Below the pieces are notes generated by a model. That model made no database searches. It saw only the letters and a program-made list of their open reading frames with translations, and was not told the origin of the DNA. Made by a program: the position numbers and the translations under genes. A DNA stretch of 64,000 nucleotides from Dokdonia sinensis. GTDB taxonomy: Bacteria; Bacteroidota; Bacteroidia; Flavobacteriales; Flavobacteriaceae. Positions 1-64,000 of the stretch are shown here, in pieces. The DNA lies in NCBI RefSeq assembly GCF_003688895.1, contig NZ_REFV01000003.1, forward strand, positions 124,001-188,000, in the 5' to 3' direction. The first letter of the stretch is position 1; each line of letters begins with the position of its first letter.

Positions 1-608
1 TTCTCATCGTAGCGTCTTGCACTGGTGGTAAGCCATTCCTGAATGACTACAAACTTACGTCTTGCGTAGAGTTTATTAATAAGGTCATTATCCTCATAAA
101 TAATGTAGCGTTCGTCAAAGGTGCCGAGCTCTTCAAAAAGTACTTTAGTAATAAACTGGCTCTGATCGCCACCGCGACAGGCCCGCCATCTAAATTGGGT
201 AAGCCACCCAGCCAGTCGTAACCACCAATGGTTTGAGTCAAATTTCATCTTAAAACAACCTGCTGGATTCCCAGCAACTACCTGCTCGATGATGTATTTG
301 TCAAAGTTTTTTGGCGGATAAGAATCTGCGTGAAGGAAATATAGAATGTCGCCTGTGGCTTGGTGTGCTCCAGCATTCATTTGGACGGCACGACCTTTAT
401 TAGACGCAATAGATTGTACAACAATGTCGCTTCGGTTGAGGAAGAAGCTTACTTTATCCGTCGTGTTATCTGAGCTTCCACCGTCTACGACTATGATTTC
501 GGCAAAGTTTGCTTTCGCGAAAGCGGAATCACACAAATGTTGCAACAACGAGGATATCGTTTCTGCTTCATTAAGTACTGGAATTACTACCGAAATACGG
601 TGTTTCAT
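1..608 (-). CDS. Family 2 glycosyltransferase of arsenosugar type, partial (cut by left edge)
   Basis: The frame is open from an ATG at 606-608 to the left edge, giving about 202 residues with no stop. It starts MKHRISVVIPVLNE, has DGGSSD at about residues 42-47 (nucleotide-sugar site), HADS at 93-96 in place of the usual DxD, and GGDQ at 146-149, all typical of GT-A family 2 enzymes. The closest family I know is TIGR04283, annotated as an arsenosugar biosynthesis glycosyltransferase. The context of ArsM and ArsS on the same strand supports that role. The 16-bp palindrome copy at 511-525 encodes AFAKA at residues 29-33, between the first strand and the DGGSSD loop. The C-terminus lies outside the window. 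Confidence 0.85.
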   Translation of the reverse strand, partial: MKHRISVVIPVLNEAETISSLLQHLCDSAFAKANFAEIIVVDGGSSDNTTDKVSFFLNRSDIVVQSIASNKGRAVQMNAGAHQATGDILYFLHADSYPPKNFDKYIIEQVVAGNPAGCFKMKFDSNHWWLRLAGWLTQFRWRACRGGDQSQFITKVLFEELGTFDERYIIYEDNDLINKLYARRKFVVIQEWLTTSARRYDE

Positions 609-669
609 AAAATAAGCAACCTAGGTTAGACAAACATACGCAAAAACCAAAGGGCTAGTTTTGTATACA

Positions 670-1470
670 CTACTGTTTATTAAGTCCCCAATCGTATTCC
701 TTGAAGGTCACCGGGGCGTCTAAACGCGCTTTGGTATCTGAATACGTGTTCACATAAGGAATTAAACTCTCATTCCCGTTAATGTAAAAATCCTTGGTAT
801 AAAATTTAAAGATGGAGGAAAGCTCGGCTTTGTCCTCAGTAATCGTGTTTTTGTCGCAATTTATAAATTCTGTTGTGGCTTTATCTAACTGTTCATTTAT
901 TTTCCCAGCCGTGTATGCTTCCCGCAATAATGGCGGACAAGAAATGGAAGCGCAATTGATAGCAAAATGAATACGCGGTTCATTCATCTTGCGCAGGATT
1001 CCATTCTCAATCCCGCCTAGAGAGAGTTCGCGATTGCCCACTTTTGCACGGCCTTTTGTCCACGGTCCATCTATATCTTTTATGCTTTTTACATTGGGGT
1101 TATCTAAAATTAAGTCTATAGTCACCGCGTTGTAGAGGTTTATATAGTAGGCGAGTAACTCCTGCACGCTCCAGTCATTATTGGGATCTAACTCGGCAAG
1201 TTGGTTTAAATATCCTTCCAAGAGTGTTCTATCTTCCGTAAATCCGTCATAATCTACCAATCCTTGTGCATTCACGTGCTTTTTCAGCAAACTGTCAAAC
1301 TGCGAGTGGTCTACATTTACTGCCGAATTTGCGGTGGTTGAAGTAAGCGGTTGTGTAACCTCTTTAGTGGGTTGTCCTTGTGAGATGATCCCGCCGGCAG
1401 AGAGGACGGCGCAACTTTGGACCGTATAAGTGATGAGTAGAATTGAAAAGAATCGTAGTATATTTTTCAT
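670..1470 (-). CDS. DUF547 lipoprotein, copy 1
   Basis: About 266 residues. I chose the ATG at 1470 because it places MKN directly before a hydrophobic segment ending in the lipobox VQSC; an upstream ATG at 1479 is possible, while the longest frame would read through the palindrome at 1504-1519. The DUF547 core (PF04784) is clear: YYINLYNAVTIDLIL, then PRIHFAINCASISCPP with two cysteines. The function of DUF547 is unknown to me; the conserved Cys and His give it a thiol-enzyme look. It is the last but one gene of the arsenosugar block and is followed upstream by a second DUF547 gene, so the two look like a duplicated pair. Probably exported and lipid-anchored. Confidence 0.85.
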   Translation of the reverse strand: MKNILRFFSILLITYTVQSCAVLSAGGIISQGQPTKEVTQPLTSTTANSAVNVDHSQFDSLLKKHVNAQGLVDYDGFTEDRTLLEGYLNQLAELDPNNDWSVQELLAYYINLYNAVTIDLILDNPNVKSIKDIDGPWTKGRAKVGNRELSLGGIENGILRKMNEPRIHFAINCASISCPPLLREAYTAGKINEQLDKATTEFINCDKNTITEDKAELSSIFKFYTKDFYINGNESLIPYVNTYSDTKARLDAPVTFKEYDWGLNKQ

Positions 1471-1559
1471 TATGGTCATATTGATTGGGCTAAATATAGG
1501 GTACGCTTTCGCGAAAGCGGACTCCCTTAACGTCACCTTAAGCTAGTTTTAGGAAAACA

Positions 1560-2504
1560 TTACTGATCGTTAAGCGCCCAATTATAATCCATATACCGCA
1601 CCTTAGCATTTGTCGAAATTTTTGTCTCAGAATATTTATTGAGATAATCAATAACAGAACCGCTTGTTTTAAAATCCTTAGCAAACCAGTCAAAGATTTT
1701 AGAAATCTCAACGCGGTCTGTGGTGATAGTATTCCGTTTTGGGTCGTTTATAAACTTTGAGGCAAGGCTCTTGAGTTGGCTATTAACCTTCTCCGCCGTA
1801 AAAGCTTCGTTGAGCAACGGCGGACAAGAAAAAGAAGCACAATTGATTCCAAAATGAATTCTCGGGTCGCCCATTTTCCTCAAGATTTGATGCTCAATCT
1901 CATCCAAATTGTAATACTTCTCACCCAATTTCCAAAACCGTTGCTTCCAAGGGTCTTTAATATCCTTAATACTCTCTAATGGCTGATGACGAAGGATTAA
2001 ATCTATCGTCATTGCATTGTAGGCATTCATCCAGTATGCGAGTTTTTCGTTTCTAGACCAATCTTCAGTAGGCATATTTTCACCCAAAGAGGTAATATAA
2101 GCTCGTAGCGTGGACCAATTTCTTTTTATCGCATCATAATTTACATTCCCCGCTTTAGATACATTTTGCACGAGAATTTTATTGAAATTACTGTGGTCAA
2201 AGGTTGTACGAACTTCCACAATCTCATCCAAGTACTGATTACTATCGTCTATAATCTCTGGAGTTTCTGGAGCAGGCACCACTTCAATAACTTCTGGTAA
2301 CTCCACACAATCTTCTTTTGGAGTTTGGGGAGTTTCTATACTATCAGACTCTTGTACATCTGGCGTGGTTCCGGATCCGTTTTGAGGTACGGTTACGACT
2401 GTTTGTGTAACAATCTCTGGAGATTGGGGTGCGGGCGATGTTCTTTTAGAGCTTCCGCAGGAAGCTATTATAATCGCAACTAGTAAATAAATTGTGTTTC
2501 TCAT
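1560..2504 (-). CDS. DUF547 lipoprotein, copy 2
   Basis: 314 residues. The N-terminus MRNTIYLLVAIIIASC is a lipoprotein signal with a cysteine at 16, followed by a low-complexity stretch rich in Pro, Glu and Thr (about residues 20-95) that looks like a flexible tether. The DUF547 domain fills the rest, with YWMNAYNAMTIDLILR and PRIHFGINCASFSCPP matching copy 1 closely. Copy 1 lacks the long linker. The two genes are 89 bp apart on the same strand. Role unknown; location in the arsenosugar cluster is the only functional hint. Confidence 0.85.
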   Translation of the reverse strand: MRNTIYLLVAIIIASCGSSKRTSPAPQSPEIVTQTVVTVPQNGSGTTPDVQESDSIETPQTPKEDCVELPEVIEVVPAPETPEIIDDSNQYLDEIVEVRTTFDHSNFNKILVQNVSKAGNVNYDAIKRNWSTLRAYITSLGENMPTEDWSRNEKLAYWMNAYNAMTIDLILRHQPLESIKDIKDPWKQRFWKLGEKYYNLDEIEHQILRKMGDPRIHFGINCASFSCPPLLNEAFTAEKVNSQLKSLASKFINDPKRNTITTDRVEISKIFDWFAKDFKTSGSVIDYLNKYSETKISTNAKVRYMDYNWALNDQ

Positions 2505-2574
2505 ATAATATTAAAGGCAAAAATGATTCCGCTTTAGTAAAAGCGTATAAAAGCTAATTTCTCGCTGAGTAAGA

Positions 2575-3465
2575 TTACTCCTTCTTTTCAGACATAGGAT
2601 AGGTAACCTGACCCACAAAATCCTTCGGAAAATTCTCATCTCCTTCAAAGCCCAGTTCGATATCACGACCATCGTGAGGCACGTGGCTCGTTCCAAAAAT
2701 ATAATCCCAAAGACTAAGCGTAAGTCCAAAATTCACTCCATATCTATGATCCTCTGGCAATTCCTTAGAATGGTGCCAGATGTGCATTTTTGGGTTATTG
2801 AAAATATATTTAAACGGCCCATAATCCCAACCAATGTTAGCGTGATTCAAATGCCCAACAGTGAGTGCTGTAAAATGAATAATTGCCACATATGACAAAT
2901 CAAAACCTCCTATTATCGCAATTGGAATATATAATAATGACTTATAAACGATAGGCTCTACCCAATGATAGCGCATCTGCGCCGCAAAGGCCATTTCTTT
3001 AGTCGAGTGATGCACTTTATGAAAATTCCACAAAAACGGAACTCGGTGCAAGAGTCTATGCGTATTCCACTGCACGAAATCTGAAATGAGAAAGAATATC
3101 AACAGCCCGGCACCAAAAGGCAGCGTATCTACATCAAAAAGTTGAAGATCTTGTAATTCTAAACCTATCAATCCCAAAACGTCATCAAAGAATAACGCCG
3201 CTGTATTTGTCAAAGCAATAAAAACGATCAAGTTGAGCAGAAAGAAATTGAAAAACATATAGAATGTATCCATCCAGAAATCTTTCCTAAAGATTTTCTG
3301 ATTTTTACGCCACGGAAAAGCTATCTCCAGTGCCCATACCACCAGCGAGACGATAATCAAGCCCCAGAAATAGTTGTCCCAATCGTTTTGGAAAAATATC
3401 TCGCGCTTAAAATATCCCCAGTAGTTGGAGTAAGATTGTAGTATGTTATCCCAGTATTTGTTCAT
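2575..3465 (-). CDS. Sterol desaturase / fatty acid hydroxylase superfamily protein
   Basis: 296 residues with several membrane segments (about residues 33-50, 70-105, 120-135 and 190-215). Histidine clusters typical of the di-iron membrane hydroxylases (PF04116) are visible: NTHRLLH, WNFHKVHHS and HIWHHSKE, plus GHLNHAN between. Members hydroxylate or desaturate lipids at the membrane. In this place, next to arsM, it might act on the lipid part of an arsenolipid, but that is only inference from position; it could equally be an unrelated lipid enzyme. It ends 70 bp before the start of the DUF547 gene. Confidence 0.85.
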   Translation of the reverse strand: MNKYWDNILQSYSNYWGYFKREIFFQNDWDNYFWGLIIVSLVVWALEIAFPWRKNQKIFRKDFWMDTFYMFFNFFLLNLIVFIALTNTAALFFDDVLGLIGLELQDLQLFDVDTLPFGAGLLIFFLISDFVQWNTHRLLHRVPFLWNFHKVHHSTKEMAFAAQMRYHWVEPIVYKSLLYIPIAIIGGFDLSYVAIIHFTALTVGHLNHANIGWDYGPFKYIFNNPKMHIWHHSKELPEDHRYGVNFGLTLSLWDYIFGTSHVPHDGRDIELGFEGDENFPKDFVGQVTYPMSEKKE

Positions 3466-3469
3466 ATTT

Positions 3470-3650
3470 CTGGCATCCCCACGAAGGCGGGAATCTCATA
3501 TCCATATTCGTTGCTTGACCTGCGAGGTTTCGCCGGAGGCAACCTTGTAGGTCTATTTCAACAAAACGCGTTCTAATTTAAGAACAATTGTTCATCTCAT
3601 TCAGACCTACTAGGAGGTCTTCGTACCTCAGACAACACCTCGCAGGTCGG
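3470..3650. repeat. Three short interspersed repeats between two genes
   Basis: The 201-bp gap holds a REP-like copy at about 3470-3501 (core CGAAGGCGGGAATCTCAT) and two copies of a second hairpin family, at about 3517-3554 and 3603-3649. The latter has arms of the type GACCTGCGAGG and CCTTGTAGGTC and occurs again near 7095 and 11533, with a degenerate copy near 45114. No gene is seen here. Confidence 0.75.
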
Positions 3651-3666
3651 TGGCTTTCACTTCTTC

Positions 3667-4635
3667 CTAACAACACCCACCCCCATCGTAGTGGTAGGTA
3701 GATTCACTTATAAAAATATCGTTACGTCCAAGATCTGCAAGGGCTCCGGCCGTTTTATCACAAATTGCGAGTGGTTGGTTTTTATCCAGTACGTGTCCTT
3801 TCTTATCATCAAAGTAAGACTCAGATCCATAATAGATCGCTGCTTTTCCAGTAAAGACACAAGGTCCATCTTCTGGCATCGGATCTTTAATCGCGGCAAT
3901 CTCAATAGACTCTATGTAAATAAGTTCATCTGTAGGATAATCTGCAGGACTTAAAATACGGTAAGGCTTACGTGCTCTAATTTCTATCGTCCCAAAACCT
4001 ACATCTGTAAGTGCTTTTACATATTCTTTAATAGGTAAACTTCCCGAAAGGCAAAGTGCACGTAGTCTATCATCGTTGCGCAATGCGTCGTTCATTTCTT
4101 GCTCGCAGGTAGGATCGCTCATTACGAGTCTACCACCAGGTTTTAGTACGCGGTACATCTCTTCGATAGCACGTTTTAAATCTTCAGCTTTAAAGATGTT
4201 GAATAAGCAGTTCTGCGCAGCTACATCTATAGAATTATCCTCAACAGGTAAGTTGAGTGCGTCTCCTTTTTTAAGGTCTACAAAGTCGCTTTTAAACCAA
4301 GGGTTCAATTCCTCTGCTTCTTTAAAGTTTTTGCGAGAAGCCTCTAGCATTTCATCTACCACATCTACACCTACAACACCGCCTTTCGTACGGTTAAAGT
4401 AAGAGAATTGCAGTAATTCCATACCGCCACCTACGCCTACATAGAGGATTTTTGGGTTGTTTGTTAAGTCACGAGCATTTACGGTGCTTCCGCATCCGTA
4501 GTTCATCTCCTGCATTATTTGTGGAATTTTTAAGCCTGGTAATTCCCATACAGGGTTTGTGGTACAGCAAAGTCCTACATCTGGCGTGAGTGCAGCTTCT
4601 TTATATAAATCGTTGGTTGCTTCTAAGTAGCTCAT
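3667..4635 (-). CDS. arsM: Arsenite methyltransferase of the arsenosugar type
   Basis: 322 residues. A SAM-dependent class I methyltransferase: motif I ILYVGVGGG at about 63-71, a motif like RVLKPGGRLVMSDPT at 162-176. Cysteines expected to bind As(III) are present: Cys48 in YGCG, Cys143 in QNCLF, Cys195 in ALCLSG, with a CC pair at 23-24 and a Cys-Cys C-terminal end preceded by three glycines. The opening EATNDLYKEAALTPDVGLCC is the form seen in the ArsM of arsenosugar clusters, longer than resistance-type ArsM at its C-terminal end. It would transfer methyl groups from SAM to arsenite to give dimethylated arsenic for ArsS. Neighbours: phosphorylase upstream, hydroxylase-like protein downstream. 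Confidence 0.9.
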   Translation of the reverse strand: MSYLEATNDLYKEAALTPDVGLCCTTNPVWELPGLKIPQIMQEMNYGCGSTVNARDLTNNPKILYVGVGGGMELLQFSYFNRTKGGVVGVDVVDEMLEASRKNFKEAEELNPWFKSDFVDLKKGDALNLPVEDNSIDVAAQNCLFNIFKAEDLKRAIEEMYRVLKPGGRLVMSDPTCEQEMNDALRNDDRLRALCLSGSLPIKEYVKALTDVGFGTIEIRARKPYRILSPADYPTDELIYIESIEIAAIKDPMPEDGPCVFTGKAAIYYGSESYFDDKKGHVLDKNQPLAICDKTAGALADLGRNDIFISESTYHYDGGGCC

Positions 4636-4647
4636 AGAAAATCTCTT

Positions 4648-4739
4648 TTTGTCATTTCCGCGAAGGCGGAAATCTCATAGTATATGCTTTTTTATTTTTA
4701 CGCTTTTTCAAGACGTCTTCAGCGTTTCGCGAAAGCGTA
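4648..4739. repeat. REP-like element plus extended palindrome element
   Basis: A REP-like sequence with core CGAAGGCGGAAATCTCAT lies at about 4648-4681 and recurs near 16997. At 4700-4739 is an extended form of the genome-wide palindrome, with the ten-base palindrome AAGACGTCTT followed by AGCGTTTCGCGAAAGCG. The same extended arrangement recurs, inverted, at 17093-17134 and more loosely at 50717-50756. Confidence 0.8.
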
Positions 4740-4741
4740 GT

Positions 4742-5554
4742 CTAAAGTGTTTTAATTAATTCTGTAAATAGGGTAATCATAACAGGCTCTGCTTTGCCAG
4801 CCATTTCTATAATTTCTGGAATATTTACAGGTTCTAGGTTATCTGGGTCGCATTCATCGGTCAGAACTGACACGGCCACCACGGGAAGTTTTAAGTGATT
4901 TGCCACAATGATTTCTGGCACCGTACTCATTCCTACAGCATCTGCTCCTATGATTTTTAAATAGCGATACTCGGCGCGCGTTTCGAGTTGCGGTCCAACG
5001 ACTGAAGCATAGACACCTTCATGTAACTTGATATTATTTTCTTTGGCAATCTCGCGTAGCTTTTGGTTCATCGCTTTATCATACGGCGCACTCATGTCTA
5101 CAAAACGCTCTCCCATCTGCTCGACGCCTTTAAAGGCGAGTGGTGATCCACCTTGCAAGTTAATGTGGTCGTCTATAAGCATCAATTCGCCCTTCTTAAA
5201 GTCAAGATTAATCGCACCCGAAGCATTAGAAACCAGCAATTTTTTAATTCCCAAAGCGTGCATCACGCGCACCGGATACGTGACATCTGTAAGCGAGTAA
5301 CCTTCATATACGTGGAAACGTCCCTCCATCACAACCACTTTTTTTCCTTCTAAAGTCCCGTATATGAGTTTTCCGGTGTGAAACTCTACCGTAGCTGTGG
5401 GGAAATTTGGGATGTGATTGTAGCTTACGGTTTTTATGATATCAACCTTGTCAAGTAACTGGCCAAGACCCGTTCCTAGAATGATGCCGATTTCTGGTGC
5501 GTCAAAACCTTTGTCTTTCAGGTAATCGGCAGTTTGATTTATGAATTGTTGCAT
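4742..5554 (-). CDS. Purine nucleoside phosphorylase (PNP-I, trimeric type)
   Basis: 270 residues, normal for the trimeric PNP family. Visible motifs: ILGTGLG at 25-31, GRFHVYEGY at 78-86 with the phosphate/ribose-site His, SNASGAIN at 109-116, GPQLETRAE at 187-195 (Glu191, base site) and GADAVGMSTVPE at 203-214. Where 6-oxopurine-specific enzymes have Asn (LITNK, Asn243 in the human enzyme) this one has Asp233 (VLTDE). An Asp there is known to favour 6-aminopurines such as adenosine. Placed between arsM and a DUF2064 glycosyltransferase, it is a good candidate to remove adenine from the arsenic-adenosine product of ArsS. A general housekeeping role is also possible, and Asp may be common in Bacteroidota. 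Confidence 0.88.
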   Translation of the reverse strand: MQQFINQTADYLKDKGFDAPEIGIILGTGLGQLLDKVDIIKTVSYNHIPNFPTATVEFHTGKLIYGTLEGKKVVVMEGRFHVYEGYSLTDVTYPVRVMHALGIKKLLVSNASGAINLDFKKGELMLIDDHINLQGGSPLAFKGVEQMGERFVDMSAPYDKAMNQKLREIAKENNIKLHEGVYASVVGPQLETRAEYRYLKIIGADAVGMSTVPEIIVANHLKLPVVAVSVLTDECDPDNLEPVNIPEIIEMAGKAEPVMITLFTELIKTL

Positions 5555-5590
5555 AGTATTTTTTTCAATTTTAAATATAAAGTTTTTCCC

Positions 5591-6196
5591 CTACTTTAAA
5601 TAATGTGCAAACTCTGGATAGGGCTTCAAATCTTCGGCAAAGTCGATATCGTTTAGGGTTTCTAGAGTTGCTACTTCGTAGCTTTGCAGATCTTTCGTCG
5701 TCGCTTCAAAAACCGTTTCCCCACCCCATTCTTTGTTGTAAAAAACGTCTTTTACAAGTTTATTCATCCCCAGCAAATAATATCCGCCATCTTGCGCGGG
5801 ACCTATAACCACATCATTAGTATCGAGTGCCATAAAGGCTTGTTCGATATGTTTTGGTCGCAAGTCAAATAAATCACTTCCCACGATGAGGACTTTCTCG
5901 TAGCCGTCTGAGTACGCTTTCGCGAAAGCGTTATGCATACGAACCCCTAAATCGTCACCTTCTTGTTGAAACTTTTCAAAACGCGCACCGTCCCAAATAT
6001 CATTTTCCCGCACCAAGACTGAGTAGCCTACACGTCGTGTACAATCTACTTGCGCAACCACATCACGAGTATGCTTGAGTAATGTCTTGTAAATTTCAAG
6101 CGCATTTTCCTGACCGACGCCTTGTGCAAGTCTGGTTTTGACTTTGCCCAGTTCGGGGTTGCGGGTAAAGATGAGGAGCAGGTTTTTATTTTGCAT
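5591..6196 (-). CDS. DUF2064 glycosyltransferase, TIGR04282-like, copy 1
   Basis: 201 residues. N-terminal nucleotide-binding strand LLLIFTRNPELGKVKTRLA, VLIVGSDLFDL (GSD at 106-108) and GPAQDGGYYLLG at 132-143 identify the DUF2064/TIGR04282 family, annotated as arsenosugar biosynthesis glycosyltransferases with a GT-A-like fold. The palindrome copy at 5915-5930 encodes AFAKAY at residues 90-95. The gene overlaps its upstream neighbour by 11 bp and lies 36 bp before the phosphorylase, so the genes are probably co-transcribed. A second, diverged copy lies at about 15137-15826. Confidence 0.85.
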   Translation of the reverse strand: MQNKNLLLIFTRNPELGKVKTRLAQGVGQENALEIYKTLLKHTRDVVAQVDCTRRVGYSVLVRENDIWDGARFEKFQQEGDDLGVRMHNAFAKAYSDGYEKVLIVGSDLFDLRPKHIEQAFMALDTNDVVIGPAQDGGYYLLGMNKLVKDVFYNKEWGGETVFEATTKDLQSYEVATLETLNDIDFAEDLKPYPEFAHYLK

Positions 6197-6392
6197 TCTG
6201 TTCCTTTTTCTTAAAATCTTTATATAAATAGAACTGACTTACAAATAAAACTGCGTGAGATAACATTGTGAGATATGCACCTTGATTAGTTTTCCAACTA
6301 AAGTCTGACCATTGAAAAACACCGATAATATCGATGATTAAAAACAAGGCAAAAAGGCAAGCTAAGATGAGAAATATGGTTGATTTTTTCAT
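6186..6392 (-). CDS. Small membrane protein with two hydrophobic segments
   Basis: 68 residues from the ATG at 6392; the longer frame to 6458 would overlap the neighbouring small gene and has a poor N-terminus. Two membrane segments (about residues 5-26 and 40-58) are joined by a short loop with Trp, and the tail is rich in Lys. I recognise no family. Its 3' end overlaps the start of the DUF2064 gene by 11 bp, which suggests translational coupling. Its neighbour is another two-segment protein, so the two may form a pair. Confidence 0.6.
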   Translation of the reverse strand: MKKSTIFLILACLFALFLIIDIIGVFQWSDFSWKTNQGAYLTMLSHAVLFVSQFYLYKDFKKKEQNAK

Positions 6393-6393
6393 T

Positions 6394-6579
6394 TCATTTT
6401 TTATTATTCCAACTATCAGCTTTCTTGATGGCGATGAACATCCCGATGTTTGCCACAATTATAAGCGAACTTGAAAGGTAGTCCTTCCAGTCTGACGTTT
6501 CATTCGTAAGATGATAGGCCAGAAGACCGAAACCTCCGATGATGAGAATTGTAAATATGATAGGTATGTATTTGTTCAT
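6394..6579 (-). CDS. Small membrane protein with two hydrophobic segments
   Basis: 61 residues, MNKYIPIIFTILIIGG and so on, with membrane segments at about 4-23 and 36-51 and a charged ending. The stop is 1 bp before the start of the next small gene and the start directly adjoins the stop of the rhodanese gene, so the run rhodanese, this gene, the next small gene and the glycosyltransferase is almost gapless. Family unknown. Confidence 0.6.
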   Translation of the reverse strand: MNKYIPIIFTILIIGGFGLLAYHLTNETSDWKDYLSSSLIIVANIGMFIAIKKADSWNNKK

Positions 6580-7092
6580 TTAATATACTTTTTTGCCAGT
6601 TTTCAGGTATTTCCCCCAGACTTTAGAATACACGTGCACGCTGTCAGTCACTTTTCCTTGTGCATTTACCACGTCGTAACCCTCGTCTTTCCACGCAAAA
6701 ATACTTCCGTAAAGGTTTTGGACATCGGTGTAACCCAATTTTTTAAGCTTCTCCCCAAAATCCTCTGAGCGTATTCCCACGGAACAATAGACGACAATTG
6801 GTTTGCTTTTATCCGCTTTCGCGAAAGAATATATGCTATCATTTACCTTTTCTGAAACCCAAATGGCATTGGGAATATGGCTCACCTCATACTCTTCTTT
6901 TTTTCGAGTATCGAGAATGAGATAGTTCTCTGCGCCCATCTTGAGCTCCTGCACGGAGATGTAGGGAACAGACCGCGTGTTGTATTGTTTGAGCAACACA
7001 TCGATATCGGTCTGTCCTATCGCTGTGGCGAAGGAGAGTAGAAGTAATATGCTTAAATAAATTTTCACTTTATATAATTTAATCTTGTTCAT
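6580..7092 (-). CDS. Exported rhodanese-like sulfurtransferase
   Basis: 170 residues. A signal peptide (about 1-27, ending AIGQ) precedes one rhodanese domain. LILDTRKKEEYEVSHIPNA and VVYCSVGIRSE with the catalytic Cys103 in its loop are standard. Rhodaneses move sulfane sulfur or act as thiol/redox relays; the export signal puts this one in the periplasm. In the arsenosugar block it might handle thiolated arsenic, but that is inference. The palindrome copy at 6814-6827 encodes SFAKA at residues 89-93, just before the active-site strand. The gene abuts two small membrane-protein genes without gaps. Confidence 0.85.
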   Translation of the reverse strand: MNKIKLYKVKIYLSILLLLSFATAIGQTDIDVLLKQYNTRSVPYISVQELKMGAENYLILDTRKKEEYEVSHIPNAIWVSEKVNDSIYSFAKADKSKPIVVYCSVGIRSEDFGEKLKKLGYTDVQNLYGSIFAWKDEGYDVVNAQGKVTDSVHVYSKVWGKYLKTGKKVY

Positions 7093-7094
7093 TC

Positions 7095-7172
7095 AGACCT
7101 ACAAGGAGGTTTTTGTGCCAAAAACAACACCTCGCAGGTCGAAATAGCAACTTCGATTTCGAGTTCAAGTTC
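7095..7172. repeat. Interspersed hairpin and simple repeat
   Basis: At 7095-7141 is a copy of the hairpin with AGACCTACAAGG and CCTCGCAGGTC arms, directly upstream of the rhodanese start. At about 7147-7172 a short run of TTCGATTTC/GAGTTCAAG units follows. Similar simple runs lie at 11820-11868 and 42964-43000. Confidence 0.65.
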
Positions 7173-7178
7173 GATTTC

Positions 7179-8006
7179 TCATAGCTTCACCCCAAACCCT
7201 TGTAATCCACTTTCAAAGGGTGGCAAAATCTCCGTGTTATCCCAAATCCCCGTTAGGATGGTTCGAGCATACTCTTCGGGCAATACCCCGTTATGCATCA
7301 ACTCGCTCGTGAGCTTATGATTATAGGCAAAGGTATGATGCTTATAATGAAATACCCCATCGCTATCATCTAGAATAGCATACCAGACTTCTGTGTTCCC
7401 ATCATTGGCCGGCATCCCGATGACGCCGGGATTGAGCCATAGTTTGTCATCTTGCTCCGTTGCAAAAGGTAAGCCACAATGTCCGCCAATGATCACATCA
7501 CTATCGGTAGCCTCAAAATTGGGCACTTTCACCTGCCAGGGCGTCGATTTAAATATAAATTCTGACACATTAAAGTACGAACCGTGTACAACCGTCACTT
7601 TCTTTCCTGCATACGTAAACTGGATATGGTCTGGCAAGTGGCTCATTACTTCAAGAGAATTTTTGCTCAGTTTGCTTTGCGCGTAAGGATACCACAGTTG
7701 GCTAAACCCATCACAGCGCGAGCCTTCTCTAAAATCACAGCCACAATCTTCGGCGCCCTCCCGCAGTTGGATTTCTACGTTGCCAGCGATACTTTGTGCA
7801 CCCCAGATTTTAAAGAGCTGTACCGTTTCTTCGGGTTGAGCGCAATAGCCCACGATATCTCCGGTACAGATGCAATTTTCGGAAGGGATTCCGTGCTTTT
7901 CGGCGATGGATTTTAGGGTTTCCAGCGCCTGCAAATTGCTGTACACTCCTCCAAAGAGTAGGACTTTTCGCGAAAGCGTACCTAAATCGATTATTTTTTT
8001 ACTCAT
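7179..8006 (-). CDS. Metallophosphoesterase-like protein with a degenerate metal motif
   Basis: 275 residues from the ATG at 8006 (an upstream ATG at 8057 adds 17 unlikely residues). The calcineurin-like phosphoesterase plan is visible: TGDIVGY, SIAGNVE, TVVHGS and GGHCGLPF. But the opening motif, normally SDIHGN or SDIHSN with two metal ligands, reads FGGVYSN (residues 18-24), so the expected Asp and His are Gly and Tyr. The palindrome copy at 7964-7978 encodes LSRK at residues 11-14, just before it. Either the active site is remodelled or the protein is no longer a phosphatase. Cysteines at CGCDF are also unusual. Position within the arsenosugar block suggests a role there. Confidence 0.75.
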   Translation of the reverse strand: MSKKIIDLGTLSRKVLLFGGVYSNLQALETLKSIAEKHGIPSENCICTGDIVGYCAQPEETVQLFKIWGAQSIAGNVEIQLREGAEDCGCDFREGSRCDGFSQLWYPYAQSKLSKNSLEVMSHLPDHIQFTYAGKKVTVVHGSYFNVSEFIFKSTPWQVKVPNFEATDSDVIIGGHCGLPFATEQDDKLWLNPGVIGMPANDGNTEVWYAILDDSDGVFHYKHHTFAYNHKLTSELMHNGVLPEEYARTILTGIWDNTEILPPFESGLQGFGVKL

Positions 8007-8303
8007 ATAAATTATACTGTTCTCAGAGTCAATCTGATAGTAATATGTTTTGCCCAACAGCTATTCTTATTTAACCTGTTCATTTTTTTCATTGCCAAAA
8101 AAACGAACCAAAAAAGGCTAGGCTGAACCGACCTTTACTAAAAATTTCCCTCGTTTCGGCGCAAACTAAAGGCGTAGTATTTTTCAAATCAAATTCTCTA
8201 TTTATTTAGATTATTTCATATTCATTAGAATAGTTAGGCTGGCGCTAGTTTGCTTAACCCTACACTCACATCATTTTTTACGTAAAGTTCGCTTAGGCCA
8301 TCT
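8007..8303. other. Gene-free stretch
   Basis: 297 bp with no convincing reading frame. It holds an A/T-rich stretch around 8081-8170 with runs of A and T. I see no hairpin followed by a T run and no promoter I would defend. Confidence 0.4.
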
Positions 8304-9653
8304 TCAACCATCTGATTTTTTACTGTTTATCCATACCGGTATCAAATATAAAAGGATGCACGCCCCGATGCCCCAGACGTTTGTCCAGAGTAAGTCGGCA
8401 TATTTTCCTGTGGTAAAAATGAGCGACGAGGGTAGTACGTTAAAAACGAGTACGAATCCAAAAACAATCCCATTAATCACACTCAAATAAAAGCTGATTT
8501 TTGGTGCTGGCTTTCGCCAAAATAAAAACACCGGAGTAAGCCCAATCACCATCGTTCCCGAAATGGTCGTGGCGCTCAGTATTTCTGCGTTTAGGAACAC
8601 GGGAATAGTTCCCAAAACCGCAATAACCGCCATTGACAATCGACCGAAAGATAAGTTCTTTCCTAAATTCAAATCCACCGAAAGCAATTTTGAAAATGAA
8701 GAAAAGGTACTGTCCAACGTAGAGGCCGCCGAGGTAATCATAATAAAGTTAATGACCAGTAAAATAACCACTCCAAACGCTTTACCAACTTCCACCGCTG
8801 CCTGCCCTTCCATTCCTTGTGATTGCGCATACACTCCGATGATTGAAAAAAGCACAATAGAAAATGCGCCTAAAACAGAGGCAAGGAGGAAACTGCGTAG
8901 GGTGATTTTTGGCGAACTCAAAAAAGCTCTATCCGTTAACACTGGGTCGTGAAAAGGATACGAAAACGACTGAATGAGCGCCGCAAAAAGCAAATTCAGT
9001 CCCAAGTCAAAACTCCACGTTCCAGAAGTCAGTGCTTCTTTGATCGTAAAATCATCCACCGAAAATATGCTCCACAGAATCACACAAAGCAAAATGGCAA
9101 AAAGCCCCATCTGGATGACATCTGTAAATATGGAGCTGCTCAACCCACCTTTAAGAGCATAGGCAAGCGTTAAAATGGTAAAAACAAGAATCGCCCAATA
9201 ATACGGTGCACTCCCCATTTCACCAAAATAGGAACCAATGACCATCGTGTTGCTCCACACCTCATTAAATAATCTAATAGCTATGAGAATGGAAAAAAGT
9301 TGCATAGCCCCTTTCCCAAAACGACTGCTTAAAAAATGATGAATGCTTTCGAATCCGCCCTTTTTACGCATTTGGTAAATAACTATTCCAGCCACTGCAA
9401 ATGAAAGGTAATATCCAGCATACGCCACACCGCCTACAATACCAAAACTCAGTCCTAGATTAGCCGCGTTTGTAATACTCTTTGCAAATATCCACGAAAT
9501 GATGAGACTTCCCGTGAGCATAAAAGCGCTGGGCGCTTTCTTGCGATGAGTTGCTTTAAAAAAGGCATCGGGAGTTTTGGCAAGTGGAGACAGGAAAAAC
9601 AGCCCCAAACTTGAGGCGATTAGTAATATCCATTGCCAGATGGTTACGTCCAT
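8304..9653 (-). CDS. Sodium:solute symporter family transporter
   Basis: 449 residues, about twelve to thirteen membrane helices, no signal peptide. The overall plan fits the SSS family: an early helix ending in SIIISWIFAKS-like sequence, ALKGGLSSSIFTDVIQM, and SAASTLDSTFSSFSKL in the eighth to ninth helix region, which is the diagnostic SSS segment. It would bring a small organic solute across the inner membrane with sodium. The substrate cannot be read from sequence. Its place between the SusD gene and the metallophosphoesterase-like gene suggests that the SusCD pair and this symporter form one uptake route. Confidence 0.88.
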   Translation of the reverse strand: MDVTIWQWILLIASSLGLFFLSPLAKTPDAFFKATHRKKAPSAFMLTGSLIISWIFAKSITNAANLGLSFGIVGGVAYAGYYLSFAVAGIVIYQMRKKGGFESIHHFLSSRFGKGAMQLFSILIAIRLFNEVWSNTMVIGSYFGEMGSAPYYWAILVFTILTLAYALKGGLSSSIFTDVIQMGLFAILLCVILWSIFSVDDFTIKEALTSGTWSFDLGLNLLFAALIQSFSYPFHDPVLTDRAFLSSPKITLRSFLLASVLGAFSIVLFSIIGVYAQSQGMEGQAAVEVGKAFGVVILLVINFIMITSAASTLDSTFSSFSKLLSVDLNLGKNLSFGRLSMAVIAVLGTIPVFLNAEILSATTISGTMVIGLTPVFLFWRKPAPKISFYLSVINGIVFGFVLVFNVLPSSLIFTTGKYADLLWTNVWGIGACILLYLIPVWINSKKSDG

Positions 9654-9655
9654 AT

Positions 9656-10030
9656 ATTATCCGCGAAGGCGGATATCTCATCACGCCTTTATTAATTGTT
9701 ATTTCTACATCGGAGGTTTCGATACAATTTTTAGTTTTCGCTTTGGCGAAAATTAAAAATCTCCCGATAGCTATCGGGACAACCACCTTAGATAGTTAGT
9801 TTTATTTCAACTCTGTCGGCACATCTCCCTGACTCCCTCTTCGAAGAGGGACACTGTTGCGGATATTTTTTTTGCAAAGCAAAAAAACAACGTCTGAGTG
9901 TTCCCCTCTTTGAAGAGGGGCTAGGGGAGATGTTCGCAACAGTGATCATTTTAATTGTTATTTTCATTCCGGAGGTTTCGATACTTTTTCTATTCCGCTA
10001 TCGCTTCATAGAAAACACTCAACCACCTTA
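9656..10030. repeat. Cluster of interspersed repeats between symporter and susD
   Basis: The 422-bp gap has no gene. It holds a REP-like copy (about 9656-9683), a GGAGGTTTCGATAC...AACCACC hairpin (about 9711-9790) whose core contains a Tnp-like inner palindrome CCCGATAGCTATCGGG, a 124-bp composite element with ACATCTCCC and GGGAGATGT ends and two internal hairpins of CCCTCTT/AAGAGGG type (9821-9944), and a second GGAGGTTTCGATAC hairpin (about 9970-10030). Confidence 0.8.
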
Positions 10031-10075
10031 GATAGTTAGTTTTATTTCTCACATCTCACATCTAAAATCTCACGT

Positions 10076-11515
10076 CTATTCCACATCCCACCAAACTCTC
10101 ACATTCAGACTATTCCCATCAGTTGCGTTAAAGGCAGTTTGATAATTATCTGCATTCAGTGCTTCTTCTTCAGAAGGATAGGGCATACGGACGGGAATCA
10201 ATCCTTCGTTCAGGCTTGCCTGTACATTCATAAATTCAGGAAAACCCGTGCGACGATACTCTACCCAACCTTCATAACCGTTAATGATGTTTGCAATCCA
10301 TTTTTGGGTGATGATTTGCTCCAGCGGACTGCTATCTGGATTATTAAATGATGCGTTTCCATCCAGATAGCCATCTGGCATATCAGTTTGCCAGTAGTCA
10401 AAGGCTTGTGCTACGCCAGTTTCATAAAGTCCTTCGGCATCTGCAGTAATCAAACCTCTCTGTGCGGCCTCAGCAAGAGCAAAAGTCGTTTCCCAAGCGG
10501 TCATAAAATTGGCATCCAGCACCGATGTATCTTCTCTAAACGCCGTTCCAGCTAGCGATAAATCGCCCAACACCGCAGCAGACGAAGTGGCATCAATCCC
10601 ATTAATTAATCCGTCAAATTCCCCTGTACTTGTCGCTGGACGGAAGAAGGTGCTCAATCTTGCGTCGTCTAAATCGACCAAGATATTTTCCATTGTTTCT
10701 GAAAGCACAAAATTGTTAAAATCACCCACGCGCAATTGTGCCAAACGGAAACTATTGGGCTCCGTGTTTGAGAAATTGAAAACAGCATTTTGACTATTGT
10801 CCGTAATGTAGTTTCCTTCATTAAAAATAGCTTGCAACTCGGCACCTACGTCTATTCTATCCGAAATACGGAGCAGGTGTTTGATTTTAAGGCTGTTTGC
10901 AAAACGCACCCAGTTGTCAAGATTTCCGTTAAAAAGAATGTCTCCTTCCAGCGCAATTACATCATCGTACGTTTCGATAGCCTCAATCCCTTTGTTCAGA
11001 TTGTCCAGAATTCCACCTTCGGCAAGGTAAATATCTTCCTGTGCATCATAGGCCGGAGTAACCGTTCCATTAATTCCATTAAAAGCTTCTGAGTAAGGTA
11101 CATCACCAAACAAATCGGTAAGTCCTGCGCTCATATAGGCTTTTAAAATCAAGGCCGGGCCTTCATAAACGGCAAACGTTTCACTTTCCTGAGAACGGTT
11201 TAAAATGATTTCGTTGTCCCGTAAATTAGTATAAAAAATGGGCCAGGGATTTCCGCCCAACTGTGGCGACTTCAAGGCGTGACGGTCAAAGAGGTTAAAA
11301 TCCAACGCCGTACGGTGTTGGGACAACAAGTCTCCCGCCACAAAGCCTTCGTAGCTCATCTGCTCGCCAAAATCATAAATCACCTGCCGTAACAACAAAC
11401 TGGGTTGCACACTCACAGGGTCGTTAGGATTGGTATTGATTTCTTCAAAATCATTGGAGCAACTGCTCAGTATGAGCAAGAAAATACAACTTAAAAAGGG
11501 TGTCATTTGTTTCAT
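10076..11515 (-). CDS. SusD/RagB-like nutrient-binding outer membrane lipoprotein
   Basis: 479 residues. Signal peptide with lipobox LSSC (Cys19) followed by SNDFEEINTNPNDP, the characteristic start of SusD/RagB lipoproteins. The body is of the SusD-like type with helical repeats and the ending of the family (PYPSEEEALNADNYQTA). It forms the lid of a SusC channel and binds the substrate at the cell surface. It is transcribed after the SusC gene with a repeat-filled gap of 341 bp. No polysaccharide-degrading enzyme is nearby, so the substrate is probably not a polysaccharide; the arsenosugar context makes a small organoarsenic compound a testable alternative. Confidence 0.92.
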   Translation of the reverse strand: MKQMTPFLSCIFLLILSSCSNDFEEINTNPNDPVSVQPSLLLRQVIYDFGEQMSYEGFVAGDLLSQHRTALDFNLFDRHALKSPQLGGNPWPIFYTNLRDNEIILNRSQESETFAVYEGPALILKAYMSAGLTDLFGDVPYSEAFNGINGTVTPAYDAQEDIYLAEGGILDNLNKGIEAIETYDDVIALEGDILFNGNLDNWVRFANSLKIKHLLRISDRIDVGAELQAIFNEGNYITDNSQNAVFNFSNTEPNSFRLAQLRVGDFNNFVLSETMENILVDLDDARLSTFFRPATSTGEFDGLINGIDATSSAAVLGDLSLAGTAFREDTSVLDANFMTAWETTFALAEAAQRGLITADAEGLYETGVAQAFDYWQTDMPDGYLDGNASFNNPDSSPLEQIITQKWIANIINGYEGWVEYRRTGFPEFMNVQASLNEGLIPVRMPYPSEEEALNADNYQTAFNATDGNSLNVRVWWDVE

Positions 11516-11532
11516 AATTATCTTGTTCGTTC

Positions 11533-11868
11533 AGACCTACAAGGTTCCCGCCTACGGCGGGGAAACCTCGCAGGTCGAGATTTGTTATTTCATTCAACTT
11601 GGCTAAACATCTCCCTGACTCCCTCTTCAAAGAGGGACACTGTTGCGATTTCAGTTTTGCGTAGCAAAACATTCTTCCGAGTGTTCCCCTCTTCCAAGAG
11701 GGGCTAGGGGAGATGTTCGCGATGTTTTATTATTTTTGTTTACGCTTTCGCGAAAGCGTAATCCAATCATTTTTAAGTCCTAAATCGTACATCAGATGGC
11801 GCCAGCCGTCCGGTTCTACGTCATTTTCGATTTCGATTTCAACTTCAATTTCGATTTCAAAAGTTAAA
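11533..11868. repeat. Repeat cluster between susC and susD
   Basis: No gene. In order: an AGACCTACAAGG hairpin (about 11533-11578), a second copy of the composite ACATCTCCC...GGGAGATGT element (about 11606-11725), a perfect 20-bp palindrome TACGCTTTCGCGAAAGCGTA at 11741-11760, and a run of GATTTC/AACTTC hexamers (about 11820-11868) reaching into the 3' end of the SusC gene. Confidence 0.8.
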
Positions 11869-14800
11869 CCCTGCCTTAAACCCAAAACTTCTCGTCGTCG
11901 CATAACTCAAATCCTCCACGCCACTCACAAACCCTTGACCTTGTACGGCCAATTGTTCTGGGTCAAAATGTGGGTTTTCGGTAATGGCAAAAAGGTTACG
12001 ACCTATGATGGACAAGTCCACATCTACACCTTCCTTTAAGCCGATGAATCCTTCCTTGAGTTTAAAAGAATAGCCCACCGAAAACTGACGCAACTTTAAA
12101 AATGAGGCGTCATATATATTGTTCTCTTCGTGATTACGGTCGTAAAACTGACGGTAATAGCTCTCTGCACTCACGGCGGTTGTGTTCGGCACAAAGACTG
12201 GATTTTCCGCCGTTCCCGTATTGACTACACCCTGGGCAATAATTCCCTCTTCTGGGCGGAAAGCGGTTTCGGCGAGTTGCCCTCCTACGTTTCCTAGAGC
12301 TCTGGTTCTAGAGACGATTTCGCCTCCCTGACGCCAGTCCAGAAGGAAGGATGCGCTCCACTGTTTAAAGCGAAATTCATTGTTCCAGCCCAGATTAAAA
12401 TCTGCGGTGTAGTTTCCTAGTTTTTGGAGATTATTATCAGCTATAAAACGACCATTTTCATCTATGATAAAGTCGCCATTGTCATTTTTAAGATAGCCCG
12501 TTCCGTAAAAATCGCCTATCTCGCCACCTTCTTCTACTTGGAAGAAAACAGTTTGGTTTGCACTGTCATAAATGCGTGAGAAGGCCAATGTAAGTCGTCC
12601 GTCAGATTGTGGCAAACTTTCTACCACAGACTTATTTGTACTAAAATTAAAAGTCGTATTCCAGCGGAAGTTGTCATTTATAATTGGCGTTATCCCAGCA
12701 ATAACCTCAATACCAGAAGTCCTGACCTCGCCACCATTAACCACCTGCTGATTAAAGCCTGAGGAAATCGCAATAGGGAGCGAGATAATCTGGTCTTTGG
12801 TAAGCGCATTGTAGTAGGTAAAATCTACATTCAGTCTATCTTTAAAGAAACGTACATCTGCACCCACCTCGTAGGATGTGGTTTGCTCAGGACGAAGATT
12901 AGCATTTGGTATAAAATTCTGGGCGCTAAAAGTGGGTTGCCCCTCAAAAGGTGTTTGCGAGATAAACGCACCAGAAGTTTGGTACGGGTTTGTGTCGTTA
13001 CCCACTTGGGCTACGCTTGCGCGAAATTGTAAGTAACTCACCGCCTCTGGCAAAGCAAAAACCTCAGACCCAATAAAGCTCACACTCGCCGAAGGATAGA
13101 AAAAGGAAACATTATCTGCCGAAAATGGTGTCGCTAGCGAACTCGACCAATCGTTTCTTCCCGTTACATCGAGAAAGAGGAAATTTTTATAACCCAATTT
13201 TGCAATCCCGTAAAAGGAATTAATACGTCTCTCGGACTCAAATTGAAATGCCTCAATAGGCGAGGCCGCGTTGTTCAGGTTAAAAATCCCAGGTTGTGCA
13301 AGATTGGTGGTTTGCACTTGTTTGGTAGAAGCTACTTGGCTCAGTCTGTTTCCGCCAAGGCTTGCATTTAATGAGAAGTTGCCAAAGTCATTTTTATAGT
13401 TCAGTAGGAAATCGGTGTTTATTTCTCTGAAGAATACATCGTGTTCGGCATAGCCTCCGTTTTGGAAACGGTTTGAGCTAAAGTTTCTGAGGAACTGTCG
13501 GCGCTCGTTGCTGTAATCCATCCCGGTGCGTATGGTCAGGTCAAGATTTCGCGCAAGCGTTTGTGTAAGTGCTACATTACCAAAAACACGGTCGCGATTA
13601 AACGAGTTTCTGTTTTCTTGCAGAATAAAAAATGGGTTGTCAAAAAACGTGTAGTTAAAGGAATACTGTTGCACGCCCTCAAGTCCCGGTTGCCAGTAAT
13701 CGCGAAGGCTGTCTATATTTAACGAGCGTGGTCCCCAAGCCACGAGCGAGTAATTTACATTCTCGCTCCCGTAACCGTTAGACGGGCGGTTGTCACTTCC
13801 TGCATTTACATAGCTGATGCTCGCACGAATTTTCGTTTTGTCCGTCGGTCGAAAGTTGAGTTTGGTCGCAATGGTCTGTCTGTCGAGATTTACACCCGGA
13901 ATGATGGACTCACTACGCAGGTCAGTAAAGGAAAAACGGTAATCGCCTTTGTCAAAGCCATTGGCCACCGATACATTATTTATGGTCGTGATTCCAGTTT
14001 GATAAAAATCTTTGAGGTTGTCCGGATTGGAACGGAATTCCGTCGGAGTGATGGGCAATCCTGAATAGAGCGCCGTATCTCCACCACGCACAATCGTACC
14101 ATCGGGCAAAGTCACCGGACTATCAAACTGCGGAATCAAAATCCCCGCATCCAGCCGTGGTCCCCAAGAGTAGGTAATATTATCTGAAATTCCGCCGCCG
14201 AGACCATCTACATATTCAAACACACCGCCTTGCCCTTGCCCAAATTCATTTTGGAAATCGGGAAGCTGGAAAGCACTGTCAAAGAATATGGAGGAGTTTA
14301 TACTGATGCCGAGGCCTTTTGTGTTTTTACCGTCTTTGGTTTCGATCACGATAACCCCATTAGAAGCGCGCGTTCCATAGAGTGCGGCCGCACTAGGACC
14401 TTTTAGAACAGACACCGAAGCAATATCATCTGGATTGACCTCCATTGCGCCATTCCCAAAATCTACTTCCTGAAAACCCGCGGCCGCCTCGTTTGTAAAA
14501 TTGAAGACTGTATTGTTATTGATAGGAACTCCATCCACTACAAAAAGCGGATTGTTATTAGAGAAGGAAGCCTCACCACGTATGCTTATGCGAGATGATG
14601 AGCCTACGCCAGTAGCACCCTGTGTAATGGTAACTCCGGCTAATTTTCCAGCAAGGTTGTCCAGAAAATTGACGTTTTTCACTTCGTCTATATCTTCAGA
14701 TTTTATCGTTTGGACGGTGTATCCTAGTTCGCGAGTATTTCGTTTTACGCCCAAAGCGGTTACTACCACCTCGTCCAGTCCTTCCTGTGAAGCTTGTAGC

Positions 14801-15072
14801 GCAACATCTATCTGTGTCTGATTGCCTACAGTTATTTCCTGAGCGGTAAAACCTAGTCCAGAAAATCGCAATACGCTCGTGGCGTTTGGCACCTCGATAC
14901 TATAAAAGCCATTTTCTGCAGTGACGGTTCCTTGTGTTGAGCCTGTAAGAATGACATTAATAAACGGGATGGTCGTTCCATCATCTGCGCTGGTGACCGT
15001 TCCCGTAATGGTAGTCTGTGCGCACAAACTCGCCGTAAAAAGCAAGAGTATGCCTATGTAAAAGTGTTTCAT
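11857..15072 (-). CDS. SusC/RagA-family TonB-linked outer membrane protein
   Basis: 1071 residues from the ATG at 15072, chosen because it gives the signal peptide MKHFYIGILLLFTASLCAQ; the open frame runs 52 residues further upstream without signal character. A carboxypeptidase-like regulatory domain (about 22-100) is followed by the TonB-box region DEVVVTALGVKRNTRELGY, a plug with SRISIRGEASFSNNNPLFVV and GTRASNGVIVIETK, and a long beta-barrel ending FGFKAGFNF. It is the TonB-driven channel partner of the SusD-like protein downstream. Being inside the arsenosugar block, and not beside glycan enzymes, is the odd feature. Confidence 0.93.
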   Translation of the reverse strand: MKHFYIGILLLFTASLCAQTTITGTVTSADDGTTIPFINVILTGSTQGTVTAENGFYSIEVPNATSVLRFSGLGFTAQEITVGNQTQIDVALQASQEGLDEVVVTALGVKRNTRELGYTVQTIKSEDIDEVKNVNFLDNLAGKLAGVTITQGATGVGSSSRISIRGEASFSNNNPLFVVDGVPINNNTVFNFTNEAAAGFQEVDFGNGAMEVNPDDIASVSVLKGPSAAALYGTRASNGVIVIETKDGKNTKGLGISINSSIFFDSAFQLPDFQNEFGQGQGGVFEYVDGLGGGISDNITYSWGPRLDAGILIPQFDSPVTLPDGTIVRGGDTALYSGLPITPTEFRSNPDNLKDFYQTGITTINNVSVANGFDKGDYRFSFTDLRSESIIPGVNLDRQTIATKLNFRPTDKTKIRASISYVNAGSDNRPSNGYGSENVNYSLVAWGPRSLNIDSLRDYWQPGLEGVQQYSFNYTFFDNPFFILQENRNSFNRDRVFGNVALTQTLARNLDLTIRTGMDYSNERRQFLRNFSSNRFQNGGYAEHDVFFREINTDFLLNYKNDFGNFSLNASLGGNRLSQVASTKQVQTTNLAQPGIFNLNNAASPIEAFQFESERRINSFYGIAKLGYKNFLFLDVTGRNDWSSSLATPFSADNVSFFYPSASVSFIGSEVFALPEAVSYLQFRASVAQVGNDTNPYQTSGAFISQTPFEGQPTFSAQNFIPNANLRPEQTTSYEVGADVRFFKDRLNVDFTYYNALTKDQIISLPIAISSGFNQQVVNGGEVRTSGIEVIAGITPIINDNFRWNTTFNFSTNKSVVESLPQSDGRLTLAFSRIYDSANQTVFFQVEEGGEIGDFYGTGYLKNDNGDFIIDENGRFIADNNLQKLGNYTADFNLGWNNEFRFKQWSASFLLDWRQGGEIVSRTRALGNVGGQLAETAFRPEEGIIAQGVVNTGTAENPVFVPNTTAVSAESYYRQFYDRNHEENNIYDASFLKLRQFSVGYSFKLKEGFIGLKEGVDVDLSIIGRNLFAITENPHFDPEQLAVQGQGFVSGVEDLSYATTRSFGFKAGFNF

Positions 15073-15136
15073 TGGTGAATGTTCGTTTGTAAAAAATAGC
15101 AATAGACAACACACCGAGATGGCGTCGTCAAAAAAA

Positions 15137-15826
15137 TCAACTACAAGCGAACTGCGGGGAGCCTTTATTGAAATGTGCTTTCGTAAGCGATTCAAAAAAG
15201 CGTTCAAAAGAAGAAAGAGCAAGAACAAGCGTTCGGCTCAGGATATTTTTTAGGATTTGATATAAGCACGGGGAAAGTGTTGCTTTTTTCTGGGCAACCA
15301 CCGCCACATCTGCAAGGGTATCTATATCTGATAATGTGGGTAATAATTGCGGATTGAAGGAATTCCGCTTTCGCGAAAGCGTACTCATAATCACTTCACT
15401 CAGCTGTGCCGACTGCCACGGTAAGTTTTTAAATTGCTCAGGGCGAAAATGGCTCCTGCGCAGTCCCATCAGGTAAAATCCACCGTCCGTACTGGGTCCG
15501 AGCACCAGTGCCGAAGTCTCCAACTGTGCCACCGCCGAAAGAATATGACCCGCCGAAAGATGTGGCGTGTCGTTCCCAATGGCAATGACATTTTCAAAAC
15601 CTTGCGCATACACCTGCGAGAGCGCGTGCGTTAACCTATCTCCAAAGGAATCCCCCACCTGCTCCTTCTCCGAAAAATGAAAATACGGAAGCCCCGTATC
15701 TTCTACAGTCTCAATCGTTTGTCTATTAAGCTCCTCAAAAAGCGCCACAGACTGTCTGAAAGACTTGCGTTGTGCATCCTTCTGAGCGCTCTGGGCGAAG
15801 ATGAGTATGGCGGTTTTTTTAGTTAT
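15137..15826 (-). CDS. DUF2064 glycosyltransferase, TIGR04282-like, copy 2, start uncertain
   Basis: The conserved N-terminal strand TKKTAILIFAQSAQKDAQR is encoded up to about 15826, where the codon is ATA; no ATG, GTG or TTG lies in frame between the upstream stop at 15845-15847 and a GTG at 15746-15748. Starting at that GTG would remove the nucleotide-binding strand seen in copy 1. The rest matches the family: IAIGNDTPHLS and GPSTDGGFYLMG. The palindrome copy at 15366-15381 encodes LSRK. Compared with copy 1 the C-terminus is longer and less conserved. The upstream sequence is a tandem repeat, which may have disturbed the start. Either an unusual start codon is used or the gene is damaged. 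Confidence 0.7.
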   Translation of the reverse strand: MTKKTAILIFAQSAQKDAQRKSFRQSVALFEELNRQTIETVEDTGLPYFHFSEKEQVGDSFGDRLTHALSQVYAQGFENVIAIGNDTPHLSAGHILSAVAQLETSALVLGPSTDGGFYLMGLRRSHFRPEQFKNLPWQSAQLSEVIMSTLSRKRNSFNPQLLPTLSDIDTLADVAVVAQKKATLSPCLYQILKNILSRTLVLALSSFERFFESLTKAHFNKGSPQFACS

Positions 15827-15908
15827 GAGTTCAAAGTTATGAGTTCAAAGTTATGAGTTATGAGTTCGGAGTTATGAGTTGCGAGAAAATACTCTGAACT
15901 CATAACGC
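15821..15908. repeat. Short tandem repeat upstream of the glycosyltransferase
   Basis: Units of AGTTATGAGTTCAA are repeated about three times, degenerating to AGTTATGAGTTCGG, and an inverted partial copy GAACTCATAAC lies at about 15896-15906. It sits in the gap between arsS and the DUF2064 gene and runs into the latter's probable start. Confidence 0.75.
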
Positions 15909-15923
15909 TACACTCTTAACTTG

Positions 15924-16982
15924 TTAGGCCACCGTCCCCTGACAACTACTCCCCGCGCCAGCGGTACAGCCGTAGCAGTGTTGAGAGATGACGATGTTTC
16001 TGCCTTCCAGCAGGTCTTCGTTATATTCTGATATGTGCTGGGACTTGCCGTTTACGGGAAGTTCTAGCATCTGGTTAAAATCACAGTCAAATAAATAACC
16101 GTCCCAGCTTATGGAAAGGGTATTTGTACACATTACATTTTGAACAGCCATCGGGTTGTATGCCTCAACGAGCTGATACATATAATCCTCATAATTTTCA
16201 GAAGCGATAAGGTAATCCAGAAAACGAGCGATGGGCAGGTTTGTAATCGCAAACAGATTATGAAACTGAATGCCAAAATCTTCCATCAGCGCCTTTTTAA
16301 AGTCTTTTTCCATACTGGCTTGGTCGCCTGGAAGAAAAGCTCCTGATGGGTTATAGACTAAATCGAGTCTCAGATCACTATCTGGCAAACCATAACCACG
16401 TTCATTTAGTTCTTGAAGCGCTTTTATAGATTTATCAAAAACTCCATCACCACGTTGCTTGTCTGTTTTTCCGCGTGTCCAGTGGGGCATTGAGGAAATG
16501 ACGTGAACGTTGTGCTCTTTGAAAAAATCTGGGAGATCGTAGTATTTTTTGTTGGCTCTTATAATAGTCAAGTTAGAGCGCACGATAAAATCTTTGATAC
16601 CCGCTTTACTCGCTTCTTTTACAAAACGGCGAAAATTAGGGTTCATTTCTGGAGCTCCGCCTGTCAAATCCAGCGTGTGAGCGCCCGTGTTACGTATTAC
16701 TTCCAGACATTGCTCCATCGTCTCCCACGTCATAATCTCCTTACGGTCCGGTCCAGCATCTACGTGGCAGTGGTCGCACACCTGATTGCACATATACCCG
16801 ACGTTTATCTGGAGGATTTCAAGCTTTTTGGCTTTGAGCGGGAATTGTCCCGTTTCTCTTATTTTCTTTGCAAAAGTGGGAAGTTCGCCATTAGCAAAAA
16901 TACCGTTGGATAGAACCTCCAACTGCTTGTTTGCTTGTGCTAGTTCGTTTCCTTCTTTCTTAAGTGATTTTGTTGCTGACAT
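15924..16982 (-). CDS. arsS: Arsenosugar biosynthesis radical SAM protein ArsS
   Basis: 352 residues. The radical SAM cluster motif CNQVCDHC gives Cys65, Cys69 and Cys72 (CxxxCxxC); the GGE-like motif is LTGGAPE at 106-112. The C-terminal Cys-rich region has Cys285, Cys300, Cys336, Cys339 and Cys347, with CYGCTAGAGSSCQG near the end, as in the TIGR04167/DUF3641 family now named ArsS. ArsS is described as attaching the 5'-deoxyadenosyl group to dimethylated arsenic. arsM, the phosphorylase and the two glycosyltransferase types are on the same strand within 17 kb, which supports the assignment. The start at 16982 is the only ATG that fits. Confidence 0.92.
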   Translation of the reverse strand: MSATKSLKKEGNELAQANKQLEVLSNGIFANGELPTFAKKIRETGQFPLKAKKLEILQINVGYMCNQVCDHCHVDAGPDRKEIMTWETMEQCLEVIRNTGAHTLDLTGGAPEMNPNFRRFVKEASKAGIKDFIVRSNLTIIRANKKYYDLPDFFKEHNVHVISSMPHWTRGKTDKQRGDGVFDKSIKALQELNERGYGLPDSDLRLDLVYNPSGAFLPGDQASMEKDFKKALMEDFGIQFHNLFAITNLPIARFLDYLIASENYEDYMYQLVEAYNPMAVQNVMCTNTLSISWDGYLFDCDFNQMLELPVNGKSQHISEYNEDLLEGRNIVISQHCYGCTAGAGSSCQGTVA

Positions 16983-16996
16983 TCAAAAATTTTTAT

Positions 16997-17134
16997 TGTC
17001 ATTTCCGCGAAGGCGGAAATCTCATCCACACATAGCAGTTTGTACTACCTTTCCTGTGTTTCTTTTTTTCTTCAAAAGTATTTGACTTTAAGTATGCTTT
17101 CGCGAAACGCTGAAGACGTCTTAAAAAAGCGTAA
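16997..17134. repeat. REP-like copy and extended palindrome element
   Basis: A REP-like copy (about 16997-17026) identical in core to that at 4648 is followed by an extended palindrome element at 17093-17134, an inverted version of the one at 4700-4739, sharing GCGAAACGCTGAAGACGTCT. Both pairs flank arsenosugar genes. Confidence 0.8.
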
Positions 17135-17136
17135 GA

Positions 17137-17472
17137 CTACCCATCCAACTTATTTACTTTATTCATCATCATTACCCCGTGCACTAAGGTTGCCCCACTT
17201 TTTATAGCGGCACCTACGTGTACAGCTTCCATCATTTCTTCCTTTGTAATTCCTTTCTGGAGACCGTCTTTTGTGTATGCGTCTATGCAATACGGACACT
17301 GCTCTGTGTGAGCCACAGCAAGAGCAATGAGGGATTTCTCACGTGCTGTGAGCGCGCCTTCTTCAAAGACTTTTCCGTAATAATCAAAGAATTTTGTTCC
17401 CAGTTCCTCACTCCACTCGGTAATCTTGCCGAATTTTCTGAGGTCTTTTGGATCGTAATATTGGTCTGCCAT
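17137..17472 (-). CDS. Carboxymuconolactone decarboxylase / AhpD-like protein of arsenosugar clusters
   Basis: 111 residues. The AhpD/CMD helical bundle with a redox CxxC, CPYC at 59-62 in AVAHTEQCPYCIDAYTKDG. Small proteins of this type next to ArsS are annotated as arsenosugar biosynthesis-associated peroxidase-like proteins (TIGR04169). It may protect or reduce thiols during arsenic handling; the true reaction is not known to me. It is the first gene of the minus-strand block, with a promoter candidate just upstream. Confidence 0.85.
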   Translation of the reverse strand: MADQYYDPKDLRKFGKITEWSEELGTKFFDYYGKVFEEGALTAREKSLIALAVAHTEQCPYCIDAYTKDGLQKGITKEEMMEAVHVGAAIKSGATLVHGVMMMNKVNKLDG

Positions 17473-17493
17473 AACTTTTAATGTGTGTACGCA

Positions 17494-17524
17494 CGAATAT
17501 ACCCTTAATCGTAAGTTCTTACAA
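17494..17524 (-). promoter_or_regulatory. Candidate promoter of the arsenosugar block
   Basis: On the minus strand TTG (17522-17524), a 20-bp spacer and TATATTCG (17494-17501) approach the Bacteroidota pattern TTTG and TAnnTTTG. The start codon of the CMD-like gene is about 20 bp further. One base of the -7 box departs from consensus. Confidence 0.45.
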
Positions 17525-17611
17525 TTACTTACGAGAAAAATGAAATTTGGGTTTGGTTATTTCTTGATTTTAGGAGATTGAGAAAAGTTTACATTTTTTT
17601 AAACAAAGTTG

Positions 17612-17641
17612 TTGTTAGATTTCAGAAAGGTTTTATATTTG
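17612..17641 (+). promoter_or_regulatory. Candidate promoter of tRNA-Phe
   Basis: TTG at 17612-17614, a 19-bp spacer, and TATATTTG at 17634-17641, matching the Bacteroidota -33/-7 pattern. The mature tRNA begins at 17657. Confidence 0.6.
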
Positions 17642-17656
17642 CATCCGCTTACGCGA

Positions 17657-17729
<73 letters not shown>

Positions 17730-17734
17730 CATTA

Positions 17735-17762
17735 AAACCCGATCTTTTGATCGGGTTTTTTG
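17735..17762 (+). terminator. Rho-independent terminator after tRNA-Phe
   Basis: Stem AACCCGATC / GATCGGGTT with a TTTT-type loop, followed by TTTTT. Because A runs precede the stem it could also serve the convergent gene on the minus strand. Confidence 0.9.
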
Positions 17763-17766
17763 TTTA

Positions 17767-18147
17767 TTATCGGACAGACTCCTTCTTAACAGCTTTATGC
17801 AAAGCATCGTTAGACTTTTTATTCCAAGGGAATTTCCCTTCAATTTCTACTTGAATGGAAAGGCTCAAGATAATCCTGATGACAACGATAAGCCCAAGGA
17901 TTAGTACAGATTCAAGATCAGGCTCTGTAATAACCGTAGCCATTATATCTGCCGCAATCAGTATTTCAAGACCTAATAGAATCACCTTGCCCAGATTGCG
18001 ACGTAGTTCAAAATAACAATCTTCTTTTCCTTTGATCGCGGCGATACCGTATTTAAACAATGCCGTTATAGCCCCTACGAGAATTATCGTGATGCCTATA
18101 GCTTCAATAATCTTTGCCGCAATATCGATATAGTGTTCTAAGTCCAT
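17767..18147 (-). CDS. DUF1622 membrane protein
   Basis: 126 residues from the ATG at 18147 (MDLEHYIDIAAKII); a longer frame to 18195 overlaps the neighbour's end. Three membrane segments (about 7-30, 56-74 and 77-98). Features such as FELRRNLGKVILLGLEILIAADIM match DUF1622 (PF07784), a family of unknown function. The preceding gene ends 44 bp upstream. Confidence 0.8.
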   Translation of the reverse strand: MDLEHYIDIAAKIIEAIGITIILVGAITALFKYGIAAIKGKEDCYFELRRNLGKVILLGLEILIAADIMATVITEPDLESVLILGLIVVIRIILSLSIQVEIEGKFPWNKKSNDALHKAVKKESVR

Positions 18148-18191
18148 AATTAAAAAATATTTAGTCAATATATTTAAGGCTTCATATCTTA

Positions 18192-19460
18192 TCAAAAATA
18201 CTGCCCGATCCCAAACACAAACCCACTCGTAGCATCTGGTGTCACTCCATACCCATAATCTATGCGGAAGACGGCATTAAAAATGCGTTTATGAATAAAA
18301 CGAAGTCCGAGTCCGGGGTACACGCGTAGGTTTTGGTCATCACCAAAATCTCCAAAATCCCCACCCGGATTCCGCCAAGAACCGGCATCTACAAACAAGT
18401 TTCCTTGTAGAATAAACCAATCCTTATCTACCAGCGTGTGACGATATTCCGTGTTTAGCACGATGGCCGCGGTTCCTCTGTCGATGGTATTTCCCACGCC
18501 TCGTATATTCAGATTATTATCCACAGAAAAAGGTGCAAAGGGAGACTCGTCATTTGAGGCCACTCCCAGACGGAGACGGGTCGCCCAGTTTCCTTTTCCG
18601 CTTTCGCGAAAGCGTACAAAATACTGAAAATCGTTCCACCCTATTAAAAAGTCTGGCAACGTAGCGTCCGAAGATATGACGTATTGAAAATTAAAGGTGC
18701 TCTTAAATCCCGAGACATATTGGTAGAAATAATCGAGTCCGTCGTACTCGTAAATCCCTTTATACAAACGCTTATTTACATTAAAATCCTGAGGGATTTC
18801 AGGATTTGTGGCTCCTTGCACATATTCATAGTCTTCGTTAAAAAACGTTACTCCTGCCTCAATGCGGTGTCTAAAATTGAAGTTATACAATCCCAAAACT
18901 TCAAATGAAGTGTTGTTATATTTATAATCTGCAACGCCCTGAGCAAGAAAAACAGGCTCTTGCGTGGTCAAATCCTGAAAATTGAGCGCCAGTCCAACTT
19001 TATTGCTAAATAGAAAGGGAGCTCGAAGATTGATTCCGTAAGAATCATAAATGTCCCGCTGATAAAATCCACCAAAGGCGATGTTACGCCCCAAAGTATT
19101 AAATTCATAGAGTCCTAGCCTAAAGGCAAATTCATCGTCGTTTGTAGTGTAAACATTGCCGTTAGGTATGAGCGTGAAGTTTTCTTCGATATTGTAAAAT
19201 ACATTGTACTCGTTTTCTCCGGCAGGAAACACTTGGTAATACGCATAAGCTACCGCTGGTAAACGCTTTAACCGTATCATATCACTATCCATCGCGACAG
19301 AGTCCAGTACGGTACCGGTCTTCACATCGCTTATCATTTTTACAAAAGAAGACTTGAGTTTCTTGTTGCCCTGTACTTTCAGGTCAGCAATGGTGTGCGA
19401 CTGTGCGCTCATAGCAGTAGCAATGAGAAGAAAACAGATGATACATAACCTACGAAACAT
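18192..19460 (-). CDS. Omp85/BamA-like outer membrane protein, tandem copy A
   Basis: 422 residues. Signal peptide ending AMSAQ, one POTRA-like section (about 20-95, VQGNKKLKSSFVKMISDVKTG) and a beta-barrel with the typical FRIDYGYG and final FGIGQYF. This is short for BamA (which has five POTRA units) and closer to the small BamA/TamA-like surface antigens of Bacteroidota. The palindrome copy at 18599-18614 encodes RFRES in a barrel strand or loop. A paralogue of equal length lies 58 bp upstream. Confidence 0.82.
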   Translation of the reverse strand: MFRRLCIICFLLIATAMSAQSHTIADLKVQGNKKLKSSFVKMISDVKTGTVLDSVAMDSDMIRLKRLPAVAYAYYQVFPAGENEYNVFYNIEENFTLIPNGNVYTTNDDEFAFRLGLYEFNTLGRNIAFGGFYQRDIYDSYGINLRAPFLFSNKVGLALNFQDLTTQEPVFLAQGVADYKYNNTSFEVLGLYNFNFRHRIEAGVTFFNEDYEYVQGATNPEIPQDFNVNKRLYKGIYEYDGLDYFYQYVSGFKSTFNFQYVISSDATLPDFLIGWNDFQYFVRFRESGKGNWATRLRLGVASNDESPFAPFSVDNNLNIRGVGNTIDRGTAAIVLNTEYRHTLVDKDWFILQGNLFVDAGSWRNPGGDFGDFGDDQNLRVYPGLGLRFIHKRIFNAVFRIDYGYGVTPDATSGFVFGIGQYF

Positions 19461-19518
19461 AAATAGTAATCCTGTATTTTAATAGAACAAGCGACTGTGA
19501 GCTTTTCCTAGTTTTATT

Positions 19519-20781
19519 CTAAAAGTATTGACCTATCCCGAATACAAGTCCGCGATTTTTTGTGGCACCCCAGCCTACACCGTAGTCCAACCGAATAACA
19601 GCATTAAAAATACGCTTATGTATGAAGCGTAACCCTAATCCAGAATACGCCTGAATATTACGAATACTCGCAAGTTGGTCAAAATCTCCACGAGGCGCGC
19701 GCCACGATCCGATGTCTGTAAACGCGTTCCCTTGAATCACAAACCATCCTTTCTCTAGTAGGGTATGACGATATTCTGTGTTGAACGAAGTGAACGCTGT
19801 TCCTCGAGCACTATCGTTACCTGCACCACGCAAGTTAAACTGATTATCAACGGTAAACGGCGCAAATTCCGAATCGTTAAAAGAGGCCAGCCCTAACTGC
19901 AATCTGCTCGCCCAGTTACCCTTCTCTCCTACTCTTTTGTAATACGCTGTGGCATTTCTTGCCACCAGTCCCTCTTCCAGCAAACCTGAACCTCCTATGA
20001 TATATCTCGCATCTAGAATATTTGTAAAACCATCAAAATACTGATAATCGATATCTAATTTAAAATACTCGTACTCACCTCTAATGGCAACTTTATCTGC
20101 GGTAAGGTCGTTCGGAAAATTAGCATCGATTTGTGTGTCATTAAAATCATACCTCTCCTCATATACCTTTACCCCTAGCTCTACCTTATTGAGAAAATCA
20201 ATCTCGTACATTCCGTAAACTTCCCCTCCATTGTCCTGCTTTGTATAGTTAATACCGCTTTCGATTAAGTAAATAGGTTCAAAGGTTGTATTCCTAATAT
20301 AATTAACTCCCAATCCTAGTTTATTAGTAAAAAGAAAAGGCGCCTCCCAAAAACCACCGTAAGAATCAAATACGTCTCGTTGATAAAACCCACCCAAAAT
20401 CTGACTTTCTCCTAAAAAGTTGAATTCAAACACGCTTGCGCGAAAAGCAAAACTCTCGTCATTTGCTTCAGAAATACGCAGTCCTGGGATGATGGTAAAA
20501 TTTTCTACAACGTAATAAGTAAGGTGATGTTTCCCATCTGCCGAAATGGAATCGCTTACACTCGCTTTTGCAATTCCAGGGAGTCTGTTGAGCCTTGCAA
20601 TGTCTGTTGCAACTTTTAAAGAGTCATATGCTGTCCCAGTTTTTACCTTCACCAGCCTACTGAGAAACGAGGATTTAGTTCTCTTAAGTCCCGTAAATTC
20701 TAAAGAAGTGATTTCAGCTTCTTGTGCGATTATTAAAGTAGAAATTGCACAAAAGGCAATCGTGAGGATGTATTTCATCAA
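19519..20781 (-). CDS. Omp85/BamA-like outer membrane protein, tandem copy B
   Basis: 420 residues, same plan as copy A: signal peptide ending IIAQ, POTRA-like LEFTGLKRTKSSFLSRLVKVKTG, a barrel with LGGFYQRDVFDSYGG and an ending RLDYGVGWG...FGIGQYF. The two are tandem paralogues, alignable throughout but with different loops, and this copy has no palindrome in the position used in copy A. Role probably protein or lipid export at the outer membrane; substrate unknown. Confidence 0.82.
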   Translation of the reverse strand: MMKYILTIAFCAISTLIIAQEAEITSLEFTGLKRTKSSFLSRLVKVKTGTAYDSLKVATDIARLNRLPGIAKASVSDSISADGKHHLTYYVVENFTIIPGLRISEANDESFAFRASVFEFNFLGESQILGGFYQRDVFDSYGGFWEAPFLFTNKLGLGVNYIRNTTFEPIYLIESGINYTKQDNGGEVYGMYEIDFLNKVELGVKVYEERYDFNDTQIDANFPNDLTADKVAIRGEYEYFKLDIDYQYFDGFTNILDARYIIGGSGLLEEGLVARNATAYYKRVGEKGNWASRLQLGLASFNDSEFAPFTVDNQFNLRGAGNDSARGTAFTSFNTEYRHTLLEKGWFVIQGNAFTDIGSWRAPRGDFDQLASIRNIQAYSGLGLRFIHKRIFNAVIRLDYGVGWGATKNRGLVFGIGQYF

Positions 20782-20802
20782 AATGCTGTGAATCTCTGTC
20801 GA

Positions 20803-21813
20803 TTAATTCGATTTGTAAAACGTACGTATTACATCTTCGGCTGGTTTGTTCTGAGGTGTAAATTGATGATTTTCCACTCCTCCGACCTTGTCGTGCTGGA
20901 TAAACCACTTCCATATAAATCCTCCTGCGAGCCATTCTTCTTGCCAGACGGATTGAAAAAGTCCTGTGAGTGCATTTGCCTGTGCTTCCAGGTTTACAGC
21001 GTTCATAGACCGGTCTGCCTTCCAGGGTTCTTTTCCTGCAAAGTCCACGGAGCGGTAACCAAATTCTGTAAAAATCACTTTCTTATTTTCCGCTTTCGCG
21101 AAAGCGGACACCTCATCCTTCCATTTTTCCCACCCCGCTATTGTACATTCCACCGAAGGAGTCTGGTCTTCACACACGGGAAAATAAGCGTCTATCCCGA
21201 TGTAATCCAACGCGCCCCAGAAAGGTGTGCGCTTGTATTCATCCCAGTTTGCCGCATACGTTAACTTACCTTTGTAAACGGCCTTAATTTCGGCGATTAA
21301 CTTTGTCCAATAATCAGGGCGGTTTACCACAAACTGCTCCAGCTCCGTCCCGATACAAAAAATGGCAGTATTTTCTTCCTGGGCGAGTGTAGCATAGTCC
21401 AAAATAAAATCACGATACGAATTCTCTAGGTCGATCCATTCCTCCTCTGTTTCCATCTTGAGATAGCCTGTAAATTCGCCGTGGCGAATCCAGATTTGAG
21501 GTTTCATCATTACCTCAATACCGCCTTTATGCAACTGTGTAACATAGTTGCGACCTCCTTCACGGGTCTCGCCATACCATTGCCTGTCCGTATTATAAAC
21601 GATTTGTGGTTTGTCCATTTCTGGCACAAATCCAAAAGGCATCACGGCCGCATAATTTGCATTGAGATCTTGCACAGGCTTCACGTGAGAACTATCTACA
21701 GGACTACGATTTGCCACAAAGCTCACCCCATTTATCTTTTTATCCTTAGCGATTTGAGCAGAGCAAGCTTGAAGAAAAATCATTAAAAGCAAGAGGCCAG
21801 CGTATTTTTTCAT
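20803..21813 (-). CDS. GH113-like glycoside hydrolase lipoprotein
   Basis: 336 residues from the ATG at 21813, chosen for its lipobox LQAC (the frame runs 31 residues further). The TIM-barrel segments MMKPQIWIRHGEF, FCIGTELEQF (candidate acid/base Glu) and KKVIFTEFGYRS (candidate nucleophile Glu) fit the glycoside hydrolase family 113 group, whose characterised members cleave mannan. The ending WLAGGFIWKWFIQHDKVGG is typical. The palindrome copy at 21091-21106 encodes AFAKA before the KKVIFTEFGYRS strand. The substrate cannot be named. Confidence 0.8.
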   Translation of the reverse strand: MKKYAGLLLLMIFLQACSAQIAKDKKINGVSFVANRSPVDSSHVKPVQDLNANYAAVMPFGFVPEMDKPQIVYNTDRQWYGETREGGRNYVTQLHKGGIEVMMKPQIWIRHGEFTGYLKMETEEEWIDLENSYRDFILDYATLAQEENTAIFCIGTELEQFVVNRPDYWTKLIAEIKAVYKGKLTYAANWDEYKRTPFWGALDYIGIDAYFPVCEDQTPSVECTIAGWEKWKDEVSAFAKAENKKVIFTEFGYRSVDFAGKEPWKADRSMNAVNLEAQANALTGLFQSVWQEEWLAGGFIWKWFIQHDKVGGVENHQFTPQNKPAEDVIRTFYKSN

Positions 21814-21867
21814 CTGTGCAATTTTGGTTTTAAAGATAGGGGATTTTAGGTCGTGTTGTTTTGTTGT

Positions 21868-21930
21868 CTGAGGTTTCGATTCTATTTTAAAAAGTGTTTG
21901 CGACACTTTTTAAAATCTCTCAACCACCTT
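21868..21930. repeat. GGAGGTTTCGAT-type hairpin
   Basis: TGAGGTTTCGATTC, a core made of TTTTAAAAAGTGT and its complement ACACTTTTTAAAA, then CTCAACCACCTT. One member of the hairpin family described in the findings. Confidence 0.75.
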
Positions 21931-21984
21931 TGTTTTGAAATTTCTATGTAAACTAATACGCTAAGGTTTCGATATGAAATTAAA

Positions 21985-22023
21985 AACTCAAAAACCTGTC
22001 GCGCCTATGAGCGCGACAGGTTT
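21985..22023 (-). terminator. Rho-independent terminator after the gene at 22074-22961
   Basis: A 13-bp perfect stem, AAACCTGTCGCGC / GCGCGACAGGTTT, with a six-base loop. In the minus-strand direction it is followed by a T-rich tail. It lies 50 bp downstream of the stop. Confidence 0.75.
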
Positions 22024-22073
22024 GACACAAAACTTGATTTTTAGTGCACTTCAATCAAGTTTCTGTCTACATT

Positions 22074-22961
22074 CTAAAATACTGCTCTCAATCCAAGATT
22101 AAACGTTTGGCCTAATCCTGTATCGTTTCCTCTTACAAAGTTGGTATACAATACCTCAAGATTGAGCGCATCTGTAAGTTGGTACTTTGCGCCACCACCT
22201 ACGGCGGTAAAATCTTGAGAAAAATTATTTCCTAAATCTATGAGTTGAGAATGTTGTACTAATCCCAAAACGGTAAATTTTGAACTGGGAAAATAGCTTA
22301 AGAACAAACCTGGTGTCAATCGTAAGCTGTTATTTGCAAAGCTCTCTTCCTCATCTCCTAGATTTAATTCTGAGTTCAAGTCTGCAAAGAGTTGCCAGTC
22401 ACCTCCCGAAAATGTGTAATCGTAGAAAAAACGATTTTGCCACGTGTAGCTTTTCTGGTCAAGAAAGACACCTTCTTCACTTTCATTATCCACTAACGGA
22501 ATAAAAACAGAACTTTGAATTGAAAAATTATTCACATTAGAAAACGGAACAAACTTAACTGAAGGAGCTATAGAAGTAATCCCACTTCTTGCAGTCCCGC
22601 GCTCTCCGTCAAAAGCAAATACATCGAGCACACCCCTACCACCCACGGTACTTGAGCGCGCTTCTAATATAAGCCCAAGATTCACACGACGACTGTCAGA
22701 AACCCCAGTATAAAACTCGAGCGTAGAGGTGAAGAAATTATTTCTTGGGATATCTTGATTCTCTCCGTTGGGACCAAAGGTATCTTCCGTCTCTGTGTAC
22801 AAGTTATTGAACCATTTGATATCATATTGCCCTTTGGCAATCAGTTTTGACGGAGTCAATGTTTGTATTACAGAGCCTCCTAAATCGGTGTCGGCTTCGG
22901 TGTCTTGTGCATAAATAGTTGTAGCGATAAGGCATATTGCGCCTAGAAATAAATGTTTCAT
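22074..22961 (-). CDS. Predicted outer membrane beta-barrel protein
   Basis: 295 residues. Signal peptide MKHLFLGAICLIATTIYAQ, then alternating polar/hydrophobic strands and aromatic girdles, ending FNLGLRAVF. It resembles the transporter-like/DUF-type porins often called putative outer membrane proteins in Flavobacteria. I cannot name a substrate or family with confidence. It is monocistronic, with its own terminator. Confidence 0.65.
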   Translation of the reverse strand: MKHLFLGAICLIATTIYAQDTEADTDLGGSVIQTLTPSKLIAKGQYDIKWFNNLYTETEDTFGPNGENQDIPRNNFFTSTLEFYTGVSDSRRVNLGLILEARSSTVGGRGVLDVFAFDGERGTARSGITSIAPSVKFVPFSNVNNFSIQSSVFIPLVDNESEEGVFLDQKSYTWQNRFFYDYTFSGGDWQLFADLNSELNLGDEEESFANNSLRLTPGLFLSYFPSSKFTVLGLVQHSQLIDLGNNFSQDFTAVGGGAKYQLTDALNLEVLYTNFVRGNDTGLGQTFNLGLRAVF

Positions 22962-23051
22962 TTTATTGGATTTGATTGTTTGGATTGTGCTTTCTGCACC
23001 CGATTGCCTTTTCTGTAATGAGCAATCGAGTGAGAAAGGCTTTAGTTTTAG

Positions 23052-23128
23052 TATTATTCCCTCGAGCGCAGTCGAGAGGCTACTACAAAATAATTATTTA
23101 ATAAAGAGTTCTCGACTGCGCTCAAACG
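23052..23128. repeat. Inverted pair of TCGACTGCGCTC repeats
   Basis: CTCGAGCGCAGTCGAGAGG at about 23052-23070 and TCTCGACTGCGCTCAAACGG at about 23111-23130 form an inverted pair between two genes. A related copy lies near 50696. Confidence 0.75.
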
Positions 23129-23134
23129 GACACA

Positions 23135-23857
23135 TTATTTTACATCATTAAGCGTCCAGTCATAGGGATAGTAGGATAGTTTTGCATTTGCTGGAATAGG
23201 TTCTTTGCGGTATTTATTAAGAAAGTCTATCTCGTTGCCATTGCGCACAAAGTCTTCCTTATACCATTCAAAGATCTGTGAAAGTTGCACTTTGTTACCT
23301 TTTACTTTAATGAAGTTCGGATTGTTTACCGCAATTTCGGTCTGGCGTTGCAACTGGCTTTCCAGTTTAGATGGTGTATAAGCCTCATCAATAATAGGAG
23401 GGCATCCCAATCCAGCACAGACTAGCGCAAAATGGAATCGCGGTTCGTTAGGAAACTTTGCGCGTAGCATTTTGTTTTCGATATCATTCAGCGTAATGGA
23501 AGTGCCACCAACGTCGTATTTATTTTTATCAAAAAAACCTTTGATCGAGAGCGGTTGCTTCACGGGATACTTCTCAATAATACCTTTAATAACTGCAAGA
23601 TTATAGGTGTTTATCCAGAATGCCTGATAGGTTTTTGCATCGCTAGTGCTCACTTTGATTTTTGAAGCGTTTTCTAATAGCTTATGTAATGTTTCGGGAT
23701 TTACTTTTACTTTAGCATAATCTACTCGTCCATTTTTTACGTTTGCTTTAAAGAAAGCATCTGCTGTTCTAAAAAAAGCATCGGTGTCTTGCGCATAGAT
23801 TTCTGTACTCAGCGTACCTACAAAAAGTAGTAGGATGAATATTTTTATCGATTTCAT
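23135..23857 (-). CDS. DUF547 protein, copy 3, exported
   Basis: 240 residues. A signal peptide (ending IYAQ) but no lipobox, unlike the two DUF547 lipoproteins at 670-2504. The core is recognisable: AFWINTYNLAVIKGIIEK and PRFHFALVCAGLGCPPI with two cysteines. It lies outside the arsenosugar block on the same strand, and the sequence has diverged considerably from copies 1 and 2. Confidence 0.82.
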   Translation of the reverse strand: MKSIKIFILLLFVGTLSTEIYAQDTDAFFRTADAFFKANVKNGRVDYAKVKVNPETLHKLLENASKIKVSTSDAKTYQAFWINTYNLAVIKGIIEKYPVKQPLSIKGFFDKNKYDVGGTSITLNDIENKMLRAKFPNEPRFHFALVCAGLGCPPIIDEAYTPSKLESQLQRQTEIAVNNPNFIKVKGNKVQLSQIFEWYKEDFVRNGNEIDFLNKYRKEPIPANAKLSYYPYDWTLNDVK

Positions 23858-24070
23858 AGGTTTTGTATTTTCTGTGCAGTCGGTCGGTGGTTTTTGTTTT
23901 CGCTTACATCGATCGGTGATATTTTTTTACAAAACTGCACGTCTCCTCTATAATGAGAACCTTACAGACTAAAGGGCATTTAGAAAATATCTAAATAAAC
24001 ATCATCCCGTTAAGTTTACTATCTTTAAAACGACCCAAGGGGGAAATTAGAATGAAATTTTTTGGGTTTA

Positions 24071-24318
24071 CGCTTTCGCGAAAGCGGAGGTTTCGATACA
24101 ATCCGCCGAAAAGGCGGATCACTCAACCACCTTAAATTGTTAGGTTGATTAAAAATTAGAAATAAAAGCCCAATCCAAGGTGGTTGAGTGATTTCAAACG
24201 AGCGAGAGCTTGTTTGAAATAGTATCGACACTACCGAAAACAAAAGCCAAAGCAAAGGTGGTTGAGTGATTTACAAATCGCAAAAAAGCGATTTGTAAAT
24301 AGTATCGAAACCTCCGAC
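24071..24318. repeat. Palindrome and three hairpins of the GGAGGTTTCGATAC family
   Basis: This gap (23858-24353) has no gene. It holds one palindrome copy (24071-24086), one hairpin in one orientation (about 24085-24134, core ATCCGCCGAAAAGGCGGAT) and two in the other (about 24174-24238 and 24256-24318). Each hairpin has a different core but with matching arms. Confidence 0.8.
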
Positions 24319-24353
24319 ATCAAAAGACCAACAACTAAAGACTACCGACTCAT

Positions 24354-25694
24354 ATGCAAGACCACATCGTCATCATAGGCAACGGAATTTCTGGCGTGAC
24401 CACCGCCCGACATATTCGGAAGGCCTCAGACCATAAAATCACCATCATCTCTGCCGAGACAGACCATTTTTTCTCTCGCACGGCGCTTATGTACATTTAT
24501 ATGGGACATATGAAATATGAACATACAAAGCCGTATGAAGATTATTTCTGGAAGAAAAACCGCATCGACCTTAAACGCGCTTTTGTAGAAAAAGTAGACC
24601 ACGAGCATAAGCAATTACAACTATCTGGAGGTGAGACGATGTCGTATGATAAGCTAGTGCTTGCTGTGGGCTCAAAACCAAATAAATTTGGCTGGCCAGG
24701 ACAAGATCTCGATGGCGTACAAGGATTATATTCTAAACAAGATTTAGACAAACTAGAAGCAAATGCACCTGATAACCAAACGTGCAAACGTGCTGTAGTT
24801 GTAGGTGGCGGCCTCATTGGTATCGAGATGGTCGAGATGTTACTTACGCGTGATATTCCTGTGACATTCCTCGTACGAGAAGATAGTTTTTGGAATGGTG
24901 TGCTACCTCCTGGCGAGAGTGCAATGATAAACCGTCATATAAAGAGTCACCACGTAGATTTACGTCTGGGTTACAATCTAGACTCCATTTTACCAGATGA
25001 TAATGGTCGCGTACGGGCAATCACCATTAAGGAAACTGGAGAGGAAATTGAGTGTAACGTGGTAGGACTTACTGCAGGCGTGACGCCAAACATAGACTTC
25101 CTAAAAGATAGCGGTATCGAACTTGGTAGAGGCATCAAAGTAAACCCGATGCTAGAAACTAATATTAAAGATATTTACGCCATAGGCGATTGTGCCGAAC
25201 AGCACGAGGGCATTAATGGTCGTAGACCGATAGAAGCCGTGTGGTATACTGGCCGTATGATGGGCGAAGCCCTTGCCCAAACCCTTACGGGAAGACCAAC
25301 GCCCTACAATCCTGGACATTGGTTCAATAGTGCAAAATTTATGGACATCGAGTACCAAACCTACGGTTGGGTATTTTCAAATCCTAAAGAAGGTAATACC
25401 CACTTCCACTGGATACATAAAGACGATGATAAATGTATCACCATTGAGATGGAAGAAGGAACGCGCAAGTTTATAGGTATCAACAATTTTGGGATACGAA
25501 TGCGTCACGAGCTTTTTGACCGCTGGCTCAACGAGGAGAGGTCAACAGACTATGTTTTAGAACATCTCAAGGATGCCAACTTTGACCCAGAATTATACGA
25601 TCATTACGAAAAAGAGATTCTCGCAGAGTATAATAAGCAGTACGGTACTTCGATTAGTCCGAAGAAGAAGAGTTGGAAGCGGATATTTGCTTGA
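24354..25694 (+). CDS. FAD/NAD(P)-dependent oxidoreductase
   Basis: 446 residues. Two nucleotide-binding folds: IIGNGISGVTTARH at about 7-20 and VVVGGGLIGIEMVEM at about 149-163, with the closing DIYAIGDCAE near 275-284 that contacts FAD. This is the pattern of rubredoxin-reductase-like or NirB-like enzymes, with a helical extension of about 100 residues at the C-terminus that I do not recognise. Its neighbour downstream is a membrane iron-sulfur protein (26598-28232) with a broken GIY-YIG gene and repeats between. The two are possibly one electron-transfer unit, taking electrons from NAD(P)H and passing them on. Confidence 0.85.
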   Translation: MQDHIVIIGNGISGVTTARHIRKASDHKITIISAETDHFFSRTALMYIYMGHMKYEHTKPYEDYFWKKNRIDLKRAFVEKVDHEHKQLQLSGGETMSYDKLVLAVGSKPNKFGWPGQDLDGVQGLYSKQDLDKLEANAPDNQTCKRAVVVGGGLIGIEMVEMLLTRDIPVTFLVREDSFWNGVLPPGESAMINRHIKSHHVDLRLGYNLDSILPDDNGRVRAITIKETGEEIECNVVGLTAGVTPNIDFLKDSGIELGRGIKVNPMLETNIKDIYAIGDCAEQHEGINGRRPIEAVWYTGRMMGEALAQTLTGRPTPYNPGHWFNSAKFMDIEYQTYGWVFSNPKEGNTHFHWIHKDDDKCITIEMEEGTRKFIGINNFGIRMRHELFDRWLNEERSTDYVLEHLKDANFDPELYDHYEKEILAEYNKQYGTSISPKKKSWKRIFA

Positions 25695-25710
25695 TGAGTC
25701 GGCTGTTTGA

Positions 25711-26082
25711 TGCCGGAGGTTTCGATACAATTTCTTTAAACGTTGCAAACGTTCAAAGAAATCACTCAACCACCTTTGATAGTTAAGTTTAAATAGAAAT
25801 AGAAAAGCCGAATCTAAGGTGGTTGAGTGATTTCAATGAAGCGTAGCGGAATTGAAATAGTATCGAAACTACCGAAATGAAAAAGACCAAGCAAAAGTGA
25901 CTGGCGAGTCGGAAGTTTCGATACAATTTTATCATTTGCCTGTAGCAAATTGATAAAATCACTCAACCACCTTTGATTGTTAAGATAATTAAAATATAGA
26001 AATAAAAGAACCAAGCCAAAGGTGGTTGAGTGATTTACAAATCGCGGTGAAGCGATTTGTAAATAGTATCGAAACCTCCGAA
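25711..26082. repeat. Four hairpins of the GGAGGTTTCGATAC family
   Basis: The gap 25695-26104 has no gene. Copies lie at about 25711-25773, 25816-25876, 25911-25974 and 26018-26082, in alternating orientation. The core of the first is ATTTCTTT...AAAGAAAT; of the third TTTATC...GATAAA; of the fourth TTTACAAATCGC...GCGATTTGTAAA. Confidence 0.85.
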
Positions 26083-26104
26083 ATGAATTAACAAATTATA
26101 AATA

Positions 26105-26395
26105 ATGCCCACATCTTATATGTACATCCTACAATGCCACGATGAGACATACTATGTAGGCAGTACGAAGAACATAGAAAAACGATTAGCACAACATCAG
26201 TAAGGAGAAGGCGCACAATACACAGCACGCAGATTACCTGTAAAACTAGTTTACTTTGAAGAATACGAGCGAATAGATATTGCTTTTAACAGAGAGAAAC
26301 AAGTACAAGGCTGGAGCCGAAAAAAACGTGAGGCGCTGATTAATGCAACCGAGTATTTGTTGCCTGAGTTGGCGAAGAAGGTGTTTCGGCAATAA
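26105..26395 (+). pseudogene. GIY-YIG nuclease-domain gene with an in-frame stop
   Basis: 97 codons from ATG to TAA with one internal TAA at 26201-26203 (codon 33). The reading is MPTSYMYILQCHDETYYVGS then TKNIEKRLAQHQ, the stop, and GEGAQYTARRLPVKLVYFEE and so on. This is the small single-domain GIY-YIG family, in which a residue normally follows HQ before GEGA. One base change would restore it. It lies amid repeats and has the typical ending AKKVFRQ. Confidence 0.85.
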
Positions 26396-26398
26396 TGA

Positions 26399-26570
26399 GC
26401 CGGAGGTTTCGATACAATTTTATCATTTGCCTGTGGCAAATTGATAAAATCACTCAACCACCTCAGCGAGTTATTGAAATTAACAATTTAAAATAAAAGA
26501 ACGATCAAAGGTGGTTGAGTGGTTTTTAATTTTCGCGAAAGCAAAAATTAAAAAATGTCTTGAAACCTCC
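26399..26570. repeat. Two hairpins of the GGAGGTTTCGATAC family
   Basis: Copies at about 26399-26463 and 26507-26570 face each other. The core of the second contains part of the genome-wide palindrome (TTTCGCGAAAGC at 26530-26542), so the palindrome can lie inside the hairpin. Confidence 0.8.
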
Positions 26571-26597
26571 GAAAACAAAAGAACCATATAAAACCAT

Positions 26598-28232
26598 ATG
26601 AAAACAATAAAAACCATAGGCCTCATCATCTTCCTTACGGGAATGGCAATCTGGACAGGCTCCCTTTTTATGGGCGAGTTCAAACTTACCCAAGAACAGC
26701 TGGACAGCTTTATAGAAAACAAAGGCATTAAAAGCGAACTCCTAGCCGAGAAACTCCAAAAAGATGTCGTGGGTAATGCCTATGGAACCTTTGAATTCTC
26801 AGGGGCGGTGCGTGGGGCGCTGGAGGCAAATAATGAATATTACGATGCGCAAATCGCCAAATATGACGCTGCCAAGGAATGGGACAAAAAAGGGGAGCAG
26901 TACCAATATCGTATTAATGACAAAGACTTCCAGTCGTTTACATTTACACTTGCCAAAAAAGCAGGATCAGGTTTTGTAAAGGAAAACGCGGGACTGATGT
27001 GGTTCTTGACTTTTGGATTGGGGATTTTTGGTGCGCTTATGTTCATCTTTCCTAATCTTGTTTTATTGGGAAAACCAGGCATTAAGAACGACCACATTTA
27101 TCACAACAGCGCGACTAACCGTGGGTGGATTGCTTGGGTGGTATTAATATATCTTGTATTGTTTTACCTCGCGCTCTATTTCTATTCTGACTATGTGGTA
27201 AACTGGACATTTATTCTCGACCCGATAAGTAATGCGCTTAATGGTGGTGATGCCAGCCAGTGGTTTGTATACGGATTTATGTACTGTGTCATTATGGTCA
27301 CGATGGCGGTGCGTATGTATATCAAATACCGTCATAACAAATACCAGATCGTGCGTACCACTTCTGTATTGTTCTTTCAGATTGTATTTGCCTTTCTCAT
27401 TCCGGAGATTATGGCGAGCCTTGGGAAGCCAGGCTATGACTTTAAAAATGCCTTCCCGCTAGATTATGACTTCTTCTTTGAGTGGAATTTACAATCACTT
27501 ACAGAAAGTGGCAGCATCGGGATTTTTATCCTCGTTTGGGGGATTGTGCTTACGCTGGTTATTGTGCCCGTGATGGTCTATTTCTTTGGCAAACGCTGGT
27601 ATTGCAGTTGGGTTTGTGGTTGCGGTGGTCTCGCCGAAACCCTAGGAGATCCCTACCGCCAGCATTCTAATAAAACAATGAAAGCGTGGAAACTCGAGCG
27701 CTGGCTCATACACTCCGTCCTCGTGTTCTCCCTCGTGATGACCCTCGTCACCCTCTATTGCTATTTTACAGGTGCAGAATCCCTACTGGGCATTAACACG
27801 CAGTGGATCAAAGACACCTATAGCTTCCTCATAGGCGCTTGGTTTGCCGGCGTGATTGGGACCGGCTTCTACCCTATTTTTGGCAATCGCGTGTGGTGCC
27901 GTTTTGGCTGCCCGCTCGCCGCATATTTAGGCTTTGTACAACGCTTTAAATCCCGTTTTAGAATCACCACAAACGGTGGCCAGTGTATCTCTTGCGGTAA
28001 CTGCTCCACCTACTGCGAGCAAGGCATAGACGTGCGCGCCTATGCTCAAAAGGGCGAAAACATCGTACGCTCCAGCTGTGTAGGCTGCGGAATCTGTAGC
28101 GCCGTATGCCCTCGTGGCGTGCTCAAACTAGAAAACGGCCCAGAAGCAGGACGCATTAATCCTACGCAGGTATTGCTAGGAAACGATGTGGACTTGATGG
28201 ATTATGTAAATAATGAGCAGGATATGGCTTAA
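26598..28232 (+). CDS. Membrane-bound 4Fe-4S protein, CcoG/NapH-like
   Basis: 544 residues. About five to six membrane segments between about residues 7 and 400, with polar loops, then a ferredoxin-type domain. Cysteines: YCSWVCGCGG in a membrane loop near 333-340, VWCRFGCPLAAYL near 433-439, then CISCGNCSTYCEQG and CVGCGICSAVCPRG, each the classical CxxCxxCxxxC pattern for one 4Fe-4S cluster. This resembles the CcoG/RdxA and NapH/NosR group, which pass electrons between quinol or NAD(P)H donors and exported redox partners. It is read after the FAD oxidoreductase on the same strand, but a 900-bp gap holds repeats and a broken gene. Confidence 0.85.
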   Translation: MKTIKTIGLIIFLTGMAIWTGSLFMGEFKLTQEQLDSFIENKGIKSELLAEKLQKDVVGNAYGTFEFSGAVRGALEANNEYYDAQIAKYDAAKEWDKKGEQYQYRINDKDFQSFTFTLAKKAGSGFVKENAGLMWFLTFGLGIFGALMFIFPNLVLLGKPGIKNDHIYHNSATNRGWIAWVVLIYLVLFYLALYFYSDYVVNWTFILDPISNALNGGDASQWFVYGFMYCVIMVTMAVRMYIKYRHNKYQIVRTTSVLFFQIVFAFLIPEIMASLGKPGYDFKNAFPLDYDFFFEWNLQSLTESGSIGIFILVWGIVLTLVIVPVMVYFFGKRWYCSWVCGCGGLAETLGDPYRQHSNKTMKAWKLERWLIHSVLVFSLVMTLVTLYCYFTGAESLLGINTQWIKDTYSFLIGAWFAGVIGTGFYPIFGNRVWCRFGCPLAAYLGFVQRFKSRFRITTNGGQCISCGNCSTYCEQGIDVRAYAQKGENIVRSSCVGCGICSAVCPRGVLKLENGPEAGRINPTQVLLGNDVDLMDYVNNEQDMA

Positions 28233-28526
28233 GGGGTTTTCTTTTATGCTTTCGCGAAAGCGTTTGTTCACCCCTTTAATTCCTGTCAGTCAACTAGTAT
28301 ATAATCTTAAATCAACCCGTGCGACTAGATAACTATATCGGGTATTCCGTAATAGAGACCCATAAAAAATTAGCGGTTAGCAATGATGCTTACAATCTCT
28401 CGATCCTGCGCTGCGGCCTTTGGTGCTTTCTTAGGTAAAGCTAAAACCACAGCTGTTGCCTGACCCTCAAATTCCCGTATATTTAAAAGACAAAACACTC
28501 GATAATCAACCTAACTAGGCATCAAA
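28233..28526. other. Gene-free stretch with one palindrome
   Basis: Contains the palindrome copy at 28248-28262. A frame of about 26 codons near 28385 has no homology I know and I leave it out. The rest shows no hairpin or promoter I would defend. Confidence 0.5.
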
Positions 28527-28979
28527 ATGAAAAATCTACTTATTGCTTTATAGTTTATACTAGCAGCGGTGAGCATTTCCTGCGCACAGGAGGTAAACCC
28601 AGAAGAAGAAATCATCAAGATCTCCCAAGAGAAATGGGAGTGGATGGCAGACAAAAATGTTGACGAGCTAGCCAATCTCTTTGATGACGGAGCAAAATTT
28701 GTTCATATGAGTGGGACTTGGAATAAAGAAAAAGTGCTAGAAATCATCAAAACTGGCAGTATTTGGTATAAACATGCAGATGTTAAAGAGGTTGCTGTAG
28801 AAGTTTTTGACAACACCGCCATCCTCTTGAATCGCATTACATTAGTAGCTGTTGTACGTGGCAATGAAGTTTCTAATGAATTTACTGTGACAGAAGTTTA
28901 TCAGAAACAAAATGAAGATTGGAAATTATTGGACTTGACCTTCAGCAGCGTGCGTGATACGCATACTATCGAAGACTAA
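28527..28979 (+). pseudogene. NTF2-like (DUF4440/SnoaL-type) lipoprotein with a stop in the signal peptide
   Basis: ATG at 28527 followed by AAAAATCTACTTATTGCTTT, that is MKNLLIAL, then TAG at 28551-28553, then FILAAVSISCAQEVNPEEE. The TAG lies within the signal peptide of an otherwise well formed lipoprotein with lipobox SISC. After a possible GTG restart at 28569 the body of about 136 residues reads as an NTF2-like domain (SQEKWEWMADKNVDELANLF...FVHMSG). Starting at GTG would lose the signal. Either a recent nonsense mutation, or a functional cytosolic restart. The body has no further disruption, so the change is young. Confidence 0.75.
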
Positions 28980-29007
28980 TGCCTATAATTAAAAAACATT
29001 AAATCCT

Positions 29008-29550
29008 ATGCGACAGCTTTTCATCTTAACAATCATTATCCTTTCCAGTACTGCTAGCATCTCGTTACAAGCCCAAGAAACCAACTTCATAAACGACTAC
29101 CTAGAACGCTTAGAAAACTCCCAGAAATACCTCAACCTCGTTGCAGCAGCAATGCCCGCAGAGAAGTACGAGTACAGAGTGACACCAGAGTCTATGAGTT
29201 TTGAAGAACACCTAATGCACATTGCTTGGGCTATGGATTGGCACAGTCAATCGTTGTTGGGAGGTCGTCCAGCTCGAGATTGGGAAACAGACAACGAACT
29301 CAAAGTCGCTTCTAAAACCAAAGCAGAAATGATTGCTACGGTCAACAGTACTTTTGAAACCACGATACAATTCATTAAAGACTTTGACACCACAAAACTA
29401 AACGATAAAGTCGCCTACGGCGAACTCGAGCGTAGCAAGCGCCAAGTCCTGCAAATCCTCTCAGACCACATTACCCATCACAGAGCACAGATGCTTGTCG
29501 CGATGCGCTTAAATGGATTGGTACCACCGCGGTATATGTTGTTTCAGTAG
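29008..29550 (+). CDS. DinB-family protein, exported
   Basis: 180 residues. Signal peptide ending SLQAQ. A four-helix DinB/YfiT bundle with three metal-binding histidines, one in FEEHLMHIAWAMDWHSQ and two in LSDHITHHRAQ. DinB-type proteins are metal-dependent thiol transferases in characterised cases; this one is directed out of the cytosol, which is common in Bacteroidota. It follows the NTF2-like gene by 28 bp and probably shares its transcript. Confidence 0.85.
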   Translation: MRQLFILTIIILSSTASISLQAQETNFINDYLERLENSQKYLNLVAAAMPAEKYEYRVTPESMSFEEHLMHIAWAMDWHSQSLLGGRPARDWETDNELKVASKTKAEMIATVNSTFETTIQFIKDFDTTKLNDKVAYGELERSKRQVLQILSDHITHHRAQMLVAMRLNGLVPPRYMLFQ

Positions 29551-29553
29551 TTG

Positions 29554-29710
29554 TCGGAGGTTTCGATACAGTTCTTTAAAACGTTTGCAACGTTTCAAAG
29601 AACCACTCAACCACCTTAGGTTGTTCTGCTTCATAAAAAAACCAAAGCAAAGGTGGTTGAGTGTTTTTGATTTATGCGATAGTAAAATCAAAAATGTATC
29701 GAAACCTCCG
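29554..29710. repeat. Two hairpins of the GGAGGTTTCGATAC family
   Basis: Copies at about 29554-29614 and 29648-29710 in opposite orientation, directly after the DinB stop. A partial palindrome ATTTCGCGAAAGCGTAC lies nearby at 29751-29767. No gene in 29551-29901. Confidence 0.8.
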
Positions 29711-29901
29711 AAAACGAATAGCAATAACAACATTACGCACTGTGATTAGCATTTCGCGAAAGCGTACATAGACCCTTACAAAGTTATATTTTACAGGAGG
29801 TCGCCCTGTGCATATTCTTTAAAACACTTCAAATCAAGACTATATTACTCTGAAAAGCAGTAATATTTGGTTATTTTTAGATAAATGTAAATTGTCTATC
29901 A

Positions 29902-30324
29902 ATGAGATCAGAAAGTAAACCGCCCGTGTCATTTTGGATCGTCGCCGTATTTGCCATCATATGGAATGTTGCCGAAGTATATTTTAGCTCCTTTGAATTA
30001 TCGTTTCTTGAGCGTAATCTTACCGCTGAACAATTTAAAGTCATTGAGTCTATACCCATTTGGTACTCCGTCGTCTTTTTAGCAGCGCTGTTCTCTGAAT
30101 TTTTAGGGAGTTTAATGCTATTTATGAGAAAGAAAATAGCAACCTTATTTTTTGGAATATCATTTATAACATTAGTGTTTGTAGAATCTTATTGGCTCCT
30201 TTATTACGATATAAAGAATGTTTCCATTGTTATTTCTACCATCGTGCCCATACTTGTGATTGCAGTGGCGGGTTTTCTTTATTTCTATAGTAGGAACGCC
30301 ACAAGAAAGGACTGGATTTCATAA
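29902..30324 (+). CDS. Integral membrane protein with four hydrophobic segments
   Basis: 140 residues with hydrophobic segments at about 8-28, 54-74, 79-101 and 105-128. Some Trp and Glu in the first segment (WNVAEVYFSSFEL). I recognise no family with certainty. Its start lies after the hairpin pair; no promoter is evident. Confidence 0.6.
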   Translation: MRSESKPPVSFWIVAVFAIIWNVAEVYFSSFELSFLERNLTAEQFKVIESIPIWYSVVFLAALFSEFLGSLMLFMRKKIATLFFGISFITLVFVESYWLLYYDIKNVSIVISTIVPILVIAVAGFLYFYSRNATRKDWIS

Positions 30325-30476
30325 AAGCACTGTCTAAGCTAAATGAACAGACGCTTCTAGAGTTAATAGAGTCGCAACAGGGTTAAGATTTTAGTAAATA
30401 TCCAGTACTGATTAAAAAGCGGACAGTGGCGACCTAGTATTTTTGAAATCTAAATTGTTCTTATCTTCATATTCCT

Positions 30477-31412
30477 ATGAAATATCTTCTTTACCTCTTC
30501 CTGCTCTTCACCATAAGCTGTAATTACTCTCAAAAAGGGCAACCCGACGAACAGACAGTAACTTCTGAAGAAAGCGAGATAGACGCATCTGTTATAGAAA
30601 TGTGGAATGATTACATCACTGCAAACCCCGAAGCCGCTACCCGTGAACTCCCAGAATCCTGGTTCTTTCACAATAACAAAGCAGATGCAAACCGTTTAGG
30701 AAACCTAGTCGCCGAAGGTAAGAAACAAGCGGGCTCAAGTTTATATATTTGGTATGAGGAAGCGGGAGCTCCATTACCAGAATCTGGCGTAAAACACATC
30801 ATTACGGACTTTGACGGGAAAGCGCTCGCCATTATCGAAATCAAAAAGGTCGACACCATTCCCTTTCACCTCATCACCCCGACATACGCTTCCTTAGATA
30901 TGGGAACAGATGTTGAACTGCTAGAAAAATGGAGAGAGGCTCACAAAGCATTTTTTACCAAAGCACTTGCCGAAAGTGGCGACACCTTCACTAAGGATAT
31001 GCTAGTGGTGTGTGAATATTTTGAAACCGTCTGGCCAGTATCTAAAAACACAATAACGCCTAATGCATTATCACTTGCCTTGCACCCTAATTCGTACGCG
31101 CTGTCTGCATTGCCAGATACCGTAGAAGCCACCATGTACAATACCACGACAGATACCATTATAACAGGATTACATTATTCCATAGAACATCTTAAAAACG
31201 GTAGCTGGGAAGATGTCGTTCCAGATTTAATATTTAATGATATAGGTTATGAATTATTTCCTAACGGCGCACAAACGTTCCCTATAAATCTTCTTCATAA
31301 TAAAATAACGTACAAGAAGGGTAGCTACAGAATATCAAAAAGGTATTTAAAAGACGATTATCATAGAACAAGGAAGCAATATCCTGTTTCGGCAAATTTT
31401 ACAATTTTTTAG
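30477..31412 (+). CDS. Secreted ASCH-domain lipoprotein with an Ig-like C-terminal domain
   Basis: 311 residues. A lipobox at TISC (Cys15) follows a signal peptide. Residues about 40-175 read as an ASCH domain: MWNDYITANPE, WFFHNNKADANRLGNLVAEG, KKQAGSSLYIWYEE, GAPLPESGVKHIITDFDGKA, and LLEKWREAHKAFF. Residues about 200-310 look like the small bacterial Ig-like fold (LALHPNSYALS...TVEATMYNTTTDT...YSIEHLKNGSWEDV...YRISKRY). ASCH domains are normally cytosolic and RNA-linked; a lipid-anchored copy is unexpected. Its convergent neighbour ends 8 bp away. Confidence 0.75.
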   Translation: MKYLLYLFLLFTISCNYSQKGQPDEQTVTSEESEIDASVIEMWNDYITANPEAATRELPESWFFHNNKADANRLGNLVAEGKKQAGSSLYIWYEEAGAPLPESGVKHIITDFDGKALAIIEIKKVDTIPFHLITPTYASLDMGTDVELLEKWREAHKAFFTKALAESGDTFTKDMLVVCEYFETVWPVSKNTITPNALSLALHPNSYALSALPDTVEATMYNTTTDTIITGLHYSIEHLKNGSWEDVVPDLIFNDIGYELFPNGAQTFPINLLHNKITYKKGSYRISKRYLKDDYHRTRKQYPVSANFTIF

Positions 31413-31420
31413 AACTCGCA

Positions 31421-32383
31421 CTAAAGTGTAAATCCGATTTTAATCCCTCCCCATTTATAGGAACTCCCCGTCGTAATCTCTTTTGTACTTACAGACCGTG
31501 CATACTCAAAGTAGAGCGTTCTCGTTTTCAATACAATCCCATAATGAAATTGTCCTGTAACGCGAGTTACATCACTTGATGCAATCGTATATGGACTATC
31601 CCGATTTATCAAACCACCTTGTAACGTAGCATCATAACCCACAACACTAACCGTAGGTTGCGCGTATGCGTAGAGTTTAAATCCATTGCGATTTGTAATG
31701 GTCGAGAATCCATTATTTATAATACCCACAGTGCTATTCATTCCTATTGAGGCATTTGTAAAAAGGGTTCCGACTTTTACATTTGCACTCGCTTGAAGCG
31801 AAAATAAATCTCGATATCGCGCCAGCTGTTTCTCATAACCTACTTCATAATTGAGCACAACATCATTTTTAATCTGATTGCGCCACCCCGATGGAATCTT
31901 ATTCCCCGTAGCCTTATGAATTCCAGTTTGCATCTCTTTGCCAAAGGCCGCTGGCCCCATCAGTCCGATACTAATTGAAGAGGTAAATCTGCTACGTTTT
32001 TCTGTGTCTGTTGCGACTATGAAACTTTTCAGGAATATGGCGACGGCAAATGGCCGGTCACCTTCCTGTATTTCTGGTAACTGGTAATCATCTGGCGTAA
32101 ACCCGATGTGCTCTACGGCAAGGCCATAGCGCATTTCGGCGTTTTGTGGTTTATAAAAAAGATAGTTGGCTGGATTCGTTTTAAAGTACGGTGCGACAAG
32201 CTCAAAACTATAGCCTTGTGTATAGTTCTCATCACTGGCAGCAAAATAGTCGTTATCGTAATTAAACCTAAAGTAGTTGTTGCTTTTTATATCACGATAA
32301 GATATCAGGTTATCTATTTTTTGAGCAGTCATTAGCTGCTGCACAAGAAACAGTACAACACAAAGAGCAAGAGTTTTCCGCAT
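31421..32383 (-). CDS. LpxR-like lipid A deacylase family outer membrane protein
   Basis: 320 residues. Signal peptide, then FRFNYDNDYFAASDENYTQG, GDRPFAVAIFL, and GLMGPAAFGKEMQTGIH, the hallmark segments of the DUF2219/LpxR family, a 12-stranded outer membrane barrel with 3'-O-deacylase activity in enteric bacteria. Conserved Asn, Asp and His at the active site match the segments shown. It ends GGIKIGFTL. Confidence 0.85.
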   Translation of the reverse strand: MRKTLALCVVLFLVQQLMTAQKIDNLISYRDIKSNNYFRFNYDNDYFAASDENYTQGYSFELVAPYFKTNPANYLFYKPQNAEMRYGLAVEHIGFTPDDYQLPEIQEGDRPFAVAIFLKSFIVATDTEKRSRFTSSISIGLMGPAAFGKEMQTGIHKATGNKIPSGWRNQIKNDVVLNYEVGYEKQLARYRDLFSLQASANVKVGTLFTNASIGMNSTVGIINNGFSTITNRNGFKLYAYAQPTVSVVGYDATLQGGLINRDSPYTIASSDVTRVTGQFHYGIVLKTRTLYFEYARSVSTKEITTGSSYKWGGIKIGFTL

Positions 32384-32424
32384 AAAAAATATACGAGTAT
32401 TTGTGGTACGCGGTTTTATGTTTA

Positions 32425-32440
32425 CGCTTTCGCGAAAGCG
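32425..32440. repeat. Perfect palindrome copy upstream of the LpxR-like gene
   Basis: CGCTTTCGCGAAAGCG flanked by TTTA and TACCC. Confidence 0.95.
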
Positions 32441-32508
32441 TACCCATAACCATCCCCACTCCCTTTTCCAAAAAATGAGTCGTAAAAAACCTCGTTAAAG
32501 TCCGTGGA

Positions 32509-33402
32509 TTATATTCCTGTCCTGAAAATAAGATCTACACCAACAAATGGGGCACTATCAAACTCAGAATTGAGTCTTGTGCGGTCGTCACCACTCACCT
32601 GGAATGTAAGAATCTGAGCACCTACTTTATCGCCTTGAGCATACGTTCCATAATCTGTAGTATCTAATCCTACACGACCTCTGACAATAAGTGTGTCATC
32701 CATAAAGCCATAAGCGGCAAACAAAGAAAATCGAATTGATTCTTCTTGAACATAAAAAGCTGAGTCTACTTCTGAAAGATTGTAGGATTTTATGGAGGTA
32801 AGAAGATTTGCACCTAGGCTAAGATTGTCTGTAAGAGAGTAATTTGCATCTGCACGAATAGGGAATACAGCATTTACATAAAATTTTCTATTCTTAGACT
32901 TATACCAGAGTCCTACTAAAGGAGTAATCGTCGTTCCAAAAAGCTCTGACGATGCATATCCTCCAAACTTGAGTCCATAACGGCTAGTATATTTTTTTTC
33001 CAATAATGCGAGACCACCCATTTGGAAATCATCACTACCTAAATCATCAAAATCTGATGCAATTTTAGGTAACAACACATAGGTTCCTGTCCAATTTTTT
33101 TTGTGACTGTATTTTACTCCAGCATTGAGTCTGGTCATAATCAGGTTTGTTCTGCTTGGCCCATGATCTAATCCTAGTCTTGTATTCTCATACGTAAATC
33201 CAGCAATGAGCACCGCTTTACTCGTAATGGGTACAGGAAAATTTGCCTCTAAAAGCGTGTTTCCTACTTCCGTTTCATTATCATTATCTATATTTCCGAG
33301 CGTTGCTCTACTATGAGATAGTTTAAGAAGATCAAGATAATCTTGAGCACTCACAGTATAACTCACAAAAGAAATGGCAAAAAATAAAATTAATGATTTC
33401 AT
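32509..33402 (-). CDS. DUF6268-like outer membrane barrel protein
   Basis: 297 residues. Signal peptide MKSLILFFAISFVSYTVSAQ, no lipobox. Strands such as FPVPITSKAVLIAGFTYENTRL, LNAGVKYSHKKNWTGTY and AVFPIRADANYSLTDNLSLG suggest a barrel of the DUF6268 type. No function is known to me. Separated from the LpxR-like gene by the palindrome and a short gap. Confidence 0.65.
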   Translation of the reverse strand: MKSLILFFAISFVSYTVSAQDYLDLLKLSHSRATLGNIDNDNETEVGNTLLEANFPVPITSKAVLIAGFTYENTRLGLDHGPSRTNLIMTRLNAGVKYSHKKNWTGTYVLLPKIASDFDDLGSDDFQMGGLALLEKKYTSRYGLKFGGYASSELFGTTITPLVGLWYKSKNRKFYVNAVFPIRADANYSLTDNLSLGANLLTSIKSYNLSEVDSAFYVQEESIRFSLFAAYGFMDDTLIVRGRVGLDTTDYGTYAQGDKVGAQILTFQVSGDDRTRLNSEFDSAPFVGVDLIFRTGI

Positions 33403-33534
33403 AAAATTTTAATTATTTGGGAAACACATAGTATACTTCCTAGTTAAGATGATTTAGAATATTTAATGGAGGTCAAACTACAATTTCCCCAAGGAAGAAA
33501 GATAACATAAAAATAATCCTTTATCAAAACTTAT

Positions 33535-34197
33535 TTAATTACAATCCAGAGATACAGTATCATCTGCATCTAGGGTCCAATTAAGATTTTGATTATTAAT
33601 TTGTTCCTCACTCGCCTCAATACACGATAGCGGATTGTTAGTCACATCAAGTCGGAATAAGCTGGGATTATCCACGACAGAGATAGCATTAATTTCATTG
33701 TCACTCACTTCCAGAAGTTCGATTACTGGATTGTTTGTAATATTAATCGTGCTTAAATTATTATTACGTAGGCTCAATTTTTCTAATACTGCAAGATTAG
33801 ATACGTCTATACTAGTTAAGTTATTCCCGTCTGCATACAAGAATTGAAGTTTAGTATTTTGTGAGACATTCAGAGAGGAGACATTATTATTCTGCAACCA
33901 TAGATTGTAGAGATTTGGACAATTCTCTATTCCCGTGAGATCCTCGATACCGAGATCGTCTACCACAATTTGATCTACTAAAAGAAGTTGCTCCGTGATG
34001 ACTGATCCGTCTACAACATCATCTGCATTTATGCTAACGAGATAGGCCTCAAAAACAGGATCTGGAATTGCAGTCCGATCGACTACGACCTCTTGCATTT
34101 CTTGTTCTGTAGACTCCATATTTTGAGAATCTTCATCTGTACTACAAGAGTAGAAACAAGCTAATAAAATTGTTATAAGAAAAATACTGGAGCGCAT
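33535..34197 (-). CDS. Leucine-rich-repeat lipoprotein
   Basis: 220 residues from the ATG at 34197 (MRSSIFLITILLACFYSC, lipobox then Ser-Thr-Asp-Glu). Residues about 60-190 form roughly six LRR units of about 21 residues: NLYNLWLQNNNVSSLNVSQ, LQFLYADGNNLTSIDVS, LEKLSLRNNNLSTINITN, IELLEVSDNEINAISVVD and so on. A surface-anchored protein for binding partners; no enzymatic motif. Confidence 0.85.
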   Translation of the reverse strand: MRSSIFLITILLACFYSCSTDEDSQNMESTEQEMQEVVVDRTAIPDPVFEAYLVSINADDVVDGSVITEQLLLVDQIVVDDLGIEDLTGIENCPNLYNLWLQNNNVSSLNVSQNTKLQFLYADGNNLTSIDVSNLAVLEKLSLRNNNLSTINITNNPVIELLEVSDNEINAISVVDNPSLFRLDVTNNPLSCIEASEEQINNQNLNWTLDADDTVSLDCN

Positions 34198-34361
34198 AAA
34201 AACTACTTTAGAAGTTAACGCTAACAAGATAGGAAATGTTTAATCTTTTTAATTAATTGATAAACAAAAGTTTAACTATTTCTTTTAAAACCTATCCCTT
34301 CAGAATTGCTTAACTTCGTAAAAACGGCACTTTAAAAAATTCGTTAGCCAAAATCTCAACT

Positions 34362-36140
34362 ATGAAAACAATTTTAAAATTAATAGGAATTGTAATCCTT
34401 CTATTGCTCATGGCAGGAGCGATAGTGTTCTTCTTCTTCCCGCAAAAACTAATCGATTTTACGAATAGTGGCTACGCAACTGCTGCCCAGCTGGAACGGA
34501 AGGTTATAGATATAGATGGTTATACGGTACACTTTTATGAAAGCGAAGCACCTAATGAAAAAACTCCACTGGTTCTTTTTCACGGTATGGGAGATGATAA
34601 AAACAGCTTTTTACAAACGGCCGAAAAACTTTCTGAACATTATCACCTTATCCTGCCAGACTTAGCTGGTCACGGTGAAAATGAGCGCAAGCAAGGAATG
34701 GATTACTCCATAGACGGGCAAGCAACATTCCTACACAATCTCGTAAATGAATTAGGTATTGAGAATTTCAATCTTATAGGAAATTCGATGGGTGGACACA
34801 CCGCCGCTGCTTATGCTATAAAATATCCTGATTACGTAAAAAACCTCGTGTTACTCAATGCGGCTGGAGTAAAACTAGATGACCACGTGGTGTATACTGG
34901 CTTTGGTAAGAATATAGAAAGTGAGGAAGAGTTTGACGCCGTGCTCGACCGTGTTTTTTATGAAAAACCTAGTTTACCAGGCCCCATAAAAAGTCTTATG
35001 ATAGAGCAGATAAACAATAGCAAAGACTTTGTAGACCATACACTAGTACCTGCAATAAAAACCGGCAAATACTTTAATCTCAAAGACGAGGTATCAAACA
35101 TTACTGCTCCAACGCTTGTACTATGGGGAAAGCACGACCAAGTTGTAGAAATGAACGTCGCCGAATACTATTCTGATAATATCGCTGTGTCAGAACTTAA
35201 TCTTATAGAAAATGCAGCTCACTCTCCACAACTGGAAGTACCAGATATCGTGGCAGATGCCATACACGATTTTATATCAAAACCTAAAACCGCTATGATT
35301 AAATACACTAAAACCGCCCACGCAGCAAAGGTTCAATACTACCGTTGGTACACCTTTTATGAACGCGATTTTGAAAACGTACAGCGTCTAGAGCATCAAT
35401 TGGAAATCCTAGATGAGGATATCATTATGAAGTCGGCGGCGGGAGAGATGCAAGGACGTGCAAATTATCCAGAACGGCTTAAAGTTTATAAGGGCTGGAA
35501 AAATGCTCACCATGTAAAAAATATAGATGTACAAAAATCAGATGATGGTCGTATAAATCTTGAGGCAGATATCATCTATCAAAACCTAAAGCCAGATGGT
35601 GGCAATGATAGCTACGCTTTACATTATAGCACCTTTTTAAAAGAGAGACCCGACGAGCAACTGCCTATTTTTTCAGAAATCAATATCAAGCCTACAGGAA
35701 CAATTGAAAACCCAACTTTTGAAGATGCATATCCTACAAATAGAATGTTGTCATTAATGCATTTCTGGCTACTTAATATGGAGGAATTAGATGGTAATGT
35801 GGAACCGTTCATTGAAATACTTGAACCAGATTTCGAACTTAATTTCTCCTCGAGTGGAGCCCCAATTACAAGTATAGAAGCATTAGAAAAGTGGCTCAAT
35901 GGCACACCTACTCAGTTAAAACAGAGCAACCACTTTCCAGAGAATTTTGCTGTTCAAGAGTTGGGCAATAATGAATATGAAGTAACAGTAGATTTTGTGT
36001 GGCGTGGCGTAACAAAAGAAAACAAAGGACTCAAGGCTACAACAACTCATAAATGGCTAGTAAAAGACAATCCAAATGATAGATTTGCAAAAATCAAAAA
36101 CGTTAATGCTACTCAGAAAGTGGCACTAGGTCCTCTGTAA
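34362..36140 (+). CDS. Alpha/beta hydrolase fused to NTF2-like domains
   Basis: 592 residues. A membrane anchor at about 5-26, an alpha/beta hydrolase at about 50-310 with Ser142 (GNSMGG), Asp259 (WGKHDQ) and His287 (ENAAHS) as the probable triad, an oxyanion HG at FHGMGDD, then about 280 residues with two NTF2/SnoaL-like stretches (AAKVQYYRWYTFYERDFENV...; NMEELDGNVEPFIEILEPDF...). The second part ends in WRGVTKENKGLKATTTHKWL. This combination is unusual; I do not know its substrate. It is followed by its own terminator. Confidence 0.8.
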   Translation: MKTILKLIGIVILLLLMAGAIVFFFFPQKLIDFTNSGYATAAQLERKVIDIDGYTVHFYESEAPNEKTPLVLFHGMGDDKNSFLQTAEKLSEHYHLILPDLAGHGENERKQGMDYSIDGQATFLHNLVNELGIENFNLIGNSMGGHTAAAYAIKYPDYVKNLVLLNAAGVKLDDHVVYTGFGKNIESEEEFDAVLDRVFYEKPSLPGPIKSLMIEQINNSKDFVDHTLVPAIKTGKYFNLKDEVSNITAPTLVLWGKHDQVVEMNVAEYYSDNIAVSELNLIENAAHSPQLEVPDIVADAIHDFISKPKTAMIKYTKTAHAAKVQYYRWYTFYERDFENVQRLEHQLEILDEDIIMKSAAGEMQGRANYPERLKVYKGWKNAHHVKNIDVQKSDDGRINLEADIIYQNLKPDGGNDSYALHYSTFLKERPDEQLPIFSEINIKPTGTIENPTFEDAYPTNRMLSLMHFWLLNMEELDGNVEPFIEILEPDFELNFSSSGAPITSIEALEKWLNGTPTQLKQSNHFPENFAVQELGNNEYEVTVDFVWRGVTKENKGLKATTTHKWLVKDNPNDRFAKIKNVNATQKVALGPL

Positions 36141-36161
36141 AATTCGTACGATAATTACAAG

Positions 36162-36200
36162 AATCGCTGTGTGAAGTATATCATGCAGCGATTTTTATTT
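36162..36200 (+). terminator. Rho-independent terminator of the alpha/beta hydrolase gene
   Basis: Stem AATCGCTG / CAGCGATT around a 16-base loop, followed by a T-rich tail TTTATTTTAT. Confidence 0.75.
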
Positions 36201-36228
36201 TATCTAAAATAGAATCTCAGTTTTGTAA

Positions 36229-36243
36229 GCTTTCGCGAAAGCG
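36229..36243. repeat. Palindrome copy
   Basis: GCTTTCGCGAAAGCG, one base short of the full 16, between the terminator and the next start. Confidence 0.9.
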
Positions 36244-36277
36244 TACGTCTATTCTTTCTAAAATCAAAACAACCAAA

Positions 36278-37135
36278 ATGATTACAAAAAAACATCTATT
36301 ACTAGTAGCCTTAGGATCAATAGTACTACTCGGATCCTGTGGAGAAACCACAAAGAAAGACACACCCGAAAGAACTGTAGTCGCAACAGGACAAACAGCT
36401 CCAGAATACAACAGCCAAGACCCAAAATCAATGCTAAATGCTGTTGCGTATGCACAGGGCGGGTGGAACGATTTATATGACAAAAAGGACGTACAATACA
36501 CCTACAGTTATAAAATGGGCGACGGTAAAGAAGACATTTCAACCGAACGTTATATCTTTCATTCTGAAGCTTCTTACGGAAAATATTCTAAAAACGAAGT
36601 AAACGCAATGCCAGGTACCGAAGGTGAGGTAGTGCAATATTACGATGGTAAGAAAGCCGTAGCTATGGTGGATGGCAATGTAATAGAGGATCCCGCAGCA
36701 ACTGGCGGTGCAGACTTTTTAAGACGAGCAAATCACTTTTGGTTTGTGATGCCGTATAAACTAAGTGACAAGGGAAACATCTTTAAATCTCTAGGTCAAG
36801 AGGGATACAATGGGGTTATGTATGACAAAGTAGAGGTAACGTATGACCCAGCTGTTACAGGGAAAGCGCAGAATGACACCTATATTTTATATATCAATCC
36901 AGACACAAAACTGATAGACCGTTTCTTTTTTTCGCTACCAGCGATGGGTATGAATGTACCTGCAATTGCGGCAAACTATTCTTACGAGGATATAGATGGG
37001 CAAATGATTGCTACAAAACGCGCTTACTTTATGCCTAACGCAACTGGAGGATATGACGAGGTACCTAGCATCGAGCAAACGCTGACTAATATAAAATTTA
37101 ATAATGGGTTTACGCCAGAGAACATCACTAAATAA
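36278..37135 (+). CDS. DUF6503-like lipoprotein
   Basis: 285 residues. Lipobox LGSC (Cys21). The body WNDLYDKKDVQYTYSYKMGDG...YIFHSEASYGKY...DTYILYINPDTKLIDRFFFSLP suggests a lipid-carrier-like fold seen in DUF6503 proteins. Function unknown. Followed by a strong shared terminator. Confidence 0.7.
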   Translation: MITKKHLLLVALGSIVLLGSCGETTKKDTPERTVVATGQTAPEYNSQDPKSMLNAVAYAQGGWNDLYDKKDVQYTYSYKMGDGKEDISTERYIFHSEASYGKYSKNEVNAMPGTEGEVVQYYDGKKAVAMVDGNVIEDPAATGGADFLRRANHFWFVMPYKLSDKGNIFKSLGQEGYNGVMYDKVEVTYDPAVTGKAQNDTYILYINPDTKLIDRFFFSLPAMGMNVPAIAANYSYEDIDGQMIATKRAYFMPNATGGYDEVPSIEQTLTNIKFNNGFTPENITK

Positions 37136-37153
37136 CCCCTCCACGTACAAGTA

Positions 37154-37183
37154 AAAAAGGAAGCTGAAATAGCTTCCTTTTTT
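37154..37183 (+). terminator. Bidirectional terminator between lipoprotein and paaY
   Basis: AAAAAAGGAAGCT, loop GAAAT, AGCTTCCTTTTTT. The A run before and T run after let it work for both the plus gene and the minus-strand paa operon. Confidence 0.88.
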
Positions 37184-37187
37184 CGTT

Positions 37188-37790
37188 TTATAACTTAAAG
37201 TTTTTCATCTCCTGCAACGTCCTATAAAAATCTTCTTGTTTTGGTCTGTCCTTAGGAATATGGCGCAGTGGTTCAACTGCCTTCAACGTATCAAAACAAT
37301 CTGTAGGGAGTTGCTGGTACAGTCTTGTACCTGCCGTTTTCCAATCAATCATTTCATCAGAGACCTTTTTTATGGCTTTGGCTGGATTTCCCACGATAAG
37401 CTGTCGTGCTTCAAAGATGCTTTCGGCTTTTACAAATGCCATTGCACCTACAATACACTCATCCCCAATCACGGCATCATCCATTATCACGCTATTCATT
37501 CCAATCAGGCAATTGCGTCCAAGGTTTGCTCCGTGTATCACAGCTCCGTGACCGATGTGTGCGCTTTCGCGAAAGCGGATACTCCTCCCTGGAAACATAT
37601 GCACAGTACAATTCTCCTGAACATTTACCCCGTCTTCCAAAATAATCTCGCCCCAATCCCCACGTATGGCCGCACCGGGGCCGATGTAACAGTTTTTTCC
37701 AATAATCACGTTGCCTGTAACGGCTGCGAGTGGATGCACAAAACTGGATTCGTGTACTACGGGAATATGTCCTTTAAATGAATAAATCAT
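37188..37790 (-). CDS. paaY: PaaY-like hexapeptide thioesterase/gamma-carbonic anhydrase-family protein
   Basis: About 200 residues from the ATG at 37790 (MIYSFKGH, matching PaaY N-termini; an ATG at 37799 is also possible). Left-handed beta-helix hexapeptides are clear: VHPLAAVTGNVIIGKNCYIGP, AHIGHGAVIHGANLG, IGMNSVIMDDAVIG. The palindrome copy at 37562-37577 encodes RFRES in the loop before AHIGHG, where other family members have a few unrelated residues. PaaY hydrolyses dead-end CoA products of phenylacetate degradation. It is the last gene of the operon, followed by a terminator. Confidence 0.85.
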   Translation of the reverse strand: MIYSFKGHIPVVHESSFVHPLAAVTGNVIIGKNCYIGPGAAIRGDWGEIILEDGVNVQENCTVHMFPGRSIRFRESAHIGHGAVIHGANLGRNCLIGMNSVIMDDAVIGDECIVGAMAFVKAESIFEARQLIVGNPAKAIKKVSDEMIDWKTAGTRLYQQLPTDCFDTLKAVEPLRHIPKDRPKQEDFYRTLQEMKNFKL

Positions 37791-37864
37791 AAATGGCACA
37801 ATTTATATTCTTAACGTTTATTTTATCCGTGTTCTATGAATGAGAGGGCTAGGATAAGGAAGTT

Positions 37865-38617
37865 CTATTTAAAACGTTTTAATGTCTCCTTAGTAAATTC
37901 ACTTAAAACCAATTTACCAGAAATTACGGCCCTTTCGGCAAGTAATTCATCCCAGTTCTCAGTTCCTGTCCACATAATTTTTTTCATCTCCCGCATTGCT
38001 TCGGGATTGTAGGTGCAAAGATTTTCGGCAAAGGCTTGTACTGCTTCATCTAATTCTTCTGTGCTTTCGTATACCTGCGCATACAGTCCTTTTGCTCGTG
38101 CCCACTCGGCATCATAAAAGGTGTTTGCATCAATGGCGATTTGAGACATTCCTGTTAATCCTAGTTTTCGCTCCACCGCAGGCCCCACTACAAAAGGACC
38201 AATCCCTATGTTGAGCTCGCTCAGTTTGATACTTGCAAACTTGCTAGCCATACAGTAATCTGTTGCGCTGGCAACGCCTACGCCTCCACCCACGGTCTTA
38301 CCCTGCACGCGACCTATGATAAATTTAGGACACTTGCGCATTGCGTTAATCACGTTTGCAAATCCAGAGAAGAAAACCCTACCAGTTTCTGCATCATTAA
38401 TGCTAATGAGTTCCTTAAAACTGGCTCCAGCACAAAAAGTGCGGTCTCCACCTGATTTGAGGATTATGACTTTGACGTCCTTATTCTCACCTGCCTCGGT
38501 AATGGTATTGGCAAGTTTTGCTAAAATATCCCCAGGCAAACTATTGTGCGCCGGGTGAAAGAATTCTATAGTAGATATTCCGTTTGCTATGTGTTGTTTT
38601 ACGTGTGGTGGTGTCAT
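37865..38617 (-). CDS. paaF: Enoyl-CoA hydratase, PaaF-like
   Basis: 250 residues of the crotonase family. The oxyanion segment RTFCAGASFKEL and the second segment GGGVGVASATDYCMAS are present; IGPFVVGPAVERK follows. In the E. coli pathway PaaF hydrates 2,3-dehydroadipyl-CoA. Crotonase subgroups are hard to tell by eye, so PaaF rather than another hydratase rests on the operon position after paaZ. The cluster has a second crotonase (paaG). Confidence 0.75.
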   Translation of the reverse strand: MTPPHVKQHIANGISTIEFFHPAHNSLPGDILAKLANTITEAGENKDVKVIILKSGGDRTFCAGASFKELISINDAETGRVFFSGFANVINAMRKCPKFIIGRVQGKTVGGGVGVASATDYCMASKFASIKLSELNIGIGPFVVGPAVERKLGLTGMSQIAIDANTFYDAEWARAKGLYAQVYESTEELDEAVQAFAENLCTYNPEAMREMKKIMWTGTENWDELLAERAVISGKLVLSEFTKETLKRFK

Positions 38618-38704
38618 ATTTATCTCCCGCGCAGGCGGTATTTAATTTACTAAGTCAATGCGCACTTGTTGCGCATTCACTCAAATAAAGTCCCTAAAGT
38701 TAAT

Positions 38705-39034
38705 TTATAAGTCTTTAAAACGCTCTTTATTGGTTATATAATTGGTGAAATCCCAATCTGCAGCAAGGTCTACCCAATATGGGTTCATAAGCTCGATAAG
38801 ATTGATTTTCCATTCTCGTTTCCACTTTTTAATCGTTTTCTCACGGCGTATAGCATCCATTGGACTGCTGTGAACTTCAAACCACACTAATTGCTTGATA
38901 TTGTATCTTCCAGTATGTGTTTCGTAAGTTGCATTTTTATGATCAAAAGTACGCTGCTTTATATTATTTGTCACACCAACATAGAACAACCTATTCTCAA
39001 TATGAGCCATTATATAAGTGTACATTGTTTTCAT
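38705..39034 (-). CDS. GIY-YIG nuclease-domain protein, intact
   Basis: 109 residues. MYTYIMAHIENRLFYVGVTNN carries the YIM...YVG pattern of the single-domain GIY-YIG family, followed by RTFDHKNATYETHTGRY and RREKTIKKWKREWKINLIE, then WVDLA. An insertion in the paa operon between paaZ and paaF; such genes often travel alone. It is intact, unlike the related gene at 26105-26395. Confidence 0.85.
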   Translation of the reverse strand: MKTMYTYIMAHIENRLFYVGVTNNIKQRTFDHKNATYETHTGRYNIKQLVWFEVHSSPMDAIRREKTIKKWKREWKINLIELMNPYWVDLAADWDFTNYITNKERFKDL

Positions 39035-39132
39035 AGACTAAACCCTTTAATATGGATTGTGCAATGATTGTTTGATTTTACAGTCCAAGTCGGGGGAAGC
39101 GGTCGCGCAACGAGTGCGCGACGACTTATATA

Positions 39133-41667
39133 TCAAATCAGGTTAAACTGCTCAAAATGATGATTCAAATGCTTTCTAAAAAGTAGGTTCCATTCATATT
39201 TATCTAAATACCCAAAAGTTGGATTCTTTGTAGTTGCCTTGGGGTTCTTTTTAAAGTAATCTTCGGCGATGGACTTTGCTTCCCAAAATTTGAGTTTGGC
39301 CGTTTCTAAACTGTCGTGACGTAAATCCTCTACAGCTCCTTTTCTGAGTAGTGGCATTTGGAAATTTTTCGGCATTCTTTCATAATTCCAAAGCGTTGCA
39401 GCTACTTTCTCAAGATGCTTTTCAGGAGTATCGATTTCAAAGTCCTGAAACTGCCCAGCAGCTACGCGATAACTTCCTTCGAGATGTTCCACCATATGCT
39501 GCGGTGTCATTATTCCCCAGTTTGCTTTTGAATCTTCAGCTAATTTTGCGAAAGCAGACCGAATCGCATCATCCGTCATCTCGACAAACGTGGTTTGCTT
39601 TTTCTCGACCATTGTGAGAATAGTTGCTACCGCAACCAGAGCAGTTGCCTCTTCATCCGTTTTACCGTTTTCATAATCTACAGGCTCAGCGTCAAAAACT
39701 TCTACATACCACTTCACAATGCCACTAGGGTGCTCTCTACCGCTCACATCACGCTCTCTTTTTTCCTTACAGGTTAAGCGTACATAAATGGTGTCATTGT
39801 GATACAGAGGACGCAGGAAACGAATATCTTCAAGCCCATAATTTGCACTTACAGGTCCTTTGTTAGGATACACAAACAGCCCTGCCGCCGCCGAAATAAT
39901 GAAATATCCGTGTGCCGTACGTTTCTTAAAAATACTGCCGTCCAGACTTGTAATATCTGTGTGCGCATAAAAATGATCCCACGTAAGGTTTGCAAAATTC
40001 TGGATATCAGTATCTGTAAGGGTGCGTTTGTGGGTTTTTAAGCTCATTCCCGGTTTGATATCCTCATAGTGGTAGGCAAACGGATGCTTTTCGGCTTCTG
40101 TGTAGGCGCCATTGGGTTGGTAAATCCCCGTAATAGTCGAAAGTGACGTAGGACTTCCCTGTACTGCACAACGCTGCATAAAATGTTTGATACCTCGCAG
40201 TCCGCCCATTTCTTCTCCCCCGCCTGCACGTCCAGGACCGCCGTGAACTAATAATGGTAATGGTGAACCGTGGCCGGTACTTTCTGGTGCACTTTCTCTG
40301 TTTAATGTTAAAATTCTTCCGTGATGGGACGCGGCTTCAATGGTGTACGCTTTCGCGAAAGCGTCATCTGCCGTAACCACACTACTCACTAGCGATCCTT
40401 TACCCATTTGAGCCAACTCAATCGCCTCGTCTATATTTTTATACGGCATCAGGGTACTCACAGGACCAAAGGCTTCCACCTCGTGCACTTGCGTATTTTT
40501 AAATGGATGATCCTCCCTGAGTAAAATAGGACTCATAAAAGCCCCTTTCCCTGCAGCATCTCCCATCGCTTCCACACTATCCAGCGTACCGTAAACGATT
40601 TGAGCGGTGGCGGTGAGTTTCTCTATTTGGCTTTTTAGAGTAACGCGCTGGTTATTATTAATAAGCGCGCCCATTCTTACTTCTCTCAGTTTTGGGTCGC
40701 CTATGACGGTACGTTCTAATTGCTTTCCAAGTGCAATTTGTACATCTTCCATTAAATTCTCTGGAACAATTGCACGACGTATCGCCGTACATTTCTGACC
40801 GCATTTTACGGTCATTTCTTTGCGTACTTCCTTGATAAATAAATCAAATTCTGGCGTTCCTGGGACTGCATCAGGTCCAAGCACAGAAGCATTTAAGCTA
40901 TCTGATTCCATTGTAAACGGAACGCTCTCTTCTATTAATCTGGGGTGAATACGGAGTTTCTGACCTGTGTGCGCACTTCCCGTAAATGTAACGACATCTT
41001 GACTTTGGGTGGTGTCTAAAATGCTAGTCGTAAGTCCTGATAACAATTGTAATGCTCCCTCTGGAAGAATACCACTATTAATAATCTCTCTAACGACAAC
41101 TTCTGTAAGAAATGCGGTTTGTGGTGCAGGCAAAACAACCGCAGGCATACCCGCCATCCAGTTTACAGCACACTTTTCTAACATTCCCCAAACCGGGAAA
41201 TTAAAAGCATTAATGTGGACAGCCACTCCCTTTTTGGGTACTAGAATATGATGCGCCATAAAACGACCGCCTCGAGATAAATCTATGGGATCACCCTCAA
41301 CTGCATAACTTTGGTCTGGGAACAACTTACGCAAACTCGCATTTGCAAACAGATTACCAAAACCTCCTTCTATATCTATCCAGCTATCAACTCTCGTTGC
41401 ACCTGTTTTATAACTGACCTCATAAAACTGCTCCTTGCGTTTGTTGAGATAAAGCGCAAGCTTCTTAATCATATTTCCACGTTGCTGGAAAGTCATATCT
41501 CGCAACACCTTCCCGTTGTCGCGACCGTATTGCAAAGCTCCGGCGACATCCAGCCCTTCGGTGCTTGTAAGACCGATGATTTCGCCATTAATGGCGTCAT
41601 ACATATTGCGGGTATTCTTATCGTCACCAGCAATCCAGTTGCCGTTTATATAGGATTCTAGAATCAT
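39133..41667 (-). CDS. paaZ: PaaZ oxepin-CoA hydrolase/aldehyde dehydrogenase with an extra C-terminal DUF1569-like domain
   Basis: 844 residues from the ATG at 41667 (MILESYINGNW, matching PaaZ starts); E. coli PaaZ has 681. Order: ALDH about 1-510 (VTFTGSAHTG, KCGQKCTAIRR holding the catalytic Cys), MaoC hot-dog hydratase about 530-670 (DHFYAHTDITSLDG; KKRTAHGYFIISAAAG), then about 150 residues with HMVEHLEGSYRVA and FRKHLNHHFEQF, which match the DUF1569/DinB-like superfamily with paired histidines. The palindrome copy at 40348-40363 encodes AFAKAY in the ALDH part, and a partial one (SAFAKLA) lies in the extension. The enzyme opens the oxepin ring and oxidises the aldehyde. Confidence 0.9.
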   Translation of the reverse strand: MILESYINGNWIAGDDKNTRNMYDAINGEIIGLTSTEGLDVAGALQYGRDNGKVLRDMTFQQRGNMIKKLALYLNKRKEQFYEVSYKTGATRVDSWIDIEGGFGNLFANASLRKLFPDQSYAVEGDPIDLSRGGRFMAHHILVPKKGVAVHINAFNFPVWGMLEKCAVNWMAGMPAVVLPAPQTAFLTEVVVREIINSGILPEGALQLLSGLTTSILDTTQSQDVVTFTGSAHTGQKLRIHPRLIEESVPFTMESDSLNASVLGPDAVPGTPEFDLFIKEVRKEMTVKCGQKCTAIRRAIVPENLMEDVQIALGKQLERTVIGDPKLREVRMGALINNNQRVTLKSQIEKLTATAQIVYGTLDSVEAMGDAAGKGAFMSPILLREDHPFKNTQVHEVEAFGPVSTLMPYKNIDEAIELAQMGKGSLVSSVVTADDAFAKAYTIEAASHHGRILTLNRESAPESTGHGSPLPLLVHGGPGRAGGGEEMGGLRGIKHFMQRCAVQGSPTSLSTITGIYQPNGAYTEAEKHPFAYHYEDIKPGMSLKTHKRTLTDTDIQNFANLTWDHFYAHTDITSLDGSIFKKRTAHGYFIISAAAGLFVYPNKGPVSANYGLEDIRFLRPLYHNDTIYVRLTCKEKRERDVSGREHPSGIVKWYVEVFDAEPVDYENGKTDEEATALVAVATILTMVEKKQTTFVEMTDDAIRSAFAKLAEDSKANWGIMTPQHMVEHLEGSYRVAAGQFQDFEIDTPEKHLEKVAATLWNYERMPKNFQMPLLRKGAVEDLRHDSLETAKLKFWEAKSIAEDYFKKNPKATTKNPTFGYLDKYEWNLLFRKHLNHHFEQFNLI

Positions 41668-41731
41668 ACTATCGTTGTTTTTGAGATCGAAATCGGAAAG
41701 TAAATCGATCAAAATTTTATTGATTTTATTC

Positions 41732-41746
41732 CGCTTTCGCGAAAGC
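41732..41746. repeat. Palindrome copy between paaZ and paaJ
   Basis: CGCTTTCGCGAAAGC, one base short of the full length; it ends seven bases from the stop of the thiolase gene. Confidence 0.9.
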
Positions 41747-41752
41747 TTATCC

Positions 41753-42964
41753 TTACATATTCACATTCTCAATCACCGCGGCGTACCCTTGCCCCACACC
41801 AATACACATCGTAACCAGTGCATATTTCTTCCCTTGTTCTTTCAACTCCAGCGCCGCCGAATATGCAATACGTGCGCCCGTTACACCTAGTGGATGCCCG
41901 ATAGCAATACTTCCCCCGTTAGGATTGATTCTTGGGTCATCATCTTCAAGTCCCCATTCTCGGATACACGCCAATGCTTGTGATGCAAACGCTTCATTAA
42001 GCTCTATAACATCCATATCCTTCATCGTTAGCCCAGCTTTTTTCAGCGCTTTGTTTGAAGCTTGCACGGGACCTATTCCCATAATTCTAGGCTCTACACC
42101 CACTACTGCAGAAGATACGATTCTCGCTAGAGGTTTTAATCCATATTTTTTGACAGCTTCTTCACTAGCTATAATAGTCGCAACAGCGCCGTCATTTAAC
42201 CCTGAACTATTCCCAGCAGTAACGCTTCCACCTTCTTTTTTGAAGGCCGGGCGGAGTTTTGCTAGAACCTCTTTGGAGCTATTTGGTTTTATAAACTCAT
42301 CATCTTTAAAGATAATTGGGTCTTTCTTACGCTGAGGGATTTCTACCGGAACAATTTCTTTTGCAAGTCTGCCACTAGATTGAGCTTTAGCGGCTTTCAT
42401 CTGGCTACGATAAGCAAATGCATCTTGATCTTCGCGAGAGATATTATACTTTTCGACAAGATTTTCAGCGGTATTACCCATTCCGTCAGTGCCGTATAAT
42501 TCTTGCATTTTCGGATTGATAAAACGCCACCCAAAAGTAGAGTCGTACATCTTACTATCACCGCCAAAAGCGCTACTAGGCTTAGCAATTACATACGGCC
42601 CGCGGGTCATATTCTCCACACCTCCAGAAATAAATACTTCTCCATCGCCCGCTTTTATCGCACGATTTGCGTGAATCATTGCCGAAAGACCAGAACTACA
42701 CAAACGATTCACAGTCTCTCCCGGTACTGTAAATGGTAAACCTGCGAGTAGCAAACTCATACGGGCTACATTACGGTTATCCTCACCAGCCTGATTTGCA
42801 CAACCCATTATAACATCGTCATACGCTTCTTTTGGAATTTCGGGATTACGTTTTACAATTTCTCGTATAACGTGCGCTCCCAGATCGTCCGTACGCACGG
42901 CGCTCAGTGCTCCTTTATAATTTCCTATAGGCGTTCTTATGCCGTCTATGATGTATGCTTCCAT
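41753..42964 (-). CDS. paaJ: Acyl-CoA thiolase, PaaJ/PcaF-like
   Basis: 403 residues. Catalytic Cys in NRLCSSGLSAM, the GHPLGVTGAR histidine segment and the CIGVGQG second cysteine are the thiolase hallmarks; opening GIRTPIGNYKGALSAVRTDDLG matches beta-ketoadipyl-CoA thiolases. It would cleave 3-oxoadipyl-CoA to succinyl-CoA and acetyl-CoA, and also the C8 intermediate. Between paaI and paaZ. Confidence 0.88.
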   Translation of the reverse strand: MEAYIIDGIRTPIGNYKGALSAVRTDDLGAHVIREIVKRNPEIPKEAYDDVIMGCANQAGEDNRNVARMSLLLAGLPFTVPGETVNRLCSSGLSAMIHANRAIKAGDGEVFISGGVENMTRGPYVIAKPSSAFGGDSKMYDSTFGWRFINPKMQELYGTDGMGNTAENLVEKYNISREDQDAFAYRSQMKAAKAQSSGRLAKEIVPVEIPQRKKDPIIFKDDEFIKPNSSKEVLAKLRPAFKKEGGSVTAGNSSGLNDGAVATIIASEEAVKKYGLKPLARIVSSAVVGVEPRIMGIGPVQASNKALKKAGLTMKDMDVIELNEAFASQALACIREWGLEDDDPRINPNGGSIAIGHPLGVTGARIAYSAALELKEQGKKYALVTMCIGVGQGYAAVIENVNM

Positions 42965-43027
42965 AAATTGAAATTAAAATCGAAGCTGAAATCGAAATCC
43001 TGCTTTGATCTATTCTTTATCAGTTAT

Positions 43028-43441
43028 TTATTCTTCCCAATCCTTGCTTGTTCTATATACAACACCTTTAAAAAGTGCTACTAATTCCTCTCCTCGCTTC
43101 ACTTCAACGATATTAAAACCTACTTTAGTTTTTTGAAGGTTTACCGTAGCCTCGGCAGTAATGTAATCTCTTTCTTCTAATGCTTCGATGTGATTTATGC
43201 TCGTCTCGATGGAGACGGCATATTTTCCGTGCGTATTAGCGGTAAAGCCAAAAGCCGTATCTGCTAGCGAGTAACTTATCCCACCGTGAGCTTTCCCCAT
43301 ACTGTTGAGCATTTCATTTCTTATTGTCATACCGACTTTAACATAGCCTAACCGGGCTTCTATTATCTCTATTCCCAACCATTGACTATACAAGTCTTGG
43401 GAGAGCATCTTTTGAGGAATTAGGGATTTGGTATTAGGCAT
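43028..43441 (-). CDS. paaI: PaaI-type hot-dog thioesterase, start uncertain
   Basis: 137 residues from the ATG at 43441; alternatives are 43447 and 43408. The hot-dog fold with MGKAHGGISYSLADTAFGF is typical for PaaI, which removes CoA from early ring intermediates. The first residues after the chosen start (MPNTKSLIPQ) are encoded by the 20-bp inverted repeat at 43419-43438 that flanks the adjacent four-helix-bundle gene. The repeat may therefore have replaced the original start; the next in-frame ATG at 43408 would give a shorter protein. Confidence 0.85.
   Translation of the reverse strand: MPNTKSLIPQKMLSQDLYSQWLGIEIIEARLGYVKVGMTIRNEMLNSMGKAHGGISYSLADTAFGFTANTHGKYAVSIETSINHIEALEERDYITAEATVNLQKTKVGFNIVEVKRGEELVALFKGVVYRTSKDWEE
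43419..43438. repeat. Inverted repeat, left arm, flanking the four-helix-bundle gene
   Basis: ATTAGGGATTTGGTATTAGG, perfectly complementary to 43856-43875. It lies within the probable start of paaI. Confidence 0.9.
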
Positions 43442-43462
43442 TAGCATTGTTTAGGTTGCTTG

Positions 43463-43837
43463 TTATCTGATTCGTTCTTTTATTTTCTTCCGTAATGATG
43501 ACATCATTTTGGTCAATTCTGATACTAACATTCTATTCTCTTCATCTGTGTAAAAATCTATATAACCTCTTCTCCTAGCTTTTGTACTGCAACTCACACA
43601 TTCATTTGCGCTATAAATTGCGTGATTAAGGTGCTTTACAAATTGAGCATCAGAGCCAGGATATCCTTCAGCAATATTAAGTGCTATGGAGTCTGACGCT
43701 CTTCTGAACTGTGAAGAAAGTGCATATAACTCGTGCTTTGGAAAATCCTTTACTAATGTGTCGATTATTTCTCCAAAGTCCATTGCCTTTTGATAAACTA
43801 GTAAATCTTCAAACTTAAAATGGTAATTACTTTTCAT
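43463..43837 (-). CDS. Four-helix-bundle protein of the 23S rRNA intervening-sequence family
   Basis: 124 residues, all helical. FEDLLVYQKAMDFGEIIDTL, SSQFRRASDSIALNIAEGYPG, HLNHAIYSANECVSC and LVSELTKMMSSLRKKI match the S23/Avd-like four-helix-bundle family, which is encoded in intervening sequences of 23S rRNA and also found alone in Bacteroidota genomes. It separates paaH and paaI in the operon and is enclosed by a 20-bp perfect inverted repeat (43419-43438 and 43856-43875). The position looks like a small inserted cassette. No role in phenylacetate use is expected. Confidence 0.85.
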   Translation of the reverse strand: MKSNYHFKFEDLLVYQKAMDFGEIIDTLVKDFPKHELYALSSQFRRASDSIALNIAEGYPGSDAQFVKHLNHAIYSANECVSCSTKARRRGYIDFYTDEENRMLVSELTKMMSSLRKKIKERIR

Positions 43838-43855
43838 CGCATCAAATTACTAATA

Positions 43856-43875
43856 CCTAATACCAAATCCCTAAT
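43856..43875. repeat. Inverted repeat, right arm, flanking the four-helix-bundle gene
   Basis: CCTAATACCAAATCCCTAAT, the exact reverse complement of 43419-43438. It lies 18 bp from the stop of paaH. Confidence 0.9.
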
Positions 43876-43892
43876 GCTTCAAATGGGAATCG

Positions 43893-45071
43893 TTAATCAA
43901 AAAATCGTTTTCCTTCTTTACTCATCCTTCTCAACAATGGTGAACAACGATATCTATCTTCTCGGTATTCCTCATACAATCCATCCATTTGCTCAACACA
44001 CCATCCGATGCCTTTTTCGTCGGCCCAGGCGAGTAATCCCTTGGGATAATTCACACCTTTGGTCATTGCATTGTCAATATCTTCGGCGCTGGCGATGTTC
44101 CAGAAAAGTGCGTCTGCGGCCTCATTAATAAGCATTACTAGGATACGGTCAAATATTAGATTACCTGTTTCTTCATTCTCTTTAGGGTTCGCTTTCGCGA
44201 AAGCGTTCTCAGCCTCCACATCTCCATAATTATAATATCCGCGTCCCGACTTTCGACCCAGATAACCTGCCTGACTGTAACGCTGTTGCGTAAAGCTAGG
44301 TTTGTACCTTGGGTCTTGATAAAAGGCGTTAAATACTGTTTCAGTCACAGTATAGTTTACATCATTCCCTATAAAATCCATCAGTTCAAAAGGTCCCATT
44401 CTGAATCCTCCGATAGATTTCATAGCCCAATCGATAGTCGCAAAATCTGCAATACCTTCTTCATAGATGCGTAACGCTTCTCCATAAAATGGGCGGGCCA
44501 CTCGGTTTACTATGAAACCTGGAGTGTCTTTGGCAATTGCCACGACTTTCTTCCAACGTGTAATTTCTTTCGCGCAAGCGGTCAAAACATTTTGAGAAGT
44601 TTGCACTGCAGGTATAACCTCAACCAACTTCATCAAAGGTGCAGGGTTAAAAAAATGAATCCCTATGCAACGCTCTGGTTTCTGTAAAGAAGCCGCAACA
44701 GAAGCGATAGACAGGGAAGAAGTGTTAGAGGCGATAATGCAGTCCTCGCTCACATAGCTTTCTAATTCTTTAAAAACCTTTTGCTTAATCTCAAGATTTT
44801 CAACAATAGCTTCTATGCTCAAGTCCGAATCTGCAAGGTCCTTGAGTTGGTTTACGTAGGTGATATTACCTTGAATACGAGATTTCTCTCCTGCATCAAT
44901 GCGCCCTTTCTCAATAAGCCGATTTAAAATTTTCTCGAGCGCAACTTTTGCTTTATCGAGAGCTTCCTGATTCAAGTCAAATAGTTTCACCTTGCAATCT
45001 GCCGTTGCCGCAACTTGTGCAATTCCCGAGCCCATTGTTCCTGCTCCGATTATTCCGACATTTTTTATCAT
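43893..45071 (-). CDS. paaH: 3-hydroxyacyl-CoA dehydrogenase, PaaH-like
   Basis: 392 residues. N-terminal NAD fold VGIIGAGTMGSGIAQVAA; HFFNPAPLMKLVEVIP and KDTPGFIVNRVARPF carry the catalytic region, then a C-terminal helical domain. The palindrome copy at 44190-44205 encodes NAFAKAN in the linker after RKSGRGYYNYG. It oxidises 3-hydroxyadipyl-CoA. It precedes the four-helix-bundle insertion. Confidence 0.9.
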   Translation of the reverse strand: MIKNVGIIGAGTMGSGIAQVAATADCKVKLFDLNQEALDKAKVALEKILNRLIEKGRIDAGEKSRIQGNITYVNQLKDLADSDLSIEAIVENLEIKQKVFKELESYVSEDCIIASNTSSLSIASVAASLQKPERCIGIHFFNPAPLMKLVEVIPAVQTSQNVLTACAKEITRWKKVVAIAKDTPGFIVNRVARPFYGEALRIYEEGIADFATIDWAMKSIGGFRMGPFELMDFIGNDVNYTVTETVFNAFYQDPRYKPSFTQQRYSQAGYLGRKSGRGYYNYGDVEAENAFAKANPKENEETGNLIFDRILVMLINEAADALFWNIASAEDIDNAMTKGVNYPKGLLAWADEKGIGWCVEQMDGLYEEYREDRYRCSPLLRRMSKEGKRFFD

Positions 45072-45163
45072 TTACTATTGTTTGGCTAGGGGTTGAAAAT
45101 TAGTTGTTTCTTCCGATCTACAAGAAGTCTGCTTTGGCGGGGACACCTCGCAAGTCTGGGTCA

Positions 45164-45946
45164 TTATTTTCCTTTAAAATTAGGTTTACGTTTTTCTACA
45201 AATGCATTGACTCCCTCAGCAAAGTCTTTTGTTTCTGATGCCTCTATTTGGAGTTTTCCTTCTAAATTAAGTTGTTGTTCTAAGGTACTGCTCATTGATT
45301 CATTAAGAAGTCGTTTTGTAAGTCCTAACGCTTTTGTAGGCATTTGCGCTAGAGTATTTGCAACTGTTGCCACTTCGTTTTCGAAATCATCTATGGAAGT
45401 TACTCTATATATCATTCCCAACTTCTCCGCTTCGGTTGCCGTCACTTTATCGCCCAGCATCATTAGCGCACTTGCTTTCCCAAAACCAATCAGCCTAGGT
45501 AAAAAGAACGTTCCAGCACTGTCTGGAATCAAACCTATCTTACTAAATGCCTGTATAAAACTTACTTTCTCGTGAGCTATCACAATGTCACACGCCAGAG
45601 CAATATTTGCTCCCGCGCCAGCCGCAACCCCATTTACAGCTGCAATAATAGGCTTTTCTATCGCACGTATTTTTGTGATGATAGGGTTGTAATGTTCCTC
45701 TAATATTTTTTTGAATCCCGGATTGAGTTCAGGGTCTGTAACTTCTTTTAAATCCTGTCCAGCACAAAAAGCCTTACCGTTTCCAGTTAGAATGATAGCT
45801 CTTACATTTTCATCCTTCTCACAAACATCGAGTTGCGCTTGCAATAGCAAAGCCATCTCACGATTAAAGCTATTAAAAACTTCTGGGCGGTTTAGGGTTA
45901 GCGTGGCAACACCGTTATTTATTTCTTTTTGTATAGGTTGGGTCAT
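45164..45946 (-). CDS. paaG: Enoyl-CoA isomerase/hydratase, PaaG-like
   Basis: 260 residues. GNGKAFCAGQDLKEVTDP and GVAAGAGANIALACDIVIA with FIQAFSKIGLIPDSAGTFFLPR match PaaG, the isomerase that converts the phenylacetyl-CoA epoxide to oxepin-CoA. Asp in PDSAGT is the position of the catalytic acid in PaaG. It follows paaD in transcription order. A degenerate copy of the AGACCTACAAGG hairpin lies just after its stop (about 45114-45160). Confidence 0.88.
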   Translation of the reverse strand: MTQPIQKEINNGVATLTLNRPEVFNSFNREMALLLQAQLDVCEKDENVRAIILTGNGKAFCAGQDLKEVTDPELNPGFKKILEEHYNPIITKIRAIEKPIIAAVNGVAAGAGANIALACDIVIAHEKVSFIQAFSKIGLIPDSAGTFFLPRLIGFGKASALMMLGDKVTATEAEKLGMIYRVTSIDDFENEVATVANTLAQMPTKALGLTKRLLNESMSSTLEQQLNLEGKLQIEASETKDFAEGVNAFVEKRKPNFKGK

Positions 45947-46024
45947 AATTATGGCCGCGCAGGCGGGTTTCTTTTTATTGGATTTCGTTCTGTTTCATTT
46001 ATAAAATTCCCGTCTTCGCGGGAA

Positions 46025-46525
46025 TTACTTCAAGCATTTAAAATAGTCAAAAGGCTCTTCACAAGCATCACATTTAAATAATGCTTTACAGGCTGTGGAG
46101 CCAAACTGGCTTACTAAATGCGTTTCTGTCGAGCCACAATTAGTACATTTTACAATTTTCTTATTTCCCAATAATGCTTCTTTGTCTGCCTCGGAGGTTA
46201 AGGGGGCTGCAATTCCATAATCTTCCAGTGCTTTTCGGCCACGAGGAGTAATCCAGTCTGTGGTCCAAGCGGGTGATAGTATGAGCTGGATTTTTGCGGT
46301 TTTTCCCGCTTTAGCGAAAGCGGAAACAATATCATCCCCAATAACATCCATCGCCGGGCATCCAGAATACGTGGGAGTAATTTTTACCTTAACGATTCCA
46401 TCAACCTCAATCGCCTCCCGAACAACACCCATATCCATAATAGAAAGTACAGGAATCTCAGGATCTGAAACCGAAGTTAAAATGGCTTCCAAGTGGGGTT
46501 CTATGTTCTGAGTTGTTAAAGTCAT
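46025..46525 (-). CDS. paaD: Phenylacetyl-CoA epoxidase subunit PaaD
   Basis: 166 residues from the ATG at 46525 (MTLTTQN); the frame runs a little further upstream. The N-terminal SUF/MIP18-like domain with SVSDPEIPVLSIMDMGVVREA and TPTYSGCPAMDVIGDDI precedes a Zn-ribbon-like tail CTNCGSTE...CKALFKCDACEEP. PaaD helps mature the oxygenase iron site. A palindrome variant with one mismatch (46307-46322) encodes AFAKAGK. Confidence 0.92.
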   Translation of the reverse strand: MTLTTQNIEPHLEAILTSVSDPEIPVLSIMDMGVVREAIEVDGIVKVKITPTYSGCPAMDVIGDDIVSAFAKAGKTAKIQLILSPAWTTDWITPRGRKALEDYGIAAPLTSEADKEALLGNKKIVKCTNCGSTETHLVSQFGSTACKALFKCDACEEPFDYFKCLK

Positions 46526-46630
46526 CATGTGCCGGTGATTTCGATACAATTTTATCTTTGTTGTTGCTTTAATAAAACCACTCCATCACCGTAGTCTGTT
46601 ATTTTCAATTTCCCTTGAATATTAGGGGAC

Positions 46631-47443
46631 TTACCATTCCATATTAGGATAGGTGCGTTGCATATATTGCATATCTGAAAGGATATATCCCATATGTTCC
46701 GAATGAATTCCCTGCTTGCCACCCTTATGCCAGTATTTACTTTCTGGGATGGCGAGTGTAGCTTCTTCAAGAACTTCAGTAATCATTTTATAATAGGACT
46801 TCTTGATCGCTAGAGTATCCACTCCTATTCCTTGAGCAATCATTTCTTTGTCAGCGTCAGTTTGATGGAAAAGTTCATCTGTGTACATCCATAAATCGTT
46901 TACCGCTTCCTGAATACGGTCGTGACTTTCTTGGGTTCCGTCACCCAATCTTTTTATCCAATCTGAAGAAAAACGCCAGTGATAACTTACCTCTTTAATA
47001 GACTTTTTTGCAATCGCGGCAAGTGTTTCATCTTTACTATTTTCTAATTCTTTGAGAAAAAGAAAGTGAAATGCGTCAAAAAAGAATTGACGTGCAATAG
47101 TGTACCCAAAATCTGTGTTGGGTTGTTCGACTAAAAGCACATTTCTGTATTCACGTTCTATTCTTAAGAACGCAAGACTATCCTCTGTCACTTTATCATC
47201 GGCTATAATCTGTGCCGCATACTGAAAATAACTGCGCACTTGTCCAAATAAATCGAGTGAGATATTAGTCAGGGCAATATCCGTTTCCAGACTAGGTCCG
47301 TGACCGCATAATTCTCCTAAGCGCTGACCCAAGATTAAGGAATTATCTGCAATACCTAATAAGTATTTATGTAAGTCCTCTAGCTGTCCTGTGGACATGT
47401 TCCCTGAAGGGAGGGCATCATTTGCTAATGTATTATTTGTCAT
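46631..47443 (-). CDS. paaC: Phenylacetyl-CoA epoxidase subunit PaaC
   Basis: 270 residues. Ferritin-like helices with SLILGQRLGELCGHGPSLETDIALTNISLDLFGQ (written here only in parts: RLGELCGHGPSLETD and ALTNISLDL) and KEVSYHWRFSSDWIKRLGDG. PaaC is the structural partner of PaaA, lacking a working iron site in the known enzymes. The gap of about 105 bp to paaD holds a degenerate hairpin (46530-46593). Confidence 0.92.
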   Translation of the reverse strand: MTNNTLANDALPSGNMSTGQLEDLHKYLLGIADNSLILGQRLGELCGHGPSLETDIALTNISLDLFGQVRSYFQYAAQIIADDKVTEDSLAFLRIEREYRNVLLVEQPNTDFGYTIARQFFFDAFHFLFLKELENSKDETLAAIAKKSIKEVSYHWRFSSDWIKRLGDGTQESHDRIQEAVNDLWMYTDELFHQTDADKEMIAQGIGVDTLAIKKSYYKMITEVLEEATLAIPESKYWHKGGKQGIHSEHMGYILSDMQYMQRTYPNMEW

Positions 47444-47491
47444 AATCTGATTATTATTACTTCTTCTCCAAAGAAAACTCAGATGAAGGAT

Positions 47492-47779
47492 CTACATATG
47501 CTTCACCTCATCCGGTAAGTCATAAAATGTGGGATGACGGTACACTTTATCTGCAGCGGGCTCAAACATTTCTCCATTGTTCTCAGGATTGCTTGCAAGG
47601 ATATTACTACTCTCCACCACCCAGATACTTACACCCTCACTGCGACGCGTATAGACGTCACGAGCATTGGACATTGCCATCTCGGCATCTGCCGCGTGCA
47701 GACTTCCACAGTGTCTATGCTCTAATCCATTCTTGCTCCTTACGAAGACTTCCCAAAGGGGCCAGTTCTTTTTGCTCAT
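47492..47779 (-). CDS. paaB: Phenylacetyl-CoA epoxidase subunit PaaB
   Basis: 95 residues. MSKKNWPLWEVFVRSKNGLE, HCGSLHAADAEMAMSNARDVYTRR and VWVVES-like IWVVESSNI identify PaaB, a small subunit that bridges the PaaA-PaaC dimers. 48 bp before paaC. Confidence 0.95.
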   Translation of the reverse strand: MSKKNWPLWEVFVRSKNGLEHRHCGSLHAADAEMAMSNARDVYTRRSEGVSIWVVESSNILASNPENNGEMFEPAADKVYRHPTFYDLPDEVKHM

Positions 47780-47786
47780 ACTAAAT

Positions 47787-47879
47787 GCCCGCGACGGCGG
47801 GTATCTTATTAATGTTAAAGAGGTTTTGTTAATTCAAAGCCCTCTCTGCCCTTCGGGCATCTCTCCCAGAGGGAGAGAA
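47787..47879. repeat. REP-like fragments between paaA and paaB
   Basis: CCCGCGACGGCGGGTATCT near 47787 and a fragment CTCTCTGCCCTTCGGGCATC...CTCCCAGAGGGAGAG near 47841-47879, the second related to the sequence inserted in the aromatic amino acid hydroxylase gene at 51389. Confidence 0.65.
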
Positions 47880-47882
47880 TTA

Positions 47883-48842
47883 CTAGGCTGTTTTACGCTT
47901 TTTAGCTCTAGCCTCTTTCTTATCTGCATACGCCATTGCTGCATCTCGCACCCACGCACCACGTTCCCAAGCGCCTACTCTATCTTTCATACGCTTTTTA
48001 TTACACGGTCCGTGACCTTTTACAACTTGCCAGAATTCTTCCCAATCGATTTCACCAAAATCATAATGCCCCGTCTCTTCATTAAATTTCAAATCTGGGT
48101 CCGGAATTGTTAATCCCAGTAAATCTGCTTGCGGTACGGTCTGGTCTATGAATTGCTGGCGTAACTCATCATTAGATTTACGCTTCAATTTCCATTTCAT
48201 AGATTGTTCAGTATGCACAGACTCTGCATCTGTAGGGCCTAGCATCATTAGGGAAGGCCACCACCATCTATTAAGTGCATCTTGCGCCATATCTTTTTGC
48301 TCTTGTGTTCCCTGAGAAAGCTTGAGCATAATCTCAAAACCTTGTCGCTGGTGAAAACTCTCTTCTTTACAAACTCTTATCATTGCACGAGCATACGGTC
48401 CATAAGAGGTACTACATAATGGCACTTGATTAATAATTGCAGCACCATCTACAAGCCAACCAATAGCTCCCATATCTGCCCACGTGACAGTGGGATAATT
48501 AAATATGGAGGAGTATTTAGCTTTTCCGGAATGCAATTGATCATATAATTCCTCACGAGAAATACCCAGCGTTTCACACGCAGAATATAAATATAAACCG
48601 TGACCAGCTTCATCCTGCACTTTAGCAAGTAAAGCGACTTTGCGACGTAGCGACGGTGCTCTGGAAATCCAGTTTCCTTCTGGCAACATCCCCACAATTT
48701 CAGAATGCGCGTGCTGGCTCATCTGGCGGATGTGTGTCTTGCGATACTTCTCCGGCATCCAGTCTTTAGGTTCAATTTTTTCGTCGCGCGCTATGCGGGC
48801 TTCAAAAATTTCTTCAAGATTTTTTACTTCTTTATCACTCAT
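47883..48842 (-). CDS. paaA: Phenylacetyl-CoA epoxidase catalytic subunit PaaA
   Basis: 319 residues. Di-iron ferritin-like subunit: [39 protein letters not shown] (Glu-x-x-His pair) and [21 protein letters not shown] (second pair) give the metal ligands. It epoxidises the ring of phenylacetyl-CoA with O2. Followed by paaB with about 100 bp between. Confidence 0.95.
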
Positions 48843-48937
48843 AACAATTGTATTTTTATAATGCTTTCGCGAAAACTCTCTAGCCTATGGGCATTTTCCC
48901 CTTAAGAAAGAAGTTAAGTTTTTCTCAAAACCAATAA

Positions 48938-50011
48938 TTATACATCAAAATTTACTCTAACATTCTCTGAAGTTGGAACGGCCTGACAACTCAATACTAA
49001 ATTTTGAGCCACTTCCTTCTCTTCCAGAGCATAATTCACTTTCATCTCAACACTACCGCCCTCAACTTTACATTTGCAAGTTGAGCATACACCGCCTTTG
49101 CAGGCAAATGGCAAATCTGCTCCCGCACCTAAAGCAGCATCAAGAATATTATCATACTCTTCTGTCATAGTGAAGTGAAATTCTTTTCCACCATCTACTA
49201 TAACAACCTCTATACCCTCCACTTTGCGTTGCGACAAGCGTTCTGCCCTTGCTTTATCTTCGGCAGTGAGACCTGTAATAAACAATTCAAAATGAACAAG
49301 TTCTTTAGGCAACCCTTTTTTTACCAAAAAGTCACTCACATAATGCACCATTTCCTCTGGACCGCAAAGAAAAACCTCGCTTGTATCTGGCACATCGATA
49401 AATGTTTTGGTCAAGATTTCCATTTTCTCATCGTCAAAACGACCATTGAACAATTCAATATCGCGTTTTTCTTTTGTCAAGAAATAAAAGATCTCTAACC
49501 TTCCAAAGTACTGATTACGAAGTTGCTCTAGCTCTTCCTTAAAGATAATAGATTTTGCCGTTCTATTTGCATAGAACAACTTGCAAGTAGACTCAGGTTC
49601 AGCCGCGAGATGTGTTTTTATCATTGACAACACAGGGGTGATGCCACTGCCAGCTGCAAAGAACAGATAGTTCTTACCTTTTGCTGCTTCCACTGGAATA
49701 CCAAATTTCCCGCTGGGTGCCATTACATCAAGCACATCTCCAGCTTGTAGCTTCTCATTTACATAGGTAGAAAATACGCCTCCAGGAATTTGCTTTACTG
49801 CAACTTTCCACTCACCATCTAAGGGGCTTGAACACAAGCTGTACGATCTGCGCACATCCTCATCATTAATCACCGCCTTAAGTGTTAAATGTTGTCCAGA
49901 AGTAAATGCAAAATCTGACTGAAGATTCTCTGGAATGTCAAAAGTCACAACAGAGCAATCTGAAGTTTCTTTGTAAATCTCCTTAACGGTTACCGAATGA
50001 AAAAGTGCCAT
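48938..50011 (-). CDS. paaE: Phenylacetyl-CoA epoxidase reductase PaaE
   Basis: 357 residues. FAD domain (RRSYSLCSSP), NAD domain (FFAAGSGITPVLSMIKTHL) and a C-terminal plant-type 2Fe-2S site, CKGGVCSTCKCKVEGG with the fourth Cys in VLSCQ. It supplies electrons to the PaaABC oxygenase. First gene of the operon; its promoter carries an operator-like inverted repeat. Confidence 0.95.
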   Translation of the reverse strand: MALFHSVTVKEIYKETSDCSVVTFDIPENLQSDFAFTSGQHLTLKAVINDEDVRRSYSLCSSPLDGEWKVAVKQIPGGVFSTYVNEKLQAGDVLDVMAPSGKFGIPVEAAKGKNYLFFAAGSGITPVLSMIKTHLAAEPESTCKLFYANRTAKSIIFKEELEQLRNQYFGRLEIFYFLTKEKRDIELFNGRFDDEKMEILTKTFIDVPDTSEVFLCGPEEMVHYVSDFLVKKGLPKELVHFELFITGLTAEDKARAERLSQRKVEGIEVVIVDGGKEFHFTMTEEYDNILDAALGAGADLPFACKGGVCSTCKCKVEGGSVEMKVNYALEEKEVAQNLVLSCQAVPTSENVRVNFDV

Positions 50012-50030
50012 AGCTATTATAAATACTACG

Positions 50031-50061
50031 TAAAACTAACGATTGTTAGTTAATTATGCAA
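50031..50061 (-). promoter_or_regulatory. Candidate promoter of the paa operon
   Basis: On the minus strand TTG (50059-50061), a 20-bp spacer and TAGTTTTA (50031-50038), close to the Bacteroidota -33/-7 pattern, 20 bp before the paaE start. Confidence 0.55.
50034..50051. promoter_or_regulatory. Inverted repeat, probable TetR operator
   Basis: AACTAAC, spacer GATT, GTTAGTT: 7-bp perfect arms lying between and overlapping the -33 and -7 elements of the paaE promoter, next to the TetR gene. Binding would block RNA polymerase. A CoA-type ligand such as phenylacetyl-CoA as the inducer is inferred from known PaaR regulators. Confidence 0.65.
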
Positions 50062-50079
50062 GTGAATATTGTTAAAAGC

Positions 50080-50652
50080 TTATTGCACAACTCCTTGAAG
50101 CAAAATCTCACTTAAATCGTCTATGAGTTTCTCTTTTTGAAGGTCGGCTTTTCTGGGAATCCAGAGGTAGAGGTTTCGCAAGGTACTGAGCACTGAAAAC
50201 AGCAGGATCTCATGACTTACATTTTTAAGCTGTCCAGATTGTTGCCCATTGAGCACAATCTCGCGAAAGCGTTTTTCATACTGATTACGCAATTTCAGGT
50301 AATATTCCAGTCGGTCTTCCAGATGCATCCAGTCATTATTAAGCGCTGCCATTCCGTATGGATTATCTGCTGTCAGGGTTATGTGCTGTGCGACTACAGC
50401 TTTTAATTTGGCTTGTGCATTTGTTTCTTGAGCTACAATTTCCTCTATACCCTCGGTAAAATCTTCGGCAATAGCAAAGATGATTTCGGACAGAATTTGT
50501 TGCTTGGAATTTATGTGATTATACAGACTGGCAGCCTTTATCCCAACAGCATCTGCAAGATCACGCATTGTCACGGCGCTATATCCTTTTTGTTTAAAAA
50601 GTAATGCTGCAGTTTGTAGTATTTCTGCTTTTCGGTCTTTAGTTTGCTTCAT
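50080..50652 (-). CDS. TetR-family regulator, probable PaaR
   Basis: 190 residues. N-terminal helix-turn-helix AVTMRDLADAVGIKAASLYNHINSKQQILSEI, then an all-helical ligand domain. It lies directly upstream of paaE on the same strand, so it may share or precede the operon transcript. A partial palindrome near 50261-50276 encodes RFREIV. The ligand is inferred as an aromatic CoA ester. Confidence 0.88.
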   Translation of the reverse strand: MKQTKDRKAEILQTAALLFKQKGYSAVTMRDLADAVGIKAASLYNHINSKQQILSEIIFAIAEDFTEGIEEIVAQETNAQAKLKAVVAQHITLTADNPYGMAALNNDWMHLEDRLEYYLKLRNQYEKRFREIVLNGQQSGQLKNVSHEILLFSVLSTLRNLYLWIPRKADLQKEKLIDDLSEILLQGVVQ

Positions 50653-50692
50653 TTGACACTCATCATTTGGGGTGTTTATTGGGAGGTTACGC

Positions 50693-50756
50693 TACTTCGA
50701 CTGCGCTCAGCATAAATTTCGCGAAACGCTAAAGACGTCCTCTTCGAAAAGCGCAC
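50693..50756. repeat. TCGACTGCGCTC repeat and third extended palindrome element
   Basis: ACTTCGACTGCGCTCAGC (about 50694-50711) then TTTCGCGAAACGCTAAAGAC (50717-50736) and GTCCTCTTCGAAAAGCGCAC, a looser copy of the extended elements at 4700 and 17093. Confidence 0.75.
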
Positions 50757-50847
50757 TCAAGCCCATAATCTTCTACAAGATAGTATTTTATTTTTTCGCT
50801 ACCGAAATTTTTACTGTTGCGTGTAATATCTCCGTAATTTTGAGACT

Positions 50848-52662
50848 ATGAATGGTATGATTGAAACGAACCCACTTATAGATCGCTTGCCACCGCATTT
50901 AAAGCAGTTTATAAAACCACAGAATTACGATGAATACACGGCTATAAATCAAGCTGTGTGGCGCTATGTAATGCGCAAAAATGTAGATTATCTGGCAAAG
51001 GTAGCTCACGAGAGTTATCTGGACGGTTTACGCCAGACGGGCATTTCTATAGATAAAATCCCATCTATGTATGGGATGAACCGCATCCTTAAAGAAATAG
51101 GCTGGGCAGCCGTCGCTGTAGATGGTTTTATACCTCCTAATGCATTTATGGAATTTCAAGCCTATAAGGTGCTCGTCATAGCAAGCGACATCCGAACGCT
51201 GGAACATATTTCCTATACTCCTGCCCCAGATATCATACACGAAGGAGCAGGTCACGCCCCCATTATTGCGAGTCCTGATTATGCGGAGTATTTACGACGT
51301 TTTGGCGAGGTGGGCGCCAAAGCTATCTCCAGCGCCCACGATATGGAAATGTATGAAGCTGTGCGAGCGCTCTCCATCCTAGAAGAAAGCCCTCCCCCTA
51401 GCCCCCTCCCAGAGGGAGAGGGAAAACTAAGTGATGCTCAAAAATCATATTTGCAAAGTATCACTGATGCAAGAAACCGTGTCGAAACGTTGCAAAACAG
51501 GGAAGTTACCTCCTCAGAGATCGCTCTAATACGAAACTTACACTGGTGGACGGTGGAATATGGAATGATAGGTACACTAGAGAATCCTAAGATTTATGGT
51601 GCAGGATTGCTTTCATCCATAGGTGAGAGTGTATGGTGTATGAAAGACGAGGTCGAGAAGCTACCATATTCTATTGACGCGGCTTATAAAGAATTTGACA
51701 TTACAAAACCACAACCTCAATTGTATGTCACTCCCGATTTTGCTCACCTTATGCAAGTGCTGGAAGAGTTTGCAAACACTATGGCCGTACGTAAAGGAGG
51801 ATGGCGGGGCCTGCAAAAATTAATAGACTCAAGGCAGACGGGGACTATTGAAATAAGCACGGGTCTCCAAGTAAGTGGTACGTTCACAAGAATGATTCAA
51901 AATGAGGACAATGAAGTTGTTTATTTTGAGACCAGTGGTGAAACTGCGCTCGCTTATCGCGAAAAAGAACTCATAGGCCACGGAATATCAAGACATAAAA
52001 ATGGATTTAGATCTCCCTTGGGTAAACTAAAGGGCATCAATCTTGCTATTGAAAATATGGGGCCTCGCGACCTTGAAGCTTATAATTTTTATGATGGAAA
52101 ATCAATTTCCTTCGAGTTTGAAAGTGGCATTACCGTAAGCGGTATGAATGTCACGGGAATGCGCAACCTCAACGGTAAATTAATGCTTATTCAGTTTACA
52201 GACTGTACAGTTCGTTATAAAGATGAAGTTTTATTTACTCCAGAAATGGGCGACTTTGATATGGCGGTAGGAAAAGAAATTATCTCGGCATATGCTGGAG
52301 CCGCAGATTTTATGTCATTTCCTATCACCGTAAAACCATCTAACACGAAAACCATTAAGGTGGAGCGTACAGAAAAAGAAGAGGAGCTTATTGCCTTGTA
52401 CGAAAAAGTAAGAGAGCAAAGAGCAGATGATTTTCTAGAAGAAAATCCTGATGCTTGTGTTGAGACTCTTGATATTTCTATGCTACAAGATGTATTTGAA
52501 AAACTTAAAAGTGATTTTCCAAATGACTGGTTACTCACCTTAGAAATATACGAATTAGTAAGATGGGAAAATTTAAGCAATCACCTGAAAGACATAAAAC
52601 AAAGACGTCCCGAAGTGGCCCATCTTATCCAGGACGGACTTGACTTAATACATAACGAATAG
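50848..52662 (+). CDS. Aromatic amino acid hydroxylase (phenylalanine 4-monooxygenase-like) with a long C-terminal extension
   Basis: 604 residues; typical bacterial enzymes have about 270-300. The catalytic part is at about 1-300, with iron-binding His131 and His136 in DIIHEGAGHAP and Glu in the later FGEVGAKA/HDMEMYEAVR region. A stretch at about residues 181-192 (ESPPPSPLPEGEG) is encoded by a REP-like DNA insertion at 51389-51425. The rest (about 330-604) contains FLEENPDACVETL and a helical tail. It probably hydroxylates phenylalanine to tyrosine. A DUF1569-type extension is not seen; the family of the C-terminal half I cannot name. Confidence 0.85.
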   Translation: MNGMIETNPLIDRLPPHLKQFIKPQNYDEYTAINQAVWRYVMRKNVDYLAKVAHESYLDGLRQTGISIDKIPSMYGMNRILKEIGWAAVAVDGFIPPNAFMEFQAYKVLVIASDIRTLEHISYTPAPDIIHEGAGHAPIIASPDYAEYLRRFGEVGAKAISSAHDMEMYEAVRALSILEESPPPSPLPEGEGKLSDAQKSYLQSITDARNRVETLQNREVTSSEIALIRNLHWWTVEYGMIGTLENPKIYGAGLLSSIGESVWCMKDEVEKLPYSIDAAYKEFDITKPQPQLYVTPDFAHLMQVLEEFANTMAVRKGGWRGLQKLIDSRQTGTIEISTGLQVSGTFTRMIQNEDNEVVYFETSGETALAYREKELIGHGISRHKNGFRSPLGKLKGINLAIENMGPRDLEAYNFYDGKSISFEFESGITVSGMNVTGMRNLNGKLMLIQFTDCTVRYKDEVLFTPEMGDFDMAVGKEIISAYAGAADFMSFPITVKPSNTKTIKVERTEKEEELIALYEKVREQRADDFLEENPDACVETLDISMLQDVFEKLKSDFPNDWLLTLEIYELVRWENLSNHLKDIKQRRPEVAHLIQDGLDLIHNE

Positions 52663-52665
52663 ACT

Positions 52666-52974
52666 ATGGGATTTTTATCATCACTCTTTGGCAATAAAAC
52701 AGATGCAGTTCAAGAATTTAAATCACGAGGAGCGGTCATTCTAGATGTACGCTCAAAAGCGGAATATGACAGTGGCGCAATCCCTGGTTCAAAACATATC
52801 CCATTACCCCACTTAAATGGAAAAGTTGAGGAAATTAAAAAGTGGAATAAACCGGTAATCACTTGTTGCGCCTCTGGAATGCGCAGTGCAAGCGCTGCTG
52901 CAGTCCTACGAAAAAATGGAGTAGAGACAATGAACGGCGGTGGCTGGTTTAAGCTGAGCCAGCGTCTTGACTAG
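52666..52974 (+). CDS. Rhodanese-like protein, cytosolic
   Basis: 102 residues. AVILDVRSKAEYDSGAIPGS and VITCCASGMRSASAAAVLRK with the catalytic Cys in the CASGMRS loop. No signal peptide, unlike the rhodanese at 6580. It starts 3 bp after the stop of the aromatic amino acid hydroxylase, so the two are co-transcribed. Confidence 0.9.
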   Translation: MGFLSSLFGNKTDAVQEFKSRGAVILDVRSKAEYDSGAIPGSKHIPLPHLNGKVEEIKKWNKPVITCCASGMRSASAAAVLRKNGVETMNGGGWFKLSQRLD

Positions 52975-52998
52975 CACGTGCTGTTTAAAAGTCAAAAC

Positions 52999-53613
52999 TT
53001 AGAGTTTCAATGTTTCAAAATCTTCTGGTCTCTCGACAACTGTGTTTTGGTATTCTAAAGTCCATCCTAACGAGTTTGTGAGAATGTAAATTTTACTGAG
53101 CTCGGAAATCAAACGGTTTTCTGCGTTGGTATACAGCTCTGACGCTTCGATTTTCTTTTTGAGGCTCGTCTCAACACGAGATTTGATCTTGTTATAATCT
53201 TGTGCCTCAAACTGATTGAGGTAATCCTGCTGAACATCATAATACTCGATGTTAGGATTAATTTTGAGTTCTGGAGTTGGGATACTGGTAATGCGTACTG
53301 TTTTTGTGGTCTCGTCTATTTCGGTTATGACCTGGCTTAAGTCGTAGGAGATACTTGCCGTAGCATTAACAACTACTAGTGCTTTTTTCTTTGCCGTAAG
53401 GACATCTACGTAATACTTTTTTGAATCTTCGTAGGTCAAGACTTGCGCATAACTTCCTTCGGTAACTATGAGCTTGCCTACGTTTTTGAGTTGCTTTTGG
53501 ATCAGGGCCGTATTTGCTTCTAACTGTTCGCGCTCGTCCTTGTTATGTTCACAATACCGGAGTCCAAAAACGATTGCCAGTGTCAACACAGCTCCAAAAA
53601 GTATCTTCCTCAT
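52999..53613 (-). CDS. DUF4230 membrane-anchored protein
   Basis: 204 residues from the ATG at 53613 (MRKILFGAVLTLAIVFGL, signal anchor); the open frame reaches 53670. The DUF4230 family pattern is visible in KLIVTEGSYAQVLTY and VNATASISYDLSQV. Function unknown. Convergent with the rhodanese gene. Confidence 0.8.
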   Translation of the reverse strand: MRKILFGAVLTLAIVFGLRYCEHNKDEREQLEANTALIQKQLKNVGKLIVTEGSYAQVLTYEDSKKYYVDVLTAKKKALVVVNATASISYDLSQVITEIDETTKTVRITSIPTPELKINPNIEYYDVQQDYLNQFEAQDYNKIKSRVETSLKKKIEASELYTNAENRLISELSKIYILTNSLGWTLEYQNTVVERPEDFETLKL

Positions 53614-53665
53614 TGCCTCATAAGTTTTAAGGAAAGGTACGGCAATTCTAAAAACTGAGTATGAA

Positions 53666-53699
53666 ACCATCCTACTTTGATATATGAAAGTAGGATGGT
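53666..53699 (-). terminator. Hairpin downstream of the caspase gene
   Basis: A 13-bp stem CCATCCTACTTT / AAAGTAGGATGG with a short loop. In the minus direction a short T run follows. It lies between the caspase gene and DUF4230 gene and could terminate the former. Confidence 0.55.
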
Positions 53700-53708
53700 G
53701 TTTAAGTA

Positions 53709-53724
53709 CGCTTTCGCGAAAGCG
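53709..53724. repeat. Palindrome copy
   Basis: Full 16-base CGCTTTCGCGAAAGCG in the gap after the caspase gene. Confidence 0.95.
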
Positions 53725-53735
53725 GACTACTCATT

Positions 53736-56700
53736 TTATTCCCGAGTAAGGGAAACAGGAAAGTCTTGCCCAAACCCAAAACTAGAGGGATACTGAGGAC
53801 TACCTTTATATTTTTCCGAAATTTCTGGAACACGGGACTCGAGGTATGCCTTAAGTTCATTTACGGTGATTCGTTTATCACCACTATCTGCCTTTCCGCT
53901 CAAGGCTTCTAATAATGCATAGGTGAATACGCCGTGACCCAGCTCTGCAAACTCGGTAGCAAACTGCTCACTTCCCGAGGCCGTAAGCCAGTGCGTACCC
54001 GTACTTCGTGCTAATTGAGCGATTGCCTTTTCTTCGGCAGCGCCTCTGGCAGCAATAGTATTTAAGGCACCTGCACTTTGACAGGCATCAAGGATGTATA
54101 ATTGTTTTTGTGCCAGAATATTTGTGGAAAGCTCTTTTAGGTCACTTGCAGAAATTCCTTTTTGAGCAAGCGATGTATCGTTGCCGTAAAGCTGCGTAAC
54201 GTCTGTAGGGACAATGTAAAACTCTTTCTCGTTATTCATTACTCCGTGACCGGCGTAATAGAATATGAAGATATCTTGCGGTTGTGCTTCTTGAGCAATA
54301 CTTTTGAGTGCCTGCGTGATTTTCTCTTTTGTAGCCTCTGTATCTTTTATGAATGTTGCGTTTTGAGATTTTGTAATCCCCATCATTCCTTGTTTAATTG
54401 ATTCCTCGAAGCTCGTAGCATCTGCCTTTGCATAATTGAGGTTATACTTTCCGTTTTTATAAGTATCTATACCTATCGTGAGACTGTGCAACACAATACC
54501 TCTGGAGAGAGGCAGGTCGCTCTTGCCTTCGTAAACTATCTCAAGAATTGCCGGAGGACTTTCGGTCTTTTGACTATTGACCGCAATTGCCTTAAAAACA
54601 TTTTTACCTGGCAACAGTTTTAGATTATATGTTTTTTGAGTAGTGTCATCTTTTACATCATCTTCGACCGTAAGATTACGAGCATCACCTATCACTCTCT
54701 TGTCATTATGGTAGAGCCGTATCTCTATGATCTTATCTTCTGGAGCCTGAGTGTCCAAAATAAGTGATGCATTTTCGTTTGAGGCAATAATTTGCTCTGC
54801 TTGGGCATCATCCTCAACGGTGAGGTTTCTAGAACCATCTTTATAGGTAAGTGCTACAAATGGCGCTGGCTTAAGATTATTGAGGTCTATGTCATTATCC
54901 TCTGGTCTTTTATGATCGAGCACAATTCCTAATAGATTTGGAATATAATACCCTTCATACAATTGCTCAAGAGGCAAAATGGCGTCGCCATTTACATAAT
55001 ACATTGTTTTAATTGCAGTCTGAGATCCGTCAAAATGACCTTGAGGTGTTACAAATGCCCAATCTTTACTACCTTCAAATAAATAGAAGTTTCCTGCTCG
55101 CTCTCCGGTGTGTATGTCCCAAAGAATAAGCTCGTTCCCTTCGCCAGAGCTTATTAAGAAGTCATTTCCCAAAAATTGAACATTCTCAATCTCAGATTCG
55201 TGCCCTTTCAAAACAAAATGCAAGGTTCCATTTACAAGATCACTTATAAATATGCGATCCCCTTTTGCCTGTACGCTGGCAAGCAAGGTATTTTGTGCAT
55301 TAATGTCATTAATGTCACTGTTAAAAGCCCCTCTTATATCTTTCCTACTCAAAAACTTACCCGAACTTGCGTTAAAGTAATCCACCTTTAGCCCATAATT
55401 AGACACAGTGATATATTCGGTATTAGAGATGGCATAAATACCTGAAATACCATCATATTTTACTCTGTACAATTCCTCCCCTTTATTGAGATCAAACATT
55501 GCAATATAATTGTCAAAGTAAATCGTCTCTCCCCTTTTAACCTTGACCATTACCGCAGCCCAGCTATTATCTGGACTTATAGCAATGGGATGATTTGCAT
55601 TATAGTCTGCAACCTTTGCTTTAGGTGATTGTAGGATTGTTCTATTCCCCTTTATATCGTAAAAACTAATGAATTCATCACCTCTTAATCCAGCAATGCT
55701 TCCATCATCACTTAGCACAACTTTATCATTATATCCCAGCTCTGCAGTGAAGTTTGTATACTCTTCTTTCTCGAGATCATACACACGTAAAGCTCTTTCT
55801 CTTATCATAGATGTGGCGATCAATTTTCCCTTATTGCCAAAAGAAGATTTTGTCACATCTATGGGGAAATTAATTTCTTTTGTTCGCACGCCACCTGGGG
55901 TTACTGTCACCATTTTTGGATCTTTAGATCGGAAATCTCCGGTAAAAAAAGACATAGCATCCCGGCTAGCCGTAAGTGAAGTCGGGGTTATCAAACTTTT
56001 AAATGCAATTGTTGCACGCTCTGACATCTTCTTTGGATTTACTAGCTCAATATCGTGCTCCTTACTATCTCCCACCCAAAGTGCTTTCTTTGTACTTCCT
56101 ATTCCTGAAACCGCTCCTAAATCTTTATAAATAAGCTCTTTACCGTTTATATAATTTATGGCAAGCAAACCTTCTTCGGTAGCAAAATATATCCTTTCTT
56201 CATCAGTAGAAATACTATATAGTCGCTCTAGGTCAGACTTGAACTGTTTTAGAGCAAACTTTTTATTCCATTTGATTTTACCTTTAAGGTCTGTGACATA
56301 GAATTGGAACTCTTGTAACTCCTGTGCCGCCATCGAAAGGACGTTTCCATTAGGTAAAAATTCATAGCCAAAATTCATAGGGTTCGTTATCTCCTTCGAC
56401 GGCAAGTCGTATATAAATGTCTTATGATCCGTATGTGTAAACATCAATTTACTCCCGTCTGGTGAGAGGCTAAGCCAGCGCGCATAACCGGATATCATAC
56501 TTGTTGCTCTATCTACTGGTTCCTCATAAACTACAGTAGGTATGGACTTAGGAGATTTTTGATAATATATACGCCATTCTGTGCTTGCATATTTATTCTC
56601 GACATAATAAAACCCTGACCCTTCGAGCGCTGGGCAGGCTCCCTCTATATCTACAAACTGCGAAACAATTTTGAGCGACGGCACCTCCCTCATTTGCAAC

Positions 56701-57023
56701 ACACCTCCTATACGAACAGCAAGATACTTGCTATCTGCCGTAAAGAATCCATTTGTAGGGGAAATGACTGGGACATCGGCTAGAATGTTCTTGCTTCCAG
56801 TCGCCCATAACTTAATGCGGCCGTCACTTCCTAGAGTTGCGACATATTTCTCATTTGGTGATGTCACGATTTTATTAATATACGCGCTATGATGAGCGGG
56901 CACGGTAGGAAAAACACTTTCTTGAGCTATTAATTTTGTAAAACCAAGGAAGCTCATCACTACTAGGACTATTTTCGTATACGCTTTCGCGAAAGCGTAC
57001 ATATTACCATAATCTCGTCTCAT
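53736..57023 (-). CDS. Secreted caspase-family protein with WD40-like repeats
   Basis: 1095 residues. An export signal lies in residues 8-34; the palindrome at 56982-56997 encodes AFAKAY at 10-15, in the n-region, so the start may be Met8 (57002). About residues 40-690 hold WD40-like beta-propeller repeats (SPNEKYVATLGSDGRIKLW, NDFLISSGEGNELILWDIHTG). Two copies of RNLTVEDD lie at 732-739 and 782-789. A caspase-type domain at about 845-1090 has His926 (FYYAGHG) and Cys981 (ILDACQSAG). The stop of the papain-like gene is 2 bp upstream, so the two are probably coupled. Confidence 0.85.
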   Translation of the reverse strand: MRRDYGNMYAFAKAYTKIVLVVMSFLGFTKLIAQESVFPTVPAHHSAYINKIVTSPNEKYVATLGSDGRIKLWATGSKNILADVPVISPTNGFFTADSKYLAVRIGGVLQMREVPSLKIVSQFVDIEGACPALEGSGFYYVENKYASTEWRIYYQKSPKSIPTVVYEEPVDRATSMISGYARWLSLSPDGSKLMFTHTDHKTFIYDLPSKEITNPMNFGYEFLPNGNVLSMAAQELQEFQFYVTDLKGKIKWNKKFALKQFKSDLERLYSISTDEERIYFATEEGLLAINYINGKELIYKDLGAVSGIGSTKKALWVGDSKEHDIELVNPKKMSERATIAFKSLITPTSLTASRDAMSFFTGDFRSKDPKMVTVTPGGVRTKEINFPIDVTKSSFGNKGKLIATSMIRERALRVYDLEKEEYTNFTAELGYNDKVVLSDDGSIAGLRGDEFISFYDIKGNRTILQSPKAKVADYNANHPIAISPDNSWAAVMVKVKRGETIYFDNYIAMFDLNKGEELYRVKYDGISGIYAISNTEYITVSNYGLKVDYFNASSGKFLSRKDIRGAFNSDINDINAQNTLLASVQAKGDRIFISDLVNGTLHFVLKGHESEIENVQFLGNDFLISSGEGNELILWDIHTGERAGNFYLFEGSKDWAFVTPQGHFDGSQTAIKTMYYVNGDAILPLEQLYEGYYIPNLLGIVLDHKRPEDNDIDLNNLKPAPFVALTYKDGSRNLTVEDDAQAEQIIASNENASLILDTQAPEDKIIEIRLYHNDKRVIGDARNLTVEDDVKDDTTQKTYNLKLLPGKNVFKAIAVNSQKTESPPAILEIVYEGKSDLPLSRGIVLHSLTIGIDTYKNGKYNLNYAKADATSFEESIKQGMMGITKSQNATFIKDTEATKEKITQALKSIAQEAQPQDIFIFYYAGHGVMNNEKEFYIVPTDVTQLYGNDTSLAQKGISASDLKELSTNILAQKQLYILDACQSAGALNTIAARGAAEEKAIAQLARSTGTHWLTASGSEQFATEFAELGHGVFTYALLEALSGKADSGDKRITVNELKAYLESRVPEISEKYKGSPQYPSSFGFGQDFPVSLTRE

Positions 57024-57025
57024 AA

Positions 57026-58522
57026 TTATAGGTGTGTTAGTTCAACCATTAGAGGTACTACATAGCCAGAAGCTCCCTCTTTTACCTTAAACCCAGGTGT
57101 CGCCGAAGCATACTCAATATCCTTTTTGTCAATGAGCTTATTACCCAATGCCCTCTTAATCTTAGTAGTGAGGCCACCTTCTGTATTTTGCATAGCTGAG
57201 AGTAATTGCGTCTCGTCTAACTTTTGCTGACTAAAAAGAATAAGCAAATAATCTGTCCCTGGGTTGTTATCCATACGGATGACCTTTTTTTCGCTAGGAA
57301 AAGCGATGGCCGAGTTTGCCCCTATGAGCGGTGACATACCATCTGCATATGGTAAAATCTTATTTATTTTCTGACTTAAATCTGTTGCAAAAGCATAAAT
57401 ATATCCTTCATTAACATTATTGAGATAAAATCTAAAACGGGTTCCTGAAGCATATCCCTTTGCTCCTTTGTAAGCTACGAGATCCTCGCCCTCGACATCA
57501 TCCTCTACCACAAGATTACGTGTAGAAGTTCTTCTCACATCTATTTCTTCACCTGTATTGAGTTCAAAACGCAGACTACCTTCTGGCAACTTTTGAGCAA
57601 TAGGCTCTACGTCTGGCTCGTTATCTGGCTTATCATCGGGAATGTTATCTGGATCAGGTTTAGGCTCTTCTTTTTTCTTATGATAGCTGTAGGGTTGTAG
57701 TGCTCCCAGACACCATTCATCAAATTCTTTATAGGGCACCCAAATATATCCTCCATCTCCCCATTGTGTACTCCAGCTGTTTAAAACTCTTATTGCACCA
57801 CCCTCGTAATTATCATCATAGCCTACAGCCACCATTGCGTGGTATCCGTGTTTTTTGGCTAGGGTACCTTTATCAGAAGGAAGGGAACGCCATACTTTTT
57901 TTGCCTTAAAAAAGCTTTCTGGCAATTTCATTCCTATTAAAACGGGATAACCCTCGCTCAAGGCCTTCTTCGTGGCGTTTACCCTAAAGCCCGGCTCTTG
58001 CTCGTCGTAAAAGAAAAGTGCTTGATAATCCCTGATTCTATAATCTATTGCCTCAAGTTGCGAAGCCTGTGTGATTTGTGCTCCGCATTGATAGGGGAAA
58101 TTTTGGAGAAAAGGAGCTCCTACGATTTTCAAAGCTTCCATTCCTAGTCTCGGGTCTGCTCCTCCCTGGCAATTAGCATCCCCTTCTTTTTTAATCTGTT
58201 CATAGATAAAGGATGGCGACAGGGCATATCCTGTGATTTTTTGCTTGTCCTTAATATTAAAGTCCTTTGCAAGCATCGTGGTACGCAAACCATAGGCTGC
58301 CGCATAAGCAACACAGGTGCCAAACCTGCCTTGGTCGCCGGGAATAGGTGCAAATTCCTCAAGAGAGTAAGCGGCCGGAAGATTATCATAAGTTCCCGCT
58401 GTAAACTGTACTTTGTAGGGAATGCTCCTGTAGCTTCCAGGATCCCAATTCATTCCCATAGGATAATCTTGGGCAAGGAGTGTTGCTCCGATCAACAAAA
58501 ATAGATAGGTAATTGATTTCAT
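57026..58522 (-). CDS. Secreted papain-like (C1A) peptidase with a DUF4384-type C-terminus
   Basis: 498 residues. Signal peptide ending LLAQ. The C1 family catalytic pattern is complete: Gln64 (GDQG), Cys70 (RFGTC), His228 (GYHAMVAVGYDD) and Asn248 (LNSWSTQWGDGGY). An acidic Pro/Asp/Glu-rich linker (about 285-308) leads to a domain of about 190 residues resembling DUF4384 (GYIYAFATDLSQKINKILPY). It carries RNLVVEDD at 335-342, shared with the caspase protein. Upstream in the same transcript. Confidence 0.85.
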   Translation of the reverse strand: MKSITYLFLLIGATLLAQDYPMGMNWDPGSYRSIPYKVQFTAGTYDNLPAAYSLEEFAPIPGDQGRFGTCVAYAAAYGLRTTMLAKDFNIKDKQKITGYALSPSFIYEQIKKEGDANCQGGADPRLGMEALKIVGAPFLQNFPYQCGAQITQASQLEAIDYRIRDYQALFFYDEQEPGFRVNATKKALSEGYPVLIGMKLPESFFKAKKVWRSLPSDKGTLAKKHGYHAMVAVGYDDNYEGGAIRVLNSWSTQWGDGGYIWVPYKEFDEWCLGALQPYSYHKKKEEPKPDPDNIPDDKPDNEPDVEPIAQKLPEGSLRFELNTGEEIDVRRTSTRNLVVEDDVEGEDLVAYKGAKGYASGTRFRFYLNNVNEGYIYAFATDLSQKINKILPYADGMSPLIGANSAIAFPSEKKVIRMDNNPGTDYLLILFSQQKLDETQLLSAMQNTEGGLTTKIKRALGNKLIDKKDIEYASATPGFKVKEGASGYVVPLMVELTHL

Positions 58523-58772
58523 AATGTCTTGATTTTTACACTATAAAATTCCTACAAATTACCTGATATTGAAATAGGGCATTTGTCGTATTCTCATCTC
58601 TTTCAAGGTAAAACTTACGATGTTTTCCCCGAAAAAGGCAAAAAAATAGATTAAAAAAATGACTGGCAGATTGTAAAAGGATGTTGATTTTTACGCTATT
58701 GCGAACCTGCCTCGCGTCAGGCCGGAGCGTCACCTTATAAAGGCTACCATCACTTCTAACTTTAGGTTCTTG

Positions 58773-59423
58773 TTAGATAAGGTTATGCTTCTTAGCCTTC
58801 TGTACCGCCTCAATTTTAGAATGTACCTGAAGTTTTTTGTAGATGTTCTCAATATGTTTACGAACGGTACTCGGAGACAGGAACAAGTGGTCTGCAATTA
58901 TGGTGTAGCTCAACCCCTTAGACAATTGTTCCAAGACCTCGATCTCTCGCTTAGAAAGACTTATTTGTTCCTTGTCGTTTAGATTTTCAATACTTGTGGG
59001 ATTGCGCAGAAGCTTTAATGTCTTCATCGCGATAGAAGGATTCATCGCTGCTCCCCCCTTTAGCGTTTCGATGATACCGCTGTGTAGATCTTCTGGATTT
59101 ACTTCTTTGAGCAAGTATCCATCTGCGCCTGCTTGGATAGCCTGAAAAATATTCTCGTCATTATCAAAAACGGTAAGCATCACAATTTTTATATGAGGAT
59201 ACTTTTGTTTTACGATTTGCGTAGTTTCAATACCATTGAGAACAGGCATCTCAATGTCCATTAAGATAATATCAAGATTATGATTTTCTTCTAAATGCGT
59301 GAGTGCTTTACTTCCATCCATAGCGGTCCACTTAATTGAAATATCATCAAAAAAGCTAAGCTTATCCTTAATGGCTTTAGTCAGAAAAGAATTATCGTCT
59401 ACAATAGAGAGTTTGATTTTCAT
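58773..59423 (-). CDS. LuxR-type response regulator, orphan
   Basis: 216 residues from the ATG at 59423 (MKIKLSIVDD). Receiver domain with Asp9, Asp10 and phosphate acceptor Asp56 (DIILMD), and a C-terminal GerE/LuxR HTH (LSKREIEVLEQLSKGLSYTIIADHLFLSPSTVRKHI). No histidine kinase gene is adjacent in this window. Confidence 0.92.
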   Translation of the reverse strand: MKIKLSIVDDNSFLTKAIKDKLSFFDDISIKWTAMDGSKALTHLEENHNLDIILMDIEMPVLNGIETTQIVKQKYPHIKIVMLTVFDNDENIFQAIQAGADGYLLKEVNPEDLHSGIIETLKGGAAMNPSIAMKTLKLLRNPTSIENLNDKEQISLSKREIEVLEQLSKGLSYTIIADHLFLSPSTVRKHIENIYKKLQVHSKIEAVQKAKKHNLI

Positions 59424-59492
59424 AGGATTAAAAATAATCGAAAAAATCAAACCCTCCAGTAGGGCAATTGCCCTAGTTTATAACATCAGCTG

Positions 59493-61970
59493 TTATCCTT
59501 CAAAATCGTCGTCTCCACCATCATCACCACGACCACCGCGCTCACGCTGTTTTTTCTGGTTAAATCTGTAGGTGAACGAGAGATTTACCTGTCGCACCCG
59601 CCACTGGAATTCGCTATCGCTTCTAAAGGTAGGCGTATCTGTAAATGAACGTCTCACACGGGAGTTAAAAAGGTCGCTCACGTTAAGGCCAATGGTCGCA
59701 TTATCATTTATAATGTCTTTACTGAATGCTAGATTTACCGAGATAAGTCCTTTAGTATCTGTCTGAGCATTATTTGTAGGACCTCTATAAAACATATTGG
59801 TCTGCCAGTCTATTTTATACGGCAAGGTCACTTTTGCACTACCTCGAGCAAAGTAACTTGTATTCTCCGCCCCGAAGTCAGTACCATTAAATTCTCCCTC
59901 CGATACAAACCTGAAGAAATTAAAGCTACCGTTGAGTCGCAACCATTTGGCAGGATTATAAAGCACACCAGCTTCAAAACCATAACGTTCATTACTGCTC
60001 AGGTTTATGGGAAGGCTTCGTACGATGGGAATACCGTTAGGCGTATCTTCTCCTGTTTCTTCCTGAATGCGCTCAAAACTATCGGTCTCTCTCTGGTAGT
60101 ATATGGAAGATGTTAAGGTAAGTTTATCCCAGCGTTTGAGATATCCTAGGTCAAAAGCATTTGCAAATGCCGGTCTCAAATTAGGGTTTCCCTGAAAGAT
60201 ATTTGCCTCACTTGACCGTGACGGGAACGGATTTACAGACCTTCCTCTGGGCCTGTTGATTCTACGATTATAACCTAGGGTAATATTCTCGCGATCATTA
60301 AGTTCGTAAGTTAGATTGAGCGTAGGAAACAGGCCGTCAAAAGTTCGGTCAAAGTCAACCAATAAATCATTTACAACATCTGTCTGGACACTTTCTTCAT
60401 CTAAGGAGCCACGAAGTCTCGTGTGCTCATATCGCAATCCTGCAAGAAAAGAGAAATCACCAAATTTATTTCCATACTGCGTATACACCGCATTTACATC
60501 TTCATTATAAGTAAAAATGTTAGATAGGTCATCGTTTCTTAAAAACGGGCCACCTGGGAATTCCTCTTCGGTTGCGAGCTGATTTGTCACCGTTTCCTCA
60601 AAAGTTCCTCTGTACCCAGCTTCAAACTGTGCATTCTCGCCTATGGGCAAGACATAATCCACTTGACCTAGGTATTCGTTCTGAGTTTCATTTATGAGAA
60701 TGTCTTCAGTGGGCAGTATTTCATCTTCTGGAAAGGTCTGGAACTCTTCGATGATAGAACGTTCTGTCTCTTCATCATCTGCCCACTGGAAATCTACGGT
60801 GAGTTCGTGACCGTCTTCATTGAATTTTGTGATATAGTTTAAGGAGAGCTGGAAACTCGTATCTTCTTCGGTTTCTAGCTCCGTACGGGTTCTGGATTCT
60901 AGGGGTGCACCATCTGGTCCAAAATCGTCTGTAAAATTATCGGTCATATCTTCATCATCTCCCAATCTCAGGAACGCACTAGCGGTCACCGAGGTTTTAT
61001 CACTCAGAAAGTATTCCATACCAAGGTTGGTATTAAAACCTCGATTGAGACGTTCGTACTCTCGATTTTCTAAAACCGTAAGGTCTACATTGCCGTCCTC
61101 TAAAAATTCATTCCTAAAAAATGCATTTCCTGGGGATTGTCTATATCGTATTCCTGTTGTATTAAAAATGTTGAACTTATCTGTTCTTAAATTAATATTT
61201 CCAGTCAATCCACTTTGTAACGGAACCCCGTAGTTTGCTTGAATCTGTCCGTTAAGTCCCAGTGTTTTTTCCTTTCTCAGGATAATATTAAGAATTCCTG
61301 CGGTTCCTTCGGCGTCGTAGCGTGCGCTGGGAGAGGTAATGACTTCTACCCTTTCAATCGCTTCTGCGGGCAATTGTTGCAATGCGTCTGTACTCCCAAA
61401 TCCCGCTATGGCACTGGGCCTTCCATTTATAAGAATGCGCACATTCCCATTTCCTCTCAGAGCAATCGCTCCATCTACATCTACAGTTACCGAAGGCACA
61501 TTGCTCAATGCATCACTTACCGTTGCACCACTTGTGGTTAAATCCTTACCTATGTTATAGATTTTCTTATCTAGTCTGACTTGCACCTCTGTAGTTTCGG
61601 CACGTACGATTACTTCATTTAATGCTTGAGAATCCGTCTCAAGACTTATATTGGGGAGTGTAATATCACTAATTAGTTTTTGATTTGTAAGCGTTTTAGG
61701 CTCGTAAGAAATAAACTCAAATTTTACAGAGTAGGTACCTGATGGTACTTCAATATTGTATTCACCTTTCTGGTCTGTAATCCCACCTGTTACGATTTTT
61801 CCGGCTTGGTCTGTAAAGGATACTGTGGCATATTCCATTGGAGTGTTTGTATCGGCATCAAAAACTTTTCCGTTTACACTAACCTCTCTTTTGATTTGAT
61901 TATCAGGACGTTGTCCAAATGCAATAGAGGTAACACCCATTAATGTTACCAATAGTAATTTTTTTAGCAT
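59493..61970 (-). CDS. TonB-dependent receptor (OMP_b-brl type), copy 1
   Basis: 825 residues from the ATG at 61970 (MLKKLLLVTLMGVTSIAFGQ). A carboxypeptidase-like regulatory domain (about 25-105, VNGKVFDADTNTPMEYATV), a plug (SDALSNVPSVTVDVDGAIAL) and a barrel of the OMP_b-brl group. The end is a Gly/Asp-rich acidic tail (GDDGGDDDFEG), unusual for a beta-barrel C-terminus, which normally ends in Phe. The substrate is unknown. Confidence 0.88.
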   Translation of the reverse strand: MLKKLLLVTLMGVTSIAFGQRPDNQIKREVSVNGKVFDADTNTPMEYATVSFTDQAGKIVTGGITDQKGEYNIEVPSGTYSVKFEFISYEPKTLTNQKLISDITLPNISLETDSQALNEVIVRAETTEVQVRLDKKIYNIGKDLTTSGATVSDALSNVPSVTVDVDGAIALRGNGNVRILINGRPSAIAGFGSTDALQQLPAEAIERVEVITSPSARYDAEGTAGILNIILRKEKTLGLNGQIQANYGVPLQSGLTGNINLRTDKFNIFNTTGIRYRQSPGNAFFRNEFLEDGNVDLTVLENREYERLNRGFNTNLGMEYFLSDKTSVTASAFLRLGDDEDMTDNFTDDFGPDGAPLESRTRTELETEEDTSFQLSLNYITKFNEDGHELTVDFQWADDEETERSIIEEFQTFPEDEILPTEDILINETQNEYLGQVDYVLPIGENAQFEAGYRGTFEETVTNQLATEEEFPGGPFLRNDDLSNIFTYNEDVNAVYTQYGNKFGDFSFLAGLRYEHTRLRGSLDEESVQTDVVNDLLVDFDRTFDGLFPTLNLTYELNDRENITLGYNRRINRPRGRSVNPFPSRSSEANIFQGNPNLRPAFANAFDLGYLKRWDKLTLTSSIYYQRETDSFERIQEETGEDTPNGIPIVRSLPINLSSNERYGFEAGVLYNPAKWLRLNGSFNFFRFVSEGEFNGTDFGAENTSYFARGSAKVTLPYKIDWQTNMFYRGPTNNAQTDTKGLISVNLAFSKDIINDNATIGLNVSDLFNSRVRRSFTDTPTFRSDSEFQWRVRQVNLSFTYRFNQKKQRERGGRGDDGGDDDFEG

Positions 61971-62111
61971 AGCAATTTTTCTTATTTCCTTTTTTTGGAC
62001 TTTCAAAGTTATCCTAGGTTTAAACTGCTTTACCCAATCTTTTGTTAAAAGAAAACGACAAACGTTAAAAGCCTGTTTGCCGTAAATATTGTTTGTGCTG
62101 TTGCTGATTAT

Positions 62112-62126
62112 GCTTTCGCGAAAGCG
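62112..62126. repeat. Palindrome copy
   Basis: GCTTTCGCGAAAGCG, one base short of 16, between the two TonB-dependent receptor genes. Confidence 0.9.
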
Positions 62127-62149
62127 TAAAAAAGTCCATTATACACGTG

Positions 62150-64000
62150 CTAGAAAAATCTAAAATTATCATCACCTACCTCACCCTTTTGTCCCAGGGT
62201 ATTGAACTTGTAACTCAGACTAAACATAACGTACTGCTCAAGCACGGTACTTTGAATATCCTGAATAAAGTTTGCGCTTGCCGTACGACGTGCGTTAGTA
62301 TTTTGATCTAACAGATCGTACACCTTCATTGTTGCAGTAAATTTATCTTTATAGAAACTGTAGGCCACCGTTGTGTTCCAAAACCAAGCGCTACGTTGAA
62401 AACCTGCGGCGATGTTGGGGTTGTAGTTATAAGTGACGTCATTACGCCACTCCAAGTGATCTATCATATTAAAAGTTGTATTAATGGATACATCGTGAGA
62501 TACAAATTCTTGATCTTCAAAAGCGGCGATGCCAAACTCATTTGTTGTAAGATTAAGGCGATACTCTGTCCTTAGGTTTCCTACGCTTTTCCAATCTAAC
62601 GTTGTGTTTACAGCTGGACCTGCGGTGCGACGCTTACTTGCATACTGCACGTCGTTATTAAAGTTTACCGACCTGCTTAAATTCACATAGCCTCTTGCCC
62701 CAAGGTCTAAGCTTCTAATGGAATCCAACTTAATTTTCTTATTATAGTTTGCACTTAAGTAGGTAGAGTAATTGCCATCTACATTTTCATAAGTAGTTCT
62801 CCGTACTAAATCCTCTCCTATGACAGATCTAGTTACAACATCGTCTTCTGTAACATTAATATTACCATAAAAACCATAACCGGCTCCCTTCTGAAAATCA
62901 TAATTTCTAAAACTTACATACCCGGTATATCTATTTGCCGGGGATAGGTTGGGGTTACCTTGTACTATATCGAGTGGATCTGTAACATCTATAAAGGGGT
63001 TAAGTTGTTGTACATCTGGCGGATCATTTGTCTTTGCAGCTCTTGCGTAGATAGACATTTTAGGAGAAAAACGATAATTTAGGTTTGTTGTAAACTCTAC
63101 AGCTTCAAAATCCTGTTCTATATCTAGTTCTGGCCTAAGGTTATCTGTATTTTCTAGAGTTCTAAACACATAACCCGAGCTAGCGCTTAAGGAAAGTTTG
63201 TCTGTTCTATAACTCAATCCTATTTCTGGAAAAGCTCTAATATTACGCCCTTCGAAATTAGTGCTCAATAATTCATTGAACTGATCGTACTGTTGCGTGG
63301 ACTCATTAAAATCAAAAGTGGACCTTCTTCTTTTTCTCAAGTCATTCCGGTATCCTAGGTCGAGATCTAAAAATAATTTTTTTGTAATAAGTGGCGCACG
63401 GTAAGAAAGATTCACATTAAATCCTGTAAGATCCGTCTCTCCGTCTGTAAATTGATCTCGCGTGATGGTTTCTGGATTGTCACCAAAAATTTGTGTCGTA
63501 CTCTGAACAAAATCTTCACTTTCCTGACGACTCAATTCGTTTTGAACTCTTGCTCTAATAAAAGCTCCCTTATCTCCCCACTTCTTAGTAATCGAGATAT
63601 TGTTCTCAAAATCATTACCCGTGTTTCTAGTAAGATTGCTATTTTCCGACTGGTTAATGAGATCGCCAGTTTCATTGAGAGACTCTTCATTGCGAGCAAA
63701 ACGTGACTCTCTATCTGCCCTATTAAAAGTGGGTCGGATGTTTACCAGAATAGTAGAATCTCTCTTTATATTGATATTTCCATTTACATTGTGACTGTCT
63801 GCATTTGTATCTGATCTAGATATGCTATTTGTAAAGAAGCGTCTATCTGGTAAGATGTTTTCTCTCTCTACGATGCGCTCGTCAAAGGAGTTTGCACCCG
63901 AATAAAAATAGTCCAGACTCGCATCTACATCTTCTGAATAATCATCTGCATAATTTGCCCCTATATTGCGACTATTTACTATTCCTTGACCACCGCCAAA
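62150..64000 (-). CDS. TonB-dependent receptor (OMP_b-brl type), copy 2, partial (cut by right edge)
   Basis: The frame stays open from the stop at 62150 to the right edge, so the 5' end is outside. In the last part before the edge I read FGGGQGIVNSRNIGANYAD, a plug-barrel junction motif of this group. The barrel includes FYGNINVTEDDVVTRSVIGE and ends VMFSLSYKFNTLGQKGEVGD with a final RFF. Paralogue of the gene at 59493-61970. Confidence 0.85.
   Translation of the reverse strand, partial: FGGGQGIVNSRNIGANYADDYSEDVDASLDYFYSGANSFDERIVERENILPDRRFFTNSISRSDTNADSHNVNGNINIKRDSTILVNIRPTFNRADRESRFARNEESLNETGDLINQSENSNLTRNTGNDFENNISITKKWGDKGAFIRARVQNELSRQESEDFVQSTTQIFGDNPETITRDQFTDGETDLTGFNVNLSYRAPLITKKLFLDLDLGYRNDLRKRRRSTFDFNESTQQYDQFNELLSTNFEGRNIRAFPEIGLSYRTDKLSLSASSGYVFRTLENTDNLRPELDIEQDFEAVEFTTNLNYRFSPKMSIYARAAKTNDPPDVQQLNPFIDVTDPLDIVQGNPNLSPANRYTGYVSFRNYDFQKGAGYGFYGNINVTEDDVVTRSVIGEDLVRRTTYENVDGNYSTYLSANYNKKIKLDSIRSLDLGARGYVNLSRSVNFNNDVQYASKRRTAGPAVNTTLDWKSVGNLRTEYRLNLTTNEFGIAAFEDQEFVSHDVSINTTFNMIDHLEWRNDVTYNYNPNIAAGFQRSAWFWNTTVAYSFYKDKFTATMKVYDLLDQNTNARRTASANFIQDIQSTVLEQYVMFSLSYKFNTLGQKGEVGDDNFRFF

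What the first reader, a model, noticed from the sequence alone, without database searches (positions are those of the whole stretch)
511..62126. Dispersed 16-bp palindrome in about 27 copies, in coding and non-coding DNA
CGCTTTCGCGAAAGCG or near copies occur about every 2.4 kb. Examples: 1504, 5915, 11743, 15366, 18599, 21091, 24071, 32425, 37562, 40348, 44190, 53709, 56982. In genes all three frames appear: AFAKA (511, 5915, 21091, 40348, 44190, 56982), RFRES (18599, 37562), LSRK (7964, 15366). No frame contains a stop on either strand, so it can occur in genes harmlessly. Selection seems to act on the DNA, not the peptide. It may be a chromosome-organising or uptake signal, or a mobile seed sequence. 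It is not parS-like and mostly lacks a T run.
Basis: partly seen in the sequence, partly recalled or inferred. Interest (0 to 1): 0.8.

Follow-up and report, generated by a model that had tools for sequence, protein, structure and literature searches.

The report
Genome-wide evenly spaced Dokdonia DNA palindrome
A 14-16 letter DNA palindrome occurs in hundreds of evenly spaced, almost unchanging copies across the chromosomes of the marine bacterium Dokdonia, and also in two other genera of its family and in some phages, which suggests that an unidentified protein reads it as a genome-wide DNA signal.

Summary
In detail: 29 near copies in the window, 13 exact, against 0.3 expected. The window is from Dokdonia. 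The genome holds 630 exact 16-mers; all 18 genomes held for the genus carry 369-905 copies of the 14-bp core GCTTTCGCGAAAGC. Of 397 sampled genomes of the family only Dokdonia, genus g210 and the separately placed genus g11 exceed 19. Sites occur around the whole chromosome and avoid one another below about 1-1.5 kb, in g11 too. They are five times commoner between genes than expected, in all gene arrangements. Between two species 45 sites show 1 change in 720 bases, against 5.3% in flanks. In conserved genes they replace sequence without changing length, so they are not inserted seeds. Two integrase-bearing islands lack them; some phages carry and conserve them. Best reading: binding sites of an unknown dimeric protein acting genome-wide on DNA; main rival: an uptake-type signal. 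The protein was not found. Open-access paper searches found nothing on it.

The parts
510..525 (.). site, 1 mismatch (outermost base)
1504..1519 (.). exact 16-bp site
2530..2545 (.). 3-mismatch hit, membership doubtful
4722..4737 (.). partial (one-armed) site TTTCGCGAAAGCG
   Evidence: class of partial sites
5915..5930 (.). exact 16-bp site, in an open frame (AFAKA)
6814..6829 (.). 2-mismatch partial site GCTTTCGCGAAA
7963..7978 (.). partial (one-armed) site, 3 mismatches
11743..11758 (.). exact 16-bp site, between open frames of 150 aa or more
13014..13029 (.). 3-mismatch hit, membership doubtful
13544..13559 (.). 3-mismatch hit, membership doubtful
15366..15381 (.). exact 16-bp site, in an open frame (LSRK)
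17095..17110 (.). 4-mismatch partial site GCTTTCGCGAAA
18599..18614 (.). exact 16-bp site, in an open frame (RFRES)
21091..21106 (.). exact 16-bp site, in an open frame (AFAKA)
24071..24086 (.). exact 16-bp site, between divergent open frames
26528..26543 (.). 4-mismatch partial site TTTCGCGAAAGC
28247..28262 (.). site, 1 mismatch (outermost base)
29749..29764 (.). partial (one-armed) site, 3 mismatches
32425..32440 (.). exact 16-bp site, between open frames
36228..36243 (.). site, 1 mismatch (outermost base), between open frames
37562..37577 (.). exact 16-bp site in an open frame (RFRES); exact in the 6 other Dokdonia loci listed; mostly VLKES or TLKES in the other genera listed, same length
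40348..40363 (.). exact 16-bp site in an open frame (AFAKA; PaaZ-like, named by eye); exact or 1 mismatch in 6 of 7 other Dokdonia loci listed
41732..41747 (.). site, 1 mismatch (outermost base)
44190..44205 (.). exact 16-bp site in a linker of an open frame (PaaH-like, named by eye)
44565..44580 (.). 3-mismatch hit, membership doubtful
46307..46322 (.). site, 1 internal mismatch, in an open frame (AFAKA; PaaD-like, named by eye); exact or 1 mismatch in the 3 other Dokdonia loci aligned, and exact copies with like flanks in 4 more
48862..48877 (.). 3-mismatch partial site GCTTTCGCGAAA
50256..50271 (.). 3-mismatch hit, membership doubtful
53709..53724 (.). exact 16-bp site, between open frames
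56982..56997 (.). exact 16-bp site, in or just upstream of a gene start
62111..62126 (.). site, 1 mismatch (outermost base), between open frames

Best explanation
The palindrome is the recognition site of an unidentified sequence-specific protein, probably a homodimer that reads two inverted half-sites (consensus TTA-CGCTTTCGCGAAAGCG-TAA, with a weak depletion of C further out on each 5' side). It acts on DNA as DNA, independently of transcription, about once every 3 kb around the whole chromosome. Each site serves about 1-1.5 kb on either side, so a second site nearby adds nothing and is lost, which gives the exclusion zone. Sites arise in place by base substitutions at tolerant positions (intergenic DNA, or codons where AFAKA, RFRES or LSRK is acceptable) and are then kept by purifying selection at each site. 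Temperate phages of such hosts are held to the same rule. I think the most likely role is DNA-level organisation or maintenance: nucleoid bridging or looping, or protected repair and replication of self DNA. Shown: abundance, lineage distribution, spacing, position, conservation, presence in phages. Inferred: the protein, its dimeric binding, the range that a site serves, the substitution route, and the organising role.
For: All 18 genomes held for the genus carry the core, 570-905 copies in the 13 that are at least 90% complete. The 14-bp core is strict: only 17 of 106 one-mismatch copies differ inside it. 45 aligned exact sites show 1 change in 720 bases against 5.3% in flanks, while 157 six-mismatch look-alikes diverge like their flanks, 5.2% against 5.8%. 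Pairs under 1 kb: 35 against about 150 expected. Forty-seven one-armed partial sites also keep away from full sites, median 1903 bp against 976 for random places, 0 of 5000 permutations as far, so they seem to count as sites. A separate clade, g11, has the same core and the same rule: 0 of 41 gaps under 1 kb against 8.6 expected. Density between tandem, divergent and convergent genes is 1.02, 0.92 and 1.56 per kb, which does not look like a promoter or a terminator signal. Each of the 40 chromosome blocks sampled holds at least 6 copies with up to one mismatch. The palindromic form suits a dimer. At one phage head-gene position the core stays intact while flanks differ at 42-47 of 80 bases.
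Against: No protein was found; the one reader type tested, an extra ParB/Noc-type paralogue, does not follow the sites. The distribution (core genome, permissive places, even spacing, absent from new DNA) is also what uptake sequences show (PMC2397512, passages read). Even spacing alone does not show organisation. In g210 the spacing was not significant (15 gaps, CV 0.80 against 0.91, p 0.30). Site density varies mildly with GC (r 0.41) and falls with distance from the presumed origin (r -0.34). The dimer is inferred from symmetry only.
Confidence: 0.5

Rival explanations
1. It is a DNA uptake sequence: cells preferentially take up conspecific DNA that carries it, and the copies spread and persist by molecular drive through transformation.
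For: The distribution matches DUS/USS closely: even spacing, missing from two integrase-bearing islands, many copies between genes, strong conservation. DUS average 97% identity where the surroundings are about 85%, and are absent from recently acquired genes (PMC2397512, passages). Riemerella columbina, in the same family by that paper, is competent and prefers its own DNA, with no uptake motif established (PMC7965970, passages). ComEC is present in all 18 genomes tested. The pilus-platform family PF00482 is somewhat commoner among site carriers (5 of 13) than others (7 of 42).
Against: Known uptake motifs are not palindromes (recalled). PF00482 (type IV pilus/T2SS platform) was not found in 8 of 13 site-bearing genomes, among them the one-contig genomes G016, G006, G008 and G230. 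ComEC is equally present without sites. Sites are conserved at one phage head-gene position over long divergence. Divergence did not change significantly with distance from a site (inconclusive).
Confidence: 0.25
2. It is a self marker or Chi-like signal for a DNA-processing nuclease or repair machine, which spares or recombines DNA that carries the site; phages keep the site to survive in the host.
For: One site per about 3 kb, redundancy within about 1 kb, conservation in phage genes, and presence in two separate lineages, as a mobile defence or repair system could produce.
Against: Known Chi signals are 5-8 bases and directional (recalled); this is a 14-16 bp palindrome. Stretches of at least 24 kb without sites persist in the chromosome. 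No candidate system was identified or searched for.
Confidence: 0.12
3. It is a methylation-linked iterated palindrome like HIP1, made and kept by a methyltransferase-coupled repair process.
For: Highly iterated palindrome; one-base deviations pile up at the outermost base, as reported for HIP1 (PMC4390886, abstract).
Against: The strict core is 14 bp, longer than usual methyltransferase targets (recalled). The inner TCGCGA outside full sites is not commoner in Dokdonia (314 in 1.6 Mb) than in other genera (370 in 1.5 Mb). An exclusion distance is not expected from a repair process (inference). Methyltransferases were not searched for.
Confidence: 0.06
4. It is a mobile repeat (REP/RAYT type or another seed) that inserted at many places.
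For: Many copies; one-armed variants exist; Y1 transposase is present in 3 of 3 g11 genomes.
Against: Replacement without length change at three conserved gene sites. Y1 transposase found in only 1 of 10 Dokdonia genomes (E 1e-5), while G023 with 14 such matches has no site. Sites avoid one another and are missing from two island-like stretches.
Confidence: 0.02

Closest known systems
DNA uptake sequences (DUS of Neisseria, USS of Pasteurellaceae)
   Same: Hundreds of copies, even spacing, many between genes or in permissive codons, strong conservation, missing from new DNA.
   Different: Perfect palindrome with a 14-bp strict core; type IV pilus platform not found in 8 of 13 site-bearing genomes tested; uptake not tested; sites conserved in some phages.
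HIP1 (GCGATCGC) of cyanobacteria
   Same: Highly iterated palindrome in genes and between genes, lineage-specific, deviations mostly at the outer base.
   Different: Nearly twice as long; one per about 3 kb with an exclusion zone; no cognate methyltransferase shown; a different phylum.
Chromosome-organising site families (matS/MatP, Noc and SlmA sites)
   Same: Dispersed palindromic sites suited to a dimeric DNA-binding protein.
   Different: Many more copies (recalled comparison), spread from origin to terminus; no ParB-type paralogue follows the sites; protein unknown.
Chi sites
   Same: About one per few kb, lineage-specific, also useful to phages (recalled).
   Different: Long palindrome and so not directional.
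REP/RAYT repeats
   Same: Many palindromic copies.
   Different: 46% of exact copies in coding DNA; no insertion at the gene sites compared; no transposase that follows the sites.

Membership tests
DUS/USS uptake sequences | hundreds of copies, far above chance | tested here: met
DUS/USS uptake sequences | more even spacing than random | tested here: met
   (Dokdonia, g11; not significant in g210 with 15 gaps)
DUS/USS uptake sequences | under-represented in recently acquired DNA | tested here: met
   the two largest site-free stretches of nine read carry integrase-like genes; copy number does not rise with genome size
DUS/USS uptake sequences | type IV pilus type uptake machinery in the carriers | tested here: not met
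   PF00482 in 5 of 13 site-bearing genomes and 7 of 42 others; other pilus genes not searched
DUS/USS uptake sequences | biased uptake of DNA that carries the motif | not testable with these tools
   needs a transformation assay
HIP1 and alternate HIPs | highly iterated palindrome | tested here: met
HIP1 and alternate HIPs | one-base deviations biased to outer bases | tested here: met
   89 of 106
HIP1 and alternate HIPs | cognate DNA methyltransferase in carriers | not tested
   no methylome and no complete gene list at hand
ParB/Noc sites | a ParB-family paralogue that follows the sites | tested here: not met
   one ParB of about 300 aa in each of 30 genomes; extra matches in 5 genomes (1 Dokdonia, 4 others), not following the sites
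matS-type macrodomain sites | restricted to one chromosome region | tested here: not met
REP/RAYT | Y1 (RAYT-type) transposase in carriers | tested here: not met
   1 of 10 Dokdonia genomes (E 1e-5), 0 of 1 g210, 3 of 3 g11, 5 of 15 others
REP/RAYT | extragenic insertion | tested here: not met
   151 of 329 exact copies in coding DNA; no length change at three gene sites
Chi sites | short directional sequence (recalled) | tested here: not met
   14-bp perfect palindrome
Chi sites | modulates RecBCD/AddAB | not testable with these tools
   needs biochemistry

The most novel reading that the evidence does not exclude
A previously undescribed genome-wide 'milepost' system in Bacteroidota: an unknown dimeric protein reads a 14-20 bp palindrome about every 3 kb with a built-in exclusion distance. 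It has spread between distant genera and binds resident phages to the same rule, either as a nucleoid-spacing code or as a self-DNA code.
Probability: 0.4. Interest if true: 0.9.

Novelty: new variant of a known kind. Interest (0 to 1): 0.78.

Why it matters
Why some genomes fill up with one short word (HIP1, DUS, USS) is a long-standing question, usually confounded by short motifs. Here the word is long enough that every exact copy is significant, and single sites can be followed across species, coding frames and phages. Two separate lineages have the same word and the same spacing rule, so a shared protein should be findable by comparing gene content and by pull-down. If it organises DNA, it would be a genome-wide organiser with a spacing rule in a phylum where few nucleoid proteins are known (recalled). 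If it is an uptake signal, it would be the first in Bacteroidota that I know of and would point to an uptake route without the usual pilus platform.

Tried and rejected
Mini-hairpin idea: GCGAAAGC (recalled as an unusually stable DNA mini-hairpin) might act on its own. Rejected: outside full sites it is rarer in Dokdonia (66 in 1.6 Mb) than in other genera (112 in 1.5 Mb), and the remaining copies mostly sit in one-armed sites.

ParB/Noc-type reader: rejected. RAYT transposon: rejected. Type IV pilus uptake: PF00482 was not found in 8 of 13 carriers. ComEC is present in all 18 tested and so uninformative.

Site-centred recombination: divergence by distance from a site, G003 against G016, 197 kb aligned. 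No bin exceeded |z| 1.5; divergence was slightly lower within 1 kb (5.2-5.6%) than at 1.5-3 kb (6.7-6.9%), so it is inconclusive.

Named plasmid and phage collections with a 32-base query gave only weak hits at E 3-9. Paper searches for the exact sequence or for highly iterated palindromes in Bacteroidetes gave no paper; Dokdonia with palindromes gave 5 and shorter sub-words 26 (25 listed), of which I saw listings only, and no title bears on this.

The first run of the gap script failed on a type error and was repeated. Finding the trans-acting protein by gene-content comparison was not possible with the sequence available.


Full report
Observation. One search finds 29 near copies of CGCTTTCGCGAAAGCG in the window (13 exact, 6 with one mismatch, 1 with two, 9 with three), against 0.30 expected. 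The window lies in genome G000.

Whole genome and lineage. G000 holds 630 exact copies and no copy of the reversed control. All 18 genomes held for the genus carry the 14-bp core: 369-905 copies, and 570-905 in the 13 that are at least 90% complete. The number does not grow with genome size (899 in 3.3 Mb, 903 in 5.5 Mb), so accessory DNA seems poor in sites. Of 397 genomes drawn from the family, 80 have at least one core, but only six exceed 19: two Dokdonia, three of genus g11 and one of g210. Of 395 genomes drawn from the phylum, 22 have a match and only G000 exceeds 6 (some genomes are in both samples). An rpoB tree of 28 genomes puts g210 next to Dokdonia (94/85) and g11 in a separate clade; two changes of the label are forced by well-supported branches.

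Stray copies elsewhere. In several genera with few copies the sites cluster, with the same 933-bp spacing in G118, G127, G141 and G254 and G200. Of 11 stretches fetched, I read the genes of four, from G118, G127 and G376: they carry what look like metal-resistance genes (Fur-like regulator, RND pump, P-type ATPase, judged by eye), and most of the 11 match one another over long stretches at 67-97%. I read this as DNA that gained sites in a site-bearing host and then moved (inference).

Anatomy. In 1.6 Mb of the one-contig genome G016 (40 blocks of 40 kb) there are 329 exact and 106 one-mismatch copies. Of the 106, 89 differ only at the outermost base, so the strict unit is GCTTTCGCGAAAGC. In 118 purely intergenic sites the flanks read TTA...TAA, with weak depletion of C on the 5' side out to about -17. 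In 43 g11 sites the flanks share the T at -3 and -2 and add a T at -9 in 83%. Next to the full sites there is a class of one-armed sites, TTTCGCGAAAGCG without the other arm: 41 against 0.06 expected in masked G016 sequence, and 1 in 72 loci of other genera.

Position. My own simple gene caller, not a published one, marks 89% of the sample as coding; 177 of 329 exact sites are intergenic, 151 coding and 1 at an edge. Density between tandem, divergent and convergent genes is 1.02, 0.92 and 1.56 per kb, so there is no promoter preference and at most a mild convergent excess. Coding frames are AFAKA 98, RFRES 29 and LSRK 24. Coding copies of the core lean towards the first fifth of genes (70 of 209), partly perhaps from wrong starts.

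Spacing. Gaps between exact sites are far more regular than random (CV 0.64 against 0.95 +/- 0.05). Counting full and partial sites (504), pairs closer than 1 kb number 35 against about 150, and the deficit stays with an intergenic-matched null. The 47 partial sites also avoid full ones: median 1903 bp against 976, 0 of 5000 permutations. G003 shows it too (7 gaps under 1 kb against 34.2), and so does g11 (0 against 8.6 in 41 gaps); g210 gave no significant result with 15 gaps. With the origin placed at the GC-skew minimum, mean density is 13.7, 13.3, 12.1 and 11.3 per 40 kb from origin to terminus.

Where sites are missing. The nine largest site-free stretches of the G016 sample were read by eye. 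The top two, 24 kb each and running to the end of the sampled block, carry integrase-like genes: one with methylase-like genes and part of a metal-resistance set, one with repeated small genes that include a ParD/ParE-like pair. The next two are mostly single open frames of 13.0 and 12.3 kb. Another holds a type I restriction-like set. The rest look ordinary. Two 2.5-kb N runs are not in these stretches.

How sites arise and persist. At 37562, 46307 and 40348 the orthologues of other genera listed align at the same length with 6-11 mismatches to the palindrome, for example VLKES or TLKES where Dokdonia has RFRES (at most 33 rows per site, and part of the output was cut). Position 44190 lies in a linker with indels, so it says nothing about length there. 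One Dokdonia locus (L005) lacks the 40348 site. Between G003 and G016 (5.8% mismatches over 197 kb), 45 exact sites show 1 change in 720 bases against 5.3% in the flanks, about 38 expected; in 15 one-mismatch sites all 4 changes are at the outermost base; near-matches with 6 mismatches diverge like their flanks (157 cases, 5.2% against 5.8%). Between genera positions mostly differ: of 22 G027 (g11) sites 5 could be compared with G016 and 2 are shared, and of 9 G230 (g210) sites 4 could be compared and 1 is shared; two of the three shared ones rest on alignments of only 16 and 24 residues that may owe to the palindrome itself.

Phages. The exact 16-mer occurs in 41 stretches from 30 IMG/VR contigs; 11 of the 30 hold two or more (counted). 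Single hits in GC-rich contigs may be chance. I searched 30 proteins from 9 of the 30 contigs, 6 of them multi-site: they include terminase, portal, head, tape-measure, tail-sheath, baseplate, integrase and a Mu-like transposase. In 82 non-independent pair comparisons (pairs over 97% identical dropped) the core diverges 3.2% and the flanks 25.9%; in 3 of the 82, all involving L109, the site is absent from the other phage. At a head-gene position in L135, L122 and L134, which is not the copy that brought those contigs into the set, the core is intact while 42-47 of 80 flanking bases differ; in L118, L120 and L132 it has one mismatch. Contigs were chosen for having a site, so the overall figure is biased; this position is less so. 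Related prophages (33-49% identity of the head protein) in three of 397 family genomes lie in hosts with 0, 0 and 5 cores, and in the last the cores are on other contigs. The hosts of the site-bearing phages are not known.

Tests of readers. One ParB of about 300 residues in each of 30 genomes; the extra matches of 5 genomes do not follow the sites. PF00482 in 5 of 13 site-bearing and 7 of 42 other genomes. ComEC in 18 of 18. Y1 transposase in 1 of 10 Dokdonia, 0 of 1 g210, 3 of 3 g11 and 5 of 15 others. The divergence-by-distance test was inconclusive.

Interpretation. The distribution is nearly that of DUS/USS as described in PMC2397512 and PMC7811141 (passages read), which is the strongest argument for an uptake signal. 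The palindrome, the pilus platform not found in several complete site-rich genomes and the conservation in phages argue for a dimeric DNA protein acting inside the cell. I put 0.5 on the latter, 0.25 on uptake and 0.12 on a Chi-like or self marker. The HIP1 paper (PMC4390886, abstract and one find) offers a methylation model, which the 14-bp strict core does not suit.

Novelty. Nothing in print was found, within an open-access library only and from listings. It belongs to the known kind 'iterated genomic signal word', but differs in length, symmetry, spacing rule and phage occurrence, and its function and reader are unknown.

Noticed in passing
window 4653-4737 and 17000-17130: Two copies of an intergenic unit with a hairpin CATTTCCGCGAAGGCGGAAATC next to a one-armed palindrome overlapping AAGACGTCTT; the 18-base hairpin core is absent from the 1.6 Mb G016 sample and from 72 loci of other genera.
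   Followed up: partly
window 47836-47882: A dispersed repeat of about 45 bp (around CTCTCTGCCCTTCGGGCATCTCTCCCAGAGGGAGAG) with many 85-96% matches in Dokdonia genomes.
   Followed up: no
L216-L217 (G016:C1 about 2.85-2.875 Mb): Integrase-like gene followed by many small genes with a repeated ParD/ParE-like pair (named by eye), resembling a chromosomal cassette array, without any site over 24 kb.
   Followed up: no
L246-L255: A metal-resistance-like island shared at 67-97% identity among several genera of the family, with palindromes inside its genes.
   Followed up: partly
L124, L117, L129: Site-bearing phage contigs also encode DNA methyltransferase-like proteins (L117, L129) or an integrase (L124).
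   Followed up: no
Dokdonia G017, G013, G001: The outermost base of the palindrome seems to have shifted in some species: few exact 16-mers (248, 230, 138) but 685, 570 and 385 copies of the core.
   Followed up: partly
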